Below, one piece after another: positions 1-64,000 of a stretch of 64,000 nucleotides of DNA (position 1 is its first letter; each line of letters begins with the position of its first letter). The stretch lies in NCBI RefSeq assembly GCF_003703475.1, contig NZ_RDQM01000012.1:1-64000 (forward strand), written 5' to 3'. The notes below the pieces were generated by a model, which saw nothing but the letters and a program-made list of their open reading frames with translations, did not search any database and was not told the DNA's origin. The stretch comes from Allofranklinella schreckenbergeri. Lineage in GTDB: Bacteria > Pseudomonadota > Gammaproteobacteria > Burkholderiales > Burkholderiaceae_C. A program made the translations under genes and the position numbers.

Positions 1-1557
<1,557 letters not shown>

Positions 1558-1763
1558 CCGGCCCCGCCCACCCGCACATTGCGCCATCGCGCTGTGCAGG
1601 CGGGCATTTCATGCGGGCGTTGACTTTGGCTTTGACGCCGATCGCCATCGCCCCCCATGCCCGCCCTGGCGGACGGGTAGCGCCACACCACAACGCCACC
1701 CCATCAATTGTCCGATCCGCCTTCCACCACCCCCATCCCATCGTGACCCCCACCGCCGTGCCC

Positions 1764-2972
1764 ATGACGCCCAGCGAACGACGCGCCAGCGTCTTGCTGG
1801 CCTCTCTGTTCGCCCTGCGCATGCTGGGCTTTTTCATGGTGCTGCCTGTGTTTGTGCTTGCCGCCAGGCACTACGAAGGCGGCGACAACGCTACGCTGGT
1901 CGGCCTGGCCATGGGCATGTACGGCCTTACCCAGGGCCTGTTGCAACTGCCCTTTGGCATGGCCTCAGACCGCTTCGGGCGCAAGCGCATGATCTTGCTA
2001 GGGCTGCTGATTTTCGGCCTCGGCAGCGCCACCGCAGCGCTGGCCGATTCGGTCTGGGGCTTGATGCTCGGCCGCGCATTGCAAGGCGCTGGCGCCATCT
2101 CCGCCGTCGTCACCGCCTTGCTGGCCGACCAAACGCGCGATGCCGTGCGCACCAAAGCCATGGCGCTGGTCGGCATCAGCGTGGGCGCGACCTTCTCGCT
2201 GGCGCTGGTGCTCGGGCCGCTACTGTACGCCAGCATCGGCTTATCGGGGCTGTTCTGGCTGACCCTGGCGCTCACCACCGTCGGCGTGGCCTTGGTGGCA
2301 TGGGGCGTGCCCGCCGCCCCCACACGCCCGCCAGAACCCCAACCGAAGGCACAGACCAGTCCCCCTGCCAATGCTGACGCCGCTACGCCCGCCACCGCGC
2401 CATCGGCCATGGCGGGTATCGGCCTGGGCCGCCTGTACTTTGGCGTTTTTGCCCTCCACGGCATTCAGATGGCGCTATGGAGCGCCGTGCCGCGCCTGCT
2501 GGAACAAGGCGGCCTGAGCGGTGGGCAGCATTGGCATATTTATTTGCCAGCCGTCATCGCCTCCATCGTCTTTTTTGGCGCCGTGTTTCGACTGGAACGG
2601 CGCGGGCGCACGCAATGGGCCATTGCCATCGGTATCGCCTTGATGGCGCTGGCCCAATTGGCTTGGCTGGGCCTGGCCTGGCTTGGCTTCAACGCGGGCA
2701 CCCCAGTGCTGAGTGTGCTGGGGCTGTTGCTGTTCATCTTTTTCTGCGGCTTCAACGCGCTCGAAGCCATCCAGCCCAGCCAGGTATCGCGCCAAGCCCC
2801 GCCCGCCCACAGAGGCCGCGCCATGGGCATTTACGCCACCTTGCAATCCCTGGGCCTGTTCGCAGGCGGCGCCACCGGCGGCTGGCTGATGACGCACTGG
2901 GGACCTGTCGGATTGTTTGCTGGCACTCTGGCACTCACACTGCTGTGGCTGGCCGTTGCCATGCGGCGTTAA
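1764..2972 (+). CDS. MFS transporter (YajR-like)
   Basis: Inner-membrane major facilitator with about 12 hydrophobic segments over 402 residues. The start chosen is ATG (MTPSERRASV); an in-frame GTG lies 21 bases upstream and cannot be excluded. The loop 2-3 signature is seen as GMASDRFGRKRMI, and the TM4 region carries LGRALQGAGAISAVV, a pattern of drug/proton antiporters of the YajR type. A Pro/Ala-rich cytoplasmic loop (around residues 190-220) separates the halves. Substrate is unknown. The gene follows serS co-directionally with a gap too long to assume a single operon. Confidence 0.85.
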   Translation: MTPSERRASVLLASLFALRMLGFFMVLPVFVLAARHYEGGDNATLVGLAMGMYGLTQGLLQLPFGMASDRFGRKRMILLGLLIFGLGSATAALADSVWGLMLGRALQGAGAISAVVTALLADQTRDAVRTKAMALVGISVGATFSLALVLGPLLYASIGLSGLFWLTLALTTVGVALVAWGVPAAPTRPPEPQPKAQTSPPANADAATPATAPSAMAGIGLGRLYFGVFALHGIQMALWSAVPRLLEQGGLSGGQHWHIYLPAVIASIVFFGAVFRLERRGRTQWAIAIGIALMALAQLAWLGLAWLGFNAGTPVLSVLGLLLFIFFCGFNALEAIQPSQVSRQAPPAHRGRAMGIYATLQSLGLFAGGATGGWLMTHWGPVGLFAGTLALTLLWLAVAMRR

Positions 2973-3020
2973 GCAGAGCCCAATGCTTCTGGAGATGGCT
3001 GCCTGAGGCAGCCTATTGGG

Positions 3021-3049
3021 CAAAAGAAAAGGGCCCTTACGGGCCCTTT
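3021..3049 (-). terminator. Intrinsic terminator after tRNA-Gly
   Basis: AAAGGGCCC-TTAC-GGGCCCTTT forms a 9-bp stem. Read on the minus strand it is followed by TTTTCTTTT, so it terminates transcription running out of the tRNA gene. It may also stop plus-strand transcription from the MFS gene, although the plus-strand T tract is short. Confidence 0.8.
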
Positions 3050-3082
3050 CAAAACTCAGGCTTATGCCTCAAGTCCAATGTC

Positions 3083-3158
3083 TGGAGCGGGAAACCGGTC
3101 TCGAACCGGCGACCTCAACCTTGGCAAGGTTGCGCTCTACCAACTGAGCTATTCCCGC
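3083..3158 (-). tRNA. tRNA-Gly (anticodon GCC)
   Basis: The minus strand gives a 76-nt cloverleaf: acceptor GCGGGAA pairs with TTCCCGC, the D-arm contains AGCTCAGTTGGTAGAGC, the anticodon loop is CTTGCCAAG with GCC anticodon, and the T-arm is GGTTCGAGACC. CCA is encoded at 3083-3085. A terminator follows directly. It reads GGC and GGU glycine codons. Confidence 0.97.
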
Positions 3159-3231
3159 ATTCGGCTACCGAAGTAGCGAACAAGCGCGCATTGTATACCA
3201 AAAATCAGCACTCAAAACCTTTTGATCGCTA

Positions 3232-5676
3232 TTAATGCGAAACCACGGTTCGCTTGGTGCGTTTTTTCTTCTCTGCCGCAGCCAACGCTGGTACCGGCGC
3301 ATCCACCTCCCCAGACTCCTCCACCAAGGGCACTGGTGTACGCACCAACGCATGCGCCAGCACTTCATCAAACCATTTCACGGGGATGATCTCCAGCCCG
3401 TTGCGCACCGATTCCGGCAACTCCTGCAAGTCCTTCACATTGCCTTCCGGAATCAGCGCGGTGCGAATGCCCCCGCGCAATGCGGCCAACAGTTTTTCTT
3501 TCAGACCGCCAATCACGGTCACTTCACCACGCAGGGTGATTTCCCCCGTCATGGCAACATCGGCCCGCACGGGAATACCTGTCAGCGCAGACACTAACGC
3601 CGTCGCCATGGCCGCTCCAGCACTGGGCCCATCTTTGGGCGTAGCGCCATCGGGCACGTGAACGTGTACGTCCTTTTGCTCAAAGTCTGATGCTGCAATG
3701 CCCAATTGCTGCGCACGGCTGCGCACAACCGTACGCGCAGCTTCGACCGATTCCTTCATGACGTCGCCCAACGAGCCTGTCCGCGTAATCTGCCCTTTGC
3801 CAGGCATGGTCACCGCTTCGATGGTGAGCAAATCACCGCCCACCTCCGTCCATGCCAGCCCGACAACCTGCCCAATTTGATCTTCTTTTTCTGCGCGGCC
3901 ATAAGTAAACTTTCTCACGCCTAAAAACTCGTTCAAATTATCGGCAGTGACCTGCACCGGTACTTGCAACTGCCCTAATTGGATTCCTTTCACGGCCTTG
4001 CGGCAAATCCGGGAAATTTCACGCTCAAGCGAGCGCACGCCAGCTTCACGCGTGTAATAGCGAATAATGTCGAGGATGGCATCTTCATGCACATCTAATT
4101 CCCCTTTTTTGACCCCATTATTGTCAATCTGCTTGGGCAACAAATACCGCTTGGCAATATTGAGTTTCTCTTCCTCCGTATAACCCGAAAGCCGAATCAC
4201 CTCCATCCGATCCAACAGCGCAGCGGGGATATTCATGCTATTGGAGGTTGCTACGAACATCACTTCGGAAAGATCGAAATCGACCTCGGCGTAATGATCG
4301 GAAAAATGGCTGTTTTGCTCCGGATCAAGCACTTCCAGCAAGGCGCTGGATGGATCCCCGCGAAAATCCGAACCGAGCTTGTCGATTTCGTCCAGCAAAA
4401 ACAACGGATTGCGTGTGCCCACTTTGCTGAGGTTTTGCAAAATCTTCCCCGGCATGGAGCCGATATAGGTGCGTCGATGCCCCCGAATCTCGGCCTCATC
4501 GCGCATCCCCCCCAAGGCCATACGCACATATTTACGTCCTGTCGCCTTGGCAATGGATTGACCCAGCGAGGTTTTACCCACCCCTGGGGGGCCTACCAGA
4601 CACAAAATGGGCGATTTAACTTTATCAATACGTTGCTGTACCGCCAAATATTCCAAGATCCGATCTTTGACCTTATCCAGTCCATAATGATCGGCATCCA
4701 GAATTTCTTGCGCAGCGGCCAGGTTTTTCTTAACTTTGGTTTTCTTCGACCAGGGCAATCCCACCAATGTGTCCAAGTAGCTGCGCACCACGGACGCCTC
4801 AGCGGACATGGGGGACATCAAGCGCAATTTCTTCAGTTCAGCTTCTGCCTTTTTCTGCGCTTCTTTGCTCATTTTGGCAGAAACGATTTTTTTCTCTAAA
4901 TCTTCAATATCAGCGCCATCCTCTCCCTCGCCGAGCTCTTTCTGAATGGCTTTAACTTGTTCGTTAAGATAAAAGTCGCGTTGATTCTTTTCCATTTGAC
5001 GCTTGACGCGCCCACGGATGCGTTTATCGATTTGCAAAATCTCCACTTCAGCATCGAGCTGCTCTAATAACGCTTGCAATCTTTGATTGACATCTTGTGT
5101 TTGCAATAGCTCTTGCTTGGCTTCCAGCTTGGCTGGCAAATGCGCCATGATCGTATCCGCCAAGCGACCAGCATCATCAATACCAGAGATTGATGCGGAA
5201 ATATCTTGGGGAATTTTCTTGTTTAATTTGACATAAACATCGAACTGCTGCACCACCGCACGTCGCAAAGCCTCTTGCTCTGCACTCAGTTCATTATTTT
5301 GGGCTTTCAGCAAGATAACTTTCGCCTCAAAATGGCTTTCCGTATCCCGCACCTCATGCAATAACGCACGCTCTGCCCCTTCAACCAGCACCTTCACGGT
5401 GCCATCGGGGAGCTTGAGCATTTGCACAACCGTGCCCGTGCACCCCACCTCGAACAGATCTTTCGCTCCCGGCTCTTCCAGCGATGCCGACTTTTGCGAC
5501 ACCAAGACAATGCGCCGATCAGCAGCCATGGCCAATTCAAGCGCTTTAATGCTTTTAGCTCGCCCCACAAAAAGCGGCACAACCATGCCAGGGAAGACCA
5601 CCACATCACGCAGCGGGAGTAAAGGCAATGTTTCCGCACCCTCCACAAGTGCGACATCCCGAGAATGGTCAATCAT
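3232..5676 (-). CDS. lon: ATP-dependent Lon protease
   Basis: Homohexameric cytoplasmic AAA+ protease that degrades misfolded and regulatory proteins. The 814-residue length is normal. Order of domains: N-terminal LON substrate domain (LPLLPLRDVVVFPGM at about residue 18), coiled coil, AAA+ module with Walker A GPPGVGKT, Walker B LFLLDEIDKL, and the C-terminal protease domain with the catalytic serine in PKDGPSAGAAMA (Ser685) and the lysine in GGLKEKLL (about 728). The C-terminus ends in a basic tail (KKKRTKRTVVSH). The upstream region holds a good sigma-32-type promoter, which fits heat-shock control. It stands alone: clpX/clpP, often nearby in other genomes, are not in the window. Confidence 0.98.
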   Translation of the reverse strand: MIDHSRDVALVEGAETLPLLPLRDVVVFPGMVVPLFVGRAKSIKALELAMAADRRIVLVSQKSASLEEPGAKDLFEVGCTGTVVQMLKLPDGTVKVLVEGAERALLHEVRDTESHFEAKVILLKAQNNELSAEQEALRRAVVQQFDVYVKLNKKIPQDISASISGIDDAGRLADTIMAHLPAKLEAKQELLQTQDVNQRLQALLEQLDAEVEILQIDKRIRGRVKRQMEKNQRDFYLNEQVKAIQKELGEGEDGADIEDLEKKIVSAKMSKEAQKKAEAELKKLRLMSPMSAEASVVRSYLDTLVGLPWSKKTKVKKNLAAAQEILDADHYGLDKVKDRILEYLAVQQRIDKVKSPILCLVGPPGVGKTSLGQSIAKATGRKYVRMALGGMRDEAEIRGHRRTYIGSMPGKILQNLSKVGTRNPLFLLDEIDKLGSDFRGDPSSALLEVLDPEQNSHFSDHYAEVDFDLSEVMFVATSNSMNIPAALLDRMEVIRLSGYTEEEKLNIAKRYLLPKQIDNNGVKKGELDVHEDAILDIIRYYTREAGVRSLEREISRICRKAVKGIQLGQLQVPVQVTADNLNEFLGVRKFTYGRAEKEDQIGQVVGLAWTEVGGDLLTIEAVTMPGKGQITRTGSLGDVMKESVEAARTVVRSRAQQLGIAASDFEQKDVHVHVPDGATPKDGPSAGAAMATALVSALTGIPVRADVAMTGEITLRGEVTVIGGLKEKLLAALRGGIRTALIPEGNVKDLQELPESVRNGLEIIPVKWFDEVLAHALVRTPVPLVEESGEVDAPVPALAAAEKKKRTKRTVVSH

Positions 5677-5757
5677 ACGAATACGAGCCTTTCATCAAAT
5701 AGAAAGCAATTACTAACCACTTAGCCCAGCGGTTCCAAAGGCAATTGCAGGGGAGCT

Positions 5758-5785
5758 AGATAGAGCTCTTTGCCTGTAATTCAAG
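5758..5785 (-). promoter_or_regulatory. Putative sigma-32 (heat-shock) promoter of lon
   Basis: On the minus strand CTTGAAT is followed after exactly 13 bases by CTCTATCT, close to the sigma-32 consensus CTTGAAA / CCCCATnT. It would start a transcript about 75 nt before the lon ATG. The same CTTGAA-13-box spacing precedes grpE and dnaK in this window. The rest of the 5677-5933 gap holds no gene. Confidence 0.6.
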
Positions 5786-5933
5786 CACCGCATTGCACTG
5801 GAGACGGGAAAGCACTGCTTTTCCCACTCGCCTCCTGCTCTCAAGCAAACCACTGTTGTGCAGCCAATGGCTTACGCAAGCGATGGCCTCGCTCCACTCA
5901 GACTCGACTATCGAAGGGTTTGCCGAGAGACTT

Positions 5934-6827
5934 TTAGATACGCTTGCGCCAGGAAGGCCTCAGTTCACTAACAACCACGCCCAACACAATCAGCGCCGCG
6001 CCAACAATGGCCAGACCTGGCAAGCGCTCACCTGCAATGCGCCCGGCAATACCGCCCCATACCGGCTCACCCGCATAAATAAGCGTAGCGCGCGTGGGAG
6101 AGACTGTTTTTTGCGCCCAATTCATCGTCAATTGGATCAGGATGCTGGCCGTAGCCATACCCAACGCAGCCAGCAGCCAGACCCACGAAAATGCCGGAAT
6201 CGCCTCCCCCGTCACAGGCATGAACAGAAAGGACAACGCCCCTGCAGCAAAAAGCTGAATGACGGTGACACGGCGCACATCCACCTTGCCGGCAAAACGA
6301 CTGATCAAAATGATCTCGCCGGCCAACGCTACGGCGCTCAGCAGCGTCGCCCATTCACCACGACTCATCTGCAAGCTCAAACTTCCGTCGGGGCCCGCCA
6401 GCAGCACCAAACCCGCAAAAGCCAACGCCACGCCGATGAGACTCATCCAGTGCGGCGGACGTCGCAGCACCAACCATTGCAACAAAGGCACCAGCGGCAC
6501 ATACAGCGCCGTAATAAAAGCGGACTTGCTACTGCTGATCGTTTGCAAACCATAGGTTTGCAAGCCATAACCCAAACACATGCTTGCGCCAATCGCTATG
6601 CCAGCGCCGATTTCACGACGATTCAACCCTGCCATCGCACGGTGAAACACCAACATCCCCAATAACGCCGCCGTGACAAAACGCAGTCCAACAAAAAAGA
6701 GGGGGCCGCTATACCGCATGGCCGTATGGACAACCACGAAGGTGACGCCCCAAACCATGGTGATGACAATCAGCGCCAGCTCCTGGCGGCTCAGGCCAAA
6801 CGACAATGGCCTGCTAGGGGAAGACAT
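5934..6827 (-). CDS. EamA/DMT-family transporter
   Basis: Inner-membrane protein of the drug/metabolite transporter superfamily: about ten hydrophobic segments in two EamA repeats (for example LIVITMVWGVTFVVVHTAMR near the N-terminus and VWLLAALGMATASILIQL in the second half). Starts at MSSPSRPLS, about 11 bases after a GGGGGA ribosome binding site; ATG at 6839 is the alternative. From 6827 the product is 297 residues. The C-terminus is short and basic (SWRKRI), as usual for this family. Substrate unknown. It diverges from the PLP-enzyme gene at 7001, leaving about 170 bases that must contain both promoters. Confidence 0.85.
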   Translation of the reverse strand: MSSPSRPLSFGLSRQELALIVITMVWGVTFVVVHTAMRYSGPLFFVGLRFVTAALLGMLVFHRAMAGLNRREIGAGIAIGASMCLGYGLQTYGLQTISSSKSAFITALYVPLVPLLQWLVLRRPPHWMSLIGVALAFAGLVLLAGPDGSLSLQMSRGEWATLLSAVALAGEIILISRFAGKVDVRRVTVIQLFAAGALSFLFMPVTGEAIPAFSWVWLLAALGMATASILIQLTMNWAQKTVSPTRATLIYAGEPVWGGIAGRIAGERLPGLAIVGAALIVLGVVVSELRPSWRKRI

Positions 6828-7000
6828 TGGAGATTCCATCCCCCGATGATAGGAGCGCAAATGCATTCAAATTGTGTGGCCGTGGATGGGGAACTCTTCT
6901 GCGGCACGCACAGCGCCAAACAGCTTTGGGCCTATTCGGGAAAGAGGACTTCCAGGCGCATACCCCACCTCTGCACTACGCTAAACAGGAGAGACTTCGC

Positions 7001-8161
7001 ATGTCGCGTTTTCATGGCCCCCACACTATTGCCCTAGGCTCAGCAGTGGCTGAGCTGGAGACCCCTTCTTTGGTTGTTGATCTCGATGCGATGGAGCGCA
7101 ACATCGCCCGGATGGCGAGCTTTGCGGCCCAAGCAGGCCTGCGCTGGCGGCCACACGCCAAACTGCACAAATGCGGAGCGCTCGCTTTGCAGTTGATCGC
7201 CGCTGGCGCGAGCGGCTGTTGCGTGCAAAAGCTGGCAGAGGCCGAAGCAATGCAGGCTGCGGGCGTGAACGATATCTATATCAGCAATGAGGTATTGGAT
7301 GCGCGCAAACTCCAACGTGTGGCGCAATTGGCGCAAAGCGCGCGCTTGGCCATTGCAACAGACAGCACCTTGGGCGTGCGGCGCTTAGCTCAGGCGATGG
7401 CAAAAACAAGCCCCAATTCACACATCGACGTTTTCATTGAAATCAACGTGGGCCAGAACCGTGCAGGCCTCCACAGTGATGACGACTTGGTGGTGCTGGC
7501 TCGCGAAATTGCCAGCCATCCGCCCTTGCGCTTCGTTGGCCTACACGCCTACCACGGCGGCGCACAGCACATAGAGGATGCCTCTACACGGGCCCAAACC
7601 ATGCAGCATAGCTACGCGCGCGTACGCAATGCGCAGGCCAAACTGGCTGCGGCTGGCTTTGCCGATTTAGAGGTCACGGGCGCTGGCACCGGCACATTTG
7701 CACTGGAGGCGGCAAGCGGCATTTATACCGAGTTGCAACCGGGTTCGTTCCTGTTCATGGATGCGCATTACGCACAGGTCAGTCCCGTACCGCATCAACC
7801 CGTTTTTGAGCATGCCCTGTTCATCAAGACCCAAGTGATTTCTTGCGCGCCTACACATGTGGTCGTGGATGCCGGACATAAAAGCCATGCCATCGATTCC
7901 GGCTTGCCCGTTGTCTGGAACGATGGCCGCACACCTGTTTACCAATTCGCCAATGGCGGGGATGAACACGGCATCATTCGCCCCTGCGATACCGCTGCAC
8001 CCGCACAGCTTCCCGCAGGGGGCGATAGCCTGTGGCTGGTGCCAGGCCATTGCGACCCGACTGTCAATTTGCACGATGTACTGATCGGGGTGCGCGGAGG
8101 CTTGCATGAAGGCCGCGTCGAACGCTTGCTGCCTGTCGATGCACGAGGTGCGCTTTGGTAA
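7001..8161 (+). CDS. D-threonine aldolase / D-3-hydroxyaspartate aldolase family (fold-III PLP enzyme)
   Basis: A 386-residue alanine-racemase-fold enzyme with the C-terminal D-serine-dehydratase-like domain. The PLP lysine is in RPHAKLHK (Lys54). Near the C-terminus PGHCDPTVNLHD gives the His350-x-Asp352 pair which in D-threonine and 3-hydroxy-D-aspartate aldolases binds the divalent metal; dehydratases of this fold usually have His-x-Cys. It should cleave a D-beta-hydroxy amino acid to glycine plus an aldehyde or glyoxylate. The ATG at 7001 follows CAGGAGAG by 7 bases, so the longer in-frame extension upstream is not used. No other beta-hydroxyaspartate-cycle gene is adjacent. The exact substrate is not determinable. 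Confidence 0.85.
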   Translation: MSRFHGPHTIALGSAVAELETPSLVVDLDAMERNIARMASFAAQAGLRWRPHAKLHKCGALALQLIAAGASGCCVQKLAEAEAMQAAGVNDIYISNEVLDARKLQRVAQLAQSARLAIATDSTLGVRRLAQAMAKTSPNSHIDVFIEINVGQNRAGLHSDDDLVVLAREIASHPPLRFVGLHAYHGGAQHIEDASTRAQTMQHSYARVRNAQAKLAAAGFADLEVTGAGTGTFALEAASGIYTELQPGSFLFMDAHYAQVSPVPHQPVFEHALFIKTQVISCAPTHVVVDAGHKSHAIDSGLPVVWNDGRTPVYQFANGGDEHGIIRPCDTAAPAQLPAGGDSLWLVPGHCDPTVNLHDVLIGVRGGLHEGRVERLLPVDARGALW

Positions 8162-8334
8162 AGCCGCGCCTGGCCCCATCACTGGTTGCACGTATGTTTC
8201 AGATCCAATGGGGCCGAATTGCAGAAATAGGCTGGTTCAAAACGTCTGCTTGGGGAAAAGCCTGTTCAGCCTGCCCTTATTCCCTATTACAGTGTGGTGG
8301 TGTTTGACGCCCACCCCAATAAGGAGATCAATAC

Positions 8335-10188
8335 ATGAGCAAAAAAACGGATCAAGCCAGCGGCCGCTCCGACTACCTGGAGCAGTTTCAGCAGATCCAA
8401 CAAAACGCTGTGCAGGGCTGGATGCAGCTAGCTGGTCAGGCGATGCAGTGGATGCAACCGGGGCTGCATCTGCCAAAGAACGCCCCCTCTGGCACAGAAG
8501 ATGCCACCCAAACCAAAGCCAGTGAGGCTTCTTCGCCCACTAACCCGTTTTGCTTTTTCACCAACTTCGCCAAAGAGCAAATGGGCCAGGCCGCGACCCC
8601 GTTCTATATCCCGCCCGAAAAATGGCAGGCTTTGCAAAAAGAATATCTGGAGCAAATCACCCAGTTGGCAAAACACGAGGCGGGCAATAACGATTGGAGC
8701 GACGTACTGCAGCCCGACCGGCGATTCTCTAGCGAAGCCTGGCGCCACAGTGGCCCCGCAGCGATGACCGCAGCGCTCTACCAAATCAATTCCAACGCCT
8801 TGCAAAAGATGGTGGAAATCACCGAGGCCGATCCTAAAACGCGCGCGCGCTTGCAATTTGCAGTAGATCAGTGGTTGGCGGCTGCGGCGCCTACCAACTT
8901 CTTGGCGCTTAACCCCGACGCCCAGCTCAAAGCCATTCAGTCCAACGGGGAAAGTATCTCCAAGGGGCTGCTCAACATGTGGCAAGACATTCAGCGCGGC
9001 CACATCTCCATGACGGACGAGGCGCAATTCGAAGTCGGCCGCAATATCGCCATTACGCCGGGCACCGTGGTTTTCCAAAACGAGTATTTCCAGCTCATCG
9101 AATACACGCCCACTACGCCCCAGGTGTACGAACGGCCCTTCCTGCTGGTGCCACCGTGCATCAACAAGTACTACATCCTGGATTTGCAGCCTGGCAATTC
9201 CTTCATCGAATACGCCGTGGCGCAGGGGCACCGCTGTTTTGTCGTGAGTTGGCGCAACCCCGACGCTTCCATGGATACCAAGACCTGGGACGACTACATT
9301 GAGCATGCCGCCATTCGTGCCATCCAGGCGGTGCAGGACATCACCGGCGCTCCAACCATTAATGCCCTGGGATTTTGTGTAGGCGGCACCATTCTCTCCA
9401 CCGCATTGGCCGTGTTGGCGGCACGCGGCGAGCATCCCGTGGAAAGCGCAACGCTCCTCACCACCTTGGTGGACTTTACCGATACCGGCGTGCTGGATAT
9501 TTTCATTGATGAAAACATGGTGAAGTTCCGCGAGATGCAAATGGGGCATAAAGGCCTGATGCGCGGGCAGGATTTGGCCACCACCTTCAGCTTTTTGCGC
9601 CCCAACGAGCTGGTCTGGAACTATGTGGTCGGCAACTACCTGAAGGGCGAAACTCCACCGCCTTTCGATCTGCTGTACTGGAACAGCGATGGCACCAACC
9701 TGCCCGGCCCCTTCTATGCTTGGTACTTGCGCCACACCTACTTGGAAAACAGTCTGATCGAGCCCGGCAAACTCACCGTGTGCGGCGAGCAAATAGATTT
9801 GCGCAAGATCAAAAGCGCCATGTACATCTACGGCTCTCGCGAAGACCACATCGTGCCCATCCGCGGCGCCTATGCCAGCACACAGGTTTTCACGGGGAAA
9901 AAACGCTTTGTGATGGGTGCATCAGGCCATATTGCAGGCGTTATCAACCCGCCCGCGCGTGGCAAGCGCCATTACTGGAAGGCCGATGGCATTCGCAGCT
10001 ACCCAAAGAACTGGAACGACTGGCTCGCCAAAGCCGAGCAAGTGTCCGGTAGCTGGTGGCCCGACTGGGCGCAATGGCTGGCCAGCCACGCAGGGGCGCA
10101 AATCGCCGCTCCCGCCAAACCTGGCAAAAGCCCGCGCTACAAAGCAATCGAGCCAGCGCCAGGCAGCTACGTCAAACAACGCGCTTGA
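8335..10188 (+). CDS. phaC: Class I poly(3-hydroxyalkanoate) synthase
   Basis: Polymerises (R)-3-hydroxyacyl-CoA into polyhydroxyalkanoate on the granule surface. The 617 residues contain an N-terminal granule-associated region (about 1-230) and an alpha/beta-hydrolase core. The lipase-like box is GFCVGG with nucleophile Cys348; Asp504 (SREDHIVP) and His532 (ASGHIAG) complete the triad, with spacing like the Cupriavidus enzyme. Start is fixed by an ideal AAGGAG nine bases upstream. phaB follows in the same orientation after 111 bases. No phaA or phaR lies between them; a thiolase gene lies at 21.5 kb. Confidence 0.97.
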   Translation: MSKKTDQASGRSDYLEQFQQIQQNAVQGWMQLAGQAMQWMQPGLHLPKNAPSGTEDATQTKASEASSPTNPFCFFTNFAKEQMGQAATPFYIPPEKWQALQKEYLEQITQLAKHEAGNNDWSDVLQPDRRFSSEAWRHSGPAAMTAALYQINSNALQKMVEITEADPKTRARLQFAVDQWLAAAAPTNFLALNPDAQLKAIQSNGESISKGLLNMWQDIQRGHISMTDEAQFEVGRNIAITPGTVVFQNEYFQLIEYTPTTPQVYERPFLLVPPCINKYYILDLQPGNSFIEYAVAQGHRCFVVSWRNPDASMDTKTWDDYIEHAAIRAIQAVQDITGAPTINALGFCVGGTILSTALAVLAARGEHPVESATLLTTLVDFTDTGVLDIFIDENMVKFREMQMGHKGLMRGQDLATTFSFLRPNELVWNYVVGNYLKGETPPPFDLLYWNSDGTNLPGPFYAWYLRHTYLENSLIEPGKLTVCGEQIDLRKIKSAMYIYGSREDHIVPIRGAYASTQVFTGKKRFVMGASGHIAGVINPPARGKRHYWKADGIRSYPKNWNDWLAKAEQVSGSWWPDWAQWLASHAGAQIAAPAKPGKSPRYKAIEPAPGSYVKQRA

Positions 10189-10299
10189 CGTGCTGCAAGC
10201 GGCTTTGAAGGGTAAATCCGCATAGCGCAGCACAAGGCCGCTTCGATAGATTACCCACCGTCTGCACAGACATTTTTCGTCCCACAAAAAGGAGATCAC

Positions 10300-11037
10300 A
10301 TGAGTCAGAAAGTAGCCTACGTCACAGGTGGCATGGGCGGTATCGGAACAGCCATTTGCCAACGCTTGCACAAGGCAGGCATGAAAGTCATCGCGGGCTG
10401 CGGCCCCACACGCGATTACCAAAAATGGCTGGACGAGCAAAAGGCCCAAGGCTTTACCTTTTACGCCAGCGTAGGCAATGTCGCGGACTGGGACTCCACC
10501 GCCGAAGCCTTCTCCAAGGCCAAAGCAGAGCACGGCCCCATCGACATCCTGGTCAACAACGCAGGCATTACACGCGACCGCATGTTCCTGAAAATGACCC
10601 GTGAGGATTGGGACGCTGTCATCAGCACCAACCTCACCAGCATGTTCAACGTGACCAAGCAGGTTGTGCCCGACATGGTCGATCGCGGCTGGGGTCGCAT
10701 CATCCAAATCAGCTCGGTCAACGGCGAGAAAGGCCAAGCGGGTCAGACCAACTACTCTGCCGCCAAAGCCGGCATGCACGGCTTCACGATGGCCTTGGCG
10801 CAAGAGCTGGCAGGCAAGGGCGTGACGGTCAACACCGTCAGCCCGGGCTACATCGGCACCGACATGGTGAAAGCGATCCGCCCCGATGTGTTGGAGAAAA
10901 TCGTGGCCACCATCCCCGTCAAACGCTTGGGCACGCCAGAAGAAATCGGCTCCATCGTGGCTTGGTTGGCCGGGGAAGACTCTGGCTTCACCACAGGCGC
11001 GGACTTCTCCTGCAACGGTGGCTTGCACATGGGTTAA
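10300..11037 (+). CDS. phaB: Acetoacetyl-CoA reductase
   Basis: NADPH-dependent short-chain dehydrogenase making (R)-3-hydroxybutyryl-CoA for PhaC. 245 residues, the family's standard length. The cofactor glycine motif is GGMGGIGTAICQ, the structural NNAG is present, and the catalytic Tyr152/Lys156 lie in NYSAAKAG. An AAAAAGGAG ribosome binding site precedes the ATG. Placed 111 bases behind phaC and followed by a strong terminator, it closes a phaC-phaB unit. Confidence 0.97.
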   Translation: MSQKVAYVTGGMGGIGTAICQRLHKAGMKVIAGCGPTRDYQKWLDEQKAQGFTFYASVGNVADWDSTAEAFSKAKAEHGPIDILVNNAGITRDRMFLKMTREDWDAVISTNLTSMFNVTKQVVPDMVDRGWGRIIQISSVNGEKGQAGQTNYSAAKAGMHGFTMALAQELAGKGVTVNTVSPGYIGTDMVKAIRPDVLEKIVATIPVKRLGTPEEIGSIVAWLAGEDSGFTTGADFSCNGGLHMG

Positions 11038-11060
11038 GCCCTCTTTCAACGCCTTGAATG

Positions 11061-11091
11061 AAAAAGCCGACTCAGTGGAGTCGGCTTTTTT
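11061..11091 (+). terminator. Terminator between phaB and the L36 gene
   Basis: AAAAAGCCGACTC-AGTG-GAGTCGGCTTTTTT is a perfect GC-rich stem with a T run on both strands. It can end the phaCB transcript from the left and the convergent L36 transcript from the right. Confidence 0.88.
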
Positions 11092-11123
11092 GTGCGCGCC
11101 TTGCTGCACGCCATGGGCCTGAA

Positions 11124-11273
11124 TCAGCCCTTGCGGCGATTTTTTGCGCCGCCCTGGCGAGCCTTGAGACGCGGGTTGGATTTGCATATCACGTAAATGC
11201 GGCCACGGCGACGCACAACTTGGCAATCGCGGCTGCGGTTTTTGGCTTCTTTGAGGGAAGAAAGAACTTGCAT
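11124..11273 (-). CDS. Ribosomal protein L36, cysteine-poor (type B) paralogue
   Basis: A 49-residue basic protein starting [20 protein letters not shown], with GGAG seven bases upstream of the ATG. It matches bacterial L36. Classical L36 binds zinc through Cys-x2-Cys, a third Cys and a His; here the first Cys of the pair is missing (RSRDC) and the histidine is absent, leaving only Cys17 and Cys31. This is the zinc-independent form (RpmJ2/YkgO type), which in other bacteria replaces the zinc form under zinc limitation and is commonly controlled by Zur. The KNRRKG tail is longer than in the classical protein. Confidence 0.9.
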
Positions 11274-11351
11274 GGCTTCTCCTGAATGGCAGATCAATAA
11301 CAAGTGATGGCCCAACCCGCCATTGCAGCCAGGCGATGCACTTTTTTGCGC

Positions 11352-11387
11352 CATTCTAAATGATAGTCATATCTCATGAAATGAGAT
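11352..11387 (-). promoter_or_regulatory. Putative promoter and Fur/Zur-type operator of the L36 paralogue
   Basis: Read on the minus strand, TTCATG and TAGAAT (spacing 16) form a plausible -35/-10 pair about 80 bases before the L36 ATG. Between them is ATATGACTATCATTT, which resembles a Fur-family operator core (AATGATA-TCAT on the plus strand). Next to it ATCTCAT-GAA-ATGAGAT (11371-11387) is a perfect 7-3-7 inverted repeat. No binding protein can be assigned from sequence alone. Confidence 0.35.
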
Positions 11388-11394
11388 CAAGCCT

Positions 11395-12114
11395 TCACGC
11401 ATGCAAAGCCGTGCGTGCAAACACCAGCGCTGAAACCTCTCGCGCGCCAGCTTGGCGCAACAGCCCGGCCAAGGTGAAAAGGGTGGCGCCTGTAGTCATC
11501 ACATCGTCCACCAACAGCACATGGCGGCCCATCACGGTATGGGGGCGGGTGACGCGAAATGCGGCTTGCAGATTGCTTTGTCGCTCGGCTTTGCCCAAAC
11601 CTGCCTGCGCAGGCCCCGTAGCCACGCGGGTCAAGCCGTCAAAGCACAGCTTATGGTTTTGCTGCGCATGGCGCGCCACCACTTTGGCCAGCTCCCAGGC
11701 CTGGTTGTAGCCACGCTCGCGCAAACGCGGCAGTGCCAGCGGGACAGGGAAGATCATCTCCACATCGGCCATCACATCCTGGCAACCGGGCGTTTGCCAC
11801 AACAAAGCGCCAAACGCCCTGGCCCATTGCGGCGCATCGTGGTATTTGAAGGCGGCGATGGCCGCATGCCACGGATAGGCGTAATCCACAGCCGCCACGC
11901 AATGGCTGAGCGGGCTGGGCCGATGGGCGCACGCAGGGCATGGCGCATGCGCTTGACCCAGCGCCAAAGCGCAACGTGGGCAGCGCGGCCGCGTGTGCGC
12001 CCAACGCGCCAAACAATCGCCACAAATGCCGCCCGGCATGCGCCAAACGGGCCACCGGGCACAAAACGGGCACTGCGCGGGCACGCTGGCGATGACGGTA
12101 GAAAAAGGGGACAT
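11395..12114 (-). CDS. comF: ComF-family phosphoribosyltransferase-like protein
   Basis: A 239-residue product starting MSPFSTVIASVPAQCPFC. The N-terminal half holds paired cysteines (CPFC, CGDC, CPRC, CPAC) forming the zinc-finger region typical of ComF, and the C-terminal half is a type I PRTase domain with the PRPP loop VLLVDDVMTTGATL. ComF homologues are needed for DNA uptake in naturally competent bacteria, where they act in the cytoplasm. No other competence gene is nearby. It is downstream of proC on the same strand but separated by about 240 bases holding two copies of the palindromic repeat. Confidence 0.88.
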   Translation of the reverse strand: MSPFSTVIASVPAQCPFCARWPVWRMPGGICGDCLARWAHTRPRCPRCALALGQAHAPCPACAHRPSPLSHCVAAVDYAYPWHAAIAAFKYHDAPQWARAFGALLWQTPGCQDVMADVEMIFPVPLALPRLRERGYNQAWELAKVVARHAQQNHKLCFDGLTRVATGPAQAGLGKAERQSNLQAAFRVTRPHTVMGRHVLLVDDVMTTGATLFTLAGLLRQAGAREVSALVFARTALHA

Positions 12115-12188
12115 CACGGCATTGTCGAATACACGGCCCTCCCAGCGCGGGCAGAGCGCCTGCCCAGGCTGGCGGCTAACGCACAACC

Positions 12189-12346
12189 TTGAATTCCAAC
12201 TCAAGAAAACCCATGCATTGATGGATATGCCGAAACAAGGCAGTTTTTTTGCCTTTGAAACACAAATTGATATCAAATCAAACGAAAACAAAGCCCGCTC
12301 CGGGCATGCCGAAACGGGCTGTTTTTCATTCTTTTGAATTGGAATT
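12189..12346 (+). repeat. Two tandem copies of the AT-rich palindromic element (locus 1)
   Basis: Copy A (about 12189-12268) has core ATGCCGAAACAAGGCA with arms AACTCAAGAAAAC and TTTTTTTGCCTTTGAAA. Copy B (about 12263-12346) has core CGGGCATGCCGAAACGGGC with arms AAATCAAACGAAAAC and TTCATTCTTTTGAATT. GAATTCCAA and TTGGAATTC bound the pair as an outer inverted repeat. It lies 10 bases after the proC stop. Confidence 0.8.
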
Positions 12347-12355
12347 CTGGGCCAC

Positions 12356-13165
12356 TCAGCCAAACTCCCGCGCCATCTCCGCAGCGCGGGTGCTGCTGGC
12401 CTGGATGGCCGCCATGAAATGCGCCTGTAGATCGCAGGCATCCATGGCCGAAGTGGCCGCAAACGTCGTGCCGCCTTTCGAGGTGACGCGCTGGCGCAAG
12501 ACCTCGGGCGGCTCATCGGAAGCCGCGGCCAGCGCCGCCGCGCCTTCAAACGTGGCCACCGCCAAGCGATAAGCCTGCGCACGCGTCAAGCCCAGCGATT
12601 CGCCCGCTTGCTGCATGGCCTCAAGAAAGTAAAACACATAGGCTGGACCGGAGCCTGAGATCGCCGTCACCGCATCCAGCAAAGCCTCCTGCTCTACCCA
12701 TTGCACTTGGCCAACGGCCTGGGCAATGCGCTGCGCAAGCTGGCGGTCGGCCTCGCTCACCGAAGGGGCCGCAAACAGGCCCGTCATGCCCTTGCGGATC
12801 AGGGCCGGGGTATTGGGCATGGCCCGCACGATGCGCGCGCTGGCCAGCCAGCCCTGCAAGGATGGGGTCGTCACCCCCGCCGCAATGCTGAGATGCAAGC
12901 TGGCGCCCAGCAACGGCCGCAATGCCAGGGCCACTTCTTTGAGCACCTGCGGCTTCACGGCCCAGACCACGCAAGCAGCCTCTGCCAACGTGGCATCGCC
13001 TTGCGACTGGACGGCGATGGCGAAATCGCGCTCCAGCGCAGCCGCCGTCGGCGCATGCGGCTCAATAACCGTAATGGCTTGCGCGGGCCAGCCGCTATCG
13101 ATCAAGCCGCCAATGATGGCGCGGGCCATATTGCCGCCGCCCACGAAGGCAATACGAGAAGTCAT
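12356..13165 (-). CDS. proC: Pyrroline-5-carboxylate reductase
   Basis: Last step of proline synthesis: NAD(P)H-dependent reduction of pyrroline-5-carboxylate, in the cytoplasm. 269 residues from MTSRIAFVGGGNMA, the conserved start; an ATG 36 bases upstream would add residues outside the family alignment. The Rossmann motif is FVGGGNMARAIIGGL and the signature region AISGSGPAYVFYFLEAM is intact, with TSKGGTT following. No companion YggS-type gene is adjacent, although that is common elsewhere. Confidence 0.96.
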   Translation of the reverse strand: MTSRIAFVGGGNMARAIIGGLIDSGWPAQAITVIEPHAPTAAALERDFAIAVQSQGDATLAEAACVVWAVKPQVLKEVALALRPLLGASLHLSIAAGVTTPSLQGWLASARIVRAMPNTPALIRKGMTGLFAAPSVSEADRQLAQRIAQAVGQVQWVEQEALLDAVTAISGSGPAYVFYFLEAMQQAGESLGLTRAQAYRLAVATFEGAAALAAASDEPPEVLRQRVTSKGGTTFAATSAMDACDLQAHFMAAIQASSTRAAEMAREFG

Positions 13166-13285
13166 GGGGATACTTTGCCTTTCTTCGTCTGGCGCAGGCA
13201 TTGGCAGCGCTGTTCACGCGCGTGGCGCGAATGGGCCAATGCCGTGCTCAATGCGGTTTGGGGGAGATGCGCAGTACAAAACGCA

Positions 13286-13306
13286 GACGGGCCTCAAAGG
13301 CCCGTC
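13286..13306 (-). terminator. Possible terminator after the 55-residue protein gene
   Basis: GACGGGCCT-CAA-AGGCCCGTC is a perfect 9-bp stem. On the minus strand it is followed by TGCGTTTTG, a weak T tract. It lies 55 bases past the stop of the gene at 13361-13528. The rest of this gap shows nothing recognisable. Confidence 0.45.
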
Positions 13307-13360
13307 GTCGAAGTTGTGCAACGCCGCAAGCGGCCCGCATGCGTGCCGCGGGCGCGGCGA

Positions 13361-13528
13361 TCAGCCTTGGTGCGCGCGCTTGCCGGGGTTTTTCTTGCTG
13401 CGTGTGTGCACGCCACGCTCTTTGCTCACGCGCTGGCCGCCACCTTGCTTGGGAATGCTGTAGCCCTTGGGAGCGGGCAGCGGGGGGGTGAATTTGCGAT
13501 CGGCTTCGGTGACGATTTTGTTGCCCAT
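13361..13528 (-). CDS. Small basic protein of unknown function (55 aa)
   Basis: MGNKIVTEADRKFTPPLPAP opens a 55-residue protein rich in Lys/Arg (ERGVHTRSKKNPGKRAHQG at the end). An AGGAA ribosome binding site sits six bases upstream of the ATG. A proline-rich N-terminal third and a strongly basic C-terminal tail suggest a nucleic-acid- or ribosome-binding role, but I do not recognise the family. The reading frame has the codon preferences of neighbouring real genes (GC-ending third positions). It lies between proC and the DUF3579 gene on the same strand. Confidence 0.65.
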   Translation of the reverse strand: MGNKIVTEADRKFTPPLPAPKGYSIPKQGGGQRVSKERGVHTRSKKNPGKRAHQG

Positions 13529-13627
13529 GATGGTTCCTGAATAAAAAGGGAGGGGTAAAAGAAAGGGGCGGATTTTAATGGAGAGCCGCCGGGGCTTGTC
13601 GATTGGGCGCGGCCGCCAGTGCGGGCA

Positions 13628-13990
13628 CTAGGAAAGATGCGCCTCACGGGCCGCTACAGCGTCTGCCTCGGCGGGCGCGGGCTGGGAATCGGGCAGCAAG
13701 CACGCTTCAATGACTTCCAGGTGGTTGTCGCGGGCGAAATTCATCACGAAATCCCATGCCATCGGCTCGTGCTCGCGCAACGCGGCATTCACCACCACAC
13801 AGCGGGTGCCGTCGAGGACGGTGGGCACGCACCAGGGGGAATAGCTCAGGCGATGCCCCCGCGAGCCGGGCGGGCGAAACTGGCTCATGACGCCAGCGAG
13901 CCGCTCGGACCAATCGCTGGGGCGAAAAATCCGTCCATCTTTGGTTTTACCCAAGATGAAAATTTCTTTAAGAGGCGGGGTACTGGACAT
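13628..13990 (-). CDS. DUF3579 family protein
   Basis: A 120-residue soluble protein starting MSSTPPLKEIFILGKT and containing RPSDWSERLAGVMSQF, the hallmark of DUF3579, a family largely confined to betaproteobacteria. The conserved tail HEPMAWDFVMNFARDNHLEV is also present. Its role is unknown in any organism as far as I know. It precedes the 55-residue basic protein on the same strand by about 100 bases; co-transcription is possible. Confidence 0.85.
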   Translation of the reverse strand: MSSTPPLKEIFILGKTKDGRIFRPSDWSERLAGVMSQFRPPGSRGHRLSYSPWCVPTVLDGTRCVVVNAALREHEPMAWDFVMNFARDNHLEVIEACLLPDSQPAPAEADAVAAREAHLS

Positions 13991-14074
13991 GGATGCGCGC
14001 CGCGGTCGCCGCAGCGAGGAAAAACGAAGCGCGGGATTCTACCGACTCCACTGATTTCAGGCCCTTCCTGTGGT

Positions 14075-14119
14075 CATGCCCCTTGGGCCGGGTCGATGCG
14101 ACTGCGCCAAAGGGGCATG
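14075..14119. other. Long-loop hairpin downstream of tynA
   Basis: CATGCCCCTT at 14075-14084 pairs perfectly with AAGGGGCATG at 14110-14119 across a 25-base loop. It lies 60 bases past the tynA stop; there is no T run on the minus strand, so it is not a standard terminator. Confidence 0.4.
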
Positions 14120-14178
14120 TTTCGGGGGGCATCCGGATTTGTTCACGCGCTCGGCGCGCGGGGATCCCGAACAGGCTT

Positions 14179-16509
14179 TCAGGGATGGCGGTGCGGCCGG
14201 TCTTCTTTCATCTCCTCTGGCGCCAGCAAATCCATCGTCGGGGTTTCATTGAAGAAGTTCCAGGGCTTGAGCAGCACATGGACCCATTCGGTCGGCATGA
14301 TGGGCCACTCTTCCGCCCGGGCAACGTGGGTGGTGCCCGTGGTCAGCCACACGACGTTGTCGGTGTTGACGATGTTTTCGTCATCGGCGGTGAACTGGCC
14401 CAGGCCTGTGTCCTTGTCAGAGCGGTTCGGGTATTTGCCTTCCGGGAAAAGCTCATCTGGCTTGTATTGGGTCACCCATAGCTGCTTGTCCATGAAGCGC
14501 AAGCGGTTGTAAATCCATTCGTCCTGGCCGAAGTTGGCTCCCTTGGCCACGGGGTGGGTGCCGCCTGCGTAGGGGATGAGCTGGTAGGACACGGGGTTGC
14601 CCACGCGGTTGAGTTTGTTGGTGTTGCTCAGCAGGCGGACCGTGCCGGGATCGAATTTCTGCGCGGCCTGCTGTTCGTTGGGCACGGTGCGGGTCCGGGT
14701 TTGCATCGTGCTGGTGCGCGGGCCGCCACGGGGGTTGGGCGCGACGACGGGGTCGATTTCGGTCAAGGTGTTTTTCTCGCCATCCACGTCCAGATCCAGC
14801 CGGAAGTTGTAGATGTGCTGGTGCGTGGTGCCTACGATGTTGTGGTCGATCAAGGTGCCAAACCGGGTGTCCTCCTCGGCGGTAGGGTCTTGCATGGTTC
14901 GGGCCTTGACGCCTTTGACGGCTTCAAGGCCGGTGGCACCCGCATTGATGCCGATGGTGCCGTTTTGCGCAAACACCCAGTCGAAGATGTAGTCGTAGTT
15001 GCCCACGGTGCTGATCCAGCGCACGACCAGCTCACGGCGCTCGGCGCTGACGTTGGGGCGGCCCATTTCCTGGTGCTTGTATTCGGGGCCGGCGTAACGC
15101 TCGAACACGGCAATCGCGTTGGGAATGAGGGTAGGCCGGCCGGTGTAGTCGGGCAGCGTTGCATCGAGCAACACGGCGTTTTGCGGCACGTCCTTGCCGC
15201 GTTCGATGGGGGAGGTCAGGGTGCCCATGCCGTACTCGCCGGAGTCCAGGTAAGCCTTGTAGTACCAGCCCACGTCCGGGTCGCCATAGGGCACGATCAT
15301 GCCGCCCAGCGAGCCTTCATAGAGGACTTTGCGCTTGACGCCCTTGTCGTTGTAGGTGACGGTGGAGAGCAGCAGGCCCACGCGTGAATCCAGGCGGAAG
15401 TGAAATTCCCAGTTCTGCCAGCGCAGGGTGTTGCCCGCAATGGAGTAGCTTTTGCCTTGCGGCTCCAGAATTTCCAGCGGCTTGATGGCGGGGCGCTTGG
15501 CGCGGTCGCTGCCGTCATAGGGGCGTGCAGCCATCGGGACGGGGATGACGCCCGCGTCCTCCACCTTCACCACCGCTTTCTTTTCCAGATCGACCACGGC
15601 AATCAGGTTCTCGATGGGGTGCGCCCAGTAGTTGCCATCGCCAGTGTCCAGATAGCTGGCAACCTTCAGCAAGCGGTCTTCCTGTTTGAGTTGGTCCTTG
15701 CCGCCGAAATAACCCACCGTCAGCGGTGTGGCCACGGCTTTGGAAACATCCTTGATGCCGCGCTTGGCCAGCGCGGCGGCGTACTCCGCACTGGCTTCAA
15801 TGGCCTTTTGCACGGTTTCGAAATCGTCGAGCAGCACCATGCCGTGCGCACCTTTGATCTCCTTCCAGCCCTGCACTTGCCTGGCGCCATAGTCCACTGT
15901 GCCCTCGTACACCTTCTTGCCGTCAAGAATGGTGAAGACTGCTTTTCGCCCTGCGCTGACGGGCTTGCCCTGCAAGGCGAATTCCCAGACTTGCTCTTTG
16001 GGCGGCGTTTTGAGCGAGATCTCGGCAAAACGCATGCCGGGCTTGAAGTGGCCGCTGGCTTTGATGATGCCCACTGCGGCGGTGAGCTCGTCTGCGGTCA
16101 GCGGGTTGAGCGGGCTGGGCTTTTCCTCGATGACGAATGTGGTGTCCAGCCCCGACTGGAACACGTCGTTGATGAATTCTTCGGCCACCATGGCCTGGCC
16201 GTTCTGGATCGTCACCGGCACGTTCAGCTTCAACGGTTTGCCGTTGACCAGGATGGTGTGCGCCCCTGGCTTGGCGCGCACCATGGTGCTGTTGCGCTGG
16301 ATGTCGTAAAGACCGGCGTAGTCGTCCCAGCGCACGGTGGCACCGAAATCCTTGAGCGTTTGCTCCAGCGGCACCATCTTGGCCGGTGCGCCATGGGCCA
16401 GCGCCTGGCCGGCGGGCGCCAACAACGCACTGCCAAGAGCCAGCGCCAGCGCGCTGCGGCGAAACAAGGATGCGGGCTGCGCAAATGGGTGGTGGGGAGT
16501 CGTCATCAT
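14179..16509 (-). CDS. tynA: Copper-containing primary-amine oxidase (tyramine/phenylethylamine oxidase)
   Basis: Periplasmic quinoprotein that oxidises aromatic monoamines to aldehydes, releasing ammonia and hydrogen peroxide. 776 residues, near the E. coli TynA length. A signal peptide is evident (SLFRRSALALALGSALLAPA, then AQALAHG). The N-terminal copper-amine-oxidase D1 domain is retained. The topaquinone precursor is Tyr505 in NYDY; copper ligands are His563 and His565 in GTTHQHIYNF and His728 in GTTHVARAEEW. Two consecutive ATGs start the gene behind GAGAGGAA. feaB follows upstream on the same strand and feaR beyond it, which supports the aromatic-amine assignment. Confidence 0.95.
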   Translation of the reverse strand: MMTTPHHPFAQPASLFRRSALALALGSALLAPAGQALAHGAPAKMVPLEQTLKDFGATVRWDDYAGLYDIQRNSTMVRAKPGAHTILVNGKPLKLNVPVTIQNGQAMVAEEFINDVFQSGLDTTFVIEEKPSPLNPLTADELTAAVGIIKASGHFKPGMRFAEISLKTPPKEQVWEFALQGKPVSAGRKAVFTILDGKKVYEGTVDYGARQVQGWKEIKGAHGMVLLDDFETVQKAIEASAEYAAALAKRGIKDVSKAVATPLTVGYFGGKDQLKQEDRLLKVASYLDTGDGNYWAHPIENLIAVVDLEKKAVVKVEDAGVIPVPMAARPYDGSDRAKRPAIKPLEILEPQGKSYSIAGNTLRWQNWEFHFRLDSRVGLLLSTVTYNDKGVKRKVLYEGSLGGMIVPYGDPDVGWYYKAYLDSGEYGMGTLTSPIERGKDVPQNAVLLDATLPDYTGRPTLIPNAIAVFERYAGPEYKHQEMGRPNVSAERRELVVRWISTVGNYDYIFDWVFAQNGTIGINAGATGLEAVKGVKARTMQDPTAEEDTRFGTLIDHNIVGTTHQHIYNFRLDLDVDGEKNTLTEIDPVVAPNPRGGPRTSTMQTRTRTVPNEQQAAQKFDPGTVRLLSNTNKLNRVGNPVSYQLIPYAGGTHPVAKGANFGQDEWIYNRLRFMDKQLWVTQYKPDELFPEGKYPNRSDKDTGLGQFTADDENIVNTDNVVWLTTGTTHVARAEEWPIMPTEWVHVLLKPWNFFNETPTMDLLAPEEMKEDRPHRHP

Positions 16510-16605
16510 GATGGTTCCTCTCGTTGTGCGAAGCGATAGGGGTGCGCCCCAAAGCGGGAGCGCGCCTGGCGGTGATCGGCGGCGCCCTGGCTGCCGGACA
16601 CCCGT

Positions 16606-18114
16606 TTACGGCGCAGCAGCGCCAGACGCCGGATGCGCAATGCAGACGGACTTGATCTCCGTGCAGCCCTCGACGGCATGGCGCCCGAACTCGCGCCCCA
16701 TGCCTGATTGCTTGTAGCCGCCAAAGGGCATGCTGGGGTCAAGCAGCACATGGGTGTTCACCCAGACCGTGCCTGCTTCAACACGCGGAATCAGGCTCAT
16801 GGCGCGGTTGATGTCGCGGGTCCACAGGCTGGCGCCCAAGCCGTATTGGCTGTCGTTGGCCAGACGCAAGGCTTCTTCATCGTCATCAAAACGCAGTACG
16901 GACAGCACCGGGCCGAAGATCTCCTCGCGGGCCACCGTCATCGCCTGTGAAACGCCGGACAGCACGGTGGGCTGCACGAAAAAGCCAGCTCCACCCACAG
17001 GCTGGCCGCCTGCTGCCAGTTGCGCCCCCTCCTGGCGGGCCGAGGCGATGTAGCTCTCGATGGATTGCTGCTGGCGGCGCGAAACCACCGGGTTGACTTG
17101 TGCCCCCGGGTCCAGCCCCGGCCCCAGCGTGAGCGTGGACACCGCCGCCGCCAGCGCATTGACAAAATCGTCATGGCGCGAGGCGTGAACGTAAATGCGC
17201 GAGGCCGCAGCGCACACCTGCCCCTGGTTGAGCAAGCCCCCCAGCATCACCCCCTGGACGGCTTGCTCGATATCGGCATCGGCAAATACCAGCATGGGGT
17301 TTTTGCCGCCCAGCTCCAGCGTGAAGCGGGCCATGTGCTCCAGCGCCGCATGCCCTACCCGCCTGCCCGTTTGGGTCGAGCCGGTGAACGACACCTTGGC
17401 CACCAACGGGTGCGACACCAGCGCCTGCCCGGTTTCGCCCCCGCCCGTGACCACATTGAACACCCCCGGTGGCACGCCAGCCTCCAGCGCCAGCTCGGCC
17501 AGACGCAGCGCCGAGAGCGGCGTCTCCGGCGATGGCTTGATGACCACGCTGCACCCCGCCGCCAGCGCAGGCATCACCTTCCAGGCGGCAATCATCATCG
17601 GGAAATTCCAGGGCACGATGCCTGCCACCACACCCACCGGCTCGCGCCGCGTATAGCCCGTGTAGCGCATGCCCGGCGGAATGGGGATGGACAAGTCCAG
17701 CGACTCCCCGTGCAGCTTGGTGGCCCAACCCGCCATGTAACGCATGAACTCCACCGTCGCCGCCACATCGAGCATGCGCGACAGGTTGATGGACTTGCCC
17801 TGGTTGATCGTTTCCAGTTGCGCCAACTCCTCGGCATGCGCCTGCACCAGCGCGGCAAAGGCCAGCAAAATGCGCTCGCGCTCTGCCGGGCGCAAACCAC
17901 TCCAGCGGCCATCGCGCCAGGCTGTGTGGGCGCTGCGAACCGCCGCATCCACCACGTCGGCATCGCCATCGCCCGCCATGGCGATCACGTCCCCCGTGGC
18001 CGGGTTGTAAACCGGCAAGGTGCGCGCCGTCGCAACGGCCTTGCCCTCGATGAAACTGCCATGCGTGCGGGCCAGAAAAGCCTGCACGGCAGCCAACAGT
18101 TCAACTTGCGCCAT
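16606..18114 (-). CDS. feaB: Phenylacetaldehyde dehydrogenase
   Basis: NAD-dependent aldehyde dehydrogenase of 502 residues that would oxidise (hydroxy)phenylacetaldehyde released by TynA to (hydroxy)phenylacetate. Start MAQVELLAAVQAFL follows a GGAGAC ribosome binding site; the longer open frame upstream lacks homology. Family motifs are WNFPMMIAAWK, FTGSTQTGRR, catalytic Glu in TLELGGKNP and catalytic Cys in LNQGQVCAAASR. Substrate choice comes mainly from the tynA-feaB-feaR context. The start of tynA is 97 bases downstream, so the two are probably one transcript. Confidence 0.9.
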   Translation of the reverse strand: MAQVELLAAVQAFLARTHGSFIEGKAVATARTLPVYNPATGDVIAMAGDGDADVVDAAVRSAHTAWRDGRWSGLRPAERERILLAFAALVQAHAEELAQLETINQGKSINLSRMLDVAATVEFMRYMAGWATKLHGESLDLSIPIPPGMRYTGYTRREPVGVVAGIVPWNFPMMIAAWKVMPALAAGCSVVIKPSPETPLSALRLAELALEAGVPPGVFNVVTGGGETGQALVSHPLVAKVSFTGSTQTGRRVGHAALEHMARFTLELGGKNPMLVFADADIEQAVQGVMLGGLLNQGQVCAAASRIYVHASRHDDFVNALAAAVSTLTLGPGLDPGAQVNPVVSRRQQQSIESYIASARQEGAQLAAGGQPVGGAGFFVQPTVLSGVSQAMTVAREEIFGPVLSVLRFDDDEEALRLANDSQYGLGASLWTRDINRAMSLIPRVEAGTVWVNTHVLLDPSMPFGGYKQSGMGREFGRHAVEGCTEIKSVCIAHPASGAAAP

Positions 18115-18370
18115 CGTTGTGTCTCCATCTGTGGTTGTGGCTTCATGGCCAGGCCCTGCAACACCGGGGCTGGCAGGCCCCTTTTTGCGCACACCGGCCA
18201 TGTCGTGATGGAGCAGATGGTAGAAACATTGCCCTTGGCAGGCTTTGCTGTGCCTGCCCAATTCATGCGCCACACTGCCAGCCTGGGCCGCCTTGCGCAC
18301 CCCTGCCACGCACAAGGCGCCGTGATGCAGCCGTGCGCAGCGAACTGCCAACCGTCAGCCCCGCCCACCG

Positions 18371-19318
18371 TCAATGGGGCGCCGCACCGCCCAAATGCTG
18401 GCGCCGGTATTGCCCTGGCGAGACGCCAAAACGCGCCTTGAAGGCCGTGGAAAAGTGGCTGGGATCGGCAAACCCCCAGCTGTACGCCACCGCTGCCAGC
18501 TTTTGCGGACAGGTGGCGCTGCGCAAAGTCTCGGCGCACAAATCCAGCCGCCGGTTGCGTATGTACTGGCCCACCGCCAGCCCCTGGGCGGCAAACAGGC
18601 GGTACAAGCCACGCACGGAAATGCCGATACCCCGGGCAATCGCCTCCGGCCCCAGCTCCTCGGCATCAATATGACGCTCGATGAAGTCCAGGGCGCGCTG
18701 CAAGCGCCCGCCACCGTCCGGATGCTCTCCCTCCTGCGCCTGGTCGATGGCCGGGCGCAGCAAATGCACCATGGCATCCAGCGCCGCCTCGCCCTCGCTG
18801 CGCCCCAGGCCTGCATGGATCTGGCCCAGCGTGGCCAGCATCAGGTGCCGCACCAGCCCTGCCACCGCAGACGAAGCCGGTATGCGCCGCGCGCAGTGCA
18901 CGCGCATGGCGCGCAAATTGCGCTCCAGCGCCTGGCGCGGCACGATCAGCGACACCTGCCGCGCCGTGGTAATGAACTGCACATCAAAAGGCTGGGCCGC
19001 ATCCACCAACGTGATGTCCCCCGGCAAAAGCAGCGCCTGCGCATCGCGCTGCGCAATGCCGCAACGGCCGCGCAATTGCAGCACGGCGAAGAACTTGTCG
19101 CTGCCGTCCTTGCGTACATCCTCGCTCGTGCGCAGCAGCTGCGTGCCATCGCTGGCCTCCACCAGACTGGCGCGCACGGCGCTGCTCTCGTAGGCCTTGA
19201 GACTGCCGGAAAAGCCCACCGCGCGGGTCTGCACGCGAAAGCTCCCACAGGAGTGATTGATGGCGGCAGCCCAGGCATCGAATGCCCGGCTGCAAGCAAC
19301 GTGTCCGACGGAAGGCAT
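18371..19318 (-). CDS. feaR: AraC-type transcriptional activator of aromatic-amine catabolism
   Basis: 315-residue regulator with an N-terminal cupin-like sensing domain (AraC_binding_2 type; GDITLVDAAQPFDVQF) and a C-terminal pair of helix-turn-helices (ISVRGLYRLFAAQGLAVGQY and AYSWGFADPSHFSTAFKARF). The whole length resembles E. coli FeaR, which activates tynA and feaB with tyramine-derived aldehydes as signal. Start MPSVGHVACSR is preferred because AAAAAGG precedes it; ATG at 19354 would add 12 residues. The 256-base gap before feaB contains several TGGCA/TGCCA motifs that could be FeaR sites. Confidence 0.88.
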   Translation of the reverse strand: MPSVGHVACSRAFDAWAAAINHSCGSFRVQTRAVGFSGSLKAYESSAVRASLVEASDGTQLLRTSEDVRKDGSDKFFAVLQLRGRCGIAQRDAQALLLPGDITLVDAAQPFDVQFITTARQVSLIVPRQALERNLRAMRVHCARRIPASSAVAGLVRHLMLATLGQIHAGLGRSEGEAALDAMVHLLRPAIDQAQEGEHPDGGGRLQRALDFIERHIDAEELGPEAIARGIGISVRGLYRLFAAQGLAVGQYIRNRRLDLCAETLRSATCPQKLAAVAYSWGFADPSHFSTAFKARFGVSPGQYRRQHLGGAAPH

Positions 19319-19503
19319 GCCAAACCTTTTTGGGGGAATCTGAAAAAAACGCATCCGGGGCCCCCGGAAAACACCCGGGAGCCGCCATGCATGCGGCGCA
19401 AAACAGTGTCAAAAAATTAAAACACGAAGCTTCCCGCAGCCGGTTCAGGGTTTTCCCAATCTCTCGGCGGACCTGCGTGATCCGCGCGCCCGCCTCGCAT
19501 AAT

Positions 19504-19580
19504 TATAAATCAAAGTAAAAATGATTTATTGTATTAGTTGCCATAAATGCAATATTTTATTTCTTTTTGACTTGGAAAAT
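19504..19580 (+). repeat. AT-rich palindromic element (locus 2)
   Basis: Left arm TATAAATCAAAGTAAAAAT, centre TTGCCATAAATGCAA, right arm ATTTTATTTCTTTTTGACTT. It is one of the few copies lying between two 5' ends (feaR and the outer-membrane protein gene) rather than beside a stop codon. The remainder of the 19319-19742 gap has no gene. Confidence 0.75.
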
Positions 19581-19742
19581 CAAACACCCCACTCGCCCCG
19601 GCCTGCTTTTGTCACGCCGGGACATGCATTTGGCAGATTCCCGCTATGCCCCAAAAAGCAAATTGACGGTTAATGGGCAGGCGCGCGCACCGCCGGGCGC
19701 CTGCCCGTCCAGACAACCCAAAAAACAAGGAGCACCCGCCTC

Positions 19743-20636
19743 ATGACTCAATCCCGCCCCACCACCTGCGCCCCGCACAGCCTGCCGTGCGCCCGGCCCG
19801 CGCTCCGGGCCAGCGCCGCGCTCGGCCTCGTTTGCCTGCTGGCCACCGCCCACGCCGCCGGAACGCCCGACCCGGGCGACTACGTCCCCGCCCCTGCCGG
19901 CGCCACCGTATTTGCCCTCTACGCCCAGCACATCAGCGGCGACAAAGTCCATGCCGACGGCCGCCAGGTCGAAAACGGCCTGGGCCTGCGGATGGATGTC
20001 GGCGTCGCGCGCCTGATGCACTACACCACCGTCGGCGGCAAAACCATGGACTTCGAGCTCATCGCCCCCTTTTCCCGCCAGCGCGTGCACTCGGTTGGCT
20101 ACCGCGCCAGCGGCCTGGGCAACCTGCAACTGGGCGCCACCTACTGGATGTTGGAAAACCACGAAACAGGCCACCACGCCGCCTGGGCTGCCTACCTCAC
20201 GCTGCCAACGGGCGCGCACCGCAAAAACGGCTTTGCCATCAGCGAAGACCGCTACGCGCTGGATCTGGAGGCCGCCTACCTCATGCCCCTGGGTCGGCAC
20301 TGGTCGCTCGACCTCATCGGCCAAGTCGAAACCTATAGCCGCGACAAATCCACCGACGTGCGCCGCCGCCCGATGGCCCGCGCCTTTGCCCACTTGAGCT
20401 ACCACTGGTCGCCGCAAACCCGCCTGGCCGTGAGCCTGCGCCAAAGCTGGGGCGCGCGCGAAACCCTGCACGGCGCCACCGTGCTGGGCAGCAAGAGCGA
20501 CACCAACCTCCTGCTCACCTGGGCCCATCAGTTCACCGACAGCTTCCAGCTGCAACTGCAATACAGCGACGATGTGCGCGTGCGCAACGGCAGCCCGGTG
20601 AAGGCCTGGCAGGCGCGCACCGTCTTTGCGTTTTGA
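19743..20636 (+). CDS. Putative outer-membrane channel, Phenol_MetA_deg-like
   Basis: 297 residues with a cleavable signal peptide (ALGLVCLLATAHAAG) followed by alternating amphipathic beta-strands, and a C-terminal phenylalanine (TVFAF), as in outer-membrane barrels. GDYVPAPAGATVFALY and the strand pattern resemble the transporter family found in aromatic-degradation operons (PF13557). It diverges from feaR, so a role in amine or aromatic-acid uptake is inferred. An AAGGAG lies 15 bases upstream of the ATG, rather far; the ATG is still the only one that gives a full signal peptide. Confidence 0.75.
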   Translation: MTQSRPTTCAPHSLPCARPALRASAALGLVCLLATAHAAGTPDPGDYVPAPAGATVFALYAQHISGDKVHADGRQVENGLGLRMDVGVARLMHYTTVGGKTMDFELIAPFSRQRVHSVGYRASGLGNLQLGATYWMLENHETGHHAAWAAYLTLPTGAHRKNGFAISEDRYALDLEAAYLMPLGRHWSLDLIGQVETYSRDKSTDVRRRPMARAFAHLSYHWSPQTRLAVSLRQSWGARETLHGATVLGSKSDTNLLLTWAHQFTDSFQLQLQYSDDVRVRNGSPVKAWQARTVFAF

Positions 20637-20657
20637 GCCGACAGCGCAGACAGGCGC

Positions 20658-21311
20658 TCACCCCCACCCGGCCAGCAGCAGCCGCGCCGCCAGTGCAACA
20701 AACACGACGCTGGCCGTACGGTTAAGCCAGCGCTGCGCGCGCGCCGAGCCTTGCAACCATTGGCCGAAGAAGCCGCTGAACACCGCAATCGCGCCAAAAA
20801 CCCAGAAAGCGGCCAAAGCAAAAATCGCACCCAGCAGGGCGATTTGCTGGCTGACCTGACCGCGGCTGGCGTCCACGAACTGCGGCAAAAAGGCCAGAAA
20901 AAACATCAGCACTTTGGGGTTGCTCAAGTTCATGAAGATGCCACGCCCGATCCAGCGCCAGGGGCGTTTGGGCAAGGATGTGGGCGCTGCCTGCGCGGCG
21001 ATGGCCGGGCGCGCGGTGGCTGGCGCGTTCCACGCGCCCCAAGCCAGCCAGAGCAGATAGAGCGCCCCCACGGTTTTCATCAGCGTGAATGCAGCGGGCG
21101 AGGCCATCAGCACCGCCGCCAACCCCAGGGCAACAGCGCAGGTGTGTCCAACCAGTCCCAGGCCTAAGCCCAGTACCACCAGCATGCCTGCGCGCCAGCC
21201 GTGCTGCGCCGATTGGATGAGCACGAACAAGTTGTCTGGCCCCGGCGTCAAGGCCAAGAGCACGGACAGGCTGAAAAACGGCAATAAAACGTCGGTATTG
21301 AGCGCGAGCAT
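20658..21311 (-). CDS. LysE/RhtB-family amino-acid exporter
   Basis: 217-residue inner-membrane protein with about six hydrophobic segments. LLALTPGPDNLFVLIQS is the family signature near the N-terminus. The start is taken as MLALNTDVLLPF; the open frame continues 38 residues upstream without homology. Family members export amino acids or homoserine lactones; the substrate here is unknown. Convergent with the preceding outer-membrane protein gene with a 21-base gap and no clear terminator between. Confidence 0.88.
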   Translation of the reverse strand: MLALNTDVLLPFFSLSVLLALTPGPDNLFVLIQSAQHGWRAGMLVVLGLGLGLVGHTCAVALGLAAVLMASPAAFTLMKTVGALYLLWLAWGAWNAPATARPAIAAQAAPTSLPKRPWRWIGRGIFMNLSNPKVLMFFLAFLPQFVDASRGQVSQQIALLGAIFALAAFWVFGAIAVFSGFFGQWLQGSARAQRWLNRTASVVFVALAARLLLAGWG

Positions 21312-21435
21312 GGCCACATCTTTTTCAAGGCGGTAAGGGCTTGCGGGTTGCAGCTTGCGGCGTGCACCTGCCAGGCAGCCCAGCAAAGAGGCCGTTGCAC
21401 CGACCTGGCATGCAGGGCAGTACAACGGCCTTGAT

Positions 21436-21522
21436 ATTACAAATCAATAAGAAATATTGAAAATCTATTTCGGCAATGCCAGTCTTAAATTTTCAATTCA
21501 ATAATTTACTTTGATTTGTAAT
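21436..21522 (-). repeat. AT-rich palindromic element (locus 3)
   Basis: ATTACAAATCAATAAGAAAT and ATTTACTTTGATTTGTAAT form the outer arms, an almost perfect 19-bp inverted repeat. The centre read on the minus strand is ATTGCCGAAA. It lies 16 bases after the thiolase stop codon, in the same orientation as that gene. Confidence 0.85.
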
Positions 21523-21537
21523 GCGATGGGATGCCAA

Positions 21538-22725
21538 TTACAGCATCTCCACCGCGACGGCGGTAGCCTCGCCGCCGCCAATGCACAGCGTGGCCAGGCC
21601 TTTTTTCAGACCGCGGGCTTTGAGGGCGTGCAGCAAAGTGACCAGAATGCGCGCGCCGCTGGCGCCGATGGGGTGGCCCAGGGCGCAAGCGCCGCCGTTG
21701 ACGTTGACCTTCTCGTGCGGCACTTTGAGTTCTTCCATCAGTGCCATGGTCACCACGGCAAAGGCTTCGTTGACTTCCCACAGATCCACGTCGTCCACGC
21801 TCCAGCCGGCTTTGTCCAGGGCCTTGCGGGCGGCATCCACAGGGGCGGTGGTGAACCACGCAGGCTCTTGCGCGTGCTGGGCGGTGCTGACGATGCGGGC
21901 AATGGGCTTGGCGCCCAGCTCTTTGGCGGTGGATTCGCGCACCAGCACCAGGGCGGCAGCGCCGTCGTTGATGCTGGAGCTGGCGGCGGCGGTGATGGTG
22001 CCGTCTCTCTTGAAGGCGGGCTTGAGCGCGGGGATTTTCTCCACGTTGATCTTGCCGGGGCCTTCGTCTTTGTCGATCACGACTTCGCCCTTGCGGGTTT
22101 TGACGGTGACGGGGACGATTTCGTCTTTGAACGCGCCGCTTTCAATGGCTTTTTGCGCGCGGGTGACGCTGGCGGTGGCAAAGGCGTCTTGCTGCTCGCG
22201 CGTGAATTGGTATTTCTCCGCGCACATTTCGCCAAAGGAACCCATGGAGCCGCCGGTGTAGGCGTCTTCCAGGCCGTCGAGCATCATGTGGTCAAACACT
22301 TTGTCGTGGCCGATGCGGTAGCCGCCACGGCCTTTTTTGAGCAGGTAGGGGGCGTTGGTCATGCTCTCCATACCGCCAGCAACGGCCACATCAATCGAGC
22401 CGGCCTTGAGCGCATCGTGGCCGAACATGGCGGCTTTCATGGCCGAGCCGCACACCTTGCCCACAGTGGTGCAGGGCACGGCCTTGGGCAGGCCAGCGGC
22501 CAATGTGGCCTGGCGGGCGGGCGCCTGGCCCTGGCCAGCGGTCAGCACGTTGCCAAAGAACACTTCATCCACCTTCTCGGGGGCCACGCCGGCCTGCTCC
22601 AGCGCGCCCTTGATGGCGACGGCGCCGAGTTCCCAAGCTTGCAAGGCGCTGAAATCGCCCTGGAAGCTGCCCATGGGGGTGCGCACAGCGCTGAGGATGA
22701 CAATGGATTCGCTTGAATTGCTCAT
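21538..22725 (-). CDS. Acetyl-CoA C-acetyltransferase (thiolase)
   Basis: 395-residue cytoplasmic thiolase joining two acetyl-CoA into acetoacetyl-CoA, or the reverse reaction. Nucleophile Cys92 is in GKVCGSAMKA; NEAFAVV, the active-site His in GGACALGHPIGASG and the second Cys in CIGGGEATA are all present. It could supply the PhaB substrate because no phaA sits with phaCB, but a degradative role (atoB) is equally possible. It follows glcB on the same strand after 110 bases. An AGGAG sits seven bases before the ATG. Confidence 0.93.
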   Translation of the reverse strand: MSNSSESIVILSAVRTPMGSFQGDFSALQAWELGAVAIKGALEQAGVAPEKVDEVFFGNVLTAGQGQAPARQATLAAGLPKAVPCTTVGKVCGSAMKAAMFGHDALKAGSIDVAVAGGMESMTNAPYLLKKGRGGYRIGHDKVFDHMMLDGLEDAYTGGSMGSFGEMCAEKYQFTREQQDAFATASVTRAQKAIESGAFKDEIVPVTVKTRKGEVVIDKDEGPGKINVEKIPALKPAFKRDGTITAAASSSINDGAAALVLVRESTAKELGAKPIARIVSTAQHAQEPAWFTTAPVDAARKALDKAGWSVDDVDLWEVNEAFAVVTMALMEELKVPHEKVNVNGGACALGHPIGASGARILVTLLHALKARGLKKGLATLCIGGGEATAVAVEML

Positions 22726-22835
22726 GTGATCTCCTGAGAGTGGTAACGACGCAGGCCAAGACTTGGCCCGCGCCAGGGGAAAAAGGGGCGCTGCCTTGCG
22801 GCAGCGGGGTGAGGGTCAAGCGGCAACGCAGCCAC

Positions 22836-25055
22836 TCAGTCCTGGGCTTTAAAGCGCAACCGCCAGGCGTGCAGCAGCGGCTCGGTGTAGCCGCTGGGCT
22901 GGGCCGCGCCCTGGAAGACCAGGTCGCAAGCGGCGCGGTAGGCATAGGACGTCTCGAAGTTGCCCGCCATCTTCTGATAGTGCGGATCGCCAGCGTTTTG
23001 CTGATCCACCACCGCAGCCATGCGCTCGAAAGTGGCGCGCACTTGCGCTTCGGTGACGATGCCATGCAGCAGCCAGTTGGCAATGTGCTGGCTGGAAATG
23101 CGCAGCGTGGCGCGATCTTCCATCAAGCCGACATCGTTGATGTCGGGCACCTTGGAGCAGCCCACGCCTTGATCGACCCAGCGCACCACGTAGCCCAGGA
23201 TGCCTTGCACGTTGTTGTCCAGCTCTTGCTGGCGCTCGGCTTCGCTCCACTTGGCTTCGGGCACCACGGGGATGGTGAGCAAATCGGCCAGCAGGCTATC
23301 GCGGCGCGCCTCATAGCTGCTTTCGGCCAGCTCTTGTTCCAGCGCCTGCTGCACGGCGGCCACGTCCACCTGGTGGTAGTGCAAGGCGTGCAAGGTGGCG
23401 GCGGTGGGCGAGGGCACCCAGGCGGTGTTGGCGCCCGCCTTGGGGTGGCCGATTTTTTGCCGCAGCATCTCGGCCATCAAATCGGGCATGGCCCACATGC
23501 CCTTGCCGATTTGCGCGCGCCCACGCAACCCGCAGGACAGGCCCACCAGCACGTTGTGCTTTTCATAAGCGGCAATCCAGGCGCTGGTTTTCATATCGCC
23601 CTTGCGGAACACGGGACCCGCTTGCATGACGGAGTGGATTTCGTCGCCCGTGCGATCCAGAAAACCCGTGTTGATGAAAGCCACACGCGCAGGCGCGGCG
23701 GCGATGCAAGCCTTGAGGTTGACGGAGGTGCGGCGCTCCTCGTCCATGATGCCCAGCTTGACGGTGTGCTCGGGCAGGCCCAGCAGCTTTTCCACCGCGC
23801 CAAACAGCGCGTTGGCAAAAGCCACTTCGGCCGGGCCGTGCATCTTGGGCTTGACGATATAGACCGAGCCGGTGCGCGAGTTGCGGATGCCGTTTTCGCC
23901 CAGGCCCTTGAGGTCGTGCAAGGCGATGGCGGTGGTGATGGCGGCATCCATGATGCCTTCGGGGATTTCGCGCACCTGGCCGTCCTCGCCCGTCCAGAGA
24001 ATGGCGGGATTGGTCATCAAGTGGCCCACATTGCGCAGGAACATCAGCGCGCGGCCGTGGAGCTTGAGCGGCTGGCCGTTGGCGCCGGTGTATTCGCGGT
24101 CGGCGTTGAGGCGGCGGGTGAAGGTCTTGCCGCCTTTGCTGACCTCCTCGCTGAGTGTGCCGCGCAAAATGCCCAGCCAGTTGGCGTAGGCGGCCACTTT
24201 GTCTTGCGCATCCACGGCCGCCACGGAGTCTTCCAAATCCAGAATGGTGGACAAGGCCGCCTCCAGCACCACGTCGCTGATGCCCGCCGCATCGTCCTTG
24301 CCAATCAGGGTAGAGCGGTCGATGCGGATGTCGATGTGCAGGCCATGATGGGCAAGCAGCACCGAGGAAGGTGCGGCCGCATCGCCTTGGTAGCCCACGA
24401 ACTGCGCTGCATCGGCCAAGCCCGTGCTCAAACCATTACCCAAGCTGACCACCAGCTTGCCCCCCTCCACCGCCAGGGCGGTGGCATCTTTGTACGAACC
24501 ATTGGCCAGCGGCGCGGCCTCATCCAGAAACTGGCGCACATAGGCAATCACCTTCGCGCCGCGCACCGGGTTGTAGCCCGCGCCCGCCTCTGCGCCATCT
24601 TCGCTGCCAATGGCGTCGGTGCCATAGAGCGCGTCGTACAGCGACCCCCAACGCGCATTGGCGGCGTTGAGTGCATAGCGCGCATTCAAGATTGGCACCA
24701 CCAATTGCGGCCCGGCCTGGGTGGCCAATTCCGCATCCACATTGGCCGTGCAGGCGTGCGCTTCGGCCGGATTGGGCACGATGTAATTGATGCTTTCAAG
24801 GAATTGGCGATACGCCGCCAAGTCTTTGATCGGCCCCGGGTGCGCGCGGTGCCAGGTATCCAGCTCCGTTTGCAAGCGGTCGCGCTCGGCCAGCAAGGCG
24901 GCGTTCTTGGGGGCAAATTCCTGCACGATGGCGTCCAGCCCTTGCCAGAACGCCTCACTGGAGACGCCGATGTCGGGCAACACGCGCTCATCGACGAAAG
25001 ATTTAAGCGTTTGGGCAACCTGCAAGTGGTGGACGGGGATTCTCTGCATGGGCAT
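22836..25055 (-). CDS. glcB: Malate synthase G
   Basis: Condenses glyoxylate with acetyl-CoA to malate. 739 residues, the size of the monomeric G isoform rather than isoform A. Recognisable regions are the TIM-barrel stretch [35 protein letters not shown], the conserved [13 protein letters not shown] and [14 protein letters not shown], and the C-terminal helical plug carrying the catalytic base. Starts at either of two ATGs six bases apart. No glcDEF is adjacent. Glyoxylate could come from glycolate or from hydroxyaspartate cleavage. Confidence 0.97.
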
Positions 25056-25299
25056 GGGGGCGGCTCCGTGAATGGTCTAGAGGGCGGCTATTGTGCATGA
25101 GCGATTCCCCCGCGCAGGCGAAACCGCCGCGCACCTCCAGCCGATGCCCCCGCGCCCTCTGCACCCATCCGATTGCGGCAAATGCCCCACAGCGCGCATG
25201 TAAAACCGCCTCACAGCCGCTTCAGAAGGCAGTTGCTGCATGCTGGCCAGGGCAGCGTGGCTATGATCCCAAGCCTCGCATCAACCCCAGCCAGCGCCC

Positions 25300-26553
25300 G
25301 TGGAAGAACCCCCTCGCCACCCCCCCCAGCCGCGCAAGCGGGCTGCGCCGCCGCCTGCTGCTGCGTTGCCCGGCGTCCTTGCGCGCTGGCGCAAGCCCGT
25401 AGCCTTGCCCGCCTGGGGCGCATGGCTGCTGTCGGGTGCCGCTGCGCTGGCCCTGCTGCTGGCCTACAACCAAGGGCAGCGTCTCCACCGCATGCAGGAG
25501 CAGTTGGCGCTTCAATCGGGCGCCATCCACGAACAAGCCATCGAAGCGCGCACCCTCTCGCACGAAGCCTTGGCGCTGGCGCGCGACTCGGCCGCTCAAG
25601 TCAGCCTGAATGAAGCGCGCATCAATGAATACACCTTGCAGCGCAGCCGTATTGAACAAATGGCGTTCGAGCTTTCGCGCAGCCGCGACGAAACCATGCT
25701 CAACGACATTGAGGCGTCTCTGCGCCTGGCCCAGCAACAAGCCCAATTGACCGGGCTGGCCGACCCTCTGATCGCAGCCCTGCGCAACGCCAGCCAGCGG
25801 GTGGAGCGCGCCGACGCACCACGCCTGAGCGCCATCCAGCGCGCCATTGAGCGCGACTTGCAACGCCTGACCCACACGGCCATGACCGACACCGCCGGCC
25901 TGCTCGGGCGCATCGACAAATTGCTCGCGCAACTGGAGCTTCTGCCTCTGGCCAATGGCCTGCCCCCCCTCCCGATGGCAGAGCAACCCGCCCTCGCCCA
26001 AGCGCCTGTTGTGGCTACGCCTGTCGCATCGCCCCCTGCCACTGCTCCCACGGTAGAAATCGGCCCCACAAGCGCCCCCCGCCAACCCAGCGAGCCAACC
26101 GCAACATCCGCCGAAGCCAACCCGGACCCCAATCCCGCTGCGACTCAGACCGACTCGCCAGCCCCCTGGTGGCACGGCATGCGCACCGGGCTGGGCGAAC
26201 TCGTGCGCGTGCAGCGCATCGACGCGCCCGAAGCCGCCCTGCTCAACCGGGAGCAAACCTTCTTCCTGCGCGAAAACATCCGCCTGCAACTCATGAACGC
26301 CCGCATGGGCCTGCTGGCGCGCCAAAGCGAAGCCGTCCGCGCCGACCTCGCCGCCGTGCAAACCCTGCTGCAAAAGTACTACGACACCAACGCCCCCCGC
26401 ACGCGCCAGGCGCTGCGCACCTTGCGGCAGTTGCAAGACCACCTCCAGACCGTGCAATCGCCGGCCATCACCGAAACCTTGGTGGCCATCCAGGCCGCCC
26501 ACCAAAGCCTGCCCGCGCCCGGCGCTGCCAGCGCCTCGAAAGGGAAACGCTGA
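25300..26553 (+). CDS. hemX: HemX-like membrane protein (uroporphyrinogen-III C-methyltransferase-like)
   Basis: 417 residues from a GTG start (no ATG is possible in frame for a long distance). A proline-rich cytoplasmic stretch (about 1-35) leads to one transmembrane helix (WGAWLLSGAAALALLLAY), then a periplasmic coiled-coil region with LNEARINEYTLQ-type heptads, a Pro/Ala-rich linker (about 235-295) and the HemX C-terminal domain (ALLNREQTFFLRENIRLQL). Despite the family name it has no methyltransferase domain. Normally it follows hemC-hemD; here glcB diverges upstream instead. It overlaps hemY by the TGATG at its stop. Confidence 0.85.
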   Translation: MEEPPRHPPQPRKRAAPPPAAALPGVLARWRKPVALPAWGAWLLSGAAALALLLAYNQGQRLHRMQEQLALQSGAIHEQAIEARTLSHEALALARDSAAQVSLNEARINEYTLQRSRIEQMAFELSRSRDETMLNDIEASLRLAQQQAQLTGLADPLIAALRNASQRVERADAPRLSAIQRAIERDLQRLTHTAMTDTAGLLGRIDKLLAQLELLPLANGLPPLPMAEQPALAQAPVVATPVASPPATAPTVEIGPTSAPRQPSEPTATSAEANPDPNPAATQTDSPAPWWHGMRTGLGELVRVQRIDAPEAALLNREQTFFLRENIRLQLMNARMGLLARQSEAVRADLAAVQTLLQKYYDTNAPRTRQALRTLRQLQDHLQTVQSPAITETLVAIQAAHQSLPAPGAASASKGKR

Positions 26554-27053
26554 TGCGCAGCGCTTTATGGACCCTCGCGCTCTTTGCCTGCGCCGTGGCG
26601 GCCGCCTTGTTTCTGGGCAGCAACCGCGCCACCGTCGCGCTGTTTTGGCATCCCTGGCGCATCGACCTCTCGCTCAACCTGCTACTGGTCGGGTTGGCGC
26701 TCTTTCTCGCCCTGGCCGCCTTGCTCGCCTGGGCCATTGCCTCCGTCTGGCGCATGCCCACGGAAGCCAAAATCTGGCGCGACCACCGGCACGACCTGGC
26801 CGCCCACCACGCTTTCGCGCGCGCGGCGGAACACCTGGCCCAAGAGCGTTGGGAACAGGCGCTGGAAGAAGCCGCCCATGTGCAACACCTGCTGGCCACC
26901 CTGCCACCGCCAGCCAGCGCGCGCGAAACCCGGGAACAGCAAAGCCTGCTCAACGCCAACGCCTGGCTGCGCGAAGCCGCCACCCGCGCGCAAACCCAGC
27001 CCCTCAGCCCAAGCTACGCTGTGGCACCCCACGGGCTGGACCAAGAGCATTGA
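26553..27053 (+). CDS. hemY: HemY N-terminal-domain protein, short form
   Basis: 166 residues starting within the hemX stop (TGATG). Two membrane segments (LWTLALFACAVAAALFLG and LLLVGLALFLALAALLAWAI) and the following KIWRDHRHDLAAHHAFARAA match the HemY N-terminal domain. HemY proteins usually reach about 400 residues with a C-terminal tetratricopeptide repeat region; here the frame stops after about 165, and no continuation is visible in the other frames before the next feature. Either a natural short version or a truncated gene. A palindromic repeat begins nine bases after the stop. Confidence 0.75.
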   Translation: MRSALWTLALFACAVAAALFLGSNRATVALFWHPWRIDLSLNLLLVGLALFLALAALLAWAIASVWRMPTEAKIWRDHRHDLAAHHAFARAAEHLAQERWEQALEEAAHVQHLLATLPPPASARETREQQSLLNANAWLREAATRAQTQPLSPSYAVAPHGLDQEH

Positions 27054-27061
27054 ATCTCGCC

Positions 27062-27142
27062 AAATTACCAATCAAAAGAAAATAAAAAATGTCATTTCAG
27101 CAAATATGCATTGATATGAATTTTCTCATGAATTGGAAATCA
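27062..27142 (-). repeat. AT-rich palindromic element (locus 4)
   Basis: AATTACCAATCAAAAGAAAAT on the left matches the family right arm on the opposite strand; the centre on the minus strand is TTGCTGAAATGACA, a diverged core. It starts nine bases after the hemY stop and is upstream of the rpsF promoter. Confidence 0.7.
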
Positions 27143-27202
27143 ACTTTGCGCTCATGATTTGGGCATCCTCGCAACGCAACCACCCACAAACAACTGAGCG
27201 TA

Positions 27203-27208
27203 TATAAT
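27203..27208 (+). promoter_or_regulatory. -10 box of the rpsF operon
   Basis: A perfect TATAAT within GTATATAATGC, about 90 bases before the rpsF ATG. No good -35 hexamer is found at normal spacing. The transcript would start just before the structured leader at 27221-27274. Confidence 0.6.
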
Positions 27209-27220
27209 GCGCGGTTTCCT

Positions 27221-27274
27221 TGCCATAGCCGCCAGGTTGACGCCGCGCCCGCACAAGGCGCTTGCGGCATGGCA
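27221..27274 (+). promoter_or_regulatory. Structured rpsF leader, candidate S6:S18 binding site
   Basis: TGCCAT-A-GCCGC (27221-27232) pairs with GCGGC-ATGGCA (27264-27274), leaving one bulged A; inside, GCGCC (27245-27249) pairs with GGCGC (27257-27261), and a 12-base internal loop lies on the 5' side. The helix sits between the -10 box and the rpsF ribosome binding site. Ribosomal S6-S18 operons in many bacteria are autoregulated by an S6:S18 leader hairpin; this is a positional and structural analogy. Confidence 0.5.
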
Positions 27275-27299
27275 TTTTCATTCCACAAGGAGTTGATCC

Positions 27300-27674
27300 A
27301 TGCGTCACTACGAAATCGTTTTGCTGATCCACCCGGATCAAAGCGAACAAGTGCCTGCCATGCTCGAGCGCTACAAGAGCATGATCGTCGAAGGCGGCGG
27401 CAAAATCCACCGCGAAGAAGACTGGGGCCGCCGCCAACTGGCTTACCCCATCGACAAACTGGCCAAAGCCCATTACCTGTGCCTGAACATCGAAGCTGGC
27501 CAAGCCGTCATGGACGAACTGGCCCACGCCTTCCGCTTTAACGACGCGGTGCTGCGCCAGCTCACCGTGCAAAAAGCCAAGGCCGAAACAGCCCCCTCGG
27601 CCATGATGAAGACGGTCGAGCGCGAAGAAGCACGCAAGAACGCCCAGGCTTCCGAGCAAGCCTCGCGCGATTAA
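27300..27674 (+). CDS. rpsF: 30S ribosomal protein S6
   Basis: 124-residue small-subunit protein that binds 16S rRNA as a heterodimer with S18. Starts [20 protein letters not shown], the family hallmark, behind [17 protein letters not shown] in the centre is conserved. The C-terminus is an acidic/basic tail ([18 protein letters not shown]). First gene of the rpsF-rpsR-rplI operon; priB, which often sits between rpsF and rpsR in relatives, is absent from the 80-base gap. Confidence 0.98.
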
Positions 27675-27754
27675 GCTGGCTGGCCCCATAGCCCCAGCCG
27701 CGCCGCTGCTTGCCCGCGTCTTCCTTCCCCTTTATCTGAATTCAGGAGCCCATC

Positions 27755-28036
27755 ATGGCCGGACCCAAACGCTTCAACAAAGACCGCCGCCCAAAGCGCA
27801 ATAACCAGAACCTGCTGTTTCGCCGCAAGCGCTTTTGCCGCTTCACCGTCGCTGGTGTAGAGGAAATCGACTACAAAGACGTCGATACCCTGCGCGACTT
27901 CATCGCCGAAAACGGCAAGATCATCCCCGCGCGCCTGACCGGCACACGCGCCATCTACCAGCGCCAGCTCAACACCGCCATCAAGCGTGCACGCTTTCTG
28001 GCTTTGCTGCCCTACACCGACCAGCACAAGATCTGA
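27755..28036 (+). CDS. rpsR: 30S ribosomal protein S18
   Basis: 93-residue basic protein ([18 protein letters not shown]... with FRRKRFCRF) that partners S6 on the platform of the 30S subunit. The conserved [19 protein letters not shown] and [14 protein letters not shown] segments are intact. AGGAG precedes the ATG. rplI starts 14 bases after its stop. Confidence 0.98.
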
Positions 28037-28050
28037 GGGAGCGACCCATC

Positions 28051-28503
28051 ATGCAAATCATTCTTCTGGAAAAAGTTGTCAATCTGGGCAACCTCGGCGA
28101 AATCGTGACCGTCAAGGACGGCTACGCCCGCAACTTCCTCATCCCCACAGGCCGTGCGCGCCGCGCCACCGCCGCTGCCAAGGCCGAATTTGAAGCCCGC
28201 CGCGCCGAGCTGGAAAAAGCCGCCGCCGAAAAACTGGCCGCCGCCCAAGCCATGGGTGAGAAGCTCTCCGGCGCCGTCATCCGCCTGTCGCAAAAAGCCG
28301 GTGTGGATGGCCGCCTCTTCGGCTCGGTGACCAACCACGACATCGCTGCCGAGCTGGTCAAGCAAGGCTACGACGTGCACAAATCCCAAGTGCGTCTGCC
28401 CCAAGGCCCCATCAAAACCGTGGGCGATACAACGGTTATCGTTGAGCTGCACACCGACGTGCAAGCCGAGATCACCGTCACCGTTTACGGCGAAACCGCT
28501 TGA
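28051..28503 (+). CDS. rplI: 50S ribosomal protein L9
   Basis: 150-residue two-domain protein: N-terminal [20 protein letters not shown] with the GYARNFLIP signature, a long connecting helix ([20 protein letters not shown]) and a C-terminal rRNA-binding domain. Stabilises the base of the L1 stalk and helps keep frame. Last gene of the operon; a strong terminator follows. Confidence 0.98.
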
Positions 28504-28524
28504 TTCGCTTGGTGCACAAACCCC

Positions 28525-28549
28525 AAACCGCCTTCATGGCGGTTTTTTT
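28525..28549 (+). terminator. Terminator of the rpsF-rpsR-rplI operon
   Basis: AAACCGCC-TTCAT-GGCGGTTTTTTT: a compact GC stem and seven T residues, 22 bases after the rplI stop. Confidence 0.92.
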
Positions 28550-28653
28550 GCGCCTTGTCAGCCAGTAGGGCAAAAGCCGATGGCAAGCCCGCCTCGCTTC
28601 TGCACTAGAATCGACTATTCATATACGAATCAACGGCTTGCAACAAAAATGTA

Positions 28654-28765
28654 AGAGCCTGTTCAAGATTTCGGCACGCATGCGCGCGATGCGGTTTGGC
28701 ATTTGCAACGCCACCAACCACCCCATCCGCCGTCTGTCACCGTGCGACGATGGCGAACAGGCTCT
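28654..28765. repeat. Small transposon-like repeat with AGAGCCTGTTC ends
   Basis: AGAGCCTGTTC at 28654-28664 and GAACAGGCTCT at 28755-28765 are a perfect 11-bp terminal inverted repeat, giving a 112-bp element with no coding capacity. Its left end resembles the right-hand part of the palindrome at 51564-51607 read backwards (GAGTCTGTTCAAAAT). It fills most of the gap between rplI and zapD; the zapD start is 48 bases further on. Confidence 0.6.
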
Positions 28766-28813
28766 CATGCCATCCAAGACAGCAAGAACATCGCACGACG
28801 AGGGCCAGGGCAG

Positions 28814-29572
28814 GTGATACTTTACGAATACCCCTTTAACGAACGCATCCGGACCTACCTGCGTCTGGAGTATCTGCTGCTGCGTTTGCAAGAGCTGCTG
28901 GGCCGCTCCGACGTCATCGACCACCAATACGCGCTGCAAACCATTTTCGAGGCCGCCGATGTGGCTGCGCGCACCGATCTCAAAACCGACATGCTCAAGG
29001 ATTTGGAGCGCCAGCGCGCCGCGCTCCAAATCTATAAGGACTACCCGGACATCGACCACAGCGTGCTCGATCGCATCTTCACCCGCATCGACTACTGCGC
29101 CAAAAACCTCACCACCATGGCCGGCAAGCCCGGCCAGTTACTCGACGGCAGCGAGTGGCTCACCCAGATTCGCAGCCGCATGGGCATTCCAGGCGGGGTG
29201 TGCAACTTTGATTTGCCGCTGTTTCACCATTGGCTGCACCGCCCTTCGGCCACGCGGCTACGCGACCTGGAAACCTGGGCCAACAGCCTCACGCCCGTGG
29301 CCGACACGGTTTTTCTGCTGCTCAAGCTCATCCGCGACACCGGCACGGCCCACCGCGTCGCCGTCACGCGCGGCCAGTTCCAGCAAAACCTGCCGCCTAC
29401 GCGGGGGTTTCAGCTCCTGCGTTTGTGGGTTGATCCGCGCGATGACGTCACGCCCGAAATCAGCGCCAACCGGCTGCTGGTGTCGGTGCGTTTCATGGAG
29501 CAGGGGCGCGAAGGCAAACCCGTGCCCACCCAGAAAGACCTCTCGCTGGAAGTCGCCATTTGCGGCTTGTAA
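28814..29572 (+). CDS. zapD: Cell division protein ZapD
   Basis: 252-residue cytoplasmic protein that bundles FtsZ filaments (DUF1342). Start is GTG, behind AGGG, giving ILYEYPFNERIRTYLRLEYL, the conserved N-terminus; the frame continues upstream through the small repeat but has no homology there. ALQTIFEAADVAARTDLKTD and RSRMGIPGGVCNFDLP are family regions. Usually found between coaE and yacG near ftsZ; here it stands alone. Confidence 0.93.
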   Translation: MILYEYPFNERIRTYLRLEYLLLRLQELLGRSDVIDHQYALQTIFEAADVAARTDLKTDMLKDLERQRAALQIYKDYPDIDHSVLDRIFTRIDYCAKNLTTMAGKPGQLLDGSEWLTQIRSRMGIPGGVCNFDLPLFHHWLHRPSATRLRDLETWANSLTPVADTVFLLLKLIRDTGTAHRVAVTRGQFQQNLPPTRGFQLLRLWVDPRDDVTPEISANRLLVSVRFMEQGREGKPVPTQKDLSLEVAICGL

Positions 29573-29703
29573 GCGGCAACCGGCTTGCCCCACCTCAGCC
29601 ACCGCTTTTACCTGCGGTTTACGCCAGGCCAACCGTGCAGCCTTCCAGCGGGCCGATAGTTCGCGCTTTGGGCGCTTTCGCCCTTTTTACTTGAAGCATT
29701 GCC

Positions 29704-30438
29704 ATGAATCCTTCCCTCAACAGCACCATTTTGATGATTGAGGATGACGCGCGCCTGGCGCAAATGGTGTCTGAATACCTGGCGCAATCGGGCTTTCGCA
29801 TTGAGCACGCGCCCGACGCCCAAACCGGCCTGGCCTATTTGCAGCACAAAAGCGGGGAGCAACTGCCCGCCTTGGTGCTGCTGGACTTGATGCTGCCGGA
29901 CATGGATGGCCTGGACGTCTGCCGCCACATCCGCACGCTACCTACCGCGGCGGCGCGCCTGCCCGTTCTCATGCTCACGGCCAAGGGCGATCCCATGGAC
30001 CGCGTGATCGGGCTGGAAATCGGCGCCGACGACTACCTGCCCAAACCCTTTGAGCCGCGCGAGCTGCTGGCACGCATCCGCGCCCTGTTGCGCCGCCAGC
30101 AAGTCGGCGCCTTGCCCGGCGGCGAGCACGACGTCATGCAATTTGGCTCGCTCAAAATCGATCGCAGCGCGCGCACCGTCACCGTGGGCGAGCGCCAGGC
30201 AGAGCTGACCTCCTACCAGTTCGACCTGCTGGTGACCATGGCCGAGCGCGCCGGGCGCGTGCTCACGCGCGATCAAATCATGGAGGCCGTGCGCGGCCGG
30301 GAGCTGGAGGCGTTCGACCGCTCCATCGACGTGCACATGGGCCGCATTCGCGCCGCCATCGAAACCGACATCAAAAACCCCCGCCGCATCCTCACCGTGC
30401 GCGGCGTGGGCTACGTCTTTGCCAAGCAACAAGACTGA
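29704..30438 (+). CDS. OmpR-family response regulator
   Basis: 244-residue DNA-binding regulator. Receiver domain (about 1-125) with acidic pair Asp14/Asp15, phospho-acceptor Asp61 (LLDLMLPDMDG) and Lys in YLPKPF; C-terminal winged helix (about 140-240) with RSIDVHMGRIRAAIE and the usual VRGVGYVF end. Its histidine kinase follows 115 bases downstream, separated by a palindromic repeat. Closest in layout to RstA/RstB-type or other porin-regulating pairs; the signal is unknown. Confidence 0.92.
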   Translation: MNPSLNSTILMIEDDARLAQMVSEYLAQSGFRIEHAPDAQTGLAYLQHKSGEQLPALVLLDLMLPDMDGLDVCRHIRTLPTAAARLPVLMLTAKGDPMDRVIGLEIGADDYLPKPFEPRELLARIRALLRRQQVGALPGGEHDVMQFGSLKIDRSARTVTVGERQAELTSYQFDLLVTMAERAGRVLTRDQIMEAVRGRELEAFDRSIDVHMGRIRAAIETDIKNPRRILTVRGVGYVFAKQQD

Positions 30439-30445
30439 TTTCCAG

Positions 30446-30532
30446 TCAATCAAATCAAGAGAAAAACAAAACAAATACCATCATGCCGAAAAAGGCATTT
30501 TTATTTTCTTTTGATATGTAAAATAAAAGCCC
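30446..30532 (+). repeat. AT-rich palindromic element (locus 5)
   Basis: Arms AATCAAATCAAGAGAAAAAC and TTTTCTTTTGATATGTAAAAT flank the core ATGCCGAAAAAGGCAT. It starts eight bases after the response-regulator stop and separates that gene from its kinase. Confidence 0.85.
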
Positions 30533-30553
30533 GCTACACACCAGGACGCTGCC

Positions 30554-31825
30554 GTGGCCTTGCGCAACAACCCCTTTTCCCAACGCATGTACTTGCGCAT
30601 CTGGCTGGCAGTCGTCGGCTGCGTGGCCCTGCTGATGCTGGTGGCCGCCTGGGGCTGGAAAGTCGCGCAGCAACGCAACGACCGCGTGCGCACCATCACC
30701 CCGCGCGAAGTCGTCATCACCCGCATTGATGAGCCACAGCCCCCCATTCGCGGGCTGTCGCTGTATATCCCCAGCGACGACAGCGGCTTTTCGCTGGGCA
30801 TCACCACCGACCAGGGCCACGAATACATCGCCAAATTCGCCCCGCGCGTGGGCGATCGCCCACCGCCGCGCATGCCCAGCGACTGGGAGCTGCTGCTGTT
30901 GGCTCCCCCCTTTGGCTACCTGTGGCTGCTGGGGCTGGTGGGCCTGTCGGTAGTCATCGGCGTCTTTCCCATCATCCGCCACCTGATGAAGCGGCTGGAG
31001 ACGCTGCGGCTGAACGTGCAGAAATTCGGCGCGGGCGATCTCTCCGTGCGCATGCCCATCGATGGCGCGGACGAAGTGGCCGATCTGGCCGGGCAATTCA
31101 ACGCCGCCGCCGCGCGCATTGAAACCCTGGTGCGCGCGCACAAAACCCTGCTGGCCAACGCCTCGCACGAGCTGCGCTCGCCGCTGGCGCGCATCCGCAT
31201 GGGGCTGGAACTGGCCGAAACAGGCGCAGGCCCGAGCCACGCCGCGCGGCAGGAAATCCAGCGCAACATCGCCGAGCTGGACCAACTGATTGATGAAATC
31301 CTGCTCTCCAGCCGCCTGGATCTGGCCGACGACGTCGCCCTGGCCACCGAAGCCGTGGACATCATCGGCCTGGCCGCAGAAGAAGCCGCGCGCGTTGGCG
31401 CCGAGCTGGAGCTGGCCTCGCCCGCCCCGGAAAGCGGCTGGACGATGGAAGTGCTGGGCGAAGCCAAGCTGCTGCGCCGCGCCATCCGCAACCTGCTGGA
31501 AAACGCCCGCCGCTACAGCGAAGGCCCCGTCGAGCTGGCCTTGCATTGGCTGCCCGCCACGCCCGCCCGCCCTGCGGCGCACATCGCCATCCACGTCAGC
31601 GACCGCGGCCCCGGCGTGCCCGCCGAGCTGCGCCAGCGCATCTTCGAGCCGTTTTACCGCGCCCCCGGCGCCAGCGAGCGCTCCGGCGGCGTCGGCCTGG
31701 GCCTGGCGCTGGTTCACACCATCGCCCAACGCCACGGCGGCAGCGTGCGTTGCGAAGGCCGCGAAGGCGGCGGCGCCGTGTTTGTGCTGACTTTGCCCGC
31801 GCTGCCGCCGCAAAAGATCACCTAA
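30554..31825 (+). CDS. Sensor histidine kinase
   Basis: 423 residues. N-terminal transmembrane helix (YLRIWLAVVGCVALLMLVAA), a periplasmic region of about 85 residues, second helix (FGYLWLLGLVGLSVVIGVF), HAMP, dimerisation domain with His205 in ASHELRSPLARIR, and a HATPase domain with N box LLENARRY, DRGPGVP and GGVGLGLALVHTIA. GTG at 30554 (VALRNNPFSQRMYL) is preceded by no clear ribosome binding site, and the ATG at 30587 is the alternative. Partner of the response regulator at 29704. Confidence 0.9.
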   Translation: MALRNNPFSQRMYLRIWLAVVGCVALLMLVAAWGWKVAQQRNDRVRTITPREVVITRIDEPQPPIRGLSLYIPSDDSGFSLGITTDQGHEYIAKFAPRVGDRPPPRMPSDWELLLLAPPFGYLWLLGLVGLSVVIGVFPIIRHLMKRLETLRLNVQKFGAGDLSVRMPIDGADEVADLAGQFNAAAARIETLVRAHKTLLANASHELRSPLARIRMGLELAETGAGPSHAARQEIQRNIAELDQLIDEILLSSRLDLADDVALATEAVDIIGLAAEEAARVGAELELASPAPESGWTMEVLGEAKLLRRAIRNLLENARRYSEGPVELALHWLPATPARPAAHIAIHVSDRGPGVPAELRQRIFEPFYRAPGASERSGGVGLGLALVHTIAQRHGGSVRCEGREGGGAVFVLTLPALPPQKIT

Positions 31826-32061
31826 AGGCGACAAACAGCGCCGAATTTGCCGCTTGCCCCCACTCGGGGCGCAAGCCAGCAGGCGTCTGCGGATATTTGT
31901 CAGTGATAATGGCGCGCGGCCAGAGGCGGGAGAGCAACTTCTCCACCTTTGGCCGCAACCACAGTGCGGTGTTAAATGGTTTCGTGCGAATTTCAGGGAA
32001 ATGTTTGTTGCCCTGCTCCGGGCCCCATCGCTTCGGTCATCAGTTTTCAAGGAGTTCCCGC

Positions 32062-32415
32062 ATGGGCAACAAGCTTTACGTCGGCAATCTGCCGTATTCC
32101 GTTCGCGATGGCGATCTCGAACAAACTTTCAGCCAATTCGGCGCCGTCGTCAGCGCCAAGGTCATGATGGAGCGCGACAGCGGCCGCTCCAAAGGCTTTG
32201 GTTTTGTGGAGATGGCTTCCGAAGCCGAAGCCCAGGCCGCTATCAACGGCATGCATGGGCAAGATATGGGCGGCCGCAGCCTCGTTGTGAACGAAGCACG
32301 CCCGCTGGAGCCACGCCCCCCGCGCAGCGGCTTTGGCGGCGGCCAGCGTCCCGGCGGTTTCCGCAGCCCCTACGGCGGCAATCGCGGTGGCCAGCAAAAC
32401 CACGACAGCTATTAA
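32062..32415 (+). CDS. RRM-type RNA-binding protein
   Basis: 117 residues: one RNA-recognition motif (1-80) with RNP2 KLYVGNLPY and RNP1 KGFGFVEM, followed by a Gly/Arg-rich tail (SGFGGGQRPGGFR). Such small glycine-rich RRM proteins occur across Burkholderiales and cyanobacteria and are often cold- or stress-induced. AAGGAG lies 8 bases upstream of the ATG. The 236-base region before the gene is long for a leader and holds no gene. A strong terminator follows. Confidence 0.92.
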   Translation: MGNKLYVGNLPYSVRDGDLEQTFSQFGAVVSAKVMMERDSGRSKGFGFVEMASEAEAQAAINGMHGQDMGGRSLVVNEARPLEPRPPRSGFGGGQRPGGFRSPYGGNRGGQQNHDSY

Positions 32416-32474
32416 TCATTGAGCGCCTGCCTGCGCCAGCCCTGATCGCGGCTTGAGCCGCGCAGGCACAGCAG

Positions 32475-32520
32475 AAAAAACCGGCTTGAGGTTCGCCTTC
32501 AAGCCGGTTTTTTATTTTTA
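32475..32520 (+). terminator. Terminator after the RRM protein gene
   Basis: AAAAAACCGGCTTGA-GGTTCGCC-TTCAAGCCGGTTTTTT: 15-bp stem ending in a T run, then TATTTTTA. It is 60 bases past the stop and touches the next palindromic element. Confidence 0.92.
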
Positions 32521-32592
32521 GATCAACAGAAAATCCACTTCACCCCTATAAAGCCGAAACAAGTGGATTTTGTTTCTTATTGAATTGTAATT
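32521..32592 (+). repeat. AT-rich palindromic element (locus 6)
   Basis: GAAAATCCACTT pairs with AAGTGGATTTTG around AAGCCGAAAC; the inner stem sequence differs from other copies on both sides yet still pairs. Outer arms GATCAACAG and TTGAATTGTAA. It lies between the terminator and the convergent coaD stop. Confidence 0.82.
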
Positions 32593-32595
32593 TTG

Positions 32596-33102
32596 CTACG
32601 CCTGCGCCGCGCGCTCCGCAACACGGGCGCACAGGCGTTCATAGACCAGCGGGGCCACGAAAGAGGCCACCTCGCCGCCCAGGGTGGCGATCTCGCGCAC
32701 GTAGGTGCTGCTGACGTATTGGTACTGCTCCGATGGCGTCATGAAAATGGTTTCCGCCTCCGGCATGAGCTTGCGGTTCATGCCCGCGAGCTGGACTTCG
32801 TAATCAAAATCCATCACCCCGCGCACGCCCCGCACCATGACGTGGGCGCCTTGCTGGCGCATGAAATCGCACATCAGGCCATCAAAGCTGTGCACGCTCA
32901 GATGGGGCACATCGGCCAGCACCTGGCGCGCCATCTCCATGCGCTCGGCCAGGGTGAACAGGGTTTTCTTGTGGTGCCCGGCGGCCACGGCGACGATGAA
33001 GCGGTCGAACATGCGCGCAGCGCGGCGGATCATCTCCTCGTGGCCGCGCGTGATGGGGTCAAACGTGCCGGGGAAAACAGCCAGGGTGGCGGCAGAGGGC
33101 AT
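32596..33102 (-). CDS. coaD: Phosphopantetheine adenylyltransferase
   Basis: 168-residue hexameric enzyme of the nucleotidyltransferase fold that transfers AMP to 4'-phosphopantetheine in CoA synthesis. LAVFPGTFDPITRGHEEMI carries the T/HxGH-type motif. DFDYEVQLAGMNRKL and SSTYVREIATLGG are conserved. Start MPSAATLAV follows AAAGGAC. folA lies upstream on the same strand, 41 bases away. The reading frame remains open far upstream on this strand but without homology beyond the ATG. Confidence 0.96.
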   Translation of the reverse strand: MPSAATLAVFPGTFDPITRGHEEMIRRAARMFDRFIVAVAAGHHKKTLFTLAERMEMARQVLADVPHLSVHSFDGLMCDFMRQQGAHVMVRGVRGVMDFDYEVQLAGMNRKLMPEAETIFMTPSEQYQYVSSTYVREIATLGGEVASFVAPLVYERLCARVAERAAQA

Positions 33103-33143
33103 GGCAAAAGTCCTTTGGGCGGAAAGAGAGAAACACCCCTGCG

Positions 33144-33734
33144 TCAGGGCACACAGGCGGGCCTTGTGCAGCGGCGGGCAGCGCCATCGGCGCGGCGCTG
33201 GTAATGCACGAAATCGAAGCGCACGGGCGCGCCGCCCGCCTGCAACGGCCCGTGCTGGGGGTGGCGGGACATTTCCACGAATGCGCTGCGATCCCAAGTG
33301 GGAAAGACGGTATCGCCCTGCACCTGCGCCGCAATTTCCGTCAAATACAAATCGCTGGCCTCGGGCAATGCCAGGGCGTACAACTGCGCCCCGCCGATGA
33401 CGAAAACGGTGGGCGTGCGCCCGGCCATGGCCGCATCGGTCTTGACGGCCAGGGCGCTGGCCAAGCGCCGGGCCTGACCCCAATCGGCGGCAAGGTAAGC
33501 GCCTGGCGGCAAGTCCAGCGGCTGCGAGGAGAGCACCACGTGGGGCCGACCGGGCAGCAGGCCGGGCAGCGACGCCCAGGTGCGGCGGCCCATCACCATG
33601 GGCCAACCCATGGTCTGGTTCTTGAAGTAGCGAAAGTCTTGCGGCAAATGCCAAGGCATGCCGCCCTCGCGCCCGATCACGCCATTGGCGGCAACAGCGG
33701 CAATCAGGGCAAGGCGCACGGGGGCAAGAGTCAT
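33144..33734 (-). CDS. folA: Dihydrofolate reductase
   Basis: 196 residues from MTLAPVRLALIAAVAANGVI; reduces dihydrofolate with NADPH. GGMPWHLPQDFRYFK contains the catalytic aspartate, MVMGRRTWASL the NADPH motif and VIGGAQLYALAL the second cofactor contact. Slightly longer than usual owing to a C-terminal extension of about 20 residues (RRADGAARRCTRPACVP). An ATG 96 bases upstream is in frame but adds unrelated sequence. thyA, the enzyme that creates its substrate, lies at 61 kb. Confidence 0.95.
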   Translation of the reverse strand: MTLAPVRLALIAAVAANGVIGREGGMPWHLPQDFRYFKNQTMGWPMVMGRRTWASLPGLLPGRPHVVLSSQPLDLPPGAYLAADWGQARRLASALAVKTDAAMAGRTPTVFVIGGAQLYALALPEASDLYLTEIAAQVQGDTVFPTWDRSAFVEMSRHPQHGPLQAGGAPVRFDFVHYQRRADGAARRCTRPACVP

Positions 33735-33876
33735 AGGCGAGAAAGCGCGGGCGCGGGGCTGTGGTTCTGAGAAGGGCGCAGAGCATACTGCAACAGCGCC
33801 CTGCGCTCGGGCGCATTCGAGGCGCAACACGCTCTATGATGCCCCGTTGTTCTTCCCCTTTGTTTGACTGAAAACC

Positions 33877-34701
33877 ATGCCCAAGCGCACCACGTATTTC
33901 GTCTCCGACGGCACCGGCATCACCGCCGAAATGTTCGGCAACGCCATCCTGGCCCAGTTTGATATGGATTCGCGCAGGGTGCGCCTGCCGTTTGTGGACA
34001 CGGTGGACAAAGCCCATCAGGCCATCCGCCAGATCAACCACAGCTTTGATCTGGACAAGCACAAGCCCATCGTCTTTACCACGCTGGTCAACCCCGAAGT
34101 GCAAGAAGTGTTCGCCCAACATTGCCAGGCGCTGGTGATGGACATGTTCGGCCGCTTTGTGCGCCCGCTGGAGGAGGAGCTGGGCATCAAATCGCACCAC
34201 CGCGTGGGCCGCTTCACCGATATCAGCAAAAGCAAGGAATACTCCGACCGCATGGAGGCCATCAACTACACACTGGCGCACGACGACGGCCAATCCAACA
34301 CCGATCTGGCCAGCGCCGACGTGATCCTGGTGGGCGTGAGCCGCAGCGGCAAAACCCCCACCAGCCTGTACCTGGCCATGCAGTATGGGCTGAAAGTGGC
34401 CAATTACCCGCTGATTCCGGAAGATTTCGAGCGCCGCCAACTGCCCGCCGCGCTGGTGCCGCTGAAGAAAAAGCTCTTTGGCCTGACCATCCTGCCCGAG
34501 CGCCTTTCGGAAATCCGCAACGAGCGCCGCCCCGGCTCGCGCTACGCCAGCCTGGAAAACTGCCGCATGGAAGTGCACGAGGCCGAAAGCATGATGCGCC
34601 GCGCGGGGGTCAGTTGGCTCTCCACCACCACCAAATCGATTGAAGAAATCTCCACCACCATCTTGCAAGAGCTGCTGCCCGGGCGCATGGCCGTGCAGTG
34701 A
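33877..34701 (+). CDS. ppsR: Phosphoenolpyruvate synthase regulatory protein (bifunctional kinase/pyrophosphorylase)
   Basis: 274 residues, DUF299. Controls PEP synthase by ADP-dependent phosphorylation and Pi-dependent dephosphorylation of a threonine next to the catalytic histidine. The N-terminal signature YFVSDGTGITAEMFGNAIL and the P-loop GVSRSGKTPTSLYLA are intact. In many betaproteobacteria it is next to ppsA; ppsA is not within this window on either side. Divergent from folA, with 142 bases between. Confidence 0.95.
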   Translation: MPKRTTYFVSDGTGITAEMFGNAILAQFDMDSRRVRLPFVDTVDKAHQAIRQINHSFDLDKHKPIVFTTLVNPEVQEVFAQHCQALVMDMFGRFVRPLEEELGIKSHHRVGRFTDISKSKEYSDRMEAINYTLAHDDGQSNTDLASADVILVGVSRSGKTPTSLYLAMQYGLKVANYPLIPEDFERRQLPAALVPLKKKLFGLTILPERLSEIRNERRPGSRYASLENCRMEVHEAESMMRRAGVSWLSTTTKSIEEISTTILQELLPGRMAVQ

Positions 34702-34881
34702 CGCCCCCACGCGCTCGGCCCCTTGATCGCGCGGCCTATACTGCGCGGCTCGATTCAACCCGCCGTCCCGCCATCGTCCATGCGCCGCTGCTTGTCGCCC
34801 CCAGCGCATGGCCGACCAGCCAGCCTTTGCCACCGCTTTGCGCCAGCGACGGCCCACTCCACCGCAGAAAGGCTGCCTCTC

Positions 34882-35712
34882 ATGCTCCCCTCCCGCCCCC
34901 TCTCCCACCTCTGCCGTCTGGCCCTCATCGGCTGCACTTTTGCCCTGGGCGCGGCCCAGGCCGCAGGCGAGAGCAAACCGCTCAAAGTAGGCGTCATCCC
35001 CGTCGTCGCCAACGCGGCAACGGAAGTCGCCATCCAGCAAGCCAAGGCCCAGGGCCTGGAGGTGCAATTGGTGGAATTCAGCGACTGGGTGCTGCCCAAC
35101 ACCGCCGTGGCCGATGGCGCGGTGGATGTGAACTTCTTCCAGCACGCGCCGTTCTTGCAATTGTTCAACCAAAAGCAAAACGCCCAGCTCACACCCATTG
35201 CCTACGGCTATTCGACCACCATGGGCCTGTACTCCAAAAAGCTGAAAAAAGGCGACGCCGTGCCCGAGGGCGCCACCATTGCCATTCCGTCGGACCCCGT
35301 CAACGCCGCGCGCGCCTTGCTGCTGCTGCAATCGGCCGGGCTCATCACGCTCAAGCCCGGCGTGACGACCCAAGCCAAGCTGGAAGACATCACCGCCAAC
35401 CCGAAAAACATCCGCATCGTCCCCATCGAAGGCGCACACGCCGCGCGCTCTTTCGATGACGTAACCGCCTCCGTCACCTACGCCACCTTTGCCAAGCAGG
35501 CTGGCATTGCCGAAACCGACGGGCTGTTCTTCGACAACACCGACGCCGAAAACCTGCGCCGCTACGCCATCCGCTGGGTGACCAAACCCGAGCGCGCCCA
35601 AGACCCACGCATCCTGCAATTCATCGAGATTTACCAGCAAAGCCCCGAGGTGCGCGCCACGCTGCGCAAACACTATGGCGAGCTGATCGACTTCCCCTGG
35701 CTGCAAAAGTAA
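34882..35712 (+). CDS. MetQ/NlpA-type substrate-binding lipoprotein
   Basis: 276-residue periplasmic binding protein of the methionine ABC family. The signal sequence ends in LALIGC, compatible with a lipobox; cleavage at Cys18 would anchor it to a membrane. KVGVIPVVANAATEVA and NFFQHAPFLQLFN are typical of this group. Residue choice of D- or L-methionine cannot be read. No metN or metI is near, so it works with a remote transporter. Start ATG follows AGAAAGG; a TTG further upstream adds sequence without homology. Confidence 0.88.
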   Translation: MLPSRPLSHLCRLALIGCTFALGAAQAAGESKPLKVGVIPVVANAATEVAIQQAKAQGLEVQLVEFSDWVLPNTAVADGAVDVNFFQHAPFLQLFNQKQNAQLTPIAYGYSTTMGLYSKKLKKGDAVPEGATIAIPSDPVNAARALLLLQSAGLITLKPGVTTQAKLEDITANPKNIRIVPIEGAHAARSFDDVTASVTYATFAKQAGIAETDGLFFDNTDAENLRRYAIRWVTKPERAQDPRILQFIEIYQQSPEVRATLRKHYGELIDFPWLQK

Positions 35713-35717
35713 GCGAC

Positions 35718-35810
35718 AAAATTACACATCAAAGGAAATAACAAAATCCTCTCACGGCATGAAGATATTGCCACGAGAGGATTTTTTATCAACCTTTGAT
35801 TTAAAAAATT
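35718..35810 (-). repeat. AT-rich palindromic element (locus 7)
   Basis: AAAATCCTCTC pairs with GAGAGGATTTTTT around GGCATGAAGATATTGCC; outer arms ATTACACATCAAAGGAAAT and ATCAACCTTTGATTT. It has one of the longest perfect inner stems in the family and differs from the standard core. Starts six bases after the metQ-like stop. Confidence 0.85.
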
Positions 35811-35864
35811 TCACCCGACCCGGAAAATCCAAATGAAACGCCCACAAGCCAGCGCATCTTCACG

Positions 35865-35900
35865 CCCTTCCCCGCTTGCGGGGGAGGGTTGGGGTGGGGG
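35865..35900. repeat. GC-rich hairpin repeat
   Basis: CCCTTCCCCGC-TT-GCGGGGGAGGG followed by TTGGGGTGGGGGTG. The hairpin plus G-rich tail resembles a dispersed repeat that I have seen in many high-GC proteobacterial genomes. It lies downstream of the rsuA-like gene. Confidence 0.5.
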
Positions 35901-35945
35901 TGTGCGCCCGCCAGGGCGCTGAGCACAGGCTCTGGCGCATCAGCC

Positions 35946-36716
35946 TCACCCCAGCAAAGCCAGCTCCTGCTCGCCCAGCCAGCGCCATTGGCCGGGGGCC
36001 AGATCGCTTGGCAGGCGCAGGCCGCCGATCTGGCTGCGGTGCAACGCCTCGACGCGGTTGCCTACGGCGGCGAGCATGCGTTTGACCTGGTGGTATTTGC
36101 CCGCGTGCAGGGTCAGGCTGATGTGGGTGGGGGCGTGCTGCTGCACGGCATCGGCGCGCACTTGCTCGTGTTGGGCGCGGTCGCGCAACGTCACGCCGTC
36201 GAGCAAAGCGGCGATGGCCTGGGGTGTGACCGGGTGGCGGGTGTGGACTTCGTACACCTTGGGCACCGCATGTTTGGGCGAGCTGAGGCGGTGGATGAAG
36301 CGCCCATCGTCCGAGAGCAGCAGTAGGCCGGTGGTGTCCTGATCGAGTCGGCCAATGGCTTGCACGCCAGCCTGGCCGCCTTTGACGGGGCGCTGGCGCA
36401 GCGGCGCGGGCAGCAGGGTATAGACGCTGGGCCAGGCCGAGGGTTTTTGCGAGCATTCCACCCCGGCTGGTTTGTGCAGCATCACATAGGCTTTGGCGTG
36501 GCAGGGCCAGATCTGGCCTTGCACGTTCAGGCGCAGGGTTTCGGGCTGCTGCACCCACAGCGCGCCGTCGCGTACGTCCTGCCAGGGGCCTTCGCCCTGG
36601 GCGATGCGCACATGCCCGCCCTGGATCAGCCCCCAGCACACGCGCCGCGTGCCAAAGCCCTGGGTGTAGAGGATTTCTGCCAGCTCGCAGCCGGGCATGC
36701 CGCGCACATCACTCAT
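35946..36716 (-). CDS. rsuA: 16S rRNA pseudouridine-516 synthase (RsuA family)
   Basis: 256 residues: an S4-like N-terminal domain (GCELAEILYTQGFGTRRVCWG) and the RsuA/RluE catalytic domain with Asp125 in IGRLDQDTTGLLLL. Forms pseudouridine at position 516 of 16S rRNA in E. coli; RluB/E/F alternatives have other lengths or motifs, so the specific site is probable rather than certain. Immediately upstream on the same strand is the LOG-family gene (12 bases before). Confidence 0.88.
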   Translation of the reverse strand: MSDVRGMPGCELAEILYTQGFGTRRVCWGLIQGGHVRIAQGEGPWQDVRDGALWVQQPETLRLNVQGQIWPCHAKAYVMLHKPAGVECSQKPSAWPSVYTLLPAPLRQRPVKGGQAGVQAIGRLDQDTTGLLLLSDDGRFIHRLSSPKHAVPKVYEVHTRHPVTPQAIAALLDGVTLRDRAQHEQVRADAVQQHAPTHISLTLHAGKYHQVKRMLAAVGNRVEALHRSQIGGLRLPSDLAPGQWRWLGEQELALLG

Positions 36717-36728
36717 GCCACCGGGCCC

Positions 36729-37607
36729 TCACGCTTCATCGGCCTGGACTTGGTAGAACTGACGGATGCACTCCCAGGCGTCTTCGGGCGTGTCGCTGTA
36801 ATGCACCAGCTCCAAATCTTCGGGGGCGATCATGCCTTCTTGCGCCAGCATCTCCAGGTTCAGCAGGCGCTTCCAGTACTCCGAGCCAAATAGCACGATG
36901 GGCACGCGCTTGGCTTTGCGTGTTTGCACCAGGGTGAGCACTTCAAACAGCTCATCGAGCGTGCCAAACCCGCCGGGGAACACCACCAGCGCCTTGGAGC
37001 GGATGAGAAAGTGCATTTTGCGCAGCGCAAAGTAATGGAATTTGAAGCTCAGCCCCGGCGTGATGTAGCGGTTGCCGCTTTGCTCGTGCGGCAGGGTAAT
37101 GTTCAGGCCCACATTGAGCGCACCGGCTTCAAACGCGCCACGGTTGGCCGCCTCCATGATGCCGGGGCCGCCGCCCGTGCAAATCACGAAGCGATCCTGC
37201 ACGGGCAGGGATTCGCAGGCGCGCGCCACCAGGTTGGCGAACGTGCGCGCGCTCTCGTAATAGTGTGCATTGCGCGCATTGCGCTCGGCCAGGGCCAGGG
37301 CTTGGGCATCGCCGCTGGCGCGCGCGGCGTCGAGCTGCCGCTGCGCCGTTTGCGCATCCAACACGCGCGCGCCGCCAAACACCACCACCGTGTGGTGCAC
37401 GCCACGCGCTTCTTGCTCCAGCTCGGGCTTGAGCAGCTCCAACTGAAAGCGGATGCCGCGCGTTTCCTTGCGTGAGAGAAATTCGGGGTCATCAAACGCC
37501 AGCCGGTACGACTGCGGTTGCAGGGCCTTGGGGTTCAAGTCCTGCGCACCGATTTCTTCAATCGAATGGGTCAGGGTTTCGCTGATGTGCGGCGGAATTG
37601 CTCTCAT
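36729..37607 (-). CDS. LOG-family protein (possible nucleotide 5'-monophosphate nucleosidase)
   Basis: 292-residue Rossmann-like protein. GGGPGIMEAANRGAFEAGA and PGGFGTLDELFE are the two signature motifs of the lysine-decarboxylase-like/LOG family, which hydrolyses cytokinin or other nucleoside monophosphates. The N-terminal ~65 residues are an extension beyond the core. MRAIPPHISETL is the most reasonable start. It is the first gene of a probable two-gene unit with the rsuA-like gene. Confidence 0.85.
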   Translation of the reverse strand: MRAIPPHISETLTHSIEEIGAQDLNPKALQPQSYRLAFDDPEFLSRKETRGIRFQLELLKPELEQEARGVHHTVVVFGGARVLDAQTAQRQLDAARASGDAQALALAERNARNAHYYESARTFANLVARACESLPVQDRFVICTGGGPGIMEAANRGAFEAGALNVGLNITLPHEQSGNRYITPGLSFKFHYFALRKMHFLIRSKALVVFPGGFGTLDELFEVLTLVQTRKAKRVPIVLFGSEYWKRLLNLEMLAQEGMIAPEDLELVHYSDTPEDAWECIRQFYQVQADEA

Positions 37608-37647
37608 GGATGCCTCGCAATGTAGGGGTGAATGGTTCGGGATGAAA

Positions 37648-38514
37648 TCAAGTAGGCTCTTGCGCCGGGGCGTGCACACGCTCGGCCATGGCCTCGCCCA
37701 TGCGGATGGCTGCGCCAGGCTGCCAGCGCGGTTGCCAGCGCAGCGGCACATCGGGCGGCATCAGCACGATGACGGTGGAGCCGAGCTGAAAGCGCCCCAT
37801 CTCCTCGCCCTGGCGCAGTGCCACCTCCGCATGGCCCTGCGCGCCGTATTGCCAGTGGCGGATGGCGCCGGGGCGCTCGGTATTGACCACGCCATGCCAG
37901 CTTGTAGCCATGCTGCCCACAATCGTGGCGCCCACCAGCACCAGCACGAACGGCCCCTGCGGCCCCTCGAACCAGCACACCAGCCGCTCGTTGCGGGCAA
38001 AGAGGCGATCGAGCCCCTGCGCCGTGGCCGGGTTGACGGAATACAAATCGCCCGGCACATGGCTCATGCGCAGCAGGCGGCCATCGCAGGGCATGTGGAT
38101 GCGGTGGTAATCACGCGGGCTGAGGTACAGGGTGGCGAAATAGCCATCGGCATAGATGGCGGCGCGCTCGGGGTCGGCCAGCAGCTCGGCGGCCGTGTAA
38201 TCGCGCCCTTTGGCCTGCACGATGCGGCCTTGCTGCACGCGCCCGAGCTGGCTGATGGCGCCATCGACGGGGCAAATCCAATCGCAGCTCGCCAGCGGCC
38301 GCGCACCGGGGCGCAGCGCGCGCGTGAAGAAATCGTTGAAGCTGGCGTAATGCTCGGGCTGCGGGTGCAGCGCCTCGCTCATATCCACCCCATAGCGTTC
38401 GATGAACCAGCGGATCATGGGCTGGGCCAGCCAGCGCTGCTGCGACGAAGCCACCACGCCCGCCAGGCGGGTCACACTGCGACGGGGAAGGATTTTTTGG
38501 AAAAACAACGACAT
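37648..38514 (-). CDS. psd: Phosphatidylserine decarboxylase
   Basis: 288-residue membrane-associated pyruvoyl enzyme making phosphatidylethanolamine. Self-cleavage motif LGST is at Gly245-Ser246, which yields the pyruvoyl group; SPRDYHRIHMPCDG and FNDFFTR are conserved. Start MSLFFQKILPRR; an ATG 21 bases upstream is possible. A separate LOG-family gene follows, 40 bases after the stop. The 272-bp repeat lies about 60 bases upstream of the start. Confidence 0.95.
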   Translation of the reverse strand: MSLFFQKILPRRSVTRLAGVVASSQQRWLAQPMIRWFIERYGVDMSEALHPQPEHYASFNDFFTRALRPGARPLASCDWICPVDGAISQLGRVQQGRIVQAKGRDYTAAELLADPERAAIYADGYFATLYLSPRDYHRIHMPCDGRLLRMSHVPGDLYSVNPATAQGLDRLFARNERLVCWFEGPQGPFVLVLVGATIVGSMATSWHGVVNTERPGAIRHWQYGAQGHAEVALRQGEEMGRFQLGSTVIVLMPPDVPLRWQPRWQPGAAIRMGEAMAERVHAPAQEPT

Positions 38515-38575
38515 GCGCGAGACCTGGGCCGCCAAGCAGCCTGCTGAATGGAGAAGGGCCTGCCAAGGCGGGCAT

Positions 38576-38847
38576 TAGAGCGTGTTATGCACTTTTCGCC
38601 CCCCGCGAGAGCGCCCCGGCGTGTGCAGTGCAAGGCGCCGTCCCCGCCGCAGCCTGGCGGGCTGCAAGGGGGCGGCAACGCCGCAATGCGCATGCCGGGG
38701 CGCTCTCCCTTCGGGCTGGCCCCAAAACCATGCACTCGCCGCGTTGGCCCGCTTGCCAAGGCAGCCAGCCTTGGCGGCGCGCGCCGCCTTGCGATTACAC
38801 GGTTTTGGGGCCAGCGCGGGGGAGCGCAAAGTGCATAACACGCTCTA
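38576..38847. mobile_element. 272-bp MITE-like element with IS5-type ends
   Basis: TAGAGCGTGTTATGCACTTT at the left and its inverted copy AAAGTGCATAACACGCTCTA at the right end form terminal repeats of about 31 bp with two mismatches; both match the IS end at 109-126. Inside are two large hairpins: GAGAGCGCCCCGGC (38607) with GCCGGGGCGCTCTC (38694), and GCTGGCCCCAAAACC (38715-38729) with GGTTTTGGGGCCAGC (38801-38815), the latter a perfect 15-bp pair. There is no transposase gene. Confidence 0.8.
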
Positions 38848-39041
38848 GGGGTTGTTCAAAACGGTGTCAACGCCCCAAACCGCCAGCGCGCACTGAAGGA
38901 AAGGCCCGCTTGGCACTGCGCCCGGTGCGAAGCGGCGCATTGTAATCGTCGGTTTTTCAGGGGCCGTGGCACCTCTGCGGCCGGGAAGTCACCAGGCAAA
39001 GGGAGCAGGCCCGCGCTTGGCCCGCCTCCAGCCAATGGACG

Positions 39042-39122
39042 AATTGCAATTCATTATAAAAATATCTTCAACACTACCATGCCAAAAGCAGGTGATTTCA
39101 TTTCCTTTGATATATAAAATAA
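39042..39122 (+). repeat. AT-rich palindromic element (locus 8)
   Basis: Core CATGCCAAAAGCAGGTG and right arm TTTCCTTTGATATATAAAATA; the left arm is diverged (AATTGCAATTCATTATAAAAA). It lies six bases from the nitronate monooxygenase stop codon. The rest of the 38848-39127 gap holds no gene. Confidence 0.72.
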
Positions 39123-39127
39123 AACAC

Positions 39128-40180
39128 CTAATCGGCCACCCCTTCACCCAACCATTGCGTGATCGCCTCTGCCGAAGCCTCGCGCAGCGCGTGGTTGTTC
39201 TGGCCCGACCACAAGGGGGAAAACTCGCCCGAGCCTTGCGCCTCGGCCCGCTCGCGCAGGGGCGCAATGCCGCTGGCGGCCAGCGGAAAGGCGGGGATGG
39301 CCGCTTCTTGCGCTTGCAGCGCTGTGATGGCGCGGTTGCGGATGCCACGCGCCGCGCCGCCGGTAAAGGCGCGGGTCAGCACGGTGTGGCGCGCCGCCGG
39401 GCTGCGCAGGGCCTGGCGGTGCAGCGCGCTGGTTTGCGCCTCGTCGGCCAGCAAATAAGCGGTGCCCGCCTGCACGCCCGCAGCCCCCAGCGCCAGGGCG
39501 GCGCGCACTTCGCGCGGGCTGGCGATGCCGCCTGCGGCGATGACGGGCAAGCGCACGGCATCGACGATTTGCGGCACCAGGGCAAAGGTGCCCATTTGCG
39601 CGCTCACATCCAGGCTGAGAAAGTGCCCGCGGTGGCCGCCCGCCTCCAGCCCTTGGGCGATGATGGCATCGGCCCCATGCGCTTGCAGCCATTGCGCCTC
39701 GGCCACGGTGGTGGCGCTGGCGAGCACGCGCGCGCCCCAGCTTTTGACGCGCGCCAGCAGCTCGGGCGCGGGCAGGCCGAAGTGAAAGCTGAGCACGGGC
39801 GGGCGAAATGGCTCGATGGCATCGGCCAGCGCGGCGCTAAAGGGCTGGCGGCCCGATTGCAGCGGCGGCGGCGTTTGCGCCACGCCCAGCTCCTGGTACA
39901 GCGGCGCGAGCGCGGCGTGCCAACGCGTTTGCGCTTCGGCGGTGATGGCCGGCTCGGGGTGGCAGAAGAAGTTGAGGTTGAACACGCCCTGCGGCCCCAG
40001 CGCCTGGCGCAAGGTGTGCAGGTTGTGCGCCAGCGCTTCGGGGCCGAGCATGGCGCAGGGCAGCGAGCCGAGCGCGCCCGCGCGGGCCACGGCCAGCGCC
40101 AGGCGCGCGTCTTGCACGCCCGCCATGGGGGCCTGGATCAGCGGCAGGCGCAGGCCAAGGGTGCGGAAAAAATCATGCAT
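39128..40180 (-). CDS. Nitronate monooxygenase family flavoprotein
   Basis: 350-residue FMN-dependent TIM-barrel enzyme of the 2-nitropropane dioxygenase family. LPLIQAPMAGVQ starts it, and GLEAGGHRGH holds the catalytic histidine; VIAAGGIASPREVRAALALG and GTAYLLADEA complete the FMN-binding face. Oxidises alkyl nitronates such as propionate 3-nitronate; the true physiological substrate is not visible. It follows trpD on the same strand with a palindromic repeat between. Confidence 0.92.
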   Translation of the reverse strand: MHDFFRTLGLRLPLIQAPMAGVQDARLALAVARAGALGSLPCAMLGPEALAHNLHTLRQALGPQGVFNLNFFCHPEPAITAEAQTRWHAALAPLYQELGVAQTPPPLQSGRQPFSAALADAIEPFRPPVLSFHFGLPAPELLARVKSWGARVLASATTVAEAQWLQAHGADAIIAQGLEAGGHRGHFLSLDVSAQMGTFALVPQIVDAVRLPVIAAGGIASPREVRAALALGAAGVQAGTAYLLADEAQTSALHRQALRSPAARHTVLTRAFTGGAARGIRNRAITALQAQEAAIPAFPLAASGIAPLRERAEAQGSGEFSPLWSGQNNHALREASAEAITQWLGEGVAD

Positions 40181-40235
40181 GAGGGGGGGTTCCCGAGGGG
40201 GGGAGAGCGTTGTTTTCGGCCAAGCCTATACACAC

Positions 40236-40305
40236 CAATGCAAATTAAATACATTGATACAATTGCCGAAACATGGCAATTTTATTTCTTTTTGAAATGT
40301 AAAAT
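40236..40305 (+). repeat. AT-rich palindromic element (locus 9)
   Basis: Core ATTGCCGAAACATGGCAAT, right arm TTTATTTCTTTTTGAAATGT, left arm GCAAATTAAATACATTG. It abuts the trpD stop (TGA at 40305-40307), so the repeat provides the sequence right after the gene. Confidence 0.78.
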
Positions 40306-41339
40306 CATGGGACACGCAGCTCCTGCGTGACCTGCACCAGCTCATCGAGCTTGCGCCGCGCCGCGCCGCTGTCGATGGCTTGGCGCGAGAGTTCCAGCCC
40401 CTGAGCGATGTCGGCAGCGCAGCCTGCGGCGTAGAGCGCAGCAGCAGTGTTGAACAGCACTATGTCGCGCGCCGGGCCGCTGTGGCCTTCGAGCACGTCC
40501 AGCAGCATGCGCTGCGATTGCTCGGGCGTTTCCACGCGCAGCGCGCGGGTGCTGGCCATAGCCAGGCCAAAGTCTTCGGGGTGGATTTCGTATTCCAGCA
40601 CCTGGCCGTTTTTCAGCTCACCCACCATCGTGGCCGCGCCCAGGCTGATTTCGTCCAGCCCGTCGCGGCCATAGACGATGAGGGCGTGCTCGGTGCCCAG
40701 GCGCTCCAGCGCGCGCACCTGGATGCCCACCAAATCGGCGTGGAACACGCCCATGAGGATGTTGGGCGCGCCGGCCGGGTTGGTCAGCGGACCGAGGATG
40801 TTGAACAGGCTGCGCACGCCCATTTCCTTGCGGATGGGGGCGACGTTTTTCATCGCCGGGTGGTGGTTGGGCGCAAACATGAAGCCGATGCCGGTGCGCG
40901 CCAGGCATTGGGCGATTTGCGGCGGCGTCAAATCAATGCACACGCCCAAGGCTTCGAGCACGTCGGCGCTGCCGCTTTTGCTGGAGACGCTGCGCCCGCC
41001 GTGCTTGCTGATCTTGGCGCCCGCGGCCGCAGCCACGAAGATGGAGCAGGTGGAGATGTTGAAGGTGTGCGCGCCATCGCCGCCCGTGCCCACGATGTCC
41101 ACCAGATGGGTGGTGTCGGCCACTTCGACCTTGCGCGAGAGTTCGCGCATCACGGCGGCGGCGGCGGTGATCTCGCCAATCGTTTCCTTCTTCACGCGCA
41201 GGCCGGTGATGATGGCCGCCGTCATCAGCGGCGAGATTTCGCCCTGCATGATCAGGCGCATCAAATGCAGCATTTCATCGTGGAAGATTTCGCGGTGCTC
41301 AATGGTGCGTTGCAGCGCTTCTTGGGGGGTGATAGGCAT
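40305..41339 (-). CDS. trpD: Anthranilate phosphoribosyltransferase
   Basis: 344 residues; transfers phosphoribosyl from PRPP to anthranilate in tryptophan synthesis. The PRPP-binding [15 protein letters not shown] and [21 protein letters not shown] are classic. Start [15 protein letters not shown]; the longer frame upstream has no homology. trpE, trpG and trpC are not adjacent, unlike the usual betaproteobacterial trpEGDC order: a nitronate monooxygenase gene follows it and a divergent gene precedes it. Confidence 0.96.
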
Positions 41340-41498
41340 GGCAATGGGCGGGCCGCAGCGGGCCGCAAAGAGGTCAATCAGAAAAGGCCAGCGCGGCGCA
41401 TCGCCAGCCGAAACGGCGGCGAATATACACTTGGCCCCCGCCGCCATAGCCCCGCCGCCATACGCTGCCCATAGCCCCCGCTGCACCCATTGCCCGCC

Positions 41499-42068
41499 AT
41501 GACGTTCAAGCGCCTCCTCTTTCTTGCCGCCCTGCTGGCGCTGCTGACCGGGGCGGGCCTGCTATGGCAGATGCGCCAGCAAGGCATGGAGCTGCGCTTC
41601 ACAGCGGAGCAATTGCAGCAAGCCTTGGCCGCTCGCCCGCCCATTCACAAAGCCTACGGGCCGCTGGAGCTGACGCTGCAAGATCCGCGCGTGAGCTTGA
41701 GCGAGCGCAGCACCCGCATCCGCGCCCGCCTGCGCGTCAACGTTGCCGTGCCGTCTCTGGGCCGTTCCTGGCAAGGCGATGTGGAGGCCTCCAGCGGGCT
41801 GCGCTACGAGGCCGCCGAAGGCGCTTTCTACCTCAACGCCCCGGCCATCGAGCGCATCAGCGCGCCAGGCATGCCCGAGCGCTACGCCACGCTGGCAGGG
41901 CAGGCGGCCTCTTCGGCGCTGCAACGGTTGTATGCCTTGCGCCCGGTGCATGTGCTTGAGCCGACTGCCAAAGGGCTGGCCACACGCATGCTGCTGCGCG
42001 AGGTGCATGTTCACAACGGGGCACTGGTGGCCAAATTGGGCATACCCGATATTTCAAATCAAGAATAA
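41499..42068 (+). CDS. DUF1439 family protein
   Basis: 189 residues with an N-terminal hydrophobic segment ([18 protein letters not shown]) that anchors or exports it. The domain resembles DUF1439 (YceB-like) beta-sandwich proteins of unknown function. The last six codons (DISNQE) and the TAA lie within the left arm of palindromic element 10. An in-frame TTG nine bases upstream is an alternative start. Divergent from trpD. Confidence 0.75.
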
Positions 42069-42130
42069 AATTCGATTATTTGAATTAATGCCGAAAATAG
42101 GCATTTTCTTTTCTTTTGATTTATAAAAAA
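42050..42130 (+). repeat. AT-rich palindromic element (locus 10)
   Basis: Arms ATTTCAAATCAAGAATAAAAT and TTTTCTTTTCTTTTGATTTA flank ATGCCGAAAATAGGCAT. The left arm contains the last codons and stop of the DUF1439 gene. Confidence 0.85.
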
Positions 42131-42144
42131 TGCCACCTTCCATG

Positions 42145-42182
42145 AAAAAACGCTGCGGGCGCACAGGCCCGCAGCGTTTTTT
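42145..42182. terminator. Bidirectional terminator
   Basis: AAAAAACGCTGCGGG-CGCACAGG-CCCGCAGCGTTTTTT: 15-bp stem with A/T runs on both sides, between the convergent DUF1439 and YncE-like genes. Confidence 0.92.
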
Positions 42183-42225
42183 GTGATGGCCGTTGCAGCA
42201 CACCGGGGTGCAGCAACGGCTATTT

Positions 42226-43713
42226 TCAGCGCGCCTGGATGCGCGTGATCTGCCCACTGTCGGGGTGGCTGGCCGGGCCGCTGTTGACCACGTACACGCC
42301 CTGCCCGCCCACGCTGATGTGGTTGGGTTGCGGGCCGCTGGCCCAGTTGCCCACCACTTGGCCCTCTGCATTCAGCGCTGCAATCGTGCTGCCCGCGCGG
42401 TTGACCACATACGCCAGGCCGCTGGCCGGATCAAACGCCACGTTCAACGGGCTGGCGCCGACCAACGCACGGTGCAGCAGGCGGCCCGTGGCGGCATCCA
42501 CGATGGCCACATCGTCCGAGCCTTGCGACGCCACAAACAGGCGGCCACTGCGCGCGTCATAAGCCACGCCCGAGCTGCCGGTAACGCCTTCGATGGCAAA
42601 CACACGCTCCACGCGCTGGCTCTTGGCATCGATCACCGCCACCTCGCCCGTGCTGCTGACAGCAAACAGCTTGCCCGAGGCGGCATCCAGCGCCAGGCTC
42701 ATGGACGCAAAGCCGCGTGCAGCCGCGCCGCGCAACGTGCTCTGGATTTCTATCGTCCCCGCCTTTTGCATCGTGCGCGTATCAAACACCTCGATCTTGG
42801 GTGAAACGGTGGAAACAAACGCCTTGCCCAAGCGCCCATCGATCACCACATCGCGCGGATGCCCCACCGATTGCGGCGGCAGTTGTTTGAGCAAGCGCAA
42901 ATCGGACTGGCGGTACACCGCCACCGTGTTCTGGCGCGTGTTGCTCACCCACACCGTGCCGCGCGCATCGTCCACCCCCACGCCATACACCGCAAACACG
43001 CCACCGGGTTGCATCTTGCCCTCCCGGTCTTTGCGCTCAGGCGCTTGCGCGGGCGTGATGCGCGCGAGCACTTGCAGGCTTTGGGCATCGAGCTTGACCA
43101 GCTCCGACTGCGCTACCGGCGGGCGACCTGCCGCGCGCGTGACAAACACCGCTCCACTTTTGGCGCTATAGGCCGACTGGTACAGCCCGCCCTCGGCCAC
43201 CTTGGCGCTTTGAAGGGCAAAACGCTCCTGCCCACTGGCCGCCAGCTTGGGCGAAACCTTGAGCGCAACCACCATCGCCGCATTCGGGCCAGTGGCGCTG
43301 ACCACCACCGGATGGCGGCCAGGCTGCGCCTGCGCGGGGATTTGCACCGGCACGCTGAACTTGCCCTGGGCATCCACTGCCACTGGCGCGGCCAAAGGCT
43401 GGCCCTCGTAAATGAGCGTCACCATCTGGCCGGGTTTGAACTGGCTGCCATTGATGGGCACCACATCGCCTGCATACACCACTGGCGCACCCGCGCGCGC
43501 CTGGCCGGTAAAGCGGTTATCGACAGCCGCGAACTGCGCCAGCGTGCGCGGTTGCTCAGTGGGCGCAGCCTGGAGGGCCACCACTTGCGCCTGTTGGGGC
43601 GCCTGCGCCACAGGTACCGTTTGCGAGCCACAAGCGCTCAACGCAGCAGCCACTACAACGCCCATAGCCCAGCGGCCGGCCCATGGGGAACGGGTACGGA
43701 AATGCAAATGCAT
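42226..43713 (-). CDS. YncE-like beta-propeller lipoprotein
   Basis: 495 residues starting MHLHFRTRSPWAGRW; a lipobox (LSACGS) marks cleavage and lipidation of Cys. After an N-terminal Ig-like/beta segment (about 40-140) follow repeated strands of a 7-bladed propeller (VYVVNRAGSTIAALN, LFVASQGSDDVAIVDAATGR, AVYGVGVDDARGTVWVSN). E. coli YncE is a periplasmic DNA-binding propeller under Fur control; the present gene likewise has a Fur-like site upstream. Function not known. Confidence 0.8.
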   Translation of the reverse strand: MHLHFRTRSPWAGRWAMGVVVAAALSACGSQTVPVAQAPQQAQVVALQAAPTEQPRTLAQFAAVDNRFTGQARAGAPVVYAGDVVPINGSQFKPGQMVTLIYEGQPLAAPVAVDAQGKFSVPVQIPAQAQPGRHPVVVSATGPNAAMVVALKVSPKLAASGQERFALQSAKVAEGGLYQSAYSAKSGAVFVTRAAGRPPVAQSELVKLDAQSLQVLARITPAQAPERKDREGKMQPGGVFAVYGVGVDDARGTVWVSNTRQNTVAVYRQSDLRLLKQLPPQSVGHPRDVVIDGRLGKAFVSTVSPKIEVFDTRTMQKAGTIEIQSTLRGAAARGFASMSLALDAASGKLFAVSSTGEVAVIDAKSQRVERVFAIEGVTGSSGVAYDARSGRLFVASQGSDDVAIVDAATGRLLHRALVGASPLNVAFDPASGLAYVVNRAGSTIAALNAEGQVVGNWASGPQPNHISVGGQGVYVVNSGPASHPDSGQITRIQAR

Positions 43714-43788
43714 AAAAGAACTTTCAAAAAAACGGCCCACAGGCCGCCAAGAGTGAAAAAACCGGCCATCGCCGGCAGGGCAAGAGGA

Positions 43789-43812
43789 TACTATTCAAAA
43801 CCATTCTCAATC
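43789..43812 (-). promoter_or_regulatory. Fur-box-like site before the YncE-like gene
   Basis: On the minus strand TGAGAATGGTTTTGA fits the 7-1-7 Fur pattern TGATAAT-n-ATTATCA in 10 of 15 positions. It lies about 75-100 bases upstream of the gene's ATG. Confidence 0.4.
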
Positions 43813-43989
43813 ACTTGACGCATCGCTCGCCTTGCAAGCGCCCGCTCAAAACCTTGGCGCGTGCAGGAAACGCGTACATGCGCTTTGCGCCGCTCTTTGA
43901 AGGCACATCGGGCCAGCGCCTGCGCAGCCGCAGCGGCCCGGCAAGCTCCCTACAATCGCCTTACCCTCTCGCTCTGCCAGCCCATCGCC

Positions 43990-44484
43990 ATGACCGCCGT
44001 GCCTCCCCAGGCCCCTAAAACCCCGCGTGCAACGCCGCCTGAACCCGCCCAAGCGCCTGCCACCGCCCACACTCCGGCGCGCAAGCCGCGTGCCCTGCCG
44101 CACACCAACCCGGTCATGCGCACGCTGCTGCATCTGCTGGCGCTGCTGTGCCTGGCGCTGGGCATCGTGGGCGTTTTCGTGCCCGGCCTGCCGACGACGG
44201 TCTTCATCCTCATCGCCGCCTGGGCCGCGGCGCGCAGCTCGCCGCGCACGCACGATTGGCTGCTGGGACATAAAACGTTTGGCCCCACTTTGCGCAATTG
44301 GGAGGAAGGCGGCCTGGTCAGCCGCAAATCCAAATGCACCGCCAGCCTGGTGATGGCCGCCAGCGTGGGGGTGATGTTGCTGACCAATATGCCCAAGCCC
44401 GCCATTGCCTTCACAGCCGTGTGCCTGGCCTGCGTGGCCATCTGGCTGTGGCTGCGGCCCGAGCCGCCTTCGGATGCGATGTAG
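43990..44484 (+). CDS. YbaN-like DUF454 membrane protein
   Basis: 164 residues. An N-terminal Pro/Ala-rich stretch (about 1-40) leads to the DUF454 domain: LLALLCLALGIVGVFVPGLP is the first helix with the conserved VPGLPTT, followed by W-x2-A and SPRTHDWLLGH. Small inner-membrane protein of unknown function. Start ATG chosen because upstream codons have no homology. A palindromic repeat is 47 bases beyond the stop. Confidence 0.85.
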   Translation: MTAVPPQAPKTPRATPPEPAQAPATAHTPARKPRALPHTNPVMRTLLHLLALLCLALGIVGVFVPGLPTTVFILIAAWAAARSSPRTHDWLLGHKTFGPTLRNWEEGGLVSRKSKCTASLVMAASVGVMLLTNMPKPAIAFTAVCLACVAIWLWLRPEPPSDAM

Positions 44485-44530
44485 CCGCGCAGCAGCCTCC
44501 GCGCTAAAGATCCATCACAGCGCGCCAAAC

Positions 44531-44606
44531 ATCCAATCAAAGTAAAAATAGATTTATACACATCATGCCGAAACAAGGCAATTTTGTTTCTTTTTGATAT
44601 GTAAAT
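44531..44606 (+). repeat. AT-rich palindromic element (locus 11)
   Basis: A reference copy: CCAATCAAAGTAAAAATAG, core ATGCCGAAACAAGGCA, then ATTTTGTTTCTTTTTGATA and TGTAAAT. It lies between the convergent DUF454 and Na/Pi cotransporter genes. Confidence 0.9.
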
Positions 44607-44656
44607 TAATGGATTGACGGGCTTCCCTGCCTGCCTCGGATGTTGCAAGTTCGGCC

Positions 44657-46252
44657 TTATGCGCGGTACAGCGCCCGGGTTTCGCCCAAGGTTTCGGCGA
44701 TGCGCGCCATGTGCTTGCTCACCCGCTCCAGCCAGCGCTGCGCGGTCAATTGCTCCAGCGCGGCAGCGGCGCTGATGCGGTAGTTCGCCGCCCCTTCAAC
44801 AACCGCGCGGCGGGCCGTGCCCTGTTGCTCGTGTACCCAGCCGCTGATCTGGCGCAGCTCCTCGGTCACATCCTCACGCAGCGCCAGGCCCTCATCGCCC
44901 AACCAGTCGGCGCTGCGCTCCAGCGCGGGGGCCAGGCGCTGGGCCAGCTCGGCCAGTGAGGGGTGCTCGCGCAGCACGTCGGCATGCGCTATGCCGTCCA
45001 AATCGTCGCGCAGCACGCGGGTTTGGTCCATCAAGAACAGCAGGTGAATCAGGCGTTGTTGGTCGTTGGCCGATTGCGGCACGGGCAGCGTGGCCAGGTA
45101 GGCATCGACGGCGATGAGCAGCTTGTCCAGCGACATGCCGCTTTTGCTGGCCGCCAGCGGCTGGCCTTGCAAGCGGTGCGACAGCAGCGTGCAGCTATCG
45201 GCCAGGCCCAGGCAGAGGGTTTTCTCTGCCGCCGCAATGGCCAGCGCAGGCACCGATTGCAGCGAATTGTCCAGATAGCGCAGCGCGGGCGGGGCCGACT
45301 CTTTCACCAAACGGCTGGCCATGCCCGCCAGCAGCGAGGTTTGCGGCAAGAACACCAGCGCGCCCAGCACACTGAAGGCGGTGTGAAAAGCCGCCAGCGC
45401 CACGGCATGGTTGACGCCGCCCATGGCGGGCGCCCAGGTCTGCATGGCGTACAAGAACAGCGGCTGCAGCGCCACCAAAGCCAGCACGGCCGAGCACAGG
45501 TTGAACAGCAAATGCACCAGTGCGGTGCGCTTGGCGCTGGCGCTGCCGCCGGTAGCGGCCAGCAGCGCAGTGGCGGTGGTGCCGATGTTCTGGCCGATAA
45601 CCAGCGAGGTGGCCTGATCAAAGTCGATGGCGCCGCTGGAGAGCGCCGCCAGCGTGGTGGCCAGCGCGGCGCTGGAGGCCTGCAACAGAATCGTCATGAC
45701 GATGCCGATGGCCACCAGTATCAGGCGCGTGCGCCAACTGGAATCGGAAAACGGGGTGAAATCCACCCTCTGGGCCATGTCGGCCATGGCCTGCTGCAAG
45801 AAGTCGATGCCCACGAAGATCAGCCCGAAGCCCGCCATCGCCAGCCCCACCAGCGCCATGCGGTGCTTGCCCAGCAGCTTCATGATCGCGCCCAGGCCCA
45901 GCAGCGGCATGGCCAGGCTGGAGATGGAGAACTTCATGCCCAGCAGCGCCACGATCCAGCCCGTGCTGGTGGAGCCGATGTTGGCGCCGATGATGACGCC
46001 GATGGCGTTCTGAAAACTCAGCAGGCCGGCACTGACGAAGCCGATGGTGGCCATGGTCGTGGCGGTGGAGGACTGCACGGCGGCCGTGGCCCCCATGCCG
46101 GCGAGCATGGCTTTGAAGGGTCGGCCCGTCAGCCGCGCCAGGCCGGTGCGCAGCGATTCGCCGGCCATGGCCTTGAGGCTGTCAGACATCAACACCATGC
46201 CCAGCAGGAACAGGCCAATGCCGCCTGCGAGCAGGCTAAGGGTGGCGAACAT
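44657..46252 (-). CDS. Na/Pi cotransporter family protein with PhoU-like domain
   Basis: 531 residues. Two inverted repeats hold the QSSTATTMATIGFVSAG and QASSAALATTLAALSSG motifs of the NptA/PNaS family, each followed by GANIGST or GQNIGTTATA. After about ten membrane spans, a C-terminal cytoplasmic PhoU-like helical domain (from about residue 330) is present. Imports or exports phosphate with sodium. It is followed upstream by thrC on the same strand (39 bases). Confidence 0.92.
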   Translation of the reverse strand: MFATLSLLAGGIGLFLLGMVLMSDSLKAMAGESLRTGLARLTGRPFKAMLAGMGATAAVQSSTATTMATIGFVSAGLLSFQNAIGVIIGANIGSTSTGWIVALLGMKFSISSLAMPLLGLGAIMKLLGKHRMALVGLAMAGFGLIFVGIDFLQQAMADMAQRVDFTPFSDSSWRTRLILVAIGIVMTILLQASSAALATTLAALSSGAIDFDQATSLVIGQNIGTTATALLAATGGSASAKRTALVHLLFNLCSAVLALVALQPLFLYAMQTWAPAMGGVNHAVALAAFHTAFSVLGALVFLPQTSLLAGMASRLVKESAPPALRYLDNSLQSVPALAIAAAEKTLCLGLADSCTLLSHRLQGQPLAASKSGMSLDKLLIAVDAYLATLPVPQSANDQQRLIHLLFLMDQTRVLRDDLDGIAHADVLREHPSLAELAQRLAPALERSADWLGDEGLALREDVTEELRQISGWVHEQQGTARRAVVEGAANYRISAAAALEQLTAQRWLERVSKHMARIAETLGETRALYRA

Positions 46253-46291
46253 GGGGCAATCCTTGGCTGTTGCAGCGTCTCAACGGCGGCG

Positions 46292-47716
46292 TTACGCGCA
46301 GTGCCGGGCGATCAGCGCCTTGACCTGCGCTGCATCGGCGGGCAGCACCTGCACGCGGCGCGGCAAGTCTTCGATGCCTTCCAGGCCCGCGGGGCGCTCG
46401 GGCTCGCGGCCCAGGGCTTCGCGGATGGTGGCGGCGAATTTGATGGGCAGGGCCGTCTCCAGCACGATCATGGGCACGCCGGGGCGCTGGTGCTGGCGGG
46501 CGACCTTCACGCCGTCGGCGGTGTGGGTGTCGATCATCACGCCGTGTTGCTCGTACACATTGCGAATGGTGGCCAGGCGGTCGGCGTGGGTGCTTTTGCC
46601 GCTGGCCCAGGCTTGCCCACGATCGCGCCAGGCTTGCAGCTCGGCGGGCAGGCTGAATTCACCTTTTTGTGCCAGCGCGTCAGCAAACAGGGCTTGGACG
46701 CGCTCGCCGTCGCGGTTCAGCACGTCGGCCACGAAACGCTCGAAGTTGCTGGCCTTGCTGATGTCCATGCTGGGGCTGCTGGTCTCAAACGTGTCGCTGC
46801 TCGCGCGCACGCGGTAGCGGCCGGTGCGAAAGAACTCGTCGAGCACGTCGTTTTCGTTCGTGGCCACCACCAGTTGCCCGATGGGCAGGCCCATCATGCG
46901 CGCCACGTGGCCCGCGCAGACGTTGCCGAAGTTGCCGCTGGGTACGGTGAAATCGACTGGCTCGTCATCCGATTGGGTGGCTTGGAAGTAGCCCGCAAAG
47001 TAGTAAACCACCTGCGCCAGCAACCGCGCCCAGTTGATGGAGTTGACGGTGCCGATCTGGTGCTGGCGCTTGAAGGCCAAGTCATTGCTCACGGCCTTGA
47101 CGATGTCCTGGCAGTCGTCAAACACGCCTTCGATGGCGATGTTGTGGATGTTCTCGTCTTGCAGGCTGAACATCTGCGCCTGCTGAAAGGCGCTCATGCG
47201 CCCGTGCGGGCTGAGCATAAAGACGCGGATGCCCTGCTTGCCGCGCATGGCGTATTCGGCGGCGCTGCCGGTGTCGCCGCTGGTGGCGCCCAGGATATTT
47301 AGTTGCTGGCCGCGCCGGGCCAGTTCGTACTCGAACAGATTGCCCAGCAGTTGCATGGCCATGTCTTTGAAAGCCAGCGTGGGGCCGTTGGAGAGGGCTT
47401 CTAGGTAGAAGTCGTCCGTCAGTTTTTTCAGCGGCGTGATTTCGGGCGTGCCGAAGACTTGCTGTGTGTAGGTCTTGTCGCAAATGGCACGCAGATCGGC
47501 GGCGGGGATGTCGTCGATGTAGAGGCTGAGGATCTCAAACGCCAGCGCGGCATAGCCTTGCTGCTGGTACACGGCGCGCAGACGCGCCAAGTCGGCGGTG
47601 CTGAGCTGCGGATAGCGCTCGGGCAGGTACAAGCCGCCATCGGGCGCCAGCCCTTCGAGCAGGATGTCGCAGAACTGGCGGGGGGTGGCGTCGCCACGGG
47701 TGGAGAGATAGTGCAT
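46292..47716 (-). CDS. thrC: Threonine synthase
   Basis: 474 residues, PLP enzyme converting O-phosphohomoserine to threonine. MHYLSTRGDATPRQFCDILL is the family N-terminus; PLP Lys117 is in GPTLAFKDMAMQ. SGDTGSAAEYAM and PSGNFGNVCAGHVARMMGLP are the phosphate- and cofactor-binding regions. Usually next to hom; here the MoxR/VWA pair lies upstream and diverges. The frame stays open farther upstream without homology. Confidence 0.96.
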   Translation of the reverse strand: MHYLSTRGDATPRQFCDILLEGLAPDGGLYLPERYPQLSTADLARLRAVYQQQGYAALAFEILSLYIDDIPAADLRAICDKTYTQQVFGTPEITPLKKLTDDFYLEALSNGPTLAFKDMAMQLLGNLFEYELARRGQQLNILGATSGDTGSAAEYAMRGKQGIRVFMLSPHGRMSAFQQAQMFSLQDENIHNIAIEGVFDDCQDIVKAVSNDLAFKRQHQIGTVNSINWARLLAQVVYYFAGYFQATQSDDEPVDFTVPSGNFGNVCAGHVARMMGLPIGQLVVATNENDVLDEFFRTGRYRVRASSDTFETSSPSMDISKASNFERFVADVLNRDGERVQALFADALAQKGEFSLPAELQAWRDRGQAWASGKSTHADRLATIRNVYEQHGVMIDTHTADGVKVARQHQRPGVPMIVLETALPIKFAATIREALGREPERPAGLEGIEDLPRRVQVLPADAAQVKALIARHCA

Positions 47717-47857
47717 GGTGTTCAAAAATGGAGGGAAGCCATGCCACAAAGTCGATGTCATGGCAAAGGTGTTCAAACGCCGCTCCAACGCCACAACGCA
47801 AGGACGGGAGGGCGGCCTGCCCGATACTACCGGGCGTCGCATTATTTTTGGAGAACC

Positions 47858-48925
47858 ATGCAGGCTGTTGCAGCGCTTACCCCAACCCAATTGAGCGATT
47901 TTCTGCTCAACGTCGCCACTGTGCGCCCAGTCTTCATCTGGGGGCCGCCAGGCATTGGCAAATCGGCCTTGGTGGAGCAGTTTGCCGCCAGTGTGGGCCT
48001 GCCTTGTGTGTCGCTGCTGGGCAGCCAATTGGCGCCGGAAGACCTGATGGGGGTGCCGCAAATCCAGGACGGCGTCACCCGCTTTTGCCCGCCAGCGATG
48101 ATTGCCCGCAGCGAGCCGTACTGCCTGTTCCTGGACGAACTCAATGCCTGTTCGCAGGATGTGCAAAAGGCGTTTTACAGCCTCATCCTCGACCGCCGCG
48201 TGGGCGAATACGAGTTGCCCGCCGGCTCCATCGTCATCGGTGCGGGCAACCGCGCGCAGGATTCGGCCATCGTCAAGCCCATGTCCTCGGCGCTGATGAA
48301 CCGCATGGTGCATGTGCATATGAAAGTCTCGGCCAGCCAGTGGCTGCAATGGGCTGCCGGGGCCGGGCTACACCCGCTGGTGATCGAATATCTGACCCAG
48401 CGCCCCGACCACTTGTGGAGCGCGCCGCCGCGCCATGAGGAGCCGTTTTCCACCCCGCGCGCCTGGCACATGGTCAGCGATGCCCTGCAAGCTTTCCACG
48501 GCACGCCGCCACCGTGGATGCTGGAAGCCATCGCCAGCGGCTGCCTGTCCCCGCAGCACGCGGCCCAATTCAAGGCATTCGGCAAACTGGCCGACGACCG
48601 CCACCGGCTCGATGCCATCTTCAAAGGCGAGGCGCGCTGGCCGCATGCGCCGCAAGACCGCGACGTGCTGTACTTTCTGGCACAAGCCTTCCGCGCCCGC
48701 CTTTTGAAAACCCTGCCGGCGGAGAAAAACCTGGTCAGCGGCGAGGTGCAGGCATTTGTTCACGCCAGTAAAAGCATGCTCAAAGACCTGGCGCAAATCA
48801 GTCTGGAAATGGCGCAAATCGTGGTGGCCGAAGAAAACGGCCAAACCCTGCCCGCCTGGTACATGGTGGAAGTGATCCGCGACTTGCCGCGCCTGGTGGA
48901 GCGGCGCGCCGAGAGCAAGGCATGA
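47858..48925 (+). CDS. MoxR-type AAA+ ATPase
   Basis: 355 residues. Walker A GPPGIGKS at 29-36, Walker B CLFLDELN with Asp93-Glu94, sensor region IVIGAGNRAQDSA. This family of ATPases works as a chaperone with a von Willebrand A domain partner, and the next gene encodes exactly such a partner and overlaps it by four bases (ATGA). ATG at 47858 follows GGAGAA. The C-terminal ~150 residues are poorly conserved. Divergent from thrC. Confidence 0.9.
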   Translation: MQAVAALTPTQLSDFLLNVATVRPVFIWGPPGIGKSALVEQFAASVGLPCVSLLGSQLAPEDLMGVPQIQDGVTRFCPPAMIARSEPYCLFLDELNACSQDVQKAFYSLILDRRVGEYELPAGSIVIGAGNRAQDSAIVKPMSSALMNRMVHVHMKVSASQWLQWAAGAGLHPLVIEYLTQRPDHLWSAPPRHEEPFSTPRAWHMVSDALQAFHGTPPPWMLEAIASGCLSPQHAAQFKAFGKLADDRHRLDAIFKGEARWPHAPQDRDVLYFLAQAFRARLLKTLPAEKNLVSGEVQAFVHASKSMLKDLAQISLEMAQIVVAEENGQTLPAWYMVEVIRDLPRLVERRAESKA

Positions 48926-50775
48926 AAAAAGCCGCTGCGCACAACAACCCTGCGACAAAGGCTTATGAAGCGGGCGTGGCGATGCTGCGCCAGCACCCGG
49001 TATTTGGCCGCCTGCATGGGCATGTGCGCTGGGTGCGGTCGGCGCGTTCGGAAAAATCCTCTCCCCACATGCCGCCTTTTGCGGCTGATGCCTGGCTGCG
49101 GCTGGAACGCTGGGAGGTGATCCACGTCCACCCCAAGCGGCTGGCCGATCCCGCCGAATGGGCCTATGTGCTGGCGCGCGGCTTGCTGGTGTACGCCTTG
49201 GAGCAGTGGCAGCCCGATCATGGCGATTGGGTCGCCTGGAGCGCCGCCTGCGACGTGGTGGGCGCACGGTTTTTGCACAGCATCAAGTTTGGCCGCGCTC
49301 CGCAGGACATGGCCTTGCCGCCAGACTTGCCGCAATGGGACGAAGCACGCTGGTACCACGCGTTTTGTGAAGACGACATCCCCGGCTGGGCCGCCAACCT
49401 CAGCCTGGGCGGCAGGGCATCGGCCAGCCTGCAAGCGCCTGCTGATTGGGGGGAGCGCCCCCGCTTCCATGCCTATGGCAGCGGTTGGCGCTGGGCCGAT
49501 GCCTTTGCCGCAGGCATTGCCGAATCGGTCACGCAAGCGGTGGAAGTGGCCGCGGGCCTGCGTGACGGCCTGGGCGGGGAACGGCACGCAGGCGGTGAAG
49601 GCCGCGGGCTGCGCCCAGCCACCCGGCGGGCGCTGGACTGGTTCATCGGCAGCTTTCCCCTGCTGGGCAGCATGGTGGCCGCGTTCGAATTCATCGAAGA
49701 CGCCGAGCTGTGCCGCCGCGAGGACATCAGCGTGGCCGCCGTGGATGAAACCCTGCGCACTGTGTACCTGAACCCAGCCGCGGCCTTGAGCGAGGAAGAA
49801 ACCCGCTTCGTCATCGCCCATGAAGTGCTGCATGTGGCACTGCGCCACCGCGATCGCTGCCAGGGGCGCGAACCGTACCTGTGGAACGTGGCCTGCGACT
49901 TTGTCATCAACGACTGGCTGATGCAGATGCAAGTGGGCACCCCGCCAGCGCTCGGCCTGTTGTACGACCCGCAGCTCAAAGGCCTGTCGGCCGAAGACGT
50001 GTACCACCGCCTCACGCACGACCTGCGCCGCGCGCGCAAGCTCTGCACCCTGGCCGGGCGGCGCGGCGACATGCTCGATGCCCCCATTGGCCAGCCACGC
50101 GCGCCGTTCACCGATCTGGATGCCTTCTGCCGCGAGCAACTGGGCAAGGGCTTGCTGCTGCACCAGGCCCAATGCCGCGGTTTTCTGCCCGCCGGGCTGC
50201 TGGAAGAAATCCAGGCGCTCTTGCAACCGCCCATCCCGTGGGAGGTGGAGCTGGCGCGCTGGTTCGACCACCACTTCCCGCCGCTGGAAACCCGCCGCAA
50301 CTGGGCGCGGCTTTCGCGCCGCCAATCCAGCACGCCGGATATTCCGCGCCCGCATCGCGGCCCCGATCCGGACAAGCGCGATGGCCGCACCTTCGGCGTG
50401 GTGCTGGATACCTCCGGCTCCATGAGCCGCCAGACGCTGGCGCGCGCGCTGGGCGCCATTGCCAGCTATGCCGAGGCCAAGGACGTACCCGCCGTGCGCC
50501 TGGTCTGCTGCGATGCCGCCGCCTACGACCTGGGCTACATGCCCGCCAGCGACATCGCCCACCGCGTGCAACTCAAGGGCCGTGGCGGCACCGTGCTGCA
50601 GCCGGGCATCGACTTGTTGCAAACCACGCCCGACTTCCCCAAGGACGGCCCCTTGCTCATCATCACCGATGGTGATTGCGATGCCTTCACCGTGCGCCGC
50701 CCCCACGCCATCTTGCTGCCGCACGGCCACCGCCTGCCTTTCGCCGCGCGCGGCGAAGTGTTTCACATGACTTGA
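48922..50775 (+). CDS. VWA-like metallopeptidase-domain protein (DUF2201)
   Basis: 617 residues. A zinc-metallopeptidase-like motif HEVLH (His300-Glu301-x2-His304) lies in RFVIAHEVLHVALRHRDR; a VWA-like domain in the C-terminal third carries the MIDAS residues Asp496-x-Ser498-x-Ser500 (VVLDTSGSMSRQ). The N-terminal ~270 residues are unlike anything I can name. It begins inside the MoxR stop, so the two are translationally coupled. This architecture is known from metallopeptidase/VWA-like families; the target is unknown. Confidence 0.85.
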   Translation: MKKAAAHNNPATKAYEAGVAMLRQHPVFGRLHGHVRWVRSARSEKSSPHMPPFAADAWLRLERWEVIHVHPKRLADPAEWAYVLARGLLVYALEQWQPDHGDWVAWSAACDVVGARFLHSIKFGRAPQDMALPPDLPQWDEARWYHAFCEDDIPGWAANLSLGGRASASLQAPADWGERPRFHAYGSGWRWADAFAAGIAESVTQAVEVAAGLRDGLGGERHAGGEGRGLRPATRRALDWFIGSFPLLGSMVAAFEFIEDAELCRREDISVAAVDETLRTVYLNPAAALSEEETRFVIAHEVLHVALRHRDRCQGREPYLWNVACDFVINDWLMQMQVGTPPALGLLYDPQLKGLSAEDVYHRLTHDLRRARKLCTLAGRRGDMLDAPIGQPRAPFTDLDAFCREQLGKGLLLHQAQCRGFLPAGLLEEIQALLQPPIPWEVELARWFDHHFPPLETRRNWARLSRRQSSTPDIPRPHRGPDPDKRDGRTFGVVLDTSGSMSRQTLARALGAIASYAEAKDVPAVRLVCCDAAAYDLGYMPASDIAHRVQLKGRGGTVLQPGIDLLQTTPDFPKDGPLLIITDGDCDAFTVRRPHAILLPHGHRLPFAARGEVFHMT

Positions 50776-50796
50776 GCGCTCGCCCCGCGCCTACTC

Positions 50797-51438
50797 TCAA
50801 CCGGCGGCCCCAAACGTGCGGAAGGTGCGAAACGTCAAATTCACCCTTGGCGCATGCACGCGCGCCGATTTCATGAGCGCGTGCTGCCAGTGGCTTTGCG
50901 TGGCGCCGCGCATCACGATGAGCTGGCCGTGTTGCAGCAGCATCTCGCGCTTCTCGCCACTGCGTTTGTGCCTGAAGGCAAATGTGCGCGCTGCCCCGAA
51001 GCTGAGGGAGGCAATCACCGTCTCGGGCCCCAATTCTTTTTCATCGTCGCTATGCCAGGCCATGCCTTGCGAGCCGTCGCGATAAAGATTGAGCAGGCAG
51101 GAGTTGAACACGGTGGGGCTGATGGGGGCGATGGCGGCTTCCACCTGGCGCTTGATCGCCAGCAGCGTCGCGCTCCAGGGCGTGGCGGTGCGCGTGACGC
51201 CGGAGTAGGTGTAGGCAAACGCCGCATCGCCCACCCAGGCCACTTGCCGCGCGGTGGTGATGCGCCTGCCATAGATCACCACCTCGTCATGCCGCCACGG
51301 CGTGTGCGCCAGCAAGGCGGCCAAATGCGCATCGGCCTCTGGCGGGGCAAACAGCGGGCCGTAATCGTTGACGATGCCGTCGCAGGGCAGCAGGTTGGCT
51401 GCCGGATCGGGCGGTGCAAGGTCGAAAAGCCAGGGCAT
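50797..51438 (-). CDS. AlkB-family 2-oxoglutarate/Fe(II) dioxygenase
   Basis: 213 residues; oxidatively removes alkyl groups from DNA/RNA bases in family members. Iron ligands His129-x-Asp131 (AWHSDDE) and His186, with oxoglutarate-binding Arg198 and Arg204 in RVNLTFR. Short like bacterial ALKBH2-type group (YhB1-like) rather than E. coli AlkB, so DNA repair is likely but not certain. Convergent with the metallopeptidase gene (21 bases between stops). Confidence 0.9.
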   Translation of the reverse strand: MPWLFDLAPPDPAANLLPCDGIVNDYGPLFAPPEADAHLAALLAHTPWRHDEVVIYGRRITTARQVAWVGDAAFAYTYSGVTRTATPWSATLLAIKRQVEAAIAPISPTVFNSCLLNLYRDGSQGMAWHSDDEKELGPETVIASLSFGAARTFAFRHKRSGEKREMLLQHGQLIVMRGATQSHWQHALMKSARVHAPRVNLTFRTFRTFGAAG

Positions 51439-51493
51439 GGGCGAGTTTCCTCAAAAGGGCTGTGGGTGGGCGCGGGCAATCGCCAGCGCTCCC

Positions 51494-51540
51494 GCTTGCG
51501 GCGCTTGCAGGCGATTGCAGGCGCTTGCAGGCACTTGAAA
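51494..51540. repeat. Decamer tandem repeat upstream of grpE
   Basis: Five imperfect 10-bp units of CTTGCAGGCG (CTTGCGGCG, CTTGCAGGCG, ATTGCAGGCG, CTTGCAGGCA, CTTGAAATCT). The last unit supplies the CTTGAAA of the grpE heat-shock promoter. Confidence 0.6.
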
Positions 51541-51561
51541 TCTCCAGCGGCGGCCTTAGCT
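51534..51561 (+). promoter_or_regulatory. Putative sigma-32 promoter of grpE
   Basis: CTTGAAA, 13 bases, then CCTTAGCT. The -10 box is weaker than the E. coli consensus but nearly identical to that before dnaK (CCTTAGAT) at the same spacing. Confidence 0.55.
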
Positions 51562-51563
51562 CC

Positions 51564-51607
51564 TAGAGCGTGTTCAGAGTCTCGTGCAGGGATTTTGAAC
51601 AGACTCC
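51564..51607. repeat. Short imperfect palindrome with IS-end similarity
   Basis: TAGAGCGTGTTCAGAGT at the left and TTTTGAACAGACTCCTA at the right pair imperfectly. The left part begins with the same TAGAGCGTGTT as the IS5-type ends; the reverse of the right part resembles the 28654 element. Falls in the leader of grpE. Confidence 0.5.
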
Positions 51608-51695
51608 TACACCAACGCTTATCGTCGCCAATCGCCGCCACTTTCCGTTGGCGGCTTCTATTTGGCTTTTCACTTTGGCCTTTCAAGAATTCACC

Positions 51696-52283
51696 ATGTC
51701 CGCATCTGAGCACAACCCCAACCCCGAGCCTATCGACCCCATCGCAGGCATCCAATCCATCGCCAGCCAGGGCGAGCCGCTCGATGTCAATGAAGAGCTG
51801 GCCGGTCTGTACGCCGAGGTGGAAAGCCTCAAGGCCCAAGCCGCCGAGGCCCAGGCGCTGCAAGCCAAGAATGCCGAGCTGGCCGACCAATACCTGCGCG
51901 CCAAGGCCGAAGCCGACAACGCCCGCCGCCGCGCCGATGAGGATGTGGCCAAGGCGCGCAAATTCGGCATCGAATCCTTTGCGCAAGATTTGCTCTCCGT
52001 GGCCGACAGCCTGGACGCCGCGCTGGCCATTGATGCCGCCAGCGCTGAGCAATTGCTCGAAGGCACGCGCGCGATGCAAAACCAGTTGCTGTCGGTGTTC
52101 GAGCGCCACAAGCTCAGCCCCATTGCGCCAGAGGTGGGCAGCAAGTTCGACCCCAACATCCACCAGGCCATCAGCGCCGTGCCCTCGGAGCTGGAAAGCG
52201 GCGCCATCGTCTCCGTGCTGCAAAAAGGCTACCGCATTGCCGAGCGCGTCCTGCGCCCTGCGCTGGTGATGGTGGCTGCCTAA
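51696..52283 (+). CDS. grpE: GrpE nucleotide-exchange factor
   Basis: 195-residue cytoplasmic cochaperone that releases ADP from DnaK. A disordered N-terminus is followed by the long coiled-coil dimerisation helix (LAGLYAEVESLKAQAAEAQA) and a beta-domain with PNIHQAISAVP and LQKGYRIAERVLRPALVMVA. Starts MSASEHNPN. It precedes dnaK, separated by a palindromic repeat and dnaK's own promoter. Confidence 0.96.
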   Translation: MSASEHNPNPEPIDPIAGIQSIASQGEPLDVNEELAGLYAEVESLKAQAAEAQALQAKNAELADQYLRAKAEADNARRRADEDVAKARKFGIESFAQDLLSVADSLDAALAIDAASAEQLLEGTRAMQNQLLSVFERHKLSPIAPEVGSKFDPNIHQAISAVPSELESGAIVSVLQKGYRIAERVLRPALVMVAA

Positions 52284-52287
52284 ACTA

Positions 52288-52366
52288 TTTCAATCATAGG
52301 AAAATGAGATTCATATACAACATGCCTAAACGGCATGGTTTATTTTCCTATTGATTGCCAAAAATA
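52288..52366 (+). repeat. AT-rich palindromic element (locus 12)
   Basis: TTTCAATCATAGGAAAAT, core CATGCCTAAACGGCATG (perfect CATGCC/GGCATG pair), then GTTTATTTTCCTATTGATTGC. Five bases after the grpE stop; the dnaK promoter lies just beyond it. Confidence 0.85.
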
Positions 52367-52403
52367 GCCATTCTGGCGTGTCCACAATTTTTTAGGCATC
52401 CCC

Positions 52404-52431
52404 CTTGAAGGCCGCAAGGCCATCCTTAGAT
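52404..52431 (+). promoter_or_regulatory. Putative sigma-32 promoter of dnaK
   Basis: CTTGAAG, 13 bases, CCTTAGAT. Start about 60 bases before the ATG. Together with the grpE and lon sites it defines a local heat-shock promoter pattern. Confidence 0.6.
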
Positions 52432-52493
52432 AGCGATCAATGCGATGGCCTTGCACGGGCCATCACCACAAAATCCAACCGGAGTAAAGCAAC

Positions 52494-54422
52494 ATGGCAA
52501 AAATCATCGGTATCGATCTGGGTACAACCAATAGCTGCGTTTCCGTCATGGAAGGCAACTCCACCCGCGTGATCGAGAACAGCGAAGGCGCGCGCACCAC
52601 GCCCTCCATCGTGGCCTATCAGGACGGGGGCGAAATCCTCGTGGGCGCATCGGCCAAGCGCCAGGCCGTCACCAACGCGGCCAACACCATCTACGCTGTC
52701 AAGCGCCTGATCGGCCGCCGCTTTGGCGATGCCGAGGTGCAAAAGGACATCGACAAGATGCCCTACAAAATCATCAAGGCCGACAACGGCGACGCCTGGG
52801 TCGAAGCCCGTGGCGACAAACTCGCGCCCCAGCAAGTCAGCGCCGAAATCCTGCGCAAGATGAAGAAAACCGCCGAGGACTTCCTGGGCGAGCCCGTGAC
52901 CGAAGCCGTCATCACCGTGCCGGCCTACTTCAACGACGCCCAGCGCCAGGCCACCAAGGATGCCGGCCGCATCGCCGGGCTGGAAGTCAAGCGCATCATC
53001 AACGAGCCTACCGCTGCGGCCCTGGCCTTCGGCCTGGACAAGGCCGGCAAAGGCGACCGCAAGATCGCCGTGTACGACTTGGGCGGCGGCACGTTTGACG
53101 TGTCCATCATCGAAATCGCCGACGTCGATGGCGAAAAGCAGTTCGAGGTGCTCTCCACCAACGGCGACACCTTCCTGGGCGGCGAGGACTTCGACCAGCG
53201 CATCATCAACTACATCATCGATGAGTTCAAAAAGGAGCAAGGCGCCGACCTCTCCAAGGACGTGCTGGCCCTGCAACGCCTGAAGGAAGCGGCTGAAAAA
53301 GCCAAGATCGAGCTGTCCAACAGCACGCAGACCGACATCAACCTGCCCTACATCACCGCCGATGCCTCTGGCCCCAAGCACCTGAACATCAAGCTCACGC
53401 GCGCCAAGCTGGAGTCGCTGGTGGACGATCTGATCGAGCGCTCCATCGAGCCTTGCCGCGTGGCCATCAAGGATGCGGGCGTGAAGGTCTCGGACATCGA
53501 CGACGTGATCCTGGTGGGCGGCCAAACCCGCATGCCCAAGGTGCAGGAGAAGGTCAAGGAGTTCTTCGGCAAGGAGCCGCGCCGCGACGTCAACCCCGAC
53601 GAAGCCGTGGCCGTGGGCGCAGCCATCCAGGGTCAGGTGCTCTCGGGCGACCGCTCCGACGTGCTGCTGCTGGACGTCACCCCGTTGTCGCTGGGCATTG
53701 AAACCCTGGGCGGCGTGATGACCAAGATGATCACCAAGAACACCACCATCCCGACCAAGCACGCGCAGACCTTCTCCACCGCCGACGACAACCAGCCGGC
53801 CGTGACCATCAAGGTCTACCAGGGCGAGCGCGAGATGGCCGCAGGCAACAAGCTGCTGGGCGAGTTCAACCTGGAGGGCATCGCCCCCGCGCCGCGCGGC
53901 ACGCCACAGATCGAGGTGAGCTTCGACATCGACGCCAACGGCATCCTGCACGTCTCGGCCAAGGACAAGGGCACGGGCAAGGAAAACAAGATCACCATCA
54001 AGGCCAACTCCGGCCTGAGCGAGGACGAAATCCAGCAAATGGTGAAAGACGCCGAACTCAACGCCGCCGAGGACAAGAAAAAGCTCGAACTGGTGCAGGC
54101 CAAAAATGAGGGCGAAGCCGCGCTGCACGGCGTGCGCAAGTCCCTGGCCGAGCATGGCGACAAGCTCGACGCCGCCGACAAGGAGGCCATCGAGAAAGCC
54201 GCCGCCGATCTGGAAGCAGCCCTCAAAGGCGACGACAAGGACGCCATCACCAGCCAATCGGCCGCGCTGATGACGGCCAGCCAGAAGCTGGGCGAGAAGG
54301 TCTATGCCGAAGCCCAGGCCGCCGCCCGCAACGCCGAAAGCGCCGCCGCAGGCCAGGCCAGCGCCGCCCCCGCCGATGACAACGTCGTCGATGCCGAGGT
54401 GAAAGAAGTCAAGAAAGACTGA
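52494..54422 (+). CDS. dnaK: Chaperone DnaK (Hsp70)
   Basis: 642 residues. N-terminal ATPase domain with the phosphate motif [11 protein letters not shown] and [13 protein letters not shown], the linker [19 protein letters not shown], a substrate-binding domain (about 390-510) and an alpha-helical lid ending in the acidic/EVKEVKKD tail. Works with DnaJ and GrpE, both encoded on either side. GGAGTAAAGC precedes the ATG. Followed by a terminator. Confidence 0.99.
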
Positions 54423-54467
54423 ACGCGCCACTGGCGGCCTGACACACAGCCCATGCGCTGAACCCGC

Positions 54468-54505
54468 AAACCCAGGCCCCGCATGCGGGGCTTGGGTTTT
54501 GTTTC
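54468..54505 (+). terminator. Terminator between dnaK and dnaJ
   Basis: AAACCCAGGCCCCG-CATG-CGGGGCTTGGGTTTT, then GTTTC. A long stem, so dnaJ is probably transcribed mainly by its own promoter or by read-through. Confidence 0.85.
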
Positions 54506-54569
54506 ATCCGCCTGGCCATCACGGGGCGTTACGCACGCCCTGCTGACATCCTCAAAAACGAATTCCCCA

Positions 54570-55694
54570 ATGTCCCAACGCGACTATTACGAAGTGCTGG
54601 GCGTTCCCAAGAACGCCAGCGACGATGAAATCAAAAAAGCCTACCGCCGCTTTTCCTCCAAGCACCACCCCGACCGCCACCAGGGCGATGAAGCCAAGGC
54701 AGCAGCGGAAGAAAAGTTCAAGGAAGGCCAGCGCGCCTACGACGTACTCTCCGACCCGCAAAAGCGCGCCGCCTACGACCAGTACGGCCATGCGGGCGTG
54801 GACCCGAACATGCGCGGCGGCTTTGGCGGCGGCGAAGGCTTTGGCGGCTTTGCCGAAGCGTTTGGCGACATCTTTGGCGAGATGTTCAACCAGCGCCGCG
54901 GGCGCCAGGTCTACAAAGGCAACGACCTGAGCTACGCCATGGAAATCACGCTGGAAGAAGCCGCCAACGGCAAAGACGCGCAAATCAAAATCCCCTCGTG
55001 GGAGGACTGCTCAAGCTGCCACGGCTCGGGCGCGCGCCCAGGCACGGATGTGAAAACCTGCTCCACCTGCCACGGCCACGGCGTGGTGCAAATGAGCCAA
55101 GGCTTTTTCAGAGTGCAGCAAACCTGCCCCACCTGCCACGGCAGCGGCAAGATCATTGCCGAGCCTTGCACGCTGTGCCACGGCCAGGGCAAGCTCAAAT
55201 CGCAAAAAACGCTGGAGATCAAAATCCCCGCCGGCATCGACGACGGCATGCGCATCCGCTCCAGCGGCAATGGCGAGCCCGGCAGCAACGGCGGCCCGCC
55301 GGGCGATCTCTACATTGAAGTGCGCGTCAAGCCGCACGACATCTTCGAGCGCGACGGCGACGACCTGCACTGCACCGTACCCGTGAGCATGACCACCGCC
55401 GCACTGGGCGGCGAAATCGAAGTGCCCACCTTGAGTGGCAAAGCCGCCATCGACATCCCCGAAGGCACGCAGCCGGGCAAGCAATTTCGCCTGCGCGGCA
55501 AGGGCATCAAGGGCTTGCGCTCCAGCGTGGCGGGCGATTTGTACTGCCATATTCAGGTGGAAATCCCGGTCAAGCTCACCGAGTTCCAACGCAAAACCCT
55601 CAAGGAGCTCGACGATTCGCTACAAAAAGGCGGCGACAAACACTCGCCCAGCAGCCAATCCTGGAAGGACAAAATCCGGCGCTTTTTCAGCTAA
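54570..55694 (+). CDS. dnaJ: Chaperone DnaJ (Hsp40)
   Basis: 374 residues: J-domain (1-70) with the HPD triad in KHHPDRH, Gly/Phe-rich linker ([20 protein letters not shown]), four zinc-finger Cys motifs ([32 protein letters not shown]), and C-terminal substrate-binding domains. Start [12 protein letters not shown]; 29 residues upstream in the open frame have no homology. Ends at a basic RRFFS. Confidence 0.98.
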
Positions 55695-55754
55695 TGCGCC
55701 ATCGGCCGGCGGCGGCGCCCAAGCTTGGGCGCAACCGGGGCCGACCCAAATTGA

Positions 55755-55825
55755 TCCAATCAAAGGAAATTCAACTTCAATAATAAATTGCCGAAACAAG
55801 GCAATTTTGTTTCCTTTTGAATTGC
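55755..55825 (+). repeat. AT-rich palindromic element (locus 13)
   Basis: CCAATCAAAGGAAATTCAAC, core TTGCCGAAACAAGGCAA, then TTTTGTTTCCTTTTGAATTGC. Lies about 60 bases after dnaJ; upstream of gpmA. Confidence 0.9.
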
Positions 55826-55958
55826 ATGAAAAAGCATTTCAGCGCCCTGGTTGCCGCTGCACGCATTCGGAGCCATCCTTGGCAACGCGCGCATTCTGCA
55901 CAAGCACGGGCGTAAAATGACGCCCCTTTTTTGGCCCGCTCACACGCATTTGCCCACC

Positions 55959-56651
55959 ATGCACAAGCTCGTACTGATACGCCACGGCGAATCCACCTGG
56001 AACCTTGAAAACCGCTTCACCGGCTGGACGGATGTGGACCTCACCGCCACCGGCGTGGCCCAGGCGCAAGAGGCAGGCCAGCGCCTCAAGGCCGCTGGTT
56101 TTGTTTTCGACAAGGCCTACACCAGCGTGCTCAAGCGCGCCATCCACACGCTGTGGCATTGCCTGGATGCGATGGACGCAACCTGGCTGCCGGTGGAGAA
56201 ATCCTGGCGCCTCAACGAGCGCCACTACGGCGGCCTGCAAGGGCTGAACAAGGCCGACATGGCCCAGCAATACGGCGACGAGCAAGTGCTGATCTGGCGC
56301 CGCAGCTACGACACGCCGCCGCCCGCTCTGGAGGCGGGCGATGCGCGCAGCGAGCGCGGCGACCGCCGCTACGAGGGGCTGGCGCCCGAGCAAATCCCGC
56401 TGACCGAGTGCCTGAAAGACACCGTTGCGCGCGTACTGCCGTATTGGGAATCGCACATCGCGCCCGATATCCGCGCGGGCAAGCGCCTGGTGATTGCCGC
56501 GCATGGCAACTCGCTGCGCGCGCTGGTGAAATACCTCGATGGCATCTCCGATCAGGACATCGTCTCGCTCAACATCCCCAACGGCACGCCGCTGGTGTAT
56601 GAGCTGGACGAGGCGCTGCGCCCCATCCGCCGCTACTATCTGGAGTCCTGA
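55959..56651 (+). CDS. gpmA: 2,3-bisphosphoglycerate-dependent phosphoglycerate mutase
   Basis: 230 residues, cytoplasmic glycolytic enzyme interconverting 3- and 2-phosphoglycerate. [12 protein letters not shown] carries the catalytic phosphohistidine (RHGE); [18 protein letters not shown] has the second His. [14 protein letters not shown] is also conserved. Start [12 protein letters not shown]; 36 residues upstream are in frame but unrelated. An S41 protease gene follows 84 bases later. Confidence 0.97.
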
Positions 56652-56735
56652 GTCGTGCCATTGGGCCGCGCGGCTGCGCGCGCCCGCCACCTTGGGGCCG
56701 CTTTTCTTCTCTCCCCTCTGATATCTCTCTCTGAC

Positions 56736-58202
56736 ATGGGCCAGAAACTCCACATCGCAGGCTGGATCGGCATTGGCGCGCTCGCGGGCACGCTGGCGAC
56801 TTTCTCCCTGCACTCCACCGCCCGCAACACCGTCGCGCCGCTGCCGCTGGAGGAGATTCAGCAGCTGGCGGCGGTGTATGGCCTGATCAAATCGGACTAC
56901 GTCGAGTCGGTGGACGACAAAAAACTCATCTCCGACGCCATCTCCGGCATGGTGTCGGGGCTGGATCCGCACTCGCAGTATTTCGACAAAAACAGCTTCA
57001 AGGAATTTCGCGAAGGCACGACGGGCCGTTTTGTCGGCGTCGGCATCGAAATCACGCAGGAGGACGGGCTGATTCGCATCGTCTCGCCCATCGAAGGCTC
57101 GCCCGCCGACCGCGCCGGGCTGATGACCAACGACCTCATCACCAAAATCGACGACACCGCCGTCAAGGGCCTGAGCCTGACCGAAGCCGTCAAGCGCATG
57201 CGCGGCCAGCCACGCACCGATGTGGTGCTGACCATCTTCCGCAAGGACGAAAACCGCACCTTCACCGTCAAGATCACGCGCGAGGAGATCAAAACCCGCT
57301 CGGTCAAGGGCGAAGTCATTGAGCCGGGCTACGCCTGGGTGCGCCTGTCGCAATTCCAGGATCGCACGGTGGAAGATTTCGTAAGCAAAATCAACGAGAT
57401 CTACACCAAAGAGCCGAACCTCAAAGGCCTGGTGCTGGACTTGCGCAACGACCCCGGCGGCCTGCTGGATGCGGCCGTAGCCATCTCGGCGGCCTTCCTG
57501 CCCGCCAACGTCAAGGTGGTGAGCACCGACGGCCAACTGCCCGAGAGCAAGGCCACCTACACCACCAAGGCGGCGGACTACACCTCCAAACGCCTGGCCA
57601 GCGTGCTGGCAGGCGACCCGCTGCGCCGCCTGCCCGAAGCGCTGAAAAAAGTGCCGCTGGTGGTGCTGGTCAACGAAGGCTCGGCCTCGGCCAGCGAAAT
57701 CGTCGCCGGCGCGCTGCAAGACCACAAGCGGGCCACCATCATGGGCAGCCAGACCTTTGGCAAAGGCTCGGTGCAAACCGTGCGCCCGCTGGGGCCGGAT
57801 ACGGGCATCAAGCTGACCACGGCGCTGTATTACACGCCCTCGGGCCGCTCCATCCAGGCCAAAGGCATTGAGCCGGACATCGCGCTGGACGAAACCGCCG
57901 AAGGCAGCCCCTTTGCCTCGCTGCGCGTGCGCGAGGCCGATTTGCACAAGCACCTGGGCACGGAAGAAGCCCCGGAAGAAGCCGCGCGCAAGGAAAAAGA
58001 GCGCGAGGCCGCCATCAAGCGGCTGGAGGAAGAAAACAAGGCCAACGAAGGCCAGCCCGCCCGCCGTCTGCCGCAGTTCGGCTCGCCCGAGGACTTCCAG
58101 TTGCAGCAAGCGCTCAACCAGCTCAAGGGCCTGCCGGTGCAAGTGGCCAAGGCCAAGGATGAGAAAGAGGCCGCGCCAGCCCAGGCTGAGCCAGGCAAGT
58201 GA
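56736..58202 (+). CDS. ctpA: C-terminal processing protease, S41 family
   Basis: 488 residues: an N-terminal signal/anchor (IAGWIGIGALAGTLATFSL), a PDZ domain (about 90-170; GRFVGVGIEITQEDG, DRAGLMTNDLITKIDD), and the S41 catalytic domain with Ser316 (NEGSASASEI) and Lys343 (TFGKGSVQT). A charged C-terminal helical tail (EEAARKEKEREAAIKRLEEE) extends beyond the core. Processes periplasmic proteins near their C-terminus. Start MGQKLHIAG; an upstream extension has no homology. Confidence 0.95.
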   Translation: MGQKLHIAGWIGIGALAGTLATFSLHSTARNTVAPLPLEEIQQLAAVYGLIKSDYVESVDDKKLISDAISGMVSGLDPHSQYFDKNSFKEFREGTTGRFVGVGIEITQEDGLIRIVSPIEGSPADRAGLMTNDLITKIDDTAVKGLSLTEAVKRMRGQPRTDVVLTIFRKDENRTFTVKITREEIKTRSVKGEVIEPGYAWVRLSQFQDRTVEDFVSKINEIYTKEPNLKGLVLDLRNDPGGLLDAAVAISAAFLPANVKVVSTDGQLPESKATYTTKAADYTSKRLASVLAGDPLRRLPEALKKVPLVVLVNEGSASASEIVAGALQDHKRATIMGSQTFGKGSVQTVRPLGPDTGIKLTTALYYTPSGRSIQAKGIEPDIALDETAEGSPFASLRVREADLHKHLGTEEAPEEAARKEKEREAAIKRLEEENKANEGQPARRLPQFGSPEDFQLQQALNQLKGLPVQVAKAKDEKEAAPAQAEPGK

Positions 58203-58226
58203 GGCGGGCGTCTGGCGCCCGGCACG

Positions 58227-58257
58227 GAAAAAGCGGCGGGTTTCTCGCCGCTTTTTT
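58227..58257 (+). terminator. Terminator after ctpA
   Basis: AAAAAGCGGCGGG-TTT-CTCGCCGCTTTTTT, a G:C-rich stem with A and T flanks, 25 bases past the stop. The remaining 58203-58512 gap contains a palindromic repeat and nothing else I recognise. Confidence 0.9.
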
Positions 58258-58268
58258 CATGGGCGTTG

Positions 58269-58346
58269 AATTTCAATCAAAGTGAAATTATTTTCATGCA
58301 TAACATTCCATAACAGCATGATTTTATTTCCTTTGATTTGTAAAAA
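58269..58346 (+). repeat. AT-rich palindromic element (locus 14)
   Basis: TTTCAATCAAAGTGAAATT and ATTTTATTTCCTTTGATTTG flank a diverged centre CATTCCATAACAGCATG. Placed directly after the ctpA terminator. Confidence 0.8.
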
Positions 58347-58512
58347 ATCCCCGCTTCAAGGTATGCGGCAACGCCGTCGCTCATGCGCTGCCAGGAGGCT
58401 CTCAGGGATAATCCGCATCCGTTTGCAGGCCCTGCGCCTTCACCCCCATTTCGCCTTTATCCCGCTTTTTTATCCCGCCTTTTTTGGCCCGCTTTTTGTT
58501 TCGCCCTTTGCC

Positions 58513-59958
58513 ATGACCCCTGAGCTACTTCTCGAACAACTGCAACACATCGTCGGCGCCGAGCACGCCCGCAACGACGGCGACCTCAGCGCCTGGGAGC
58601 AAGACTGGCGCCAACTGGCCCAGGGCCGCGCGCTGGCGGTGGTCTCGCCCGCCAATACCGAGCAAGTCGCCGCCGTCGTGCAAGCCTGCGCGGCAGCCAA
58701 AAAGGCAGGGCTGGGCGTGTCCATCGTGCCGCAGGGCGGCAACACCGGGCTGGTGCTGGGCAGCACGCCCGACGACTCCGGCATGCAAGTGGTGCTCAGC
58801 CTGCGCCGCATGAACAGCGTGCGCGCCATCGACCGGCATAACCTCTCCATCACGGTGGATGCCGGCTGCATCCTGCAAAACGTGCAAGAGGCCGCCGCCG
58901 CCCAGGGCCTGCTGTTCCCCTTGAGCCTGGCGGCCGAAGGCAGCTGCGTCATCGGCGGCAATCTGGCGGCCAATGCGGGCGGCACGCAAGTGGTGCGCTA
59001 TGGCAACACGCGCGAGCTGTGCCTGGGGCTGGAGGTGGTGACTGCCGATGGCCAGATCTGGCACGGCCTCTCGGGCCTGCGCAAGAACAACACCGGCTAC
59101 GACCTGCGCCATTTGATGATCGGCAGCGAGGGCACGCTGGGCATCATCACCGCCGCCACCATGAAGCTCTACCCCCAGCCTGCGGCCGTGTGCTGCGCCT
59201 GGCTGGCCGTCGATTCGCTAGAGAGCGCCGTGGGCCTGCTGGCGCTGGCGCAGCAGCATCTGCACTCGGGCCTGACCGGCTTTGAAACCATGGAGAGCGA
59301 CGCCCTGCGCCTGGTGGAAAAACACATGCCGCACATGCGCATGCCCATTGATGTGGCCGCCGGCCAGGCCTTCGTGCTGCTGGAATACTCTGACGACGAA
59401 AGCGAAGACCGCGCCCGCGCGCGCCTGGAGGGGCTGCTCGAAGCGGCCTTCGAAGCCGAGCTGCTGACCGACGGCGCCGTAGCGCAAAGCCTGGAGCAAG
59501 CCCAGCGCATGTGGGACATCCGCGAGCACATCACCCTGGCCCAGGCGGCCGAGGGCCTGCACCTCAAGCACGACATCTCCGTGCCCACCTCCAGCATCCC
59601 CGCCTTCGTGCAGCGCGCCAAAGAGGCTTTGCAGCAGGCGCTGCCCGGCGCGCGCGTCATCAACTTCGGCCACCTGGGCGACGGCAACCTGCACTTCAAC
59701 GTGCAAGCGCCCGAAGGGGCCGATCCGCGCCAGTTTGTCGATACCTGCCAGCGCCAGGCCGAAGCCGCCATTTACGACTGCGTGGCGGCGTTTGACGGCT
59801 CCTTCTCCGCCGAGCACGGCGTGGGCCGCCTCAAGCGCCACGACCTGGCCCGCTACAAAGACCCTGTAGCCCTGGGCATGATGCGCGCCATCAAAACCGC
59901 GCTGGACCCGCTCAACCTGCTCAACCCCCACGCCTTGCTGCCCGATGCGGCGGCCTGA
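58513..59958 (+). CDS. FAD-linked D-2-hydroxyacid oxidoreductase (D-2-hydroxyglutarate/lactate dehydrogenase type)
   Basis: 481 residues. N-terminal FAD-binding 4 domain with PQGGNTGLVLGS and GNLAANAGGTQVVRYGNTRE; C-terminal FAD-oxidase domain with GHLGDGNLHFN and the metal/flavin region SAEHGVGRLKRHDL. The arrangement matches GlcD/D2HGDH enzymes that oxidise D-2-hydroxyglutarate or D-lactate and pass electrons to a flavoprotein or quinone. Start MTPELLLEQL; 77 residues upstream in frame are ignored. The Abi_2 gene begins 14 bases after its stop. Confidence 0.92.
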   Translation: MTPELLLEQLQHIVGAEHARNDGDLSAWEQDWRQLAQGRALAVVSPANTEQVAAVVQACAAAKKAGLGVSIVPQGGNTGLVLGSTPDDSGMQVVLSLRRMNSVRAIDRHNLSITVDAGCILQNVQEAAAAQGLLFPLSLAAEGSCVIGGNLAANAGGTQVVRYGNTRELCLGLEVVTADGQIWHGLSGLRKNNTGYDLRHLMIGSEGTLGIITAATMKLYPQPAAVCCAWLAVDSLESAVGLLALAQQHLHSGLTGFETMESDALRLVEKHMPHMRMPIDVAAGQAFVLLEYSDDESEDRARARLEGLLEAAFEAELLTDGAVAQSLEQAQRMWDIREHITLAQAAEGLHLKHDISVPTSSIPAFVQRAKEALQQALPGARVINFGHLGDGNLHFNVQAPEGADPRQFVDTCQRQAEAAIYDCVAAFDGSFSAEHGVGRLKRHDLARYKDPVALGMMRAIKTALDPLNLLNPHALLPDAAA

Positions 59959-59972
59959 GGCCAAGGCCATTC

Positions 59973-60965
59973 ATGCCCTACCCCAAGCCATGGAAAAGCC
60001 ATGCCGACCAACTGGCGCAGTTGATTGAGCGGGGCATGGCCGTCGCCGATCCGGCCCTCGCCGCAGAGAGCCTGGCGCGCATCGGCTACTACCGGCTTAG
60101 CGGCTATTGGTTTGCGTTTCGCCAGCGCAGCGGCGAGGTGTGCATGCTGGATGACAAGGGCGCCAAGCCGCGCCACGTCCGCACGCAGCGGCTGGTGCTG
60201 GACGTCTTCCGCGCAGGCGCGACGTTTCAAAATGCGGTGGACCTGTATGTGTTCGACAAGCGCTTGCGCCTGCTGGCGCTGGATGCGCTGGAACGCATCG
60301 AAGTGGTTTTGCGGGCCGATATTGCCCACACGCTGGGCCAACTCGACCCTTTCGCCTATATGAGGCCAGAGCTGTTGCACGCCGACTTCAGCACGCGCCT
60401 GGATCAAAACAGCGGCTTGAGCAAGCATCACACCTGGCTGAGCAAGCATGCGCAACTCATTGGCCGCTCCAAAGAGGAGTTTGTGCGCCACAACCGCGAA
60501 AAATACGGCCTGCCGCTGGCGATCTGGGTGGCTTGCGAGGTGTGGGACTTTGGCACCTTGTCAACGCTGTTCAGCGGTATGCGCGAAGGCGAGCAAGATG
60601 CCATTGCCAGCAGATACGGCCTGCGCAACGGGCGCATCTTCGCCACCTGGCTGCGCAGCCTGAACTACCTGCGCAACGTCTGCGCGCACCACAGCCGTTT
60701 ATGGAACCGCAACATCGTCGATCAACCCAAGCTGCCCCCCAGCGATGAGTTGCCTTGGGTAGCGCCCTTTGAGCAAGACAATCACGCACGCGCGCGCTGT
60801 TTTCTGCTGCTGAAAATCATCCGCCATTTGCTGCGCGTCATCCATCCGCGCTCAAGTTGGCCAAAGGCGATGCGCCAGCATCTGCACTCCTTCCCGAATC
60901 TGGCGCATCTCGATCTCAACCTGGCGGGCATGGGCGCGCCAGATCATTGGGATGCTGCATGGTGA
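59973..60965 (+). CDS. Abi_2/AbiD-AbiF-like HEPN protein
   Basis: 330 residues similar to the Abi_2 family of phage-abortive-infection proteins. MPYPKPWKSHADQLAQLIERGM and RIGYYRLSGYWFAFRQ are typical of the N-terminus; SLNYLRNVCAHHSRLWNR holds Arg234-Asn235 and His239, the Rx4H signature of HEPN RNases. It starts 14 bases behind the FAD oxidase, preceded by AAGG, suggesting shared transcription. No partner gene is seen; an upstream non-coding RNA of the kind reported for some AbiF genes has no room there. Defence role is inferred. Confidence 0.8.
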   Translation: MPYPKPWKSHADQLAQLIERGMAVADPALAAESLARIGYYRLSGYWFAFRQRSGEVCMLDDKGAKPRHVRTQRLVLDVFRAGATFQNAVDLYVFDKRLRLLALDALERIEVVLRADIAHTLGQLDPFAYMRPELLHADFSTRLDQNSGLSKHHTWLSKHAQLIGRSKEEFVRHNREKYGLPLAIWVACEVWDFGTLSTLFSGMREGEQDAIASRYGLRNGRIFATWLRSLNYLRNVCAHHSRLWNRNIVDQPKLPPSDELPWVAPFEQDNHARARCFLLLKIIRHLLRVIHPRSSWPKAMRQHLHSFPNLAHLDLNLAGMGAPDHWDAAW

Positions 60966-60991
60966 GCGCCTGCGCCCACAGCCAAGCCATG

Positions 60992-61042
60992 AAAAAACCC
61001 CTCAGCAGCTCTTCCAACCGAGGTTGGCGTCGCCGAGAGGGG
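60992..61042 (-). ncRNA. Structured element between the Abi_2 gene and thyA; possible minus-strand small RNA end
   Basis: CCCCTC (60998-61003) pairs with GAGGGG (61037-61042) and encloses CCAAC (61014) paired with GTTGG (61023). On the minus strand the outer stem is followed by TTTTTT, an intrinsic terminator although no gene on that strand ends there. The same region may also work as a plus-strand structure. Nature unproven. Confidence 0.4.
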
Positions 61043-61132
61043 CCGTGTTGGGGGCGATTCTAATTTTTTCCATTGAGCAACGCTATATAAACCCCCACGG
61101 TCAATCACCGTTTCAGAACTTGTACGCCCCCT

Positions 61133-61954
61133 ATGCCCGCCGCCAATCCCCCGCCCTCCGACCAATACGAAACTCTGCTGCGCCATGTGTTCGAGCACGG
61201 CACGCCCAAGGCCGACCGCACGGGCACGGGCACGCGCAGCGTGTTCGGCTACCAGATGCGCTTTGATCTGTCGCAGGGCTTTCCGCTGGTGACGACCAAG
61301 AAAGTCCACCTCAAATCCATCATCTGCGAGCTGCTGTGGTTTTTGCGCGGCGATGGCAATGCGCGTTGGCTGCAAGAGCGCGGCGTGACGATTTGGGATG
61401 AGTGGGCCGATCCGCAAACGGGCGATCTCGGCCCGGTCTATGGCGTGCAGTGGCGCTCATGGCCCACGCCCGATGGCCGCCACATCGACCAGATCGCCCA
61501 GGTCATCGAGACGCTGAAACACAACCCCGATTCGCGCCGCATCATCGTCAGCGCCTGGAACGTGGCCGAGCTGGACCAGATGGCGCTGATGCCCTGCCAT
61601 GCGTTCTTCCAGTTCTATGTGGCCGATGGGCGGCTCTCGTGCCAGCTCTACCAGCGCAGCGCCGATTTGTTTCTGGGCGTGCCCTTCAACATCGCCAGCT
61701 ATGCGCTGCTCACGCACATGGTGGCGCAGCAAACGGGCTTGCAGGTGGGCGACTTCATCTGGACGGGCGGCGACTGCCACATTTACGACAACCACGTGCA
61801 GCAGGTGCGCGAGCAACTCTCGCGCACACCTTACCCGTATCCGCAACTGCACATCGCACGCCGGCCAGCATCGATCTTTGATTACGCCTACGAGGATTTC
61901 GAGGTGCGCGATTACCAGCACCACCCGGCCATCAAGGCCCCGGTGGCGGTTTGA
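61133..61954 (+). CDS. thyA: Thymidylate synthase
   Basis: 273 residues; methylates dUMP to dTMP with methylene-tetrahydrofolate. [17 protein letters not shown] is the N-terminus and [10 protein letters not shown] holds nucleophile Cys155. [20 protein letters not shown] and DYAYEDFEV are conserved. Length is normal for the ThyA family. It has no folA neighbour here. A palindromic repeat begins seven bases after the stop. Confidence 0.97.
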
Positions 61955-61960
61955 TCCTTT

Positions 61961-62040
61961 ATAACAAATCAAAGTGAATTCAATTTCAATACCATGTTGC
62001 CAAAACAAGGTTATTTTATTTACTATTGATTTATAAAAAA
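61961..62040 (+). repeat. AT-rich palindromic element (locus 15)
   Basis: ATAACAAATCAAAGTGAATT, core GTTGCCAAAACAAGGTTAT, then TTATTTACTATTGATTTATA. Between thyA and the U32 gene; both transcribed from left to right. Confidence 0.82.
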
Positions 62041-62072
62041 TTCTGTTCGGCCCACCCCCACCGCAACGTCCC

Positions 62073-64000
62073 ATGCAAACGCACGAACTGGAACTGCTCG
62101 CCCCGGCGCGCGATGCCGATATTGGCATCGAGGCCATCAACCACGGCGCCGATGCCGTCTATATCGGCGGGCCGGCCTTTGGCGCGCGAGCCACGGCGGG
62201 CAATGCCATTGCCGACATCGAGCGGCTGGTGCGGCACGCGCACCGCTATCGCGCGCGCATTTTCATCACGCTCAACACCATCTTGCGCGACGATGAGCTG
62301 GAGGCGGCGCGCCGCATGGCCTGGCAGGTGTACGAGGCGGGCGCCGATGCGCTGATCGTGCAGGACATGGGCCTGCTGGAGTTGGATTTGCCGCCCATCC
62401 AGCTGCACGCCAGCACGCAGACCGACATCCGCACGCCCGAAAAGGCGCGCTTTTTGCAGGACGTGGGCTTTTCGCAAATCGTGCCCGCGCGCGAGCTGAC
62501 GCTGGCGCAGATCGCCGCCATCCGCGATGCCATCGACCCGGCGCGCACCACGATTGAGTTCTTCATCCACGGCGCGCTGTGCGTGGCCTACAGCGGCCAG
62601 TGCTACATCAGCCACGCCCACACGGGCCGCAGCGCCAACCGGGGCGATTGCTCACAGGCCTGCCGCCTGCCCTACCAGGTGCAAGACAGCCAGGGGCGCT
62701 TTATCGCCTACGACAAGCACGTGCTGTCGATGAAGGACAACAACCAATCGGCCAACCTGGGCGCGCTCATCGAGGCGGGCGTGCGTAGCTTCAAGATCGA
62801 GGGCCGCTACAAGGACATGGGCTATGTGAAAAACATCACCGCCCACTACCGCCGCCTGCTCGATGAGCAGATCGAGGCCAGCCAGGCCAGCGCCCAGCCG
62901 CTGGCGCGCGCCTCCAGCGGGCGCACCACGTTTTTCTTCACGCCCGATCCGCAGCAGAACTTCAACCGCGCCTTCACCGATTACTTCGTCAACGGCCGCC
63001 AGCAGGACATTGGCGCGTTCGATTCGCCCAAAAACCCCGGCACGCCCATTGGTTGGGTGCTGGCCATCAATAAGGCTGCCGTCAATAAAGCCGCCAGCAA
63101 GGCCGCGCCCGCCGCCAGCGCAGGCCGCCAGGCCGCCAAAGCGGGCCGCCAGCGCCCGGCAGCGGCTGCTGCGCTTTCTGCCACGACCACTGCCAACGCC
63201 AGCGCCGCCGACAACTGGCTGGACGTGCAATTGAGCGACAGCGCCGCGCAGCTCTCCAACGGCGATGGCCTGTGCTATTACGACCTGCGCGGCGAGCTGG
63301 TGGGCATGGCCATCAATCGCGCCGAGCCAGCGCCCAGCGGCCGCCCCGGCCAGTGGCGCATCTGGCCCAAAGACCCGATCGCCAGCCTGAAAGACCTGCG
63401 CAAGGACTTGACGATCAACCGCAACCGCGACATGCACTGGCAGCGCATGCTGGAGCGCCCCTCCAGCCAGCGCCGCATCGGCCTGTGGGCCACGCTCAGC
63501 GAGCCGCAGCCGGGCCAGTTGCTGCTGCAATTGAGCGATGAGGACGGCTTTGCCGCCAGCGCCCAGGCGGCGCACCCGCAGCAGGCGCCGCGCCAGCCGC
63601 AGACCCTGGCCGAGAGCGAGCGCGCCGCCGCCCAGCAGTTGCAGCGCTTTGGCAACACGATGTTCGAGCCGCTGACCGTGCAGGCGCGGCTGCAACAGAG
63701 CTGGTTTTTGCCCGCCTCGCTGCTCAACCACCTGCGCCGCGACGCCCTGGCCGCGCTGGAGGCGGCGCGCGCCAGCGGCTACGTGCGCCCGCCGCGCGCC
63801 CAGCCTGTAGAGCCGCCCGCACCCTTCCCCGAGGACACGCTGACGTATCTGGCCAACGTGCTCAACCACCAGGCGCACGCCTTCTACCTCAAGCACGGCG
63901 TGCAGGTGATCGACGCGGCCTACGAGGCCGACCAGGAGCTGGGCGAAGTCAGCCTGATGATCACCAAGCATTGCGTGCGCTATTCCATGAGCCTGTGCCC
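62073..64000 (+). CDS. rlhA: U32-family protein, RlhA-like 23S rRNA hydroxylase (3' end outside window)
   Basis: The frame is open from ATG 62073 to the window edge, 642 codons. ELLAPARDADIGIEAINHGA and ADAVYIGG are the family N-terminus; conserved cysteines appear in AYSGQCYISHAHTGRSANRG and GDCSQACRLPYQ. RlhA (YdcP) of E. coli hydroxylates C2501 of 23S rRNA; other U32 proteins make tRNA modifications. An Ala/Lys/Thr-rich low-complexity stretch lies at about residues 331-385. The C-terminal MITKHCVRYSM with a Cys follows, so only the last few residues are missing. Confidence 0.88.
   Translation, partial: MQTHELELLAPARDADIGIEAINHGADAVYIGGPAFGARATAGNAIADIERLVRHAHRYRARIFITLNTILRDDELEAARRMAWQVYEAGADALIVQDMGLLELDLPPIQLHASTQTDIRTPEKARFLQDVGFSQIVPARELTLAQIAAIRDAIDPARTTIEFFIHGALCVAYSGQCYISHAHTGRSANRGDCSQACRLPYQVQDSQGRFIAYDKHVLSMKDNNQSANLGALIEAGVRSFKIEGRYKDMGYVKNITAHYRRLLDEQIEASQASAQPLARASSGRTTFFFTPDPQQNFNRAFTDYFVNGRQQDIGAFDSPKNPGTPIGWVLAINKAAVNKAASKAAPAASAGRQAAKAGRQRPAAAAALSATTTANASAADNWLDVQLSDSAAQLSNGDGLCYYDLRGELVGMAINRAEPAPSGRPGQWRIWPKDPIASLKDLRKDLTINRNRDMHWQRMLERPSSQRRIGLWATLSEPQPGQLLLQLSDEDGFAASAQAAHPQQAPRQPQTLAESERAAAQQLQRFGNTMFEPLTVQARLQQSWFLPASLLNHLRRDALAALEAARASGYVRPPRAQPVEPPAPFPEDTLTYLANVLNHQAHAFYLKHGVQVIDAAYEADQELGEVSLMITKHCVRYSMSLC

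Follow-up and report, generated by a model that had tools for sequence, protein, structure and literature searches.

A lineage-restricted family of AT-rich palindromic elements at gene ends, with constrained motifs and a fast-changing interior

Small interspersed repeats are usually seen as selfish or as occasional regulators. A stretch of 64,000 nucleotides from Allofranklinella schreckenbergeri (the window) raises the question which of these descriptions fits a family of AT-rich palindromes scattered between its genes. A sequence-only reading of the window had described 16 copies at 15 loci and proposed either a functional 3' element (a terminator or RNA stabiliser) or a non-autonomous mobile repeat. 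The analysis presented here indicates that the family sits at the ends of hundreds of genes in a pair of related species and at almost no place elsewhere in its relatives (858 genome searches in all, over partly overlapping sets), and that it has been nearly immobile since the species split and is constrained at defined columns. Whether a repeat family has been domesticated can thereby be put to a direct test with two genomes. Rapid change in the interior, next to motifs that stay frozen, furthermore presents an unusual, measurable local pattern.

Results

The 16 copies at 15 loci are borne out. A covariance model built from 13 of them, run over the window with filters off and E-values up to 1, recovers every one of the 16, each around a core of some 72 bp; the 13 training copies reach E 1e-9 or better by construction, and the remaining 8 rows are the same loci on the opposite strand. 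The arm motif ATTTCCTTTTGAT matches 12 times in the window at up to two mismatches, always within an element, where 0.75 matches are expected and 0 of 100 shuffles reach 12. The copies are AT-rich in GC-rich DNA, as described, with a GC content of 0.21-0.45 against 54-67% per 4-kb step of the window. The central hairpin said to be most often GCCGAAACAAGGC did not hold up: 3 of 16 copies have it exactly, and 7 of 16 come within two mismatches. The reported length of 70-90 bp gives way to a nearly constant core (67-74 bp in 105 of 105 matches).

On the plus strand unless stated otherwise, and with model scores in bits, the series begins with a tandem pair, in which a degenerate copy (12197-12265; E 9e-5, 37 bits) precedes the GC-richest of the 16 (12274-12344; 45% GC, 61.8 bits). 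Copies follow at 19506-19577 (63.7 bits) and, on the minus strand, at 21437-21518 (E 5e-4, 33.5 bits) and 27065-27135 (65.4 bits); the one at 21437-21518 belongs to a longer class, its left side being about 10 bp longer and its left-right spacing 41 instead of 31. One copy sits between a response regulator and a histidine kinase gene, both assigned by NCBIfam at family level (30451-30521; 73.7 bits), and another directly follows a GC-rich, terminator-like hairpin predicted from sequence at about 32475-32513 (32519-32590; 72 bits). Also of the longer class, the copy at 35722-35803 reaches E 0.44 only, the level of antisense matches of other copies; it is readily recognised by eye, both ends being present and the inner hairpin long, perfect and very strong (fold z -6.41). 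The model places it on the minus strand and a half-site scan on the plus strand, with a spacing of 42, an ambiguity that arises because the copy is nearly palindromic. Further copies lie at 39047-39117 (67.1 bits), 40231-40302 (67.6 bits), 42055-42126 (65.3 bits) and, near the consensus, 44533-44604 (80.9 bits). The others are found between grpE and dnaK (52290-52361; 66.1 bits; genes by NCBIfam), after the gene downstream of dnaK, a putative dnaJ by position and zinc-finger repeats (55756-55827; near consensus, 80.9 bits), at 58273-58343 (72 bits) and after a thymidylate synthase gene assigned by NCBIfam (61965-62036; 80 bits), the last three with orthologs in the same-genus genome G005.

The search of the genome and its relatives that had been proposed was run on 864 kb of the genome of the window (G000), on 480 kb of G005 and on relatives, and within that coverage it finds hundreds of copies in the clade and few elsewhere. 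Specifically, G000 carries 209 copies (242 per Mb) and G005 121 copies (252 per Mb), densities far above chance, and extrapolation to the whole of G000 gives about 680-715 copies. The median spacing between neighbouring copies within stretches is 2.8 kb, and tandem pairs occur in the G000 stretches. The listed matches are 18-45% GC, partial matches in the stretches read look like degenerate copies, and the core word TGCCGAAAC occurs 44 times inside elements and 10 times outside them over the 864 kb. No match was obtained in 56 of 60 genomes searched, with 1-2 copies only in two more; matches occurred in 2 of 399 family genomes and 1 of 399 order genomes, and the model matched 0 of 15 dnaJ-region loci of named relatives, taken from a set of 80. 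A search of plasmids with one copy gave no match, and one exact pattern was not found in viral contigs. A partial match in a Chryseobacterium phage (48/86 bases, E 1e-4) was taken as chance, and a sister family in G008 was rejected, its AT-rich patches being mostly one island.

The whole element is an AT-rich palindrome of about 84 bp around the 72-bp core. Inverted end motifs, ATCAAAGKAAA and TTTCYTTTTGAT, enclose a central asymmetric ATGCCRAAA and a T-tract, and the A-tract and T-tract columns are conserved in the consensus of 209 copies. The outer arms form terminal inverted repeats, as in a MITE: in 13 copies, 78.8% of 156 cells are standard pairs, as against 42-60% when the arms are slid by 1-3 columns. 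Among 335 right halves, the left motif lies at 31 bp in 255, at 30 or 32 in 35, at 41-42 in 8, and at 21 and 26 in one each, a pattern that suggests helical phasing. The single spacing of 26 corresponds to a half-turn and runs against phasing. A single old subfamily may account for the minor class with about 10 bp more on its left side, and at least one of its sites is counted in both genomes.

Conserved structure rather than conserved sequence had been put forward for these copies, a proposal that is weakly supported. In both genomes, pairing between the two arms of a single copy is stronger by about 1.6 kcal/mol than pairing between arms taken from different copies, so that some structure, or palindrome-making mutation, exists. 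Pair covariation, by contrast, is absent on the 13 window copies and nearly absent on 209 copies and on 330 rows, the last a set that pools two genomes and counts shared sites twice; it was rejected as the main signal, and blocks of sequence therefore account for most of the conservation. Among pairing signals, the strongest (columns 2-68; z 3.41, p 8.8e-5) falls just short of the Bonferroni threshold of 6.6e-5; the two column pairs that pass it, 19-57 and 11-62, do so in a direction other than pairing. Folding is uneven, with z from -6.41 to -0.04 across the 16 window stretches, and whole elements fold with a mean energy of only about -12.9 kcal/mol.

The proposed 3' location is confirmed. 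Copies are nearly all intergenic and start a median of 22 nt after a stop codon. In 464 kb, with gene calls from a crude caller, 102 of 105 copies have two called neighbours and divide into 67 codirectional, 29 convergent and 6 divergent gaps, against 138, 44 and 40 among reference gaps of at least 90 bp in the same survey; divergent gaps are thus avoided. Convergent gene ends carry the element in 122 of the 178 scored. The element is orientation-neutral with respect to the upstream gene, both in G000 (52 plus and 62 minus at codirectional ends, 60 and 62 at convergent ends) and in G005 (42 and 36; 24 and 27), which speaks against a strand-specific RNA role.

Comparison of the two genomes shows how little the copies have moved. 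A G000 copy is present at 44 of 46 testable G005 sites, in the same orientation in 44 of 44, and the reverse comparison finds 46 of 47 sites common to both; this sharing of sites and orientation argues for little recent movement. Where a column holds at least 1.4 bits in the comparison of paralogs, orthologs differ in 34 of 991 cases (3.4%), against 2111 of 24341 at four-fold sites (8.7%) and 114 of 316 in low-information columns (36%), so that the DNA between motifs diverges about 4 times as much as four-fold sites. The flanks are fast too (18-21% within 20 bp), and this may come from a local process that acts on element columns as well. Mean pairwise identity of copies is 0.641, against 0.640 when block-shuffled: there are no subfamilies, and each copy resembles an independent draw, with no recent duplicates among them. 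Recent transposition and subfamilies were rejected on the common sites and on this identity. In 22 of 40 ortholog pairs the interior is closer to some paralog than to the ortholog, a comparison that draws on about one third of G000 and one fifth of G005, and exchange between copies may contribute to interior change. As the source of that change, exchange gave no clear sign, with mean best-paralog identity within 0.03 of the block-shuffled value.

The origin of the copies can be approached through relatives, and the empty-site comparison suggested beforehand finds the element missing at most sites compared, including that of locus L033. Three gaps measure 35, 3 and 132 bp in relatives without the element and 127, 105 and 252 bp with it. 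The gap between response regulator and kinase is 115 bp with the element and 43-78 bp in five relatives without it, all forward-strand (G005, G006, G001 and G007 left out). The grpE-dnaK gap gives a mixed picture, at 111-324 bp in relatives against 210, with no clean insertion. In these gap lengths, the 12 rows with the element represent 4 independent sites, and 9 rows concern grpE-dnaK, two of them from the same genome. Such empty sites are expected of a MITE, in relatives too diverged for exact junctions. Direct repeats of at least 7 bp in the fast-evolving flanks number 5 against 6.6 in shuffled sequence for 209 copies in G000, and 5 against 4.6 for 120 copies in G005; a pooled diagonal test gives direct flank identity at z about 5, perhaps from shared composition, that is not borne out per copy. 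Target-site duplications of at least 7 bp do not exceed chance, and the case for transposition therefore comes from lineage restriction and missing sites. The Y1 transposase PF01797 was not found in G000 or in G005 (80% complete), and has matches in 5 of 10 genus genomes. As such, the idea of a mobile repeat survives for the origin of the family, but not for its present state, given the 44 of 46 and 46 of 47 common sites.

Comparison with known families likewise sets the element apart. That it belongs to no named family is upheld as far as Rfam is concerned, where a tRNA is the only match in the window at gathering score and a permissive search with one copy gave two hits far below it. DNA uptake sequences (DUS/USS) are clade-specific and present in hundreds of copies, as is the element, but consist of a short word, whereas the element is a 72-bp composite whose core words lie mostly within elements. 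Like intrinsic bidirectional terminators, it follows stop codons and is a palindrome with A- and T-tracts; unlike them, it is not GC-rich, has a conserved loop and ends, and stands beside canonical terminators. ERIC, Correia/NEMIS, RUP and BOX are MITE-like or small interspersed repeats. One survey describes these four as intergenic repeats with mobile-element features (PMC3110155), a likeness that the element shares; compared by description, it differs in its near-fixed sites in two species and in showing no detected target duplication. For Betaproteobacteria including Comamonadaceae, the same text reports a mostly intergenic Beta-proteobacterial repeat element (BRE) of about 90 bp that averages 69% GC and reaches no more than 29 copies in a genome (PMC3110155); by that description, the 18-45% GC and hundreds of copies found here set the element apart. 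REP/REPIN sequences, according to another paper, are short, palindromic and extragenic, occur in many copies often downstream of genes and unevenly between species, and are defined by a GTAG or CGTC tetranucleotide at one end (PMC3733652). The element resembles them in being short, palindromic and extragenic with many copies downstream of genes. It differs in that its consensus of 209 copies, judged by eye, has neither tag, and in being longer and AT-rich without PF01797 in G000 or G005, and on the latter ground a REPIN/RAYT reading was rejected. CGTC REPs seem, in the same paper, to lack a dedicated transposase (PMC3733652), so a missing RAYT alone cannot exclude all REPs. Among openly licensed papers no description of the element sequence was found, and a term search of PMC12306157 returned no Lampropedia, Comamonad or Burkholderiales.

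Discussion

The available data are compatible with a model, held tentatively and at somewhat less than an even chance, in which an old MITE-like burst left copies that no longer move and are under selection, probably because they bind a protein and form a 3' boundary regardless of orientation. In the common ancestor of the two species, a MITE-like insertion would have reached 3' intergenic positions by the hundred, movement would then have stopped, and selection on the fixed motifs would now hold the copies in place. The element would act as DNA, giving a putative protein a binding platform that works in either orientation and serves to mark or insulate the ends of transcripts, for instance as a roadblock between converging genes; the fast change of the interior may stem from imperfect palindromes acting as mutation hotspots. 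What the sequences show is copy number in the stretches read, location, common sites, motif constraint and the fast interior; one past burst, protein binding, a boundary role and hairpin mutagenesis are inferred. A bolder form appears doubtful: a burst-spread module at a large share of transcript ends, co-opted as a general 3' boundary via a lineage-specific protein, with helically phased end motifs and core and with the rest a mutation hotspot several times faster than silent sites.

Unlikely, though a serious contender, is the alternative that the copies are unusual AT-rich bidirectional intrinsic terminators, in which an A-tract, a variable inner stem with an ATGCCRAAA loop and a T-tract serve both strands at gene ends. 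The 3' position with its avoidance of divergent gaps, the many convergent ends that carry the element, the conserved tracts, inner arms that out-pair chimeras and the strong inner hairpins of a few copies (35722-35803 in the window) all fit, and a canonical terminator scores inside the element at 19 of 236 element ends in G000 and 4 of 129 in G005. Most copies, however, lack the GC-rich stem and T-run of an intrinsic terminator, many come after a canonical one (37 of 236 ends in G000, 26 of 129 in G005), one lies within the response regulator-kinase gap, and the modest whole-element fold and near-absent covariation also count against it. Canonical terminators, moreover, are not depleted beside elements, either at G000 convergent ends (52 of 122 with the element, some of them inside elements, against 17 of 56 without) or at codirectional ends (25 of 114 against 37 of 156), nor are they clearly commoner in the element-free relatives G008 (14 of 33 convergent, 15 of 83 codirectional) and G001 (9 of 31 and 13 of 48). 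Replacement of ordinary terminators was accordingly rejected, and of the initial terminator claim the 3' location is what endures.

It is also improbable that the family is a functionless selfish repeat, dead or dormant, its motifs conserved by an unseen mobilising enzyme or uneven mutation and its 3' position reflecting tolerated insertion. Lineage restriction, MITE-like inverted ends, tandem pairs, relatives without the element and the within-copy pairing expected of palindromes agree with this; high-information columns that change below the four-fold rate at fixed sites, copies without recent duplicates and the near absence of sites that differ between G000 and G005 do not. A distinctly less probable explanation is that the copies, one every few kb, help to organise the chromosome by binding a nucleoid protein and play no direct part in transcription. 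The 2.8-kb spacing, AT-richness within a GC-rich genome, orientation neutrality, near-constant length and phased spacing would suit such sites, but they need neither 3' bias nor avoidance of divergent gaps, though insertion tolerance could explain both. HU/IHF family numbers do not mark the clade either (eight genomes have 3 members, G003 has 2, and the search found none in G009), and an extra HU/IHF copy as partner was rejected, the numbers being the same as in most relatives.

Returning to the protein-bound 3' boundary, the HU/IHF numbers offer it no candidate partner, and the advantage of about 1.6 kcal/mol in within-copy arm pairing stands against it to the extent that it would suit an RNA or cruciform role equally.

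The AT-rich palindromic element is a real repeat family, of which no description was found in open-licence literature. A covariance model search recovers the 16 copies at 15 loci that the sequence-only reading had reported for the window, where a tandem pair lies at 12197-12344. The alignment of copies defines a core of about 72 bp with inverted ends, ATCAAAGKAAA and TTTCYTTTTGAT, an asymmetric ATGCCRAAA at its centre, a T-tract preceding the right arm, and an inner segment on the left that varies; AT-rich borders of about 5-6 bp lie on both sides. In broad terms it is one of the small interspersed palindromic repeats, set apart by its near-fixed sites, the constraint on its motifs and its fast-changing interior.

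The genome containing the window (G000, 2.82 Mb) has at least 150 listed matches. HMM searches find 209 copies at E <1e-3 and 219 at E <0.1 in 864 kb of it, picked without copy counts but with some contigs already known to match, which extrapolates to 680-715 in the whole genome. A second genome of the genus, G005, holds 121 copies in 480 kb, a density perhaps biased upward because its stretches were picked from contigs already known to match. Neighbouring copies separated by under 50 bp form 10 pairs in the G000 sample and 4 in the G005 sample. Across 60 genomes, four match: G000, G005 and two further genomes, G006 (2 copies) and G009 (1 copy). Searches with stricter filters and at most 12 candidates scored per genome, in overlapping genome groups, return two of 399 genomes at family level (G000 and G006, G005 evidently not being among those drawn) and one of 399 at order level.

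Between the two rich genomes the sites are nearly fixed. Of 122 G005 copies (E <0.1), 46 can be placed in the G000 stretches and 76 cannot; a G000 copy is present at 44 of the placed sites, always in the same orientation. One exception lies at a stretch edge and the other carries about 0.9 kb of other DNA resembling a putative insertion sequence. Conversely, 46 of the 47 testable G000 sites (out of 219 copies) have a G005 copy, the exception being a larger replaced segment. No subfamily structure is seen among copies. Most compared gaps in relatives, including the response regulator-kinase gap, lack the element, as does, on visual inspection, the stretch following dnaJ in eight same-genus genomes besides G000 and G005; the grpE-dnaK gap provides no clean element-free site in relatives. 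The dnaJ region of one same-genus relative, G003, is the same as that of Lampropedia hyalina DSM 16112, which places the genus in or close to Lampropedia. No convincing target-site duplications were found at element copies, and no Y1 transposase in G000 or G005. The most parsimonious history has a single burst in the common ancestor of the two copy-rich genomes, G000 and G005; mobility would then have been lost and the copies retained under selection.

Constraint is concentrated in the motifs. In 40 ortholog pairs (four two-hit sites dropped from 44), the orthologs differ at 34 of 991 positions (3.4%) in columns whose information content among paralogs is 1.4 bits or more and at 114 of 316 (36%) in low-information columns, with background divergence of 8.7% at four-fold sites and 7.2% in other intergenic DNA. 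Divergence is also raised, to 18-21%, in roughly the first 20 bp flanking the core match; between 21 and 30 bp out it is 12%, and past 300 bp it is 6%. Element flanks diverge about twofold above element-free gene ends, since the latter reach just 9% (convergent) or 12% (codirectional) in their first 20 nt and 3-8% farther out.

The sequence-only reading had also proposed conserved structure, and this is weakly supported: column-pair covariation is absent in 13 copies and nearly absent in larger sets, but copies outfold chimeras. Mean folds are -12.87 against -11.29 kcal/mol for half-chimeras in G000 (161 of 209 copies, cleanly mapped) and -12.95 against -11.31 in G005 (94 of 121), results that are not independent because sites are shared. 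Joint swaps of both outer or both inner arms cost just 0.2-0.4 kcal/mol, less than half-chimeras, and the arms are thus matched within one copy. Weak selection on pairing would fit this match, and so would mutation that makes palindromes.

Searched alone, 335 right halves from G000 and G005 together, some sites being counted in both, have a left motif at 31 bp in 255 cases and at 30 or 32 bp in 35. Rarer spacings are 41-42 bp (8 cases, perhaps one old subfamily), 21 bp (1), 26 bp (1) and 15 bp (2, low-scoring), and 33 right halves lack a left motif above a threshold that shuffled upstream sequence passes in 4.2%. Because the spacings step by about 10 bp, the two motifs may have to lie on the same face of the helix.

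With genes called by a simple codon-usage caller, 102 of 105 copies in 464 kb are flanked by two called genes (codirectional in 67 cases, convergent in 29 and divergent in 6); five of these 102 copies run into a gene call, in one case almost entirely. The element occupies 122 of 178 convergent and 114 of 270 codirectional gene ends (864 kb, gaps of at least 60 bp), where one convergent gap may count from both ends. Its orientation is unbiased, and it lies a median of 22 nt (G000) or 27.5 nt (G005) from the stop codon. Canonical terminators, where present upstream, often nearly touch the element. Replacement of such terminators by the element is rejected because their rates are similar at gene ends with and without it, and in G008 and G001, two relatives without it. 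We infer an element-binding protein, a boundary role and a mutational mechanism.

DNA around both G006 copies is unusually close to G000 or G005. Around the first, 1.87 kb is 98% identical to G005, and identity to G000 is 88%; around the second, it is 94% to G000 over 3.08 kb, with the left part of the region just ~79-80% to G008 and G001 and the right part 98% to G008. From these similarities we read both copies as probable imports. The fast interior appears in these separate comparisons too, as each putative import exceeds its surroundings: 6 of 72 element positions differ from G005 in one (28 of 1758 more than 20 bp away), and 7 of 72 from G000 in the other (153 of 2944). The G009 copy (stretch L032, 1501-1571) is near-consensus and surrounded by DNA that closely matches neither G000 nor G005; it is possibly a lone insertion or small import.

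Two G006 stretches, L033 and L035, look as if species of the genus had recently exchanged segments of kilobase size; in L033, similarity switches near the element. By eye, L033 and the G000 stretch L240 also show what seems to be a further copy resembling the element, richer in GC and with a separate inner stem, upstream of a regular element. A GC-rich unit of about 272 bp at window 38576-38847, with 29-nt inverted ends (93% complementary), represents a second repeat family; a half copy lies at 97-126, and 864 kb contains 22 occurrences of the unit's end TAGAGCGTGTTATG, including four pairs ~255-260 bp apart. In the G008 stretch L210, about 4535-10352 forms an AT-rich island, possibly foreign DNA, within a 65% GC genome.
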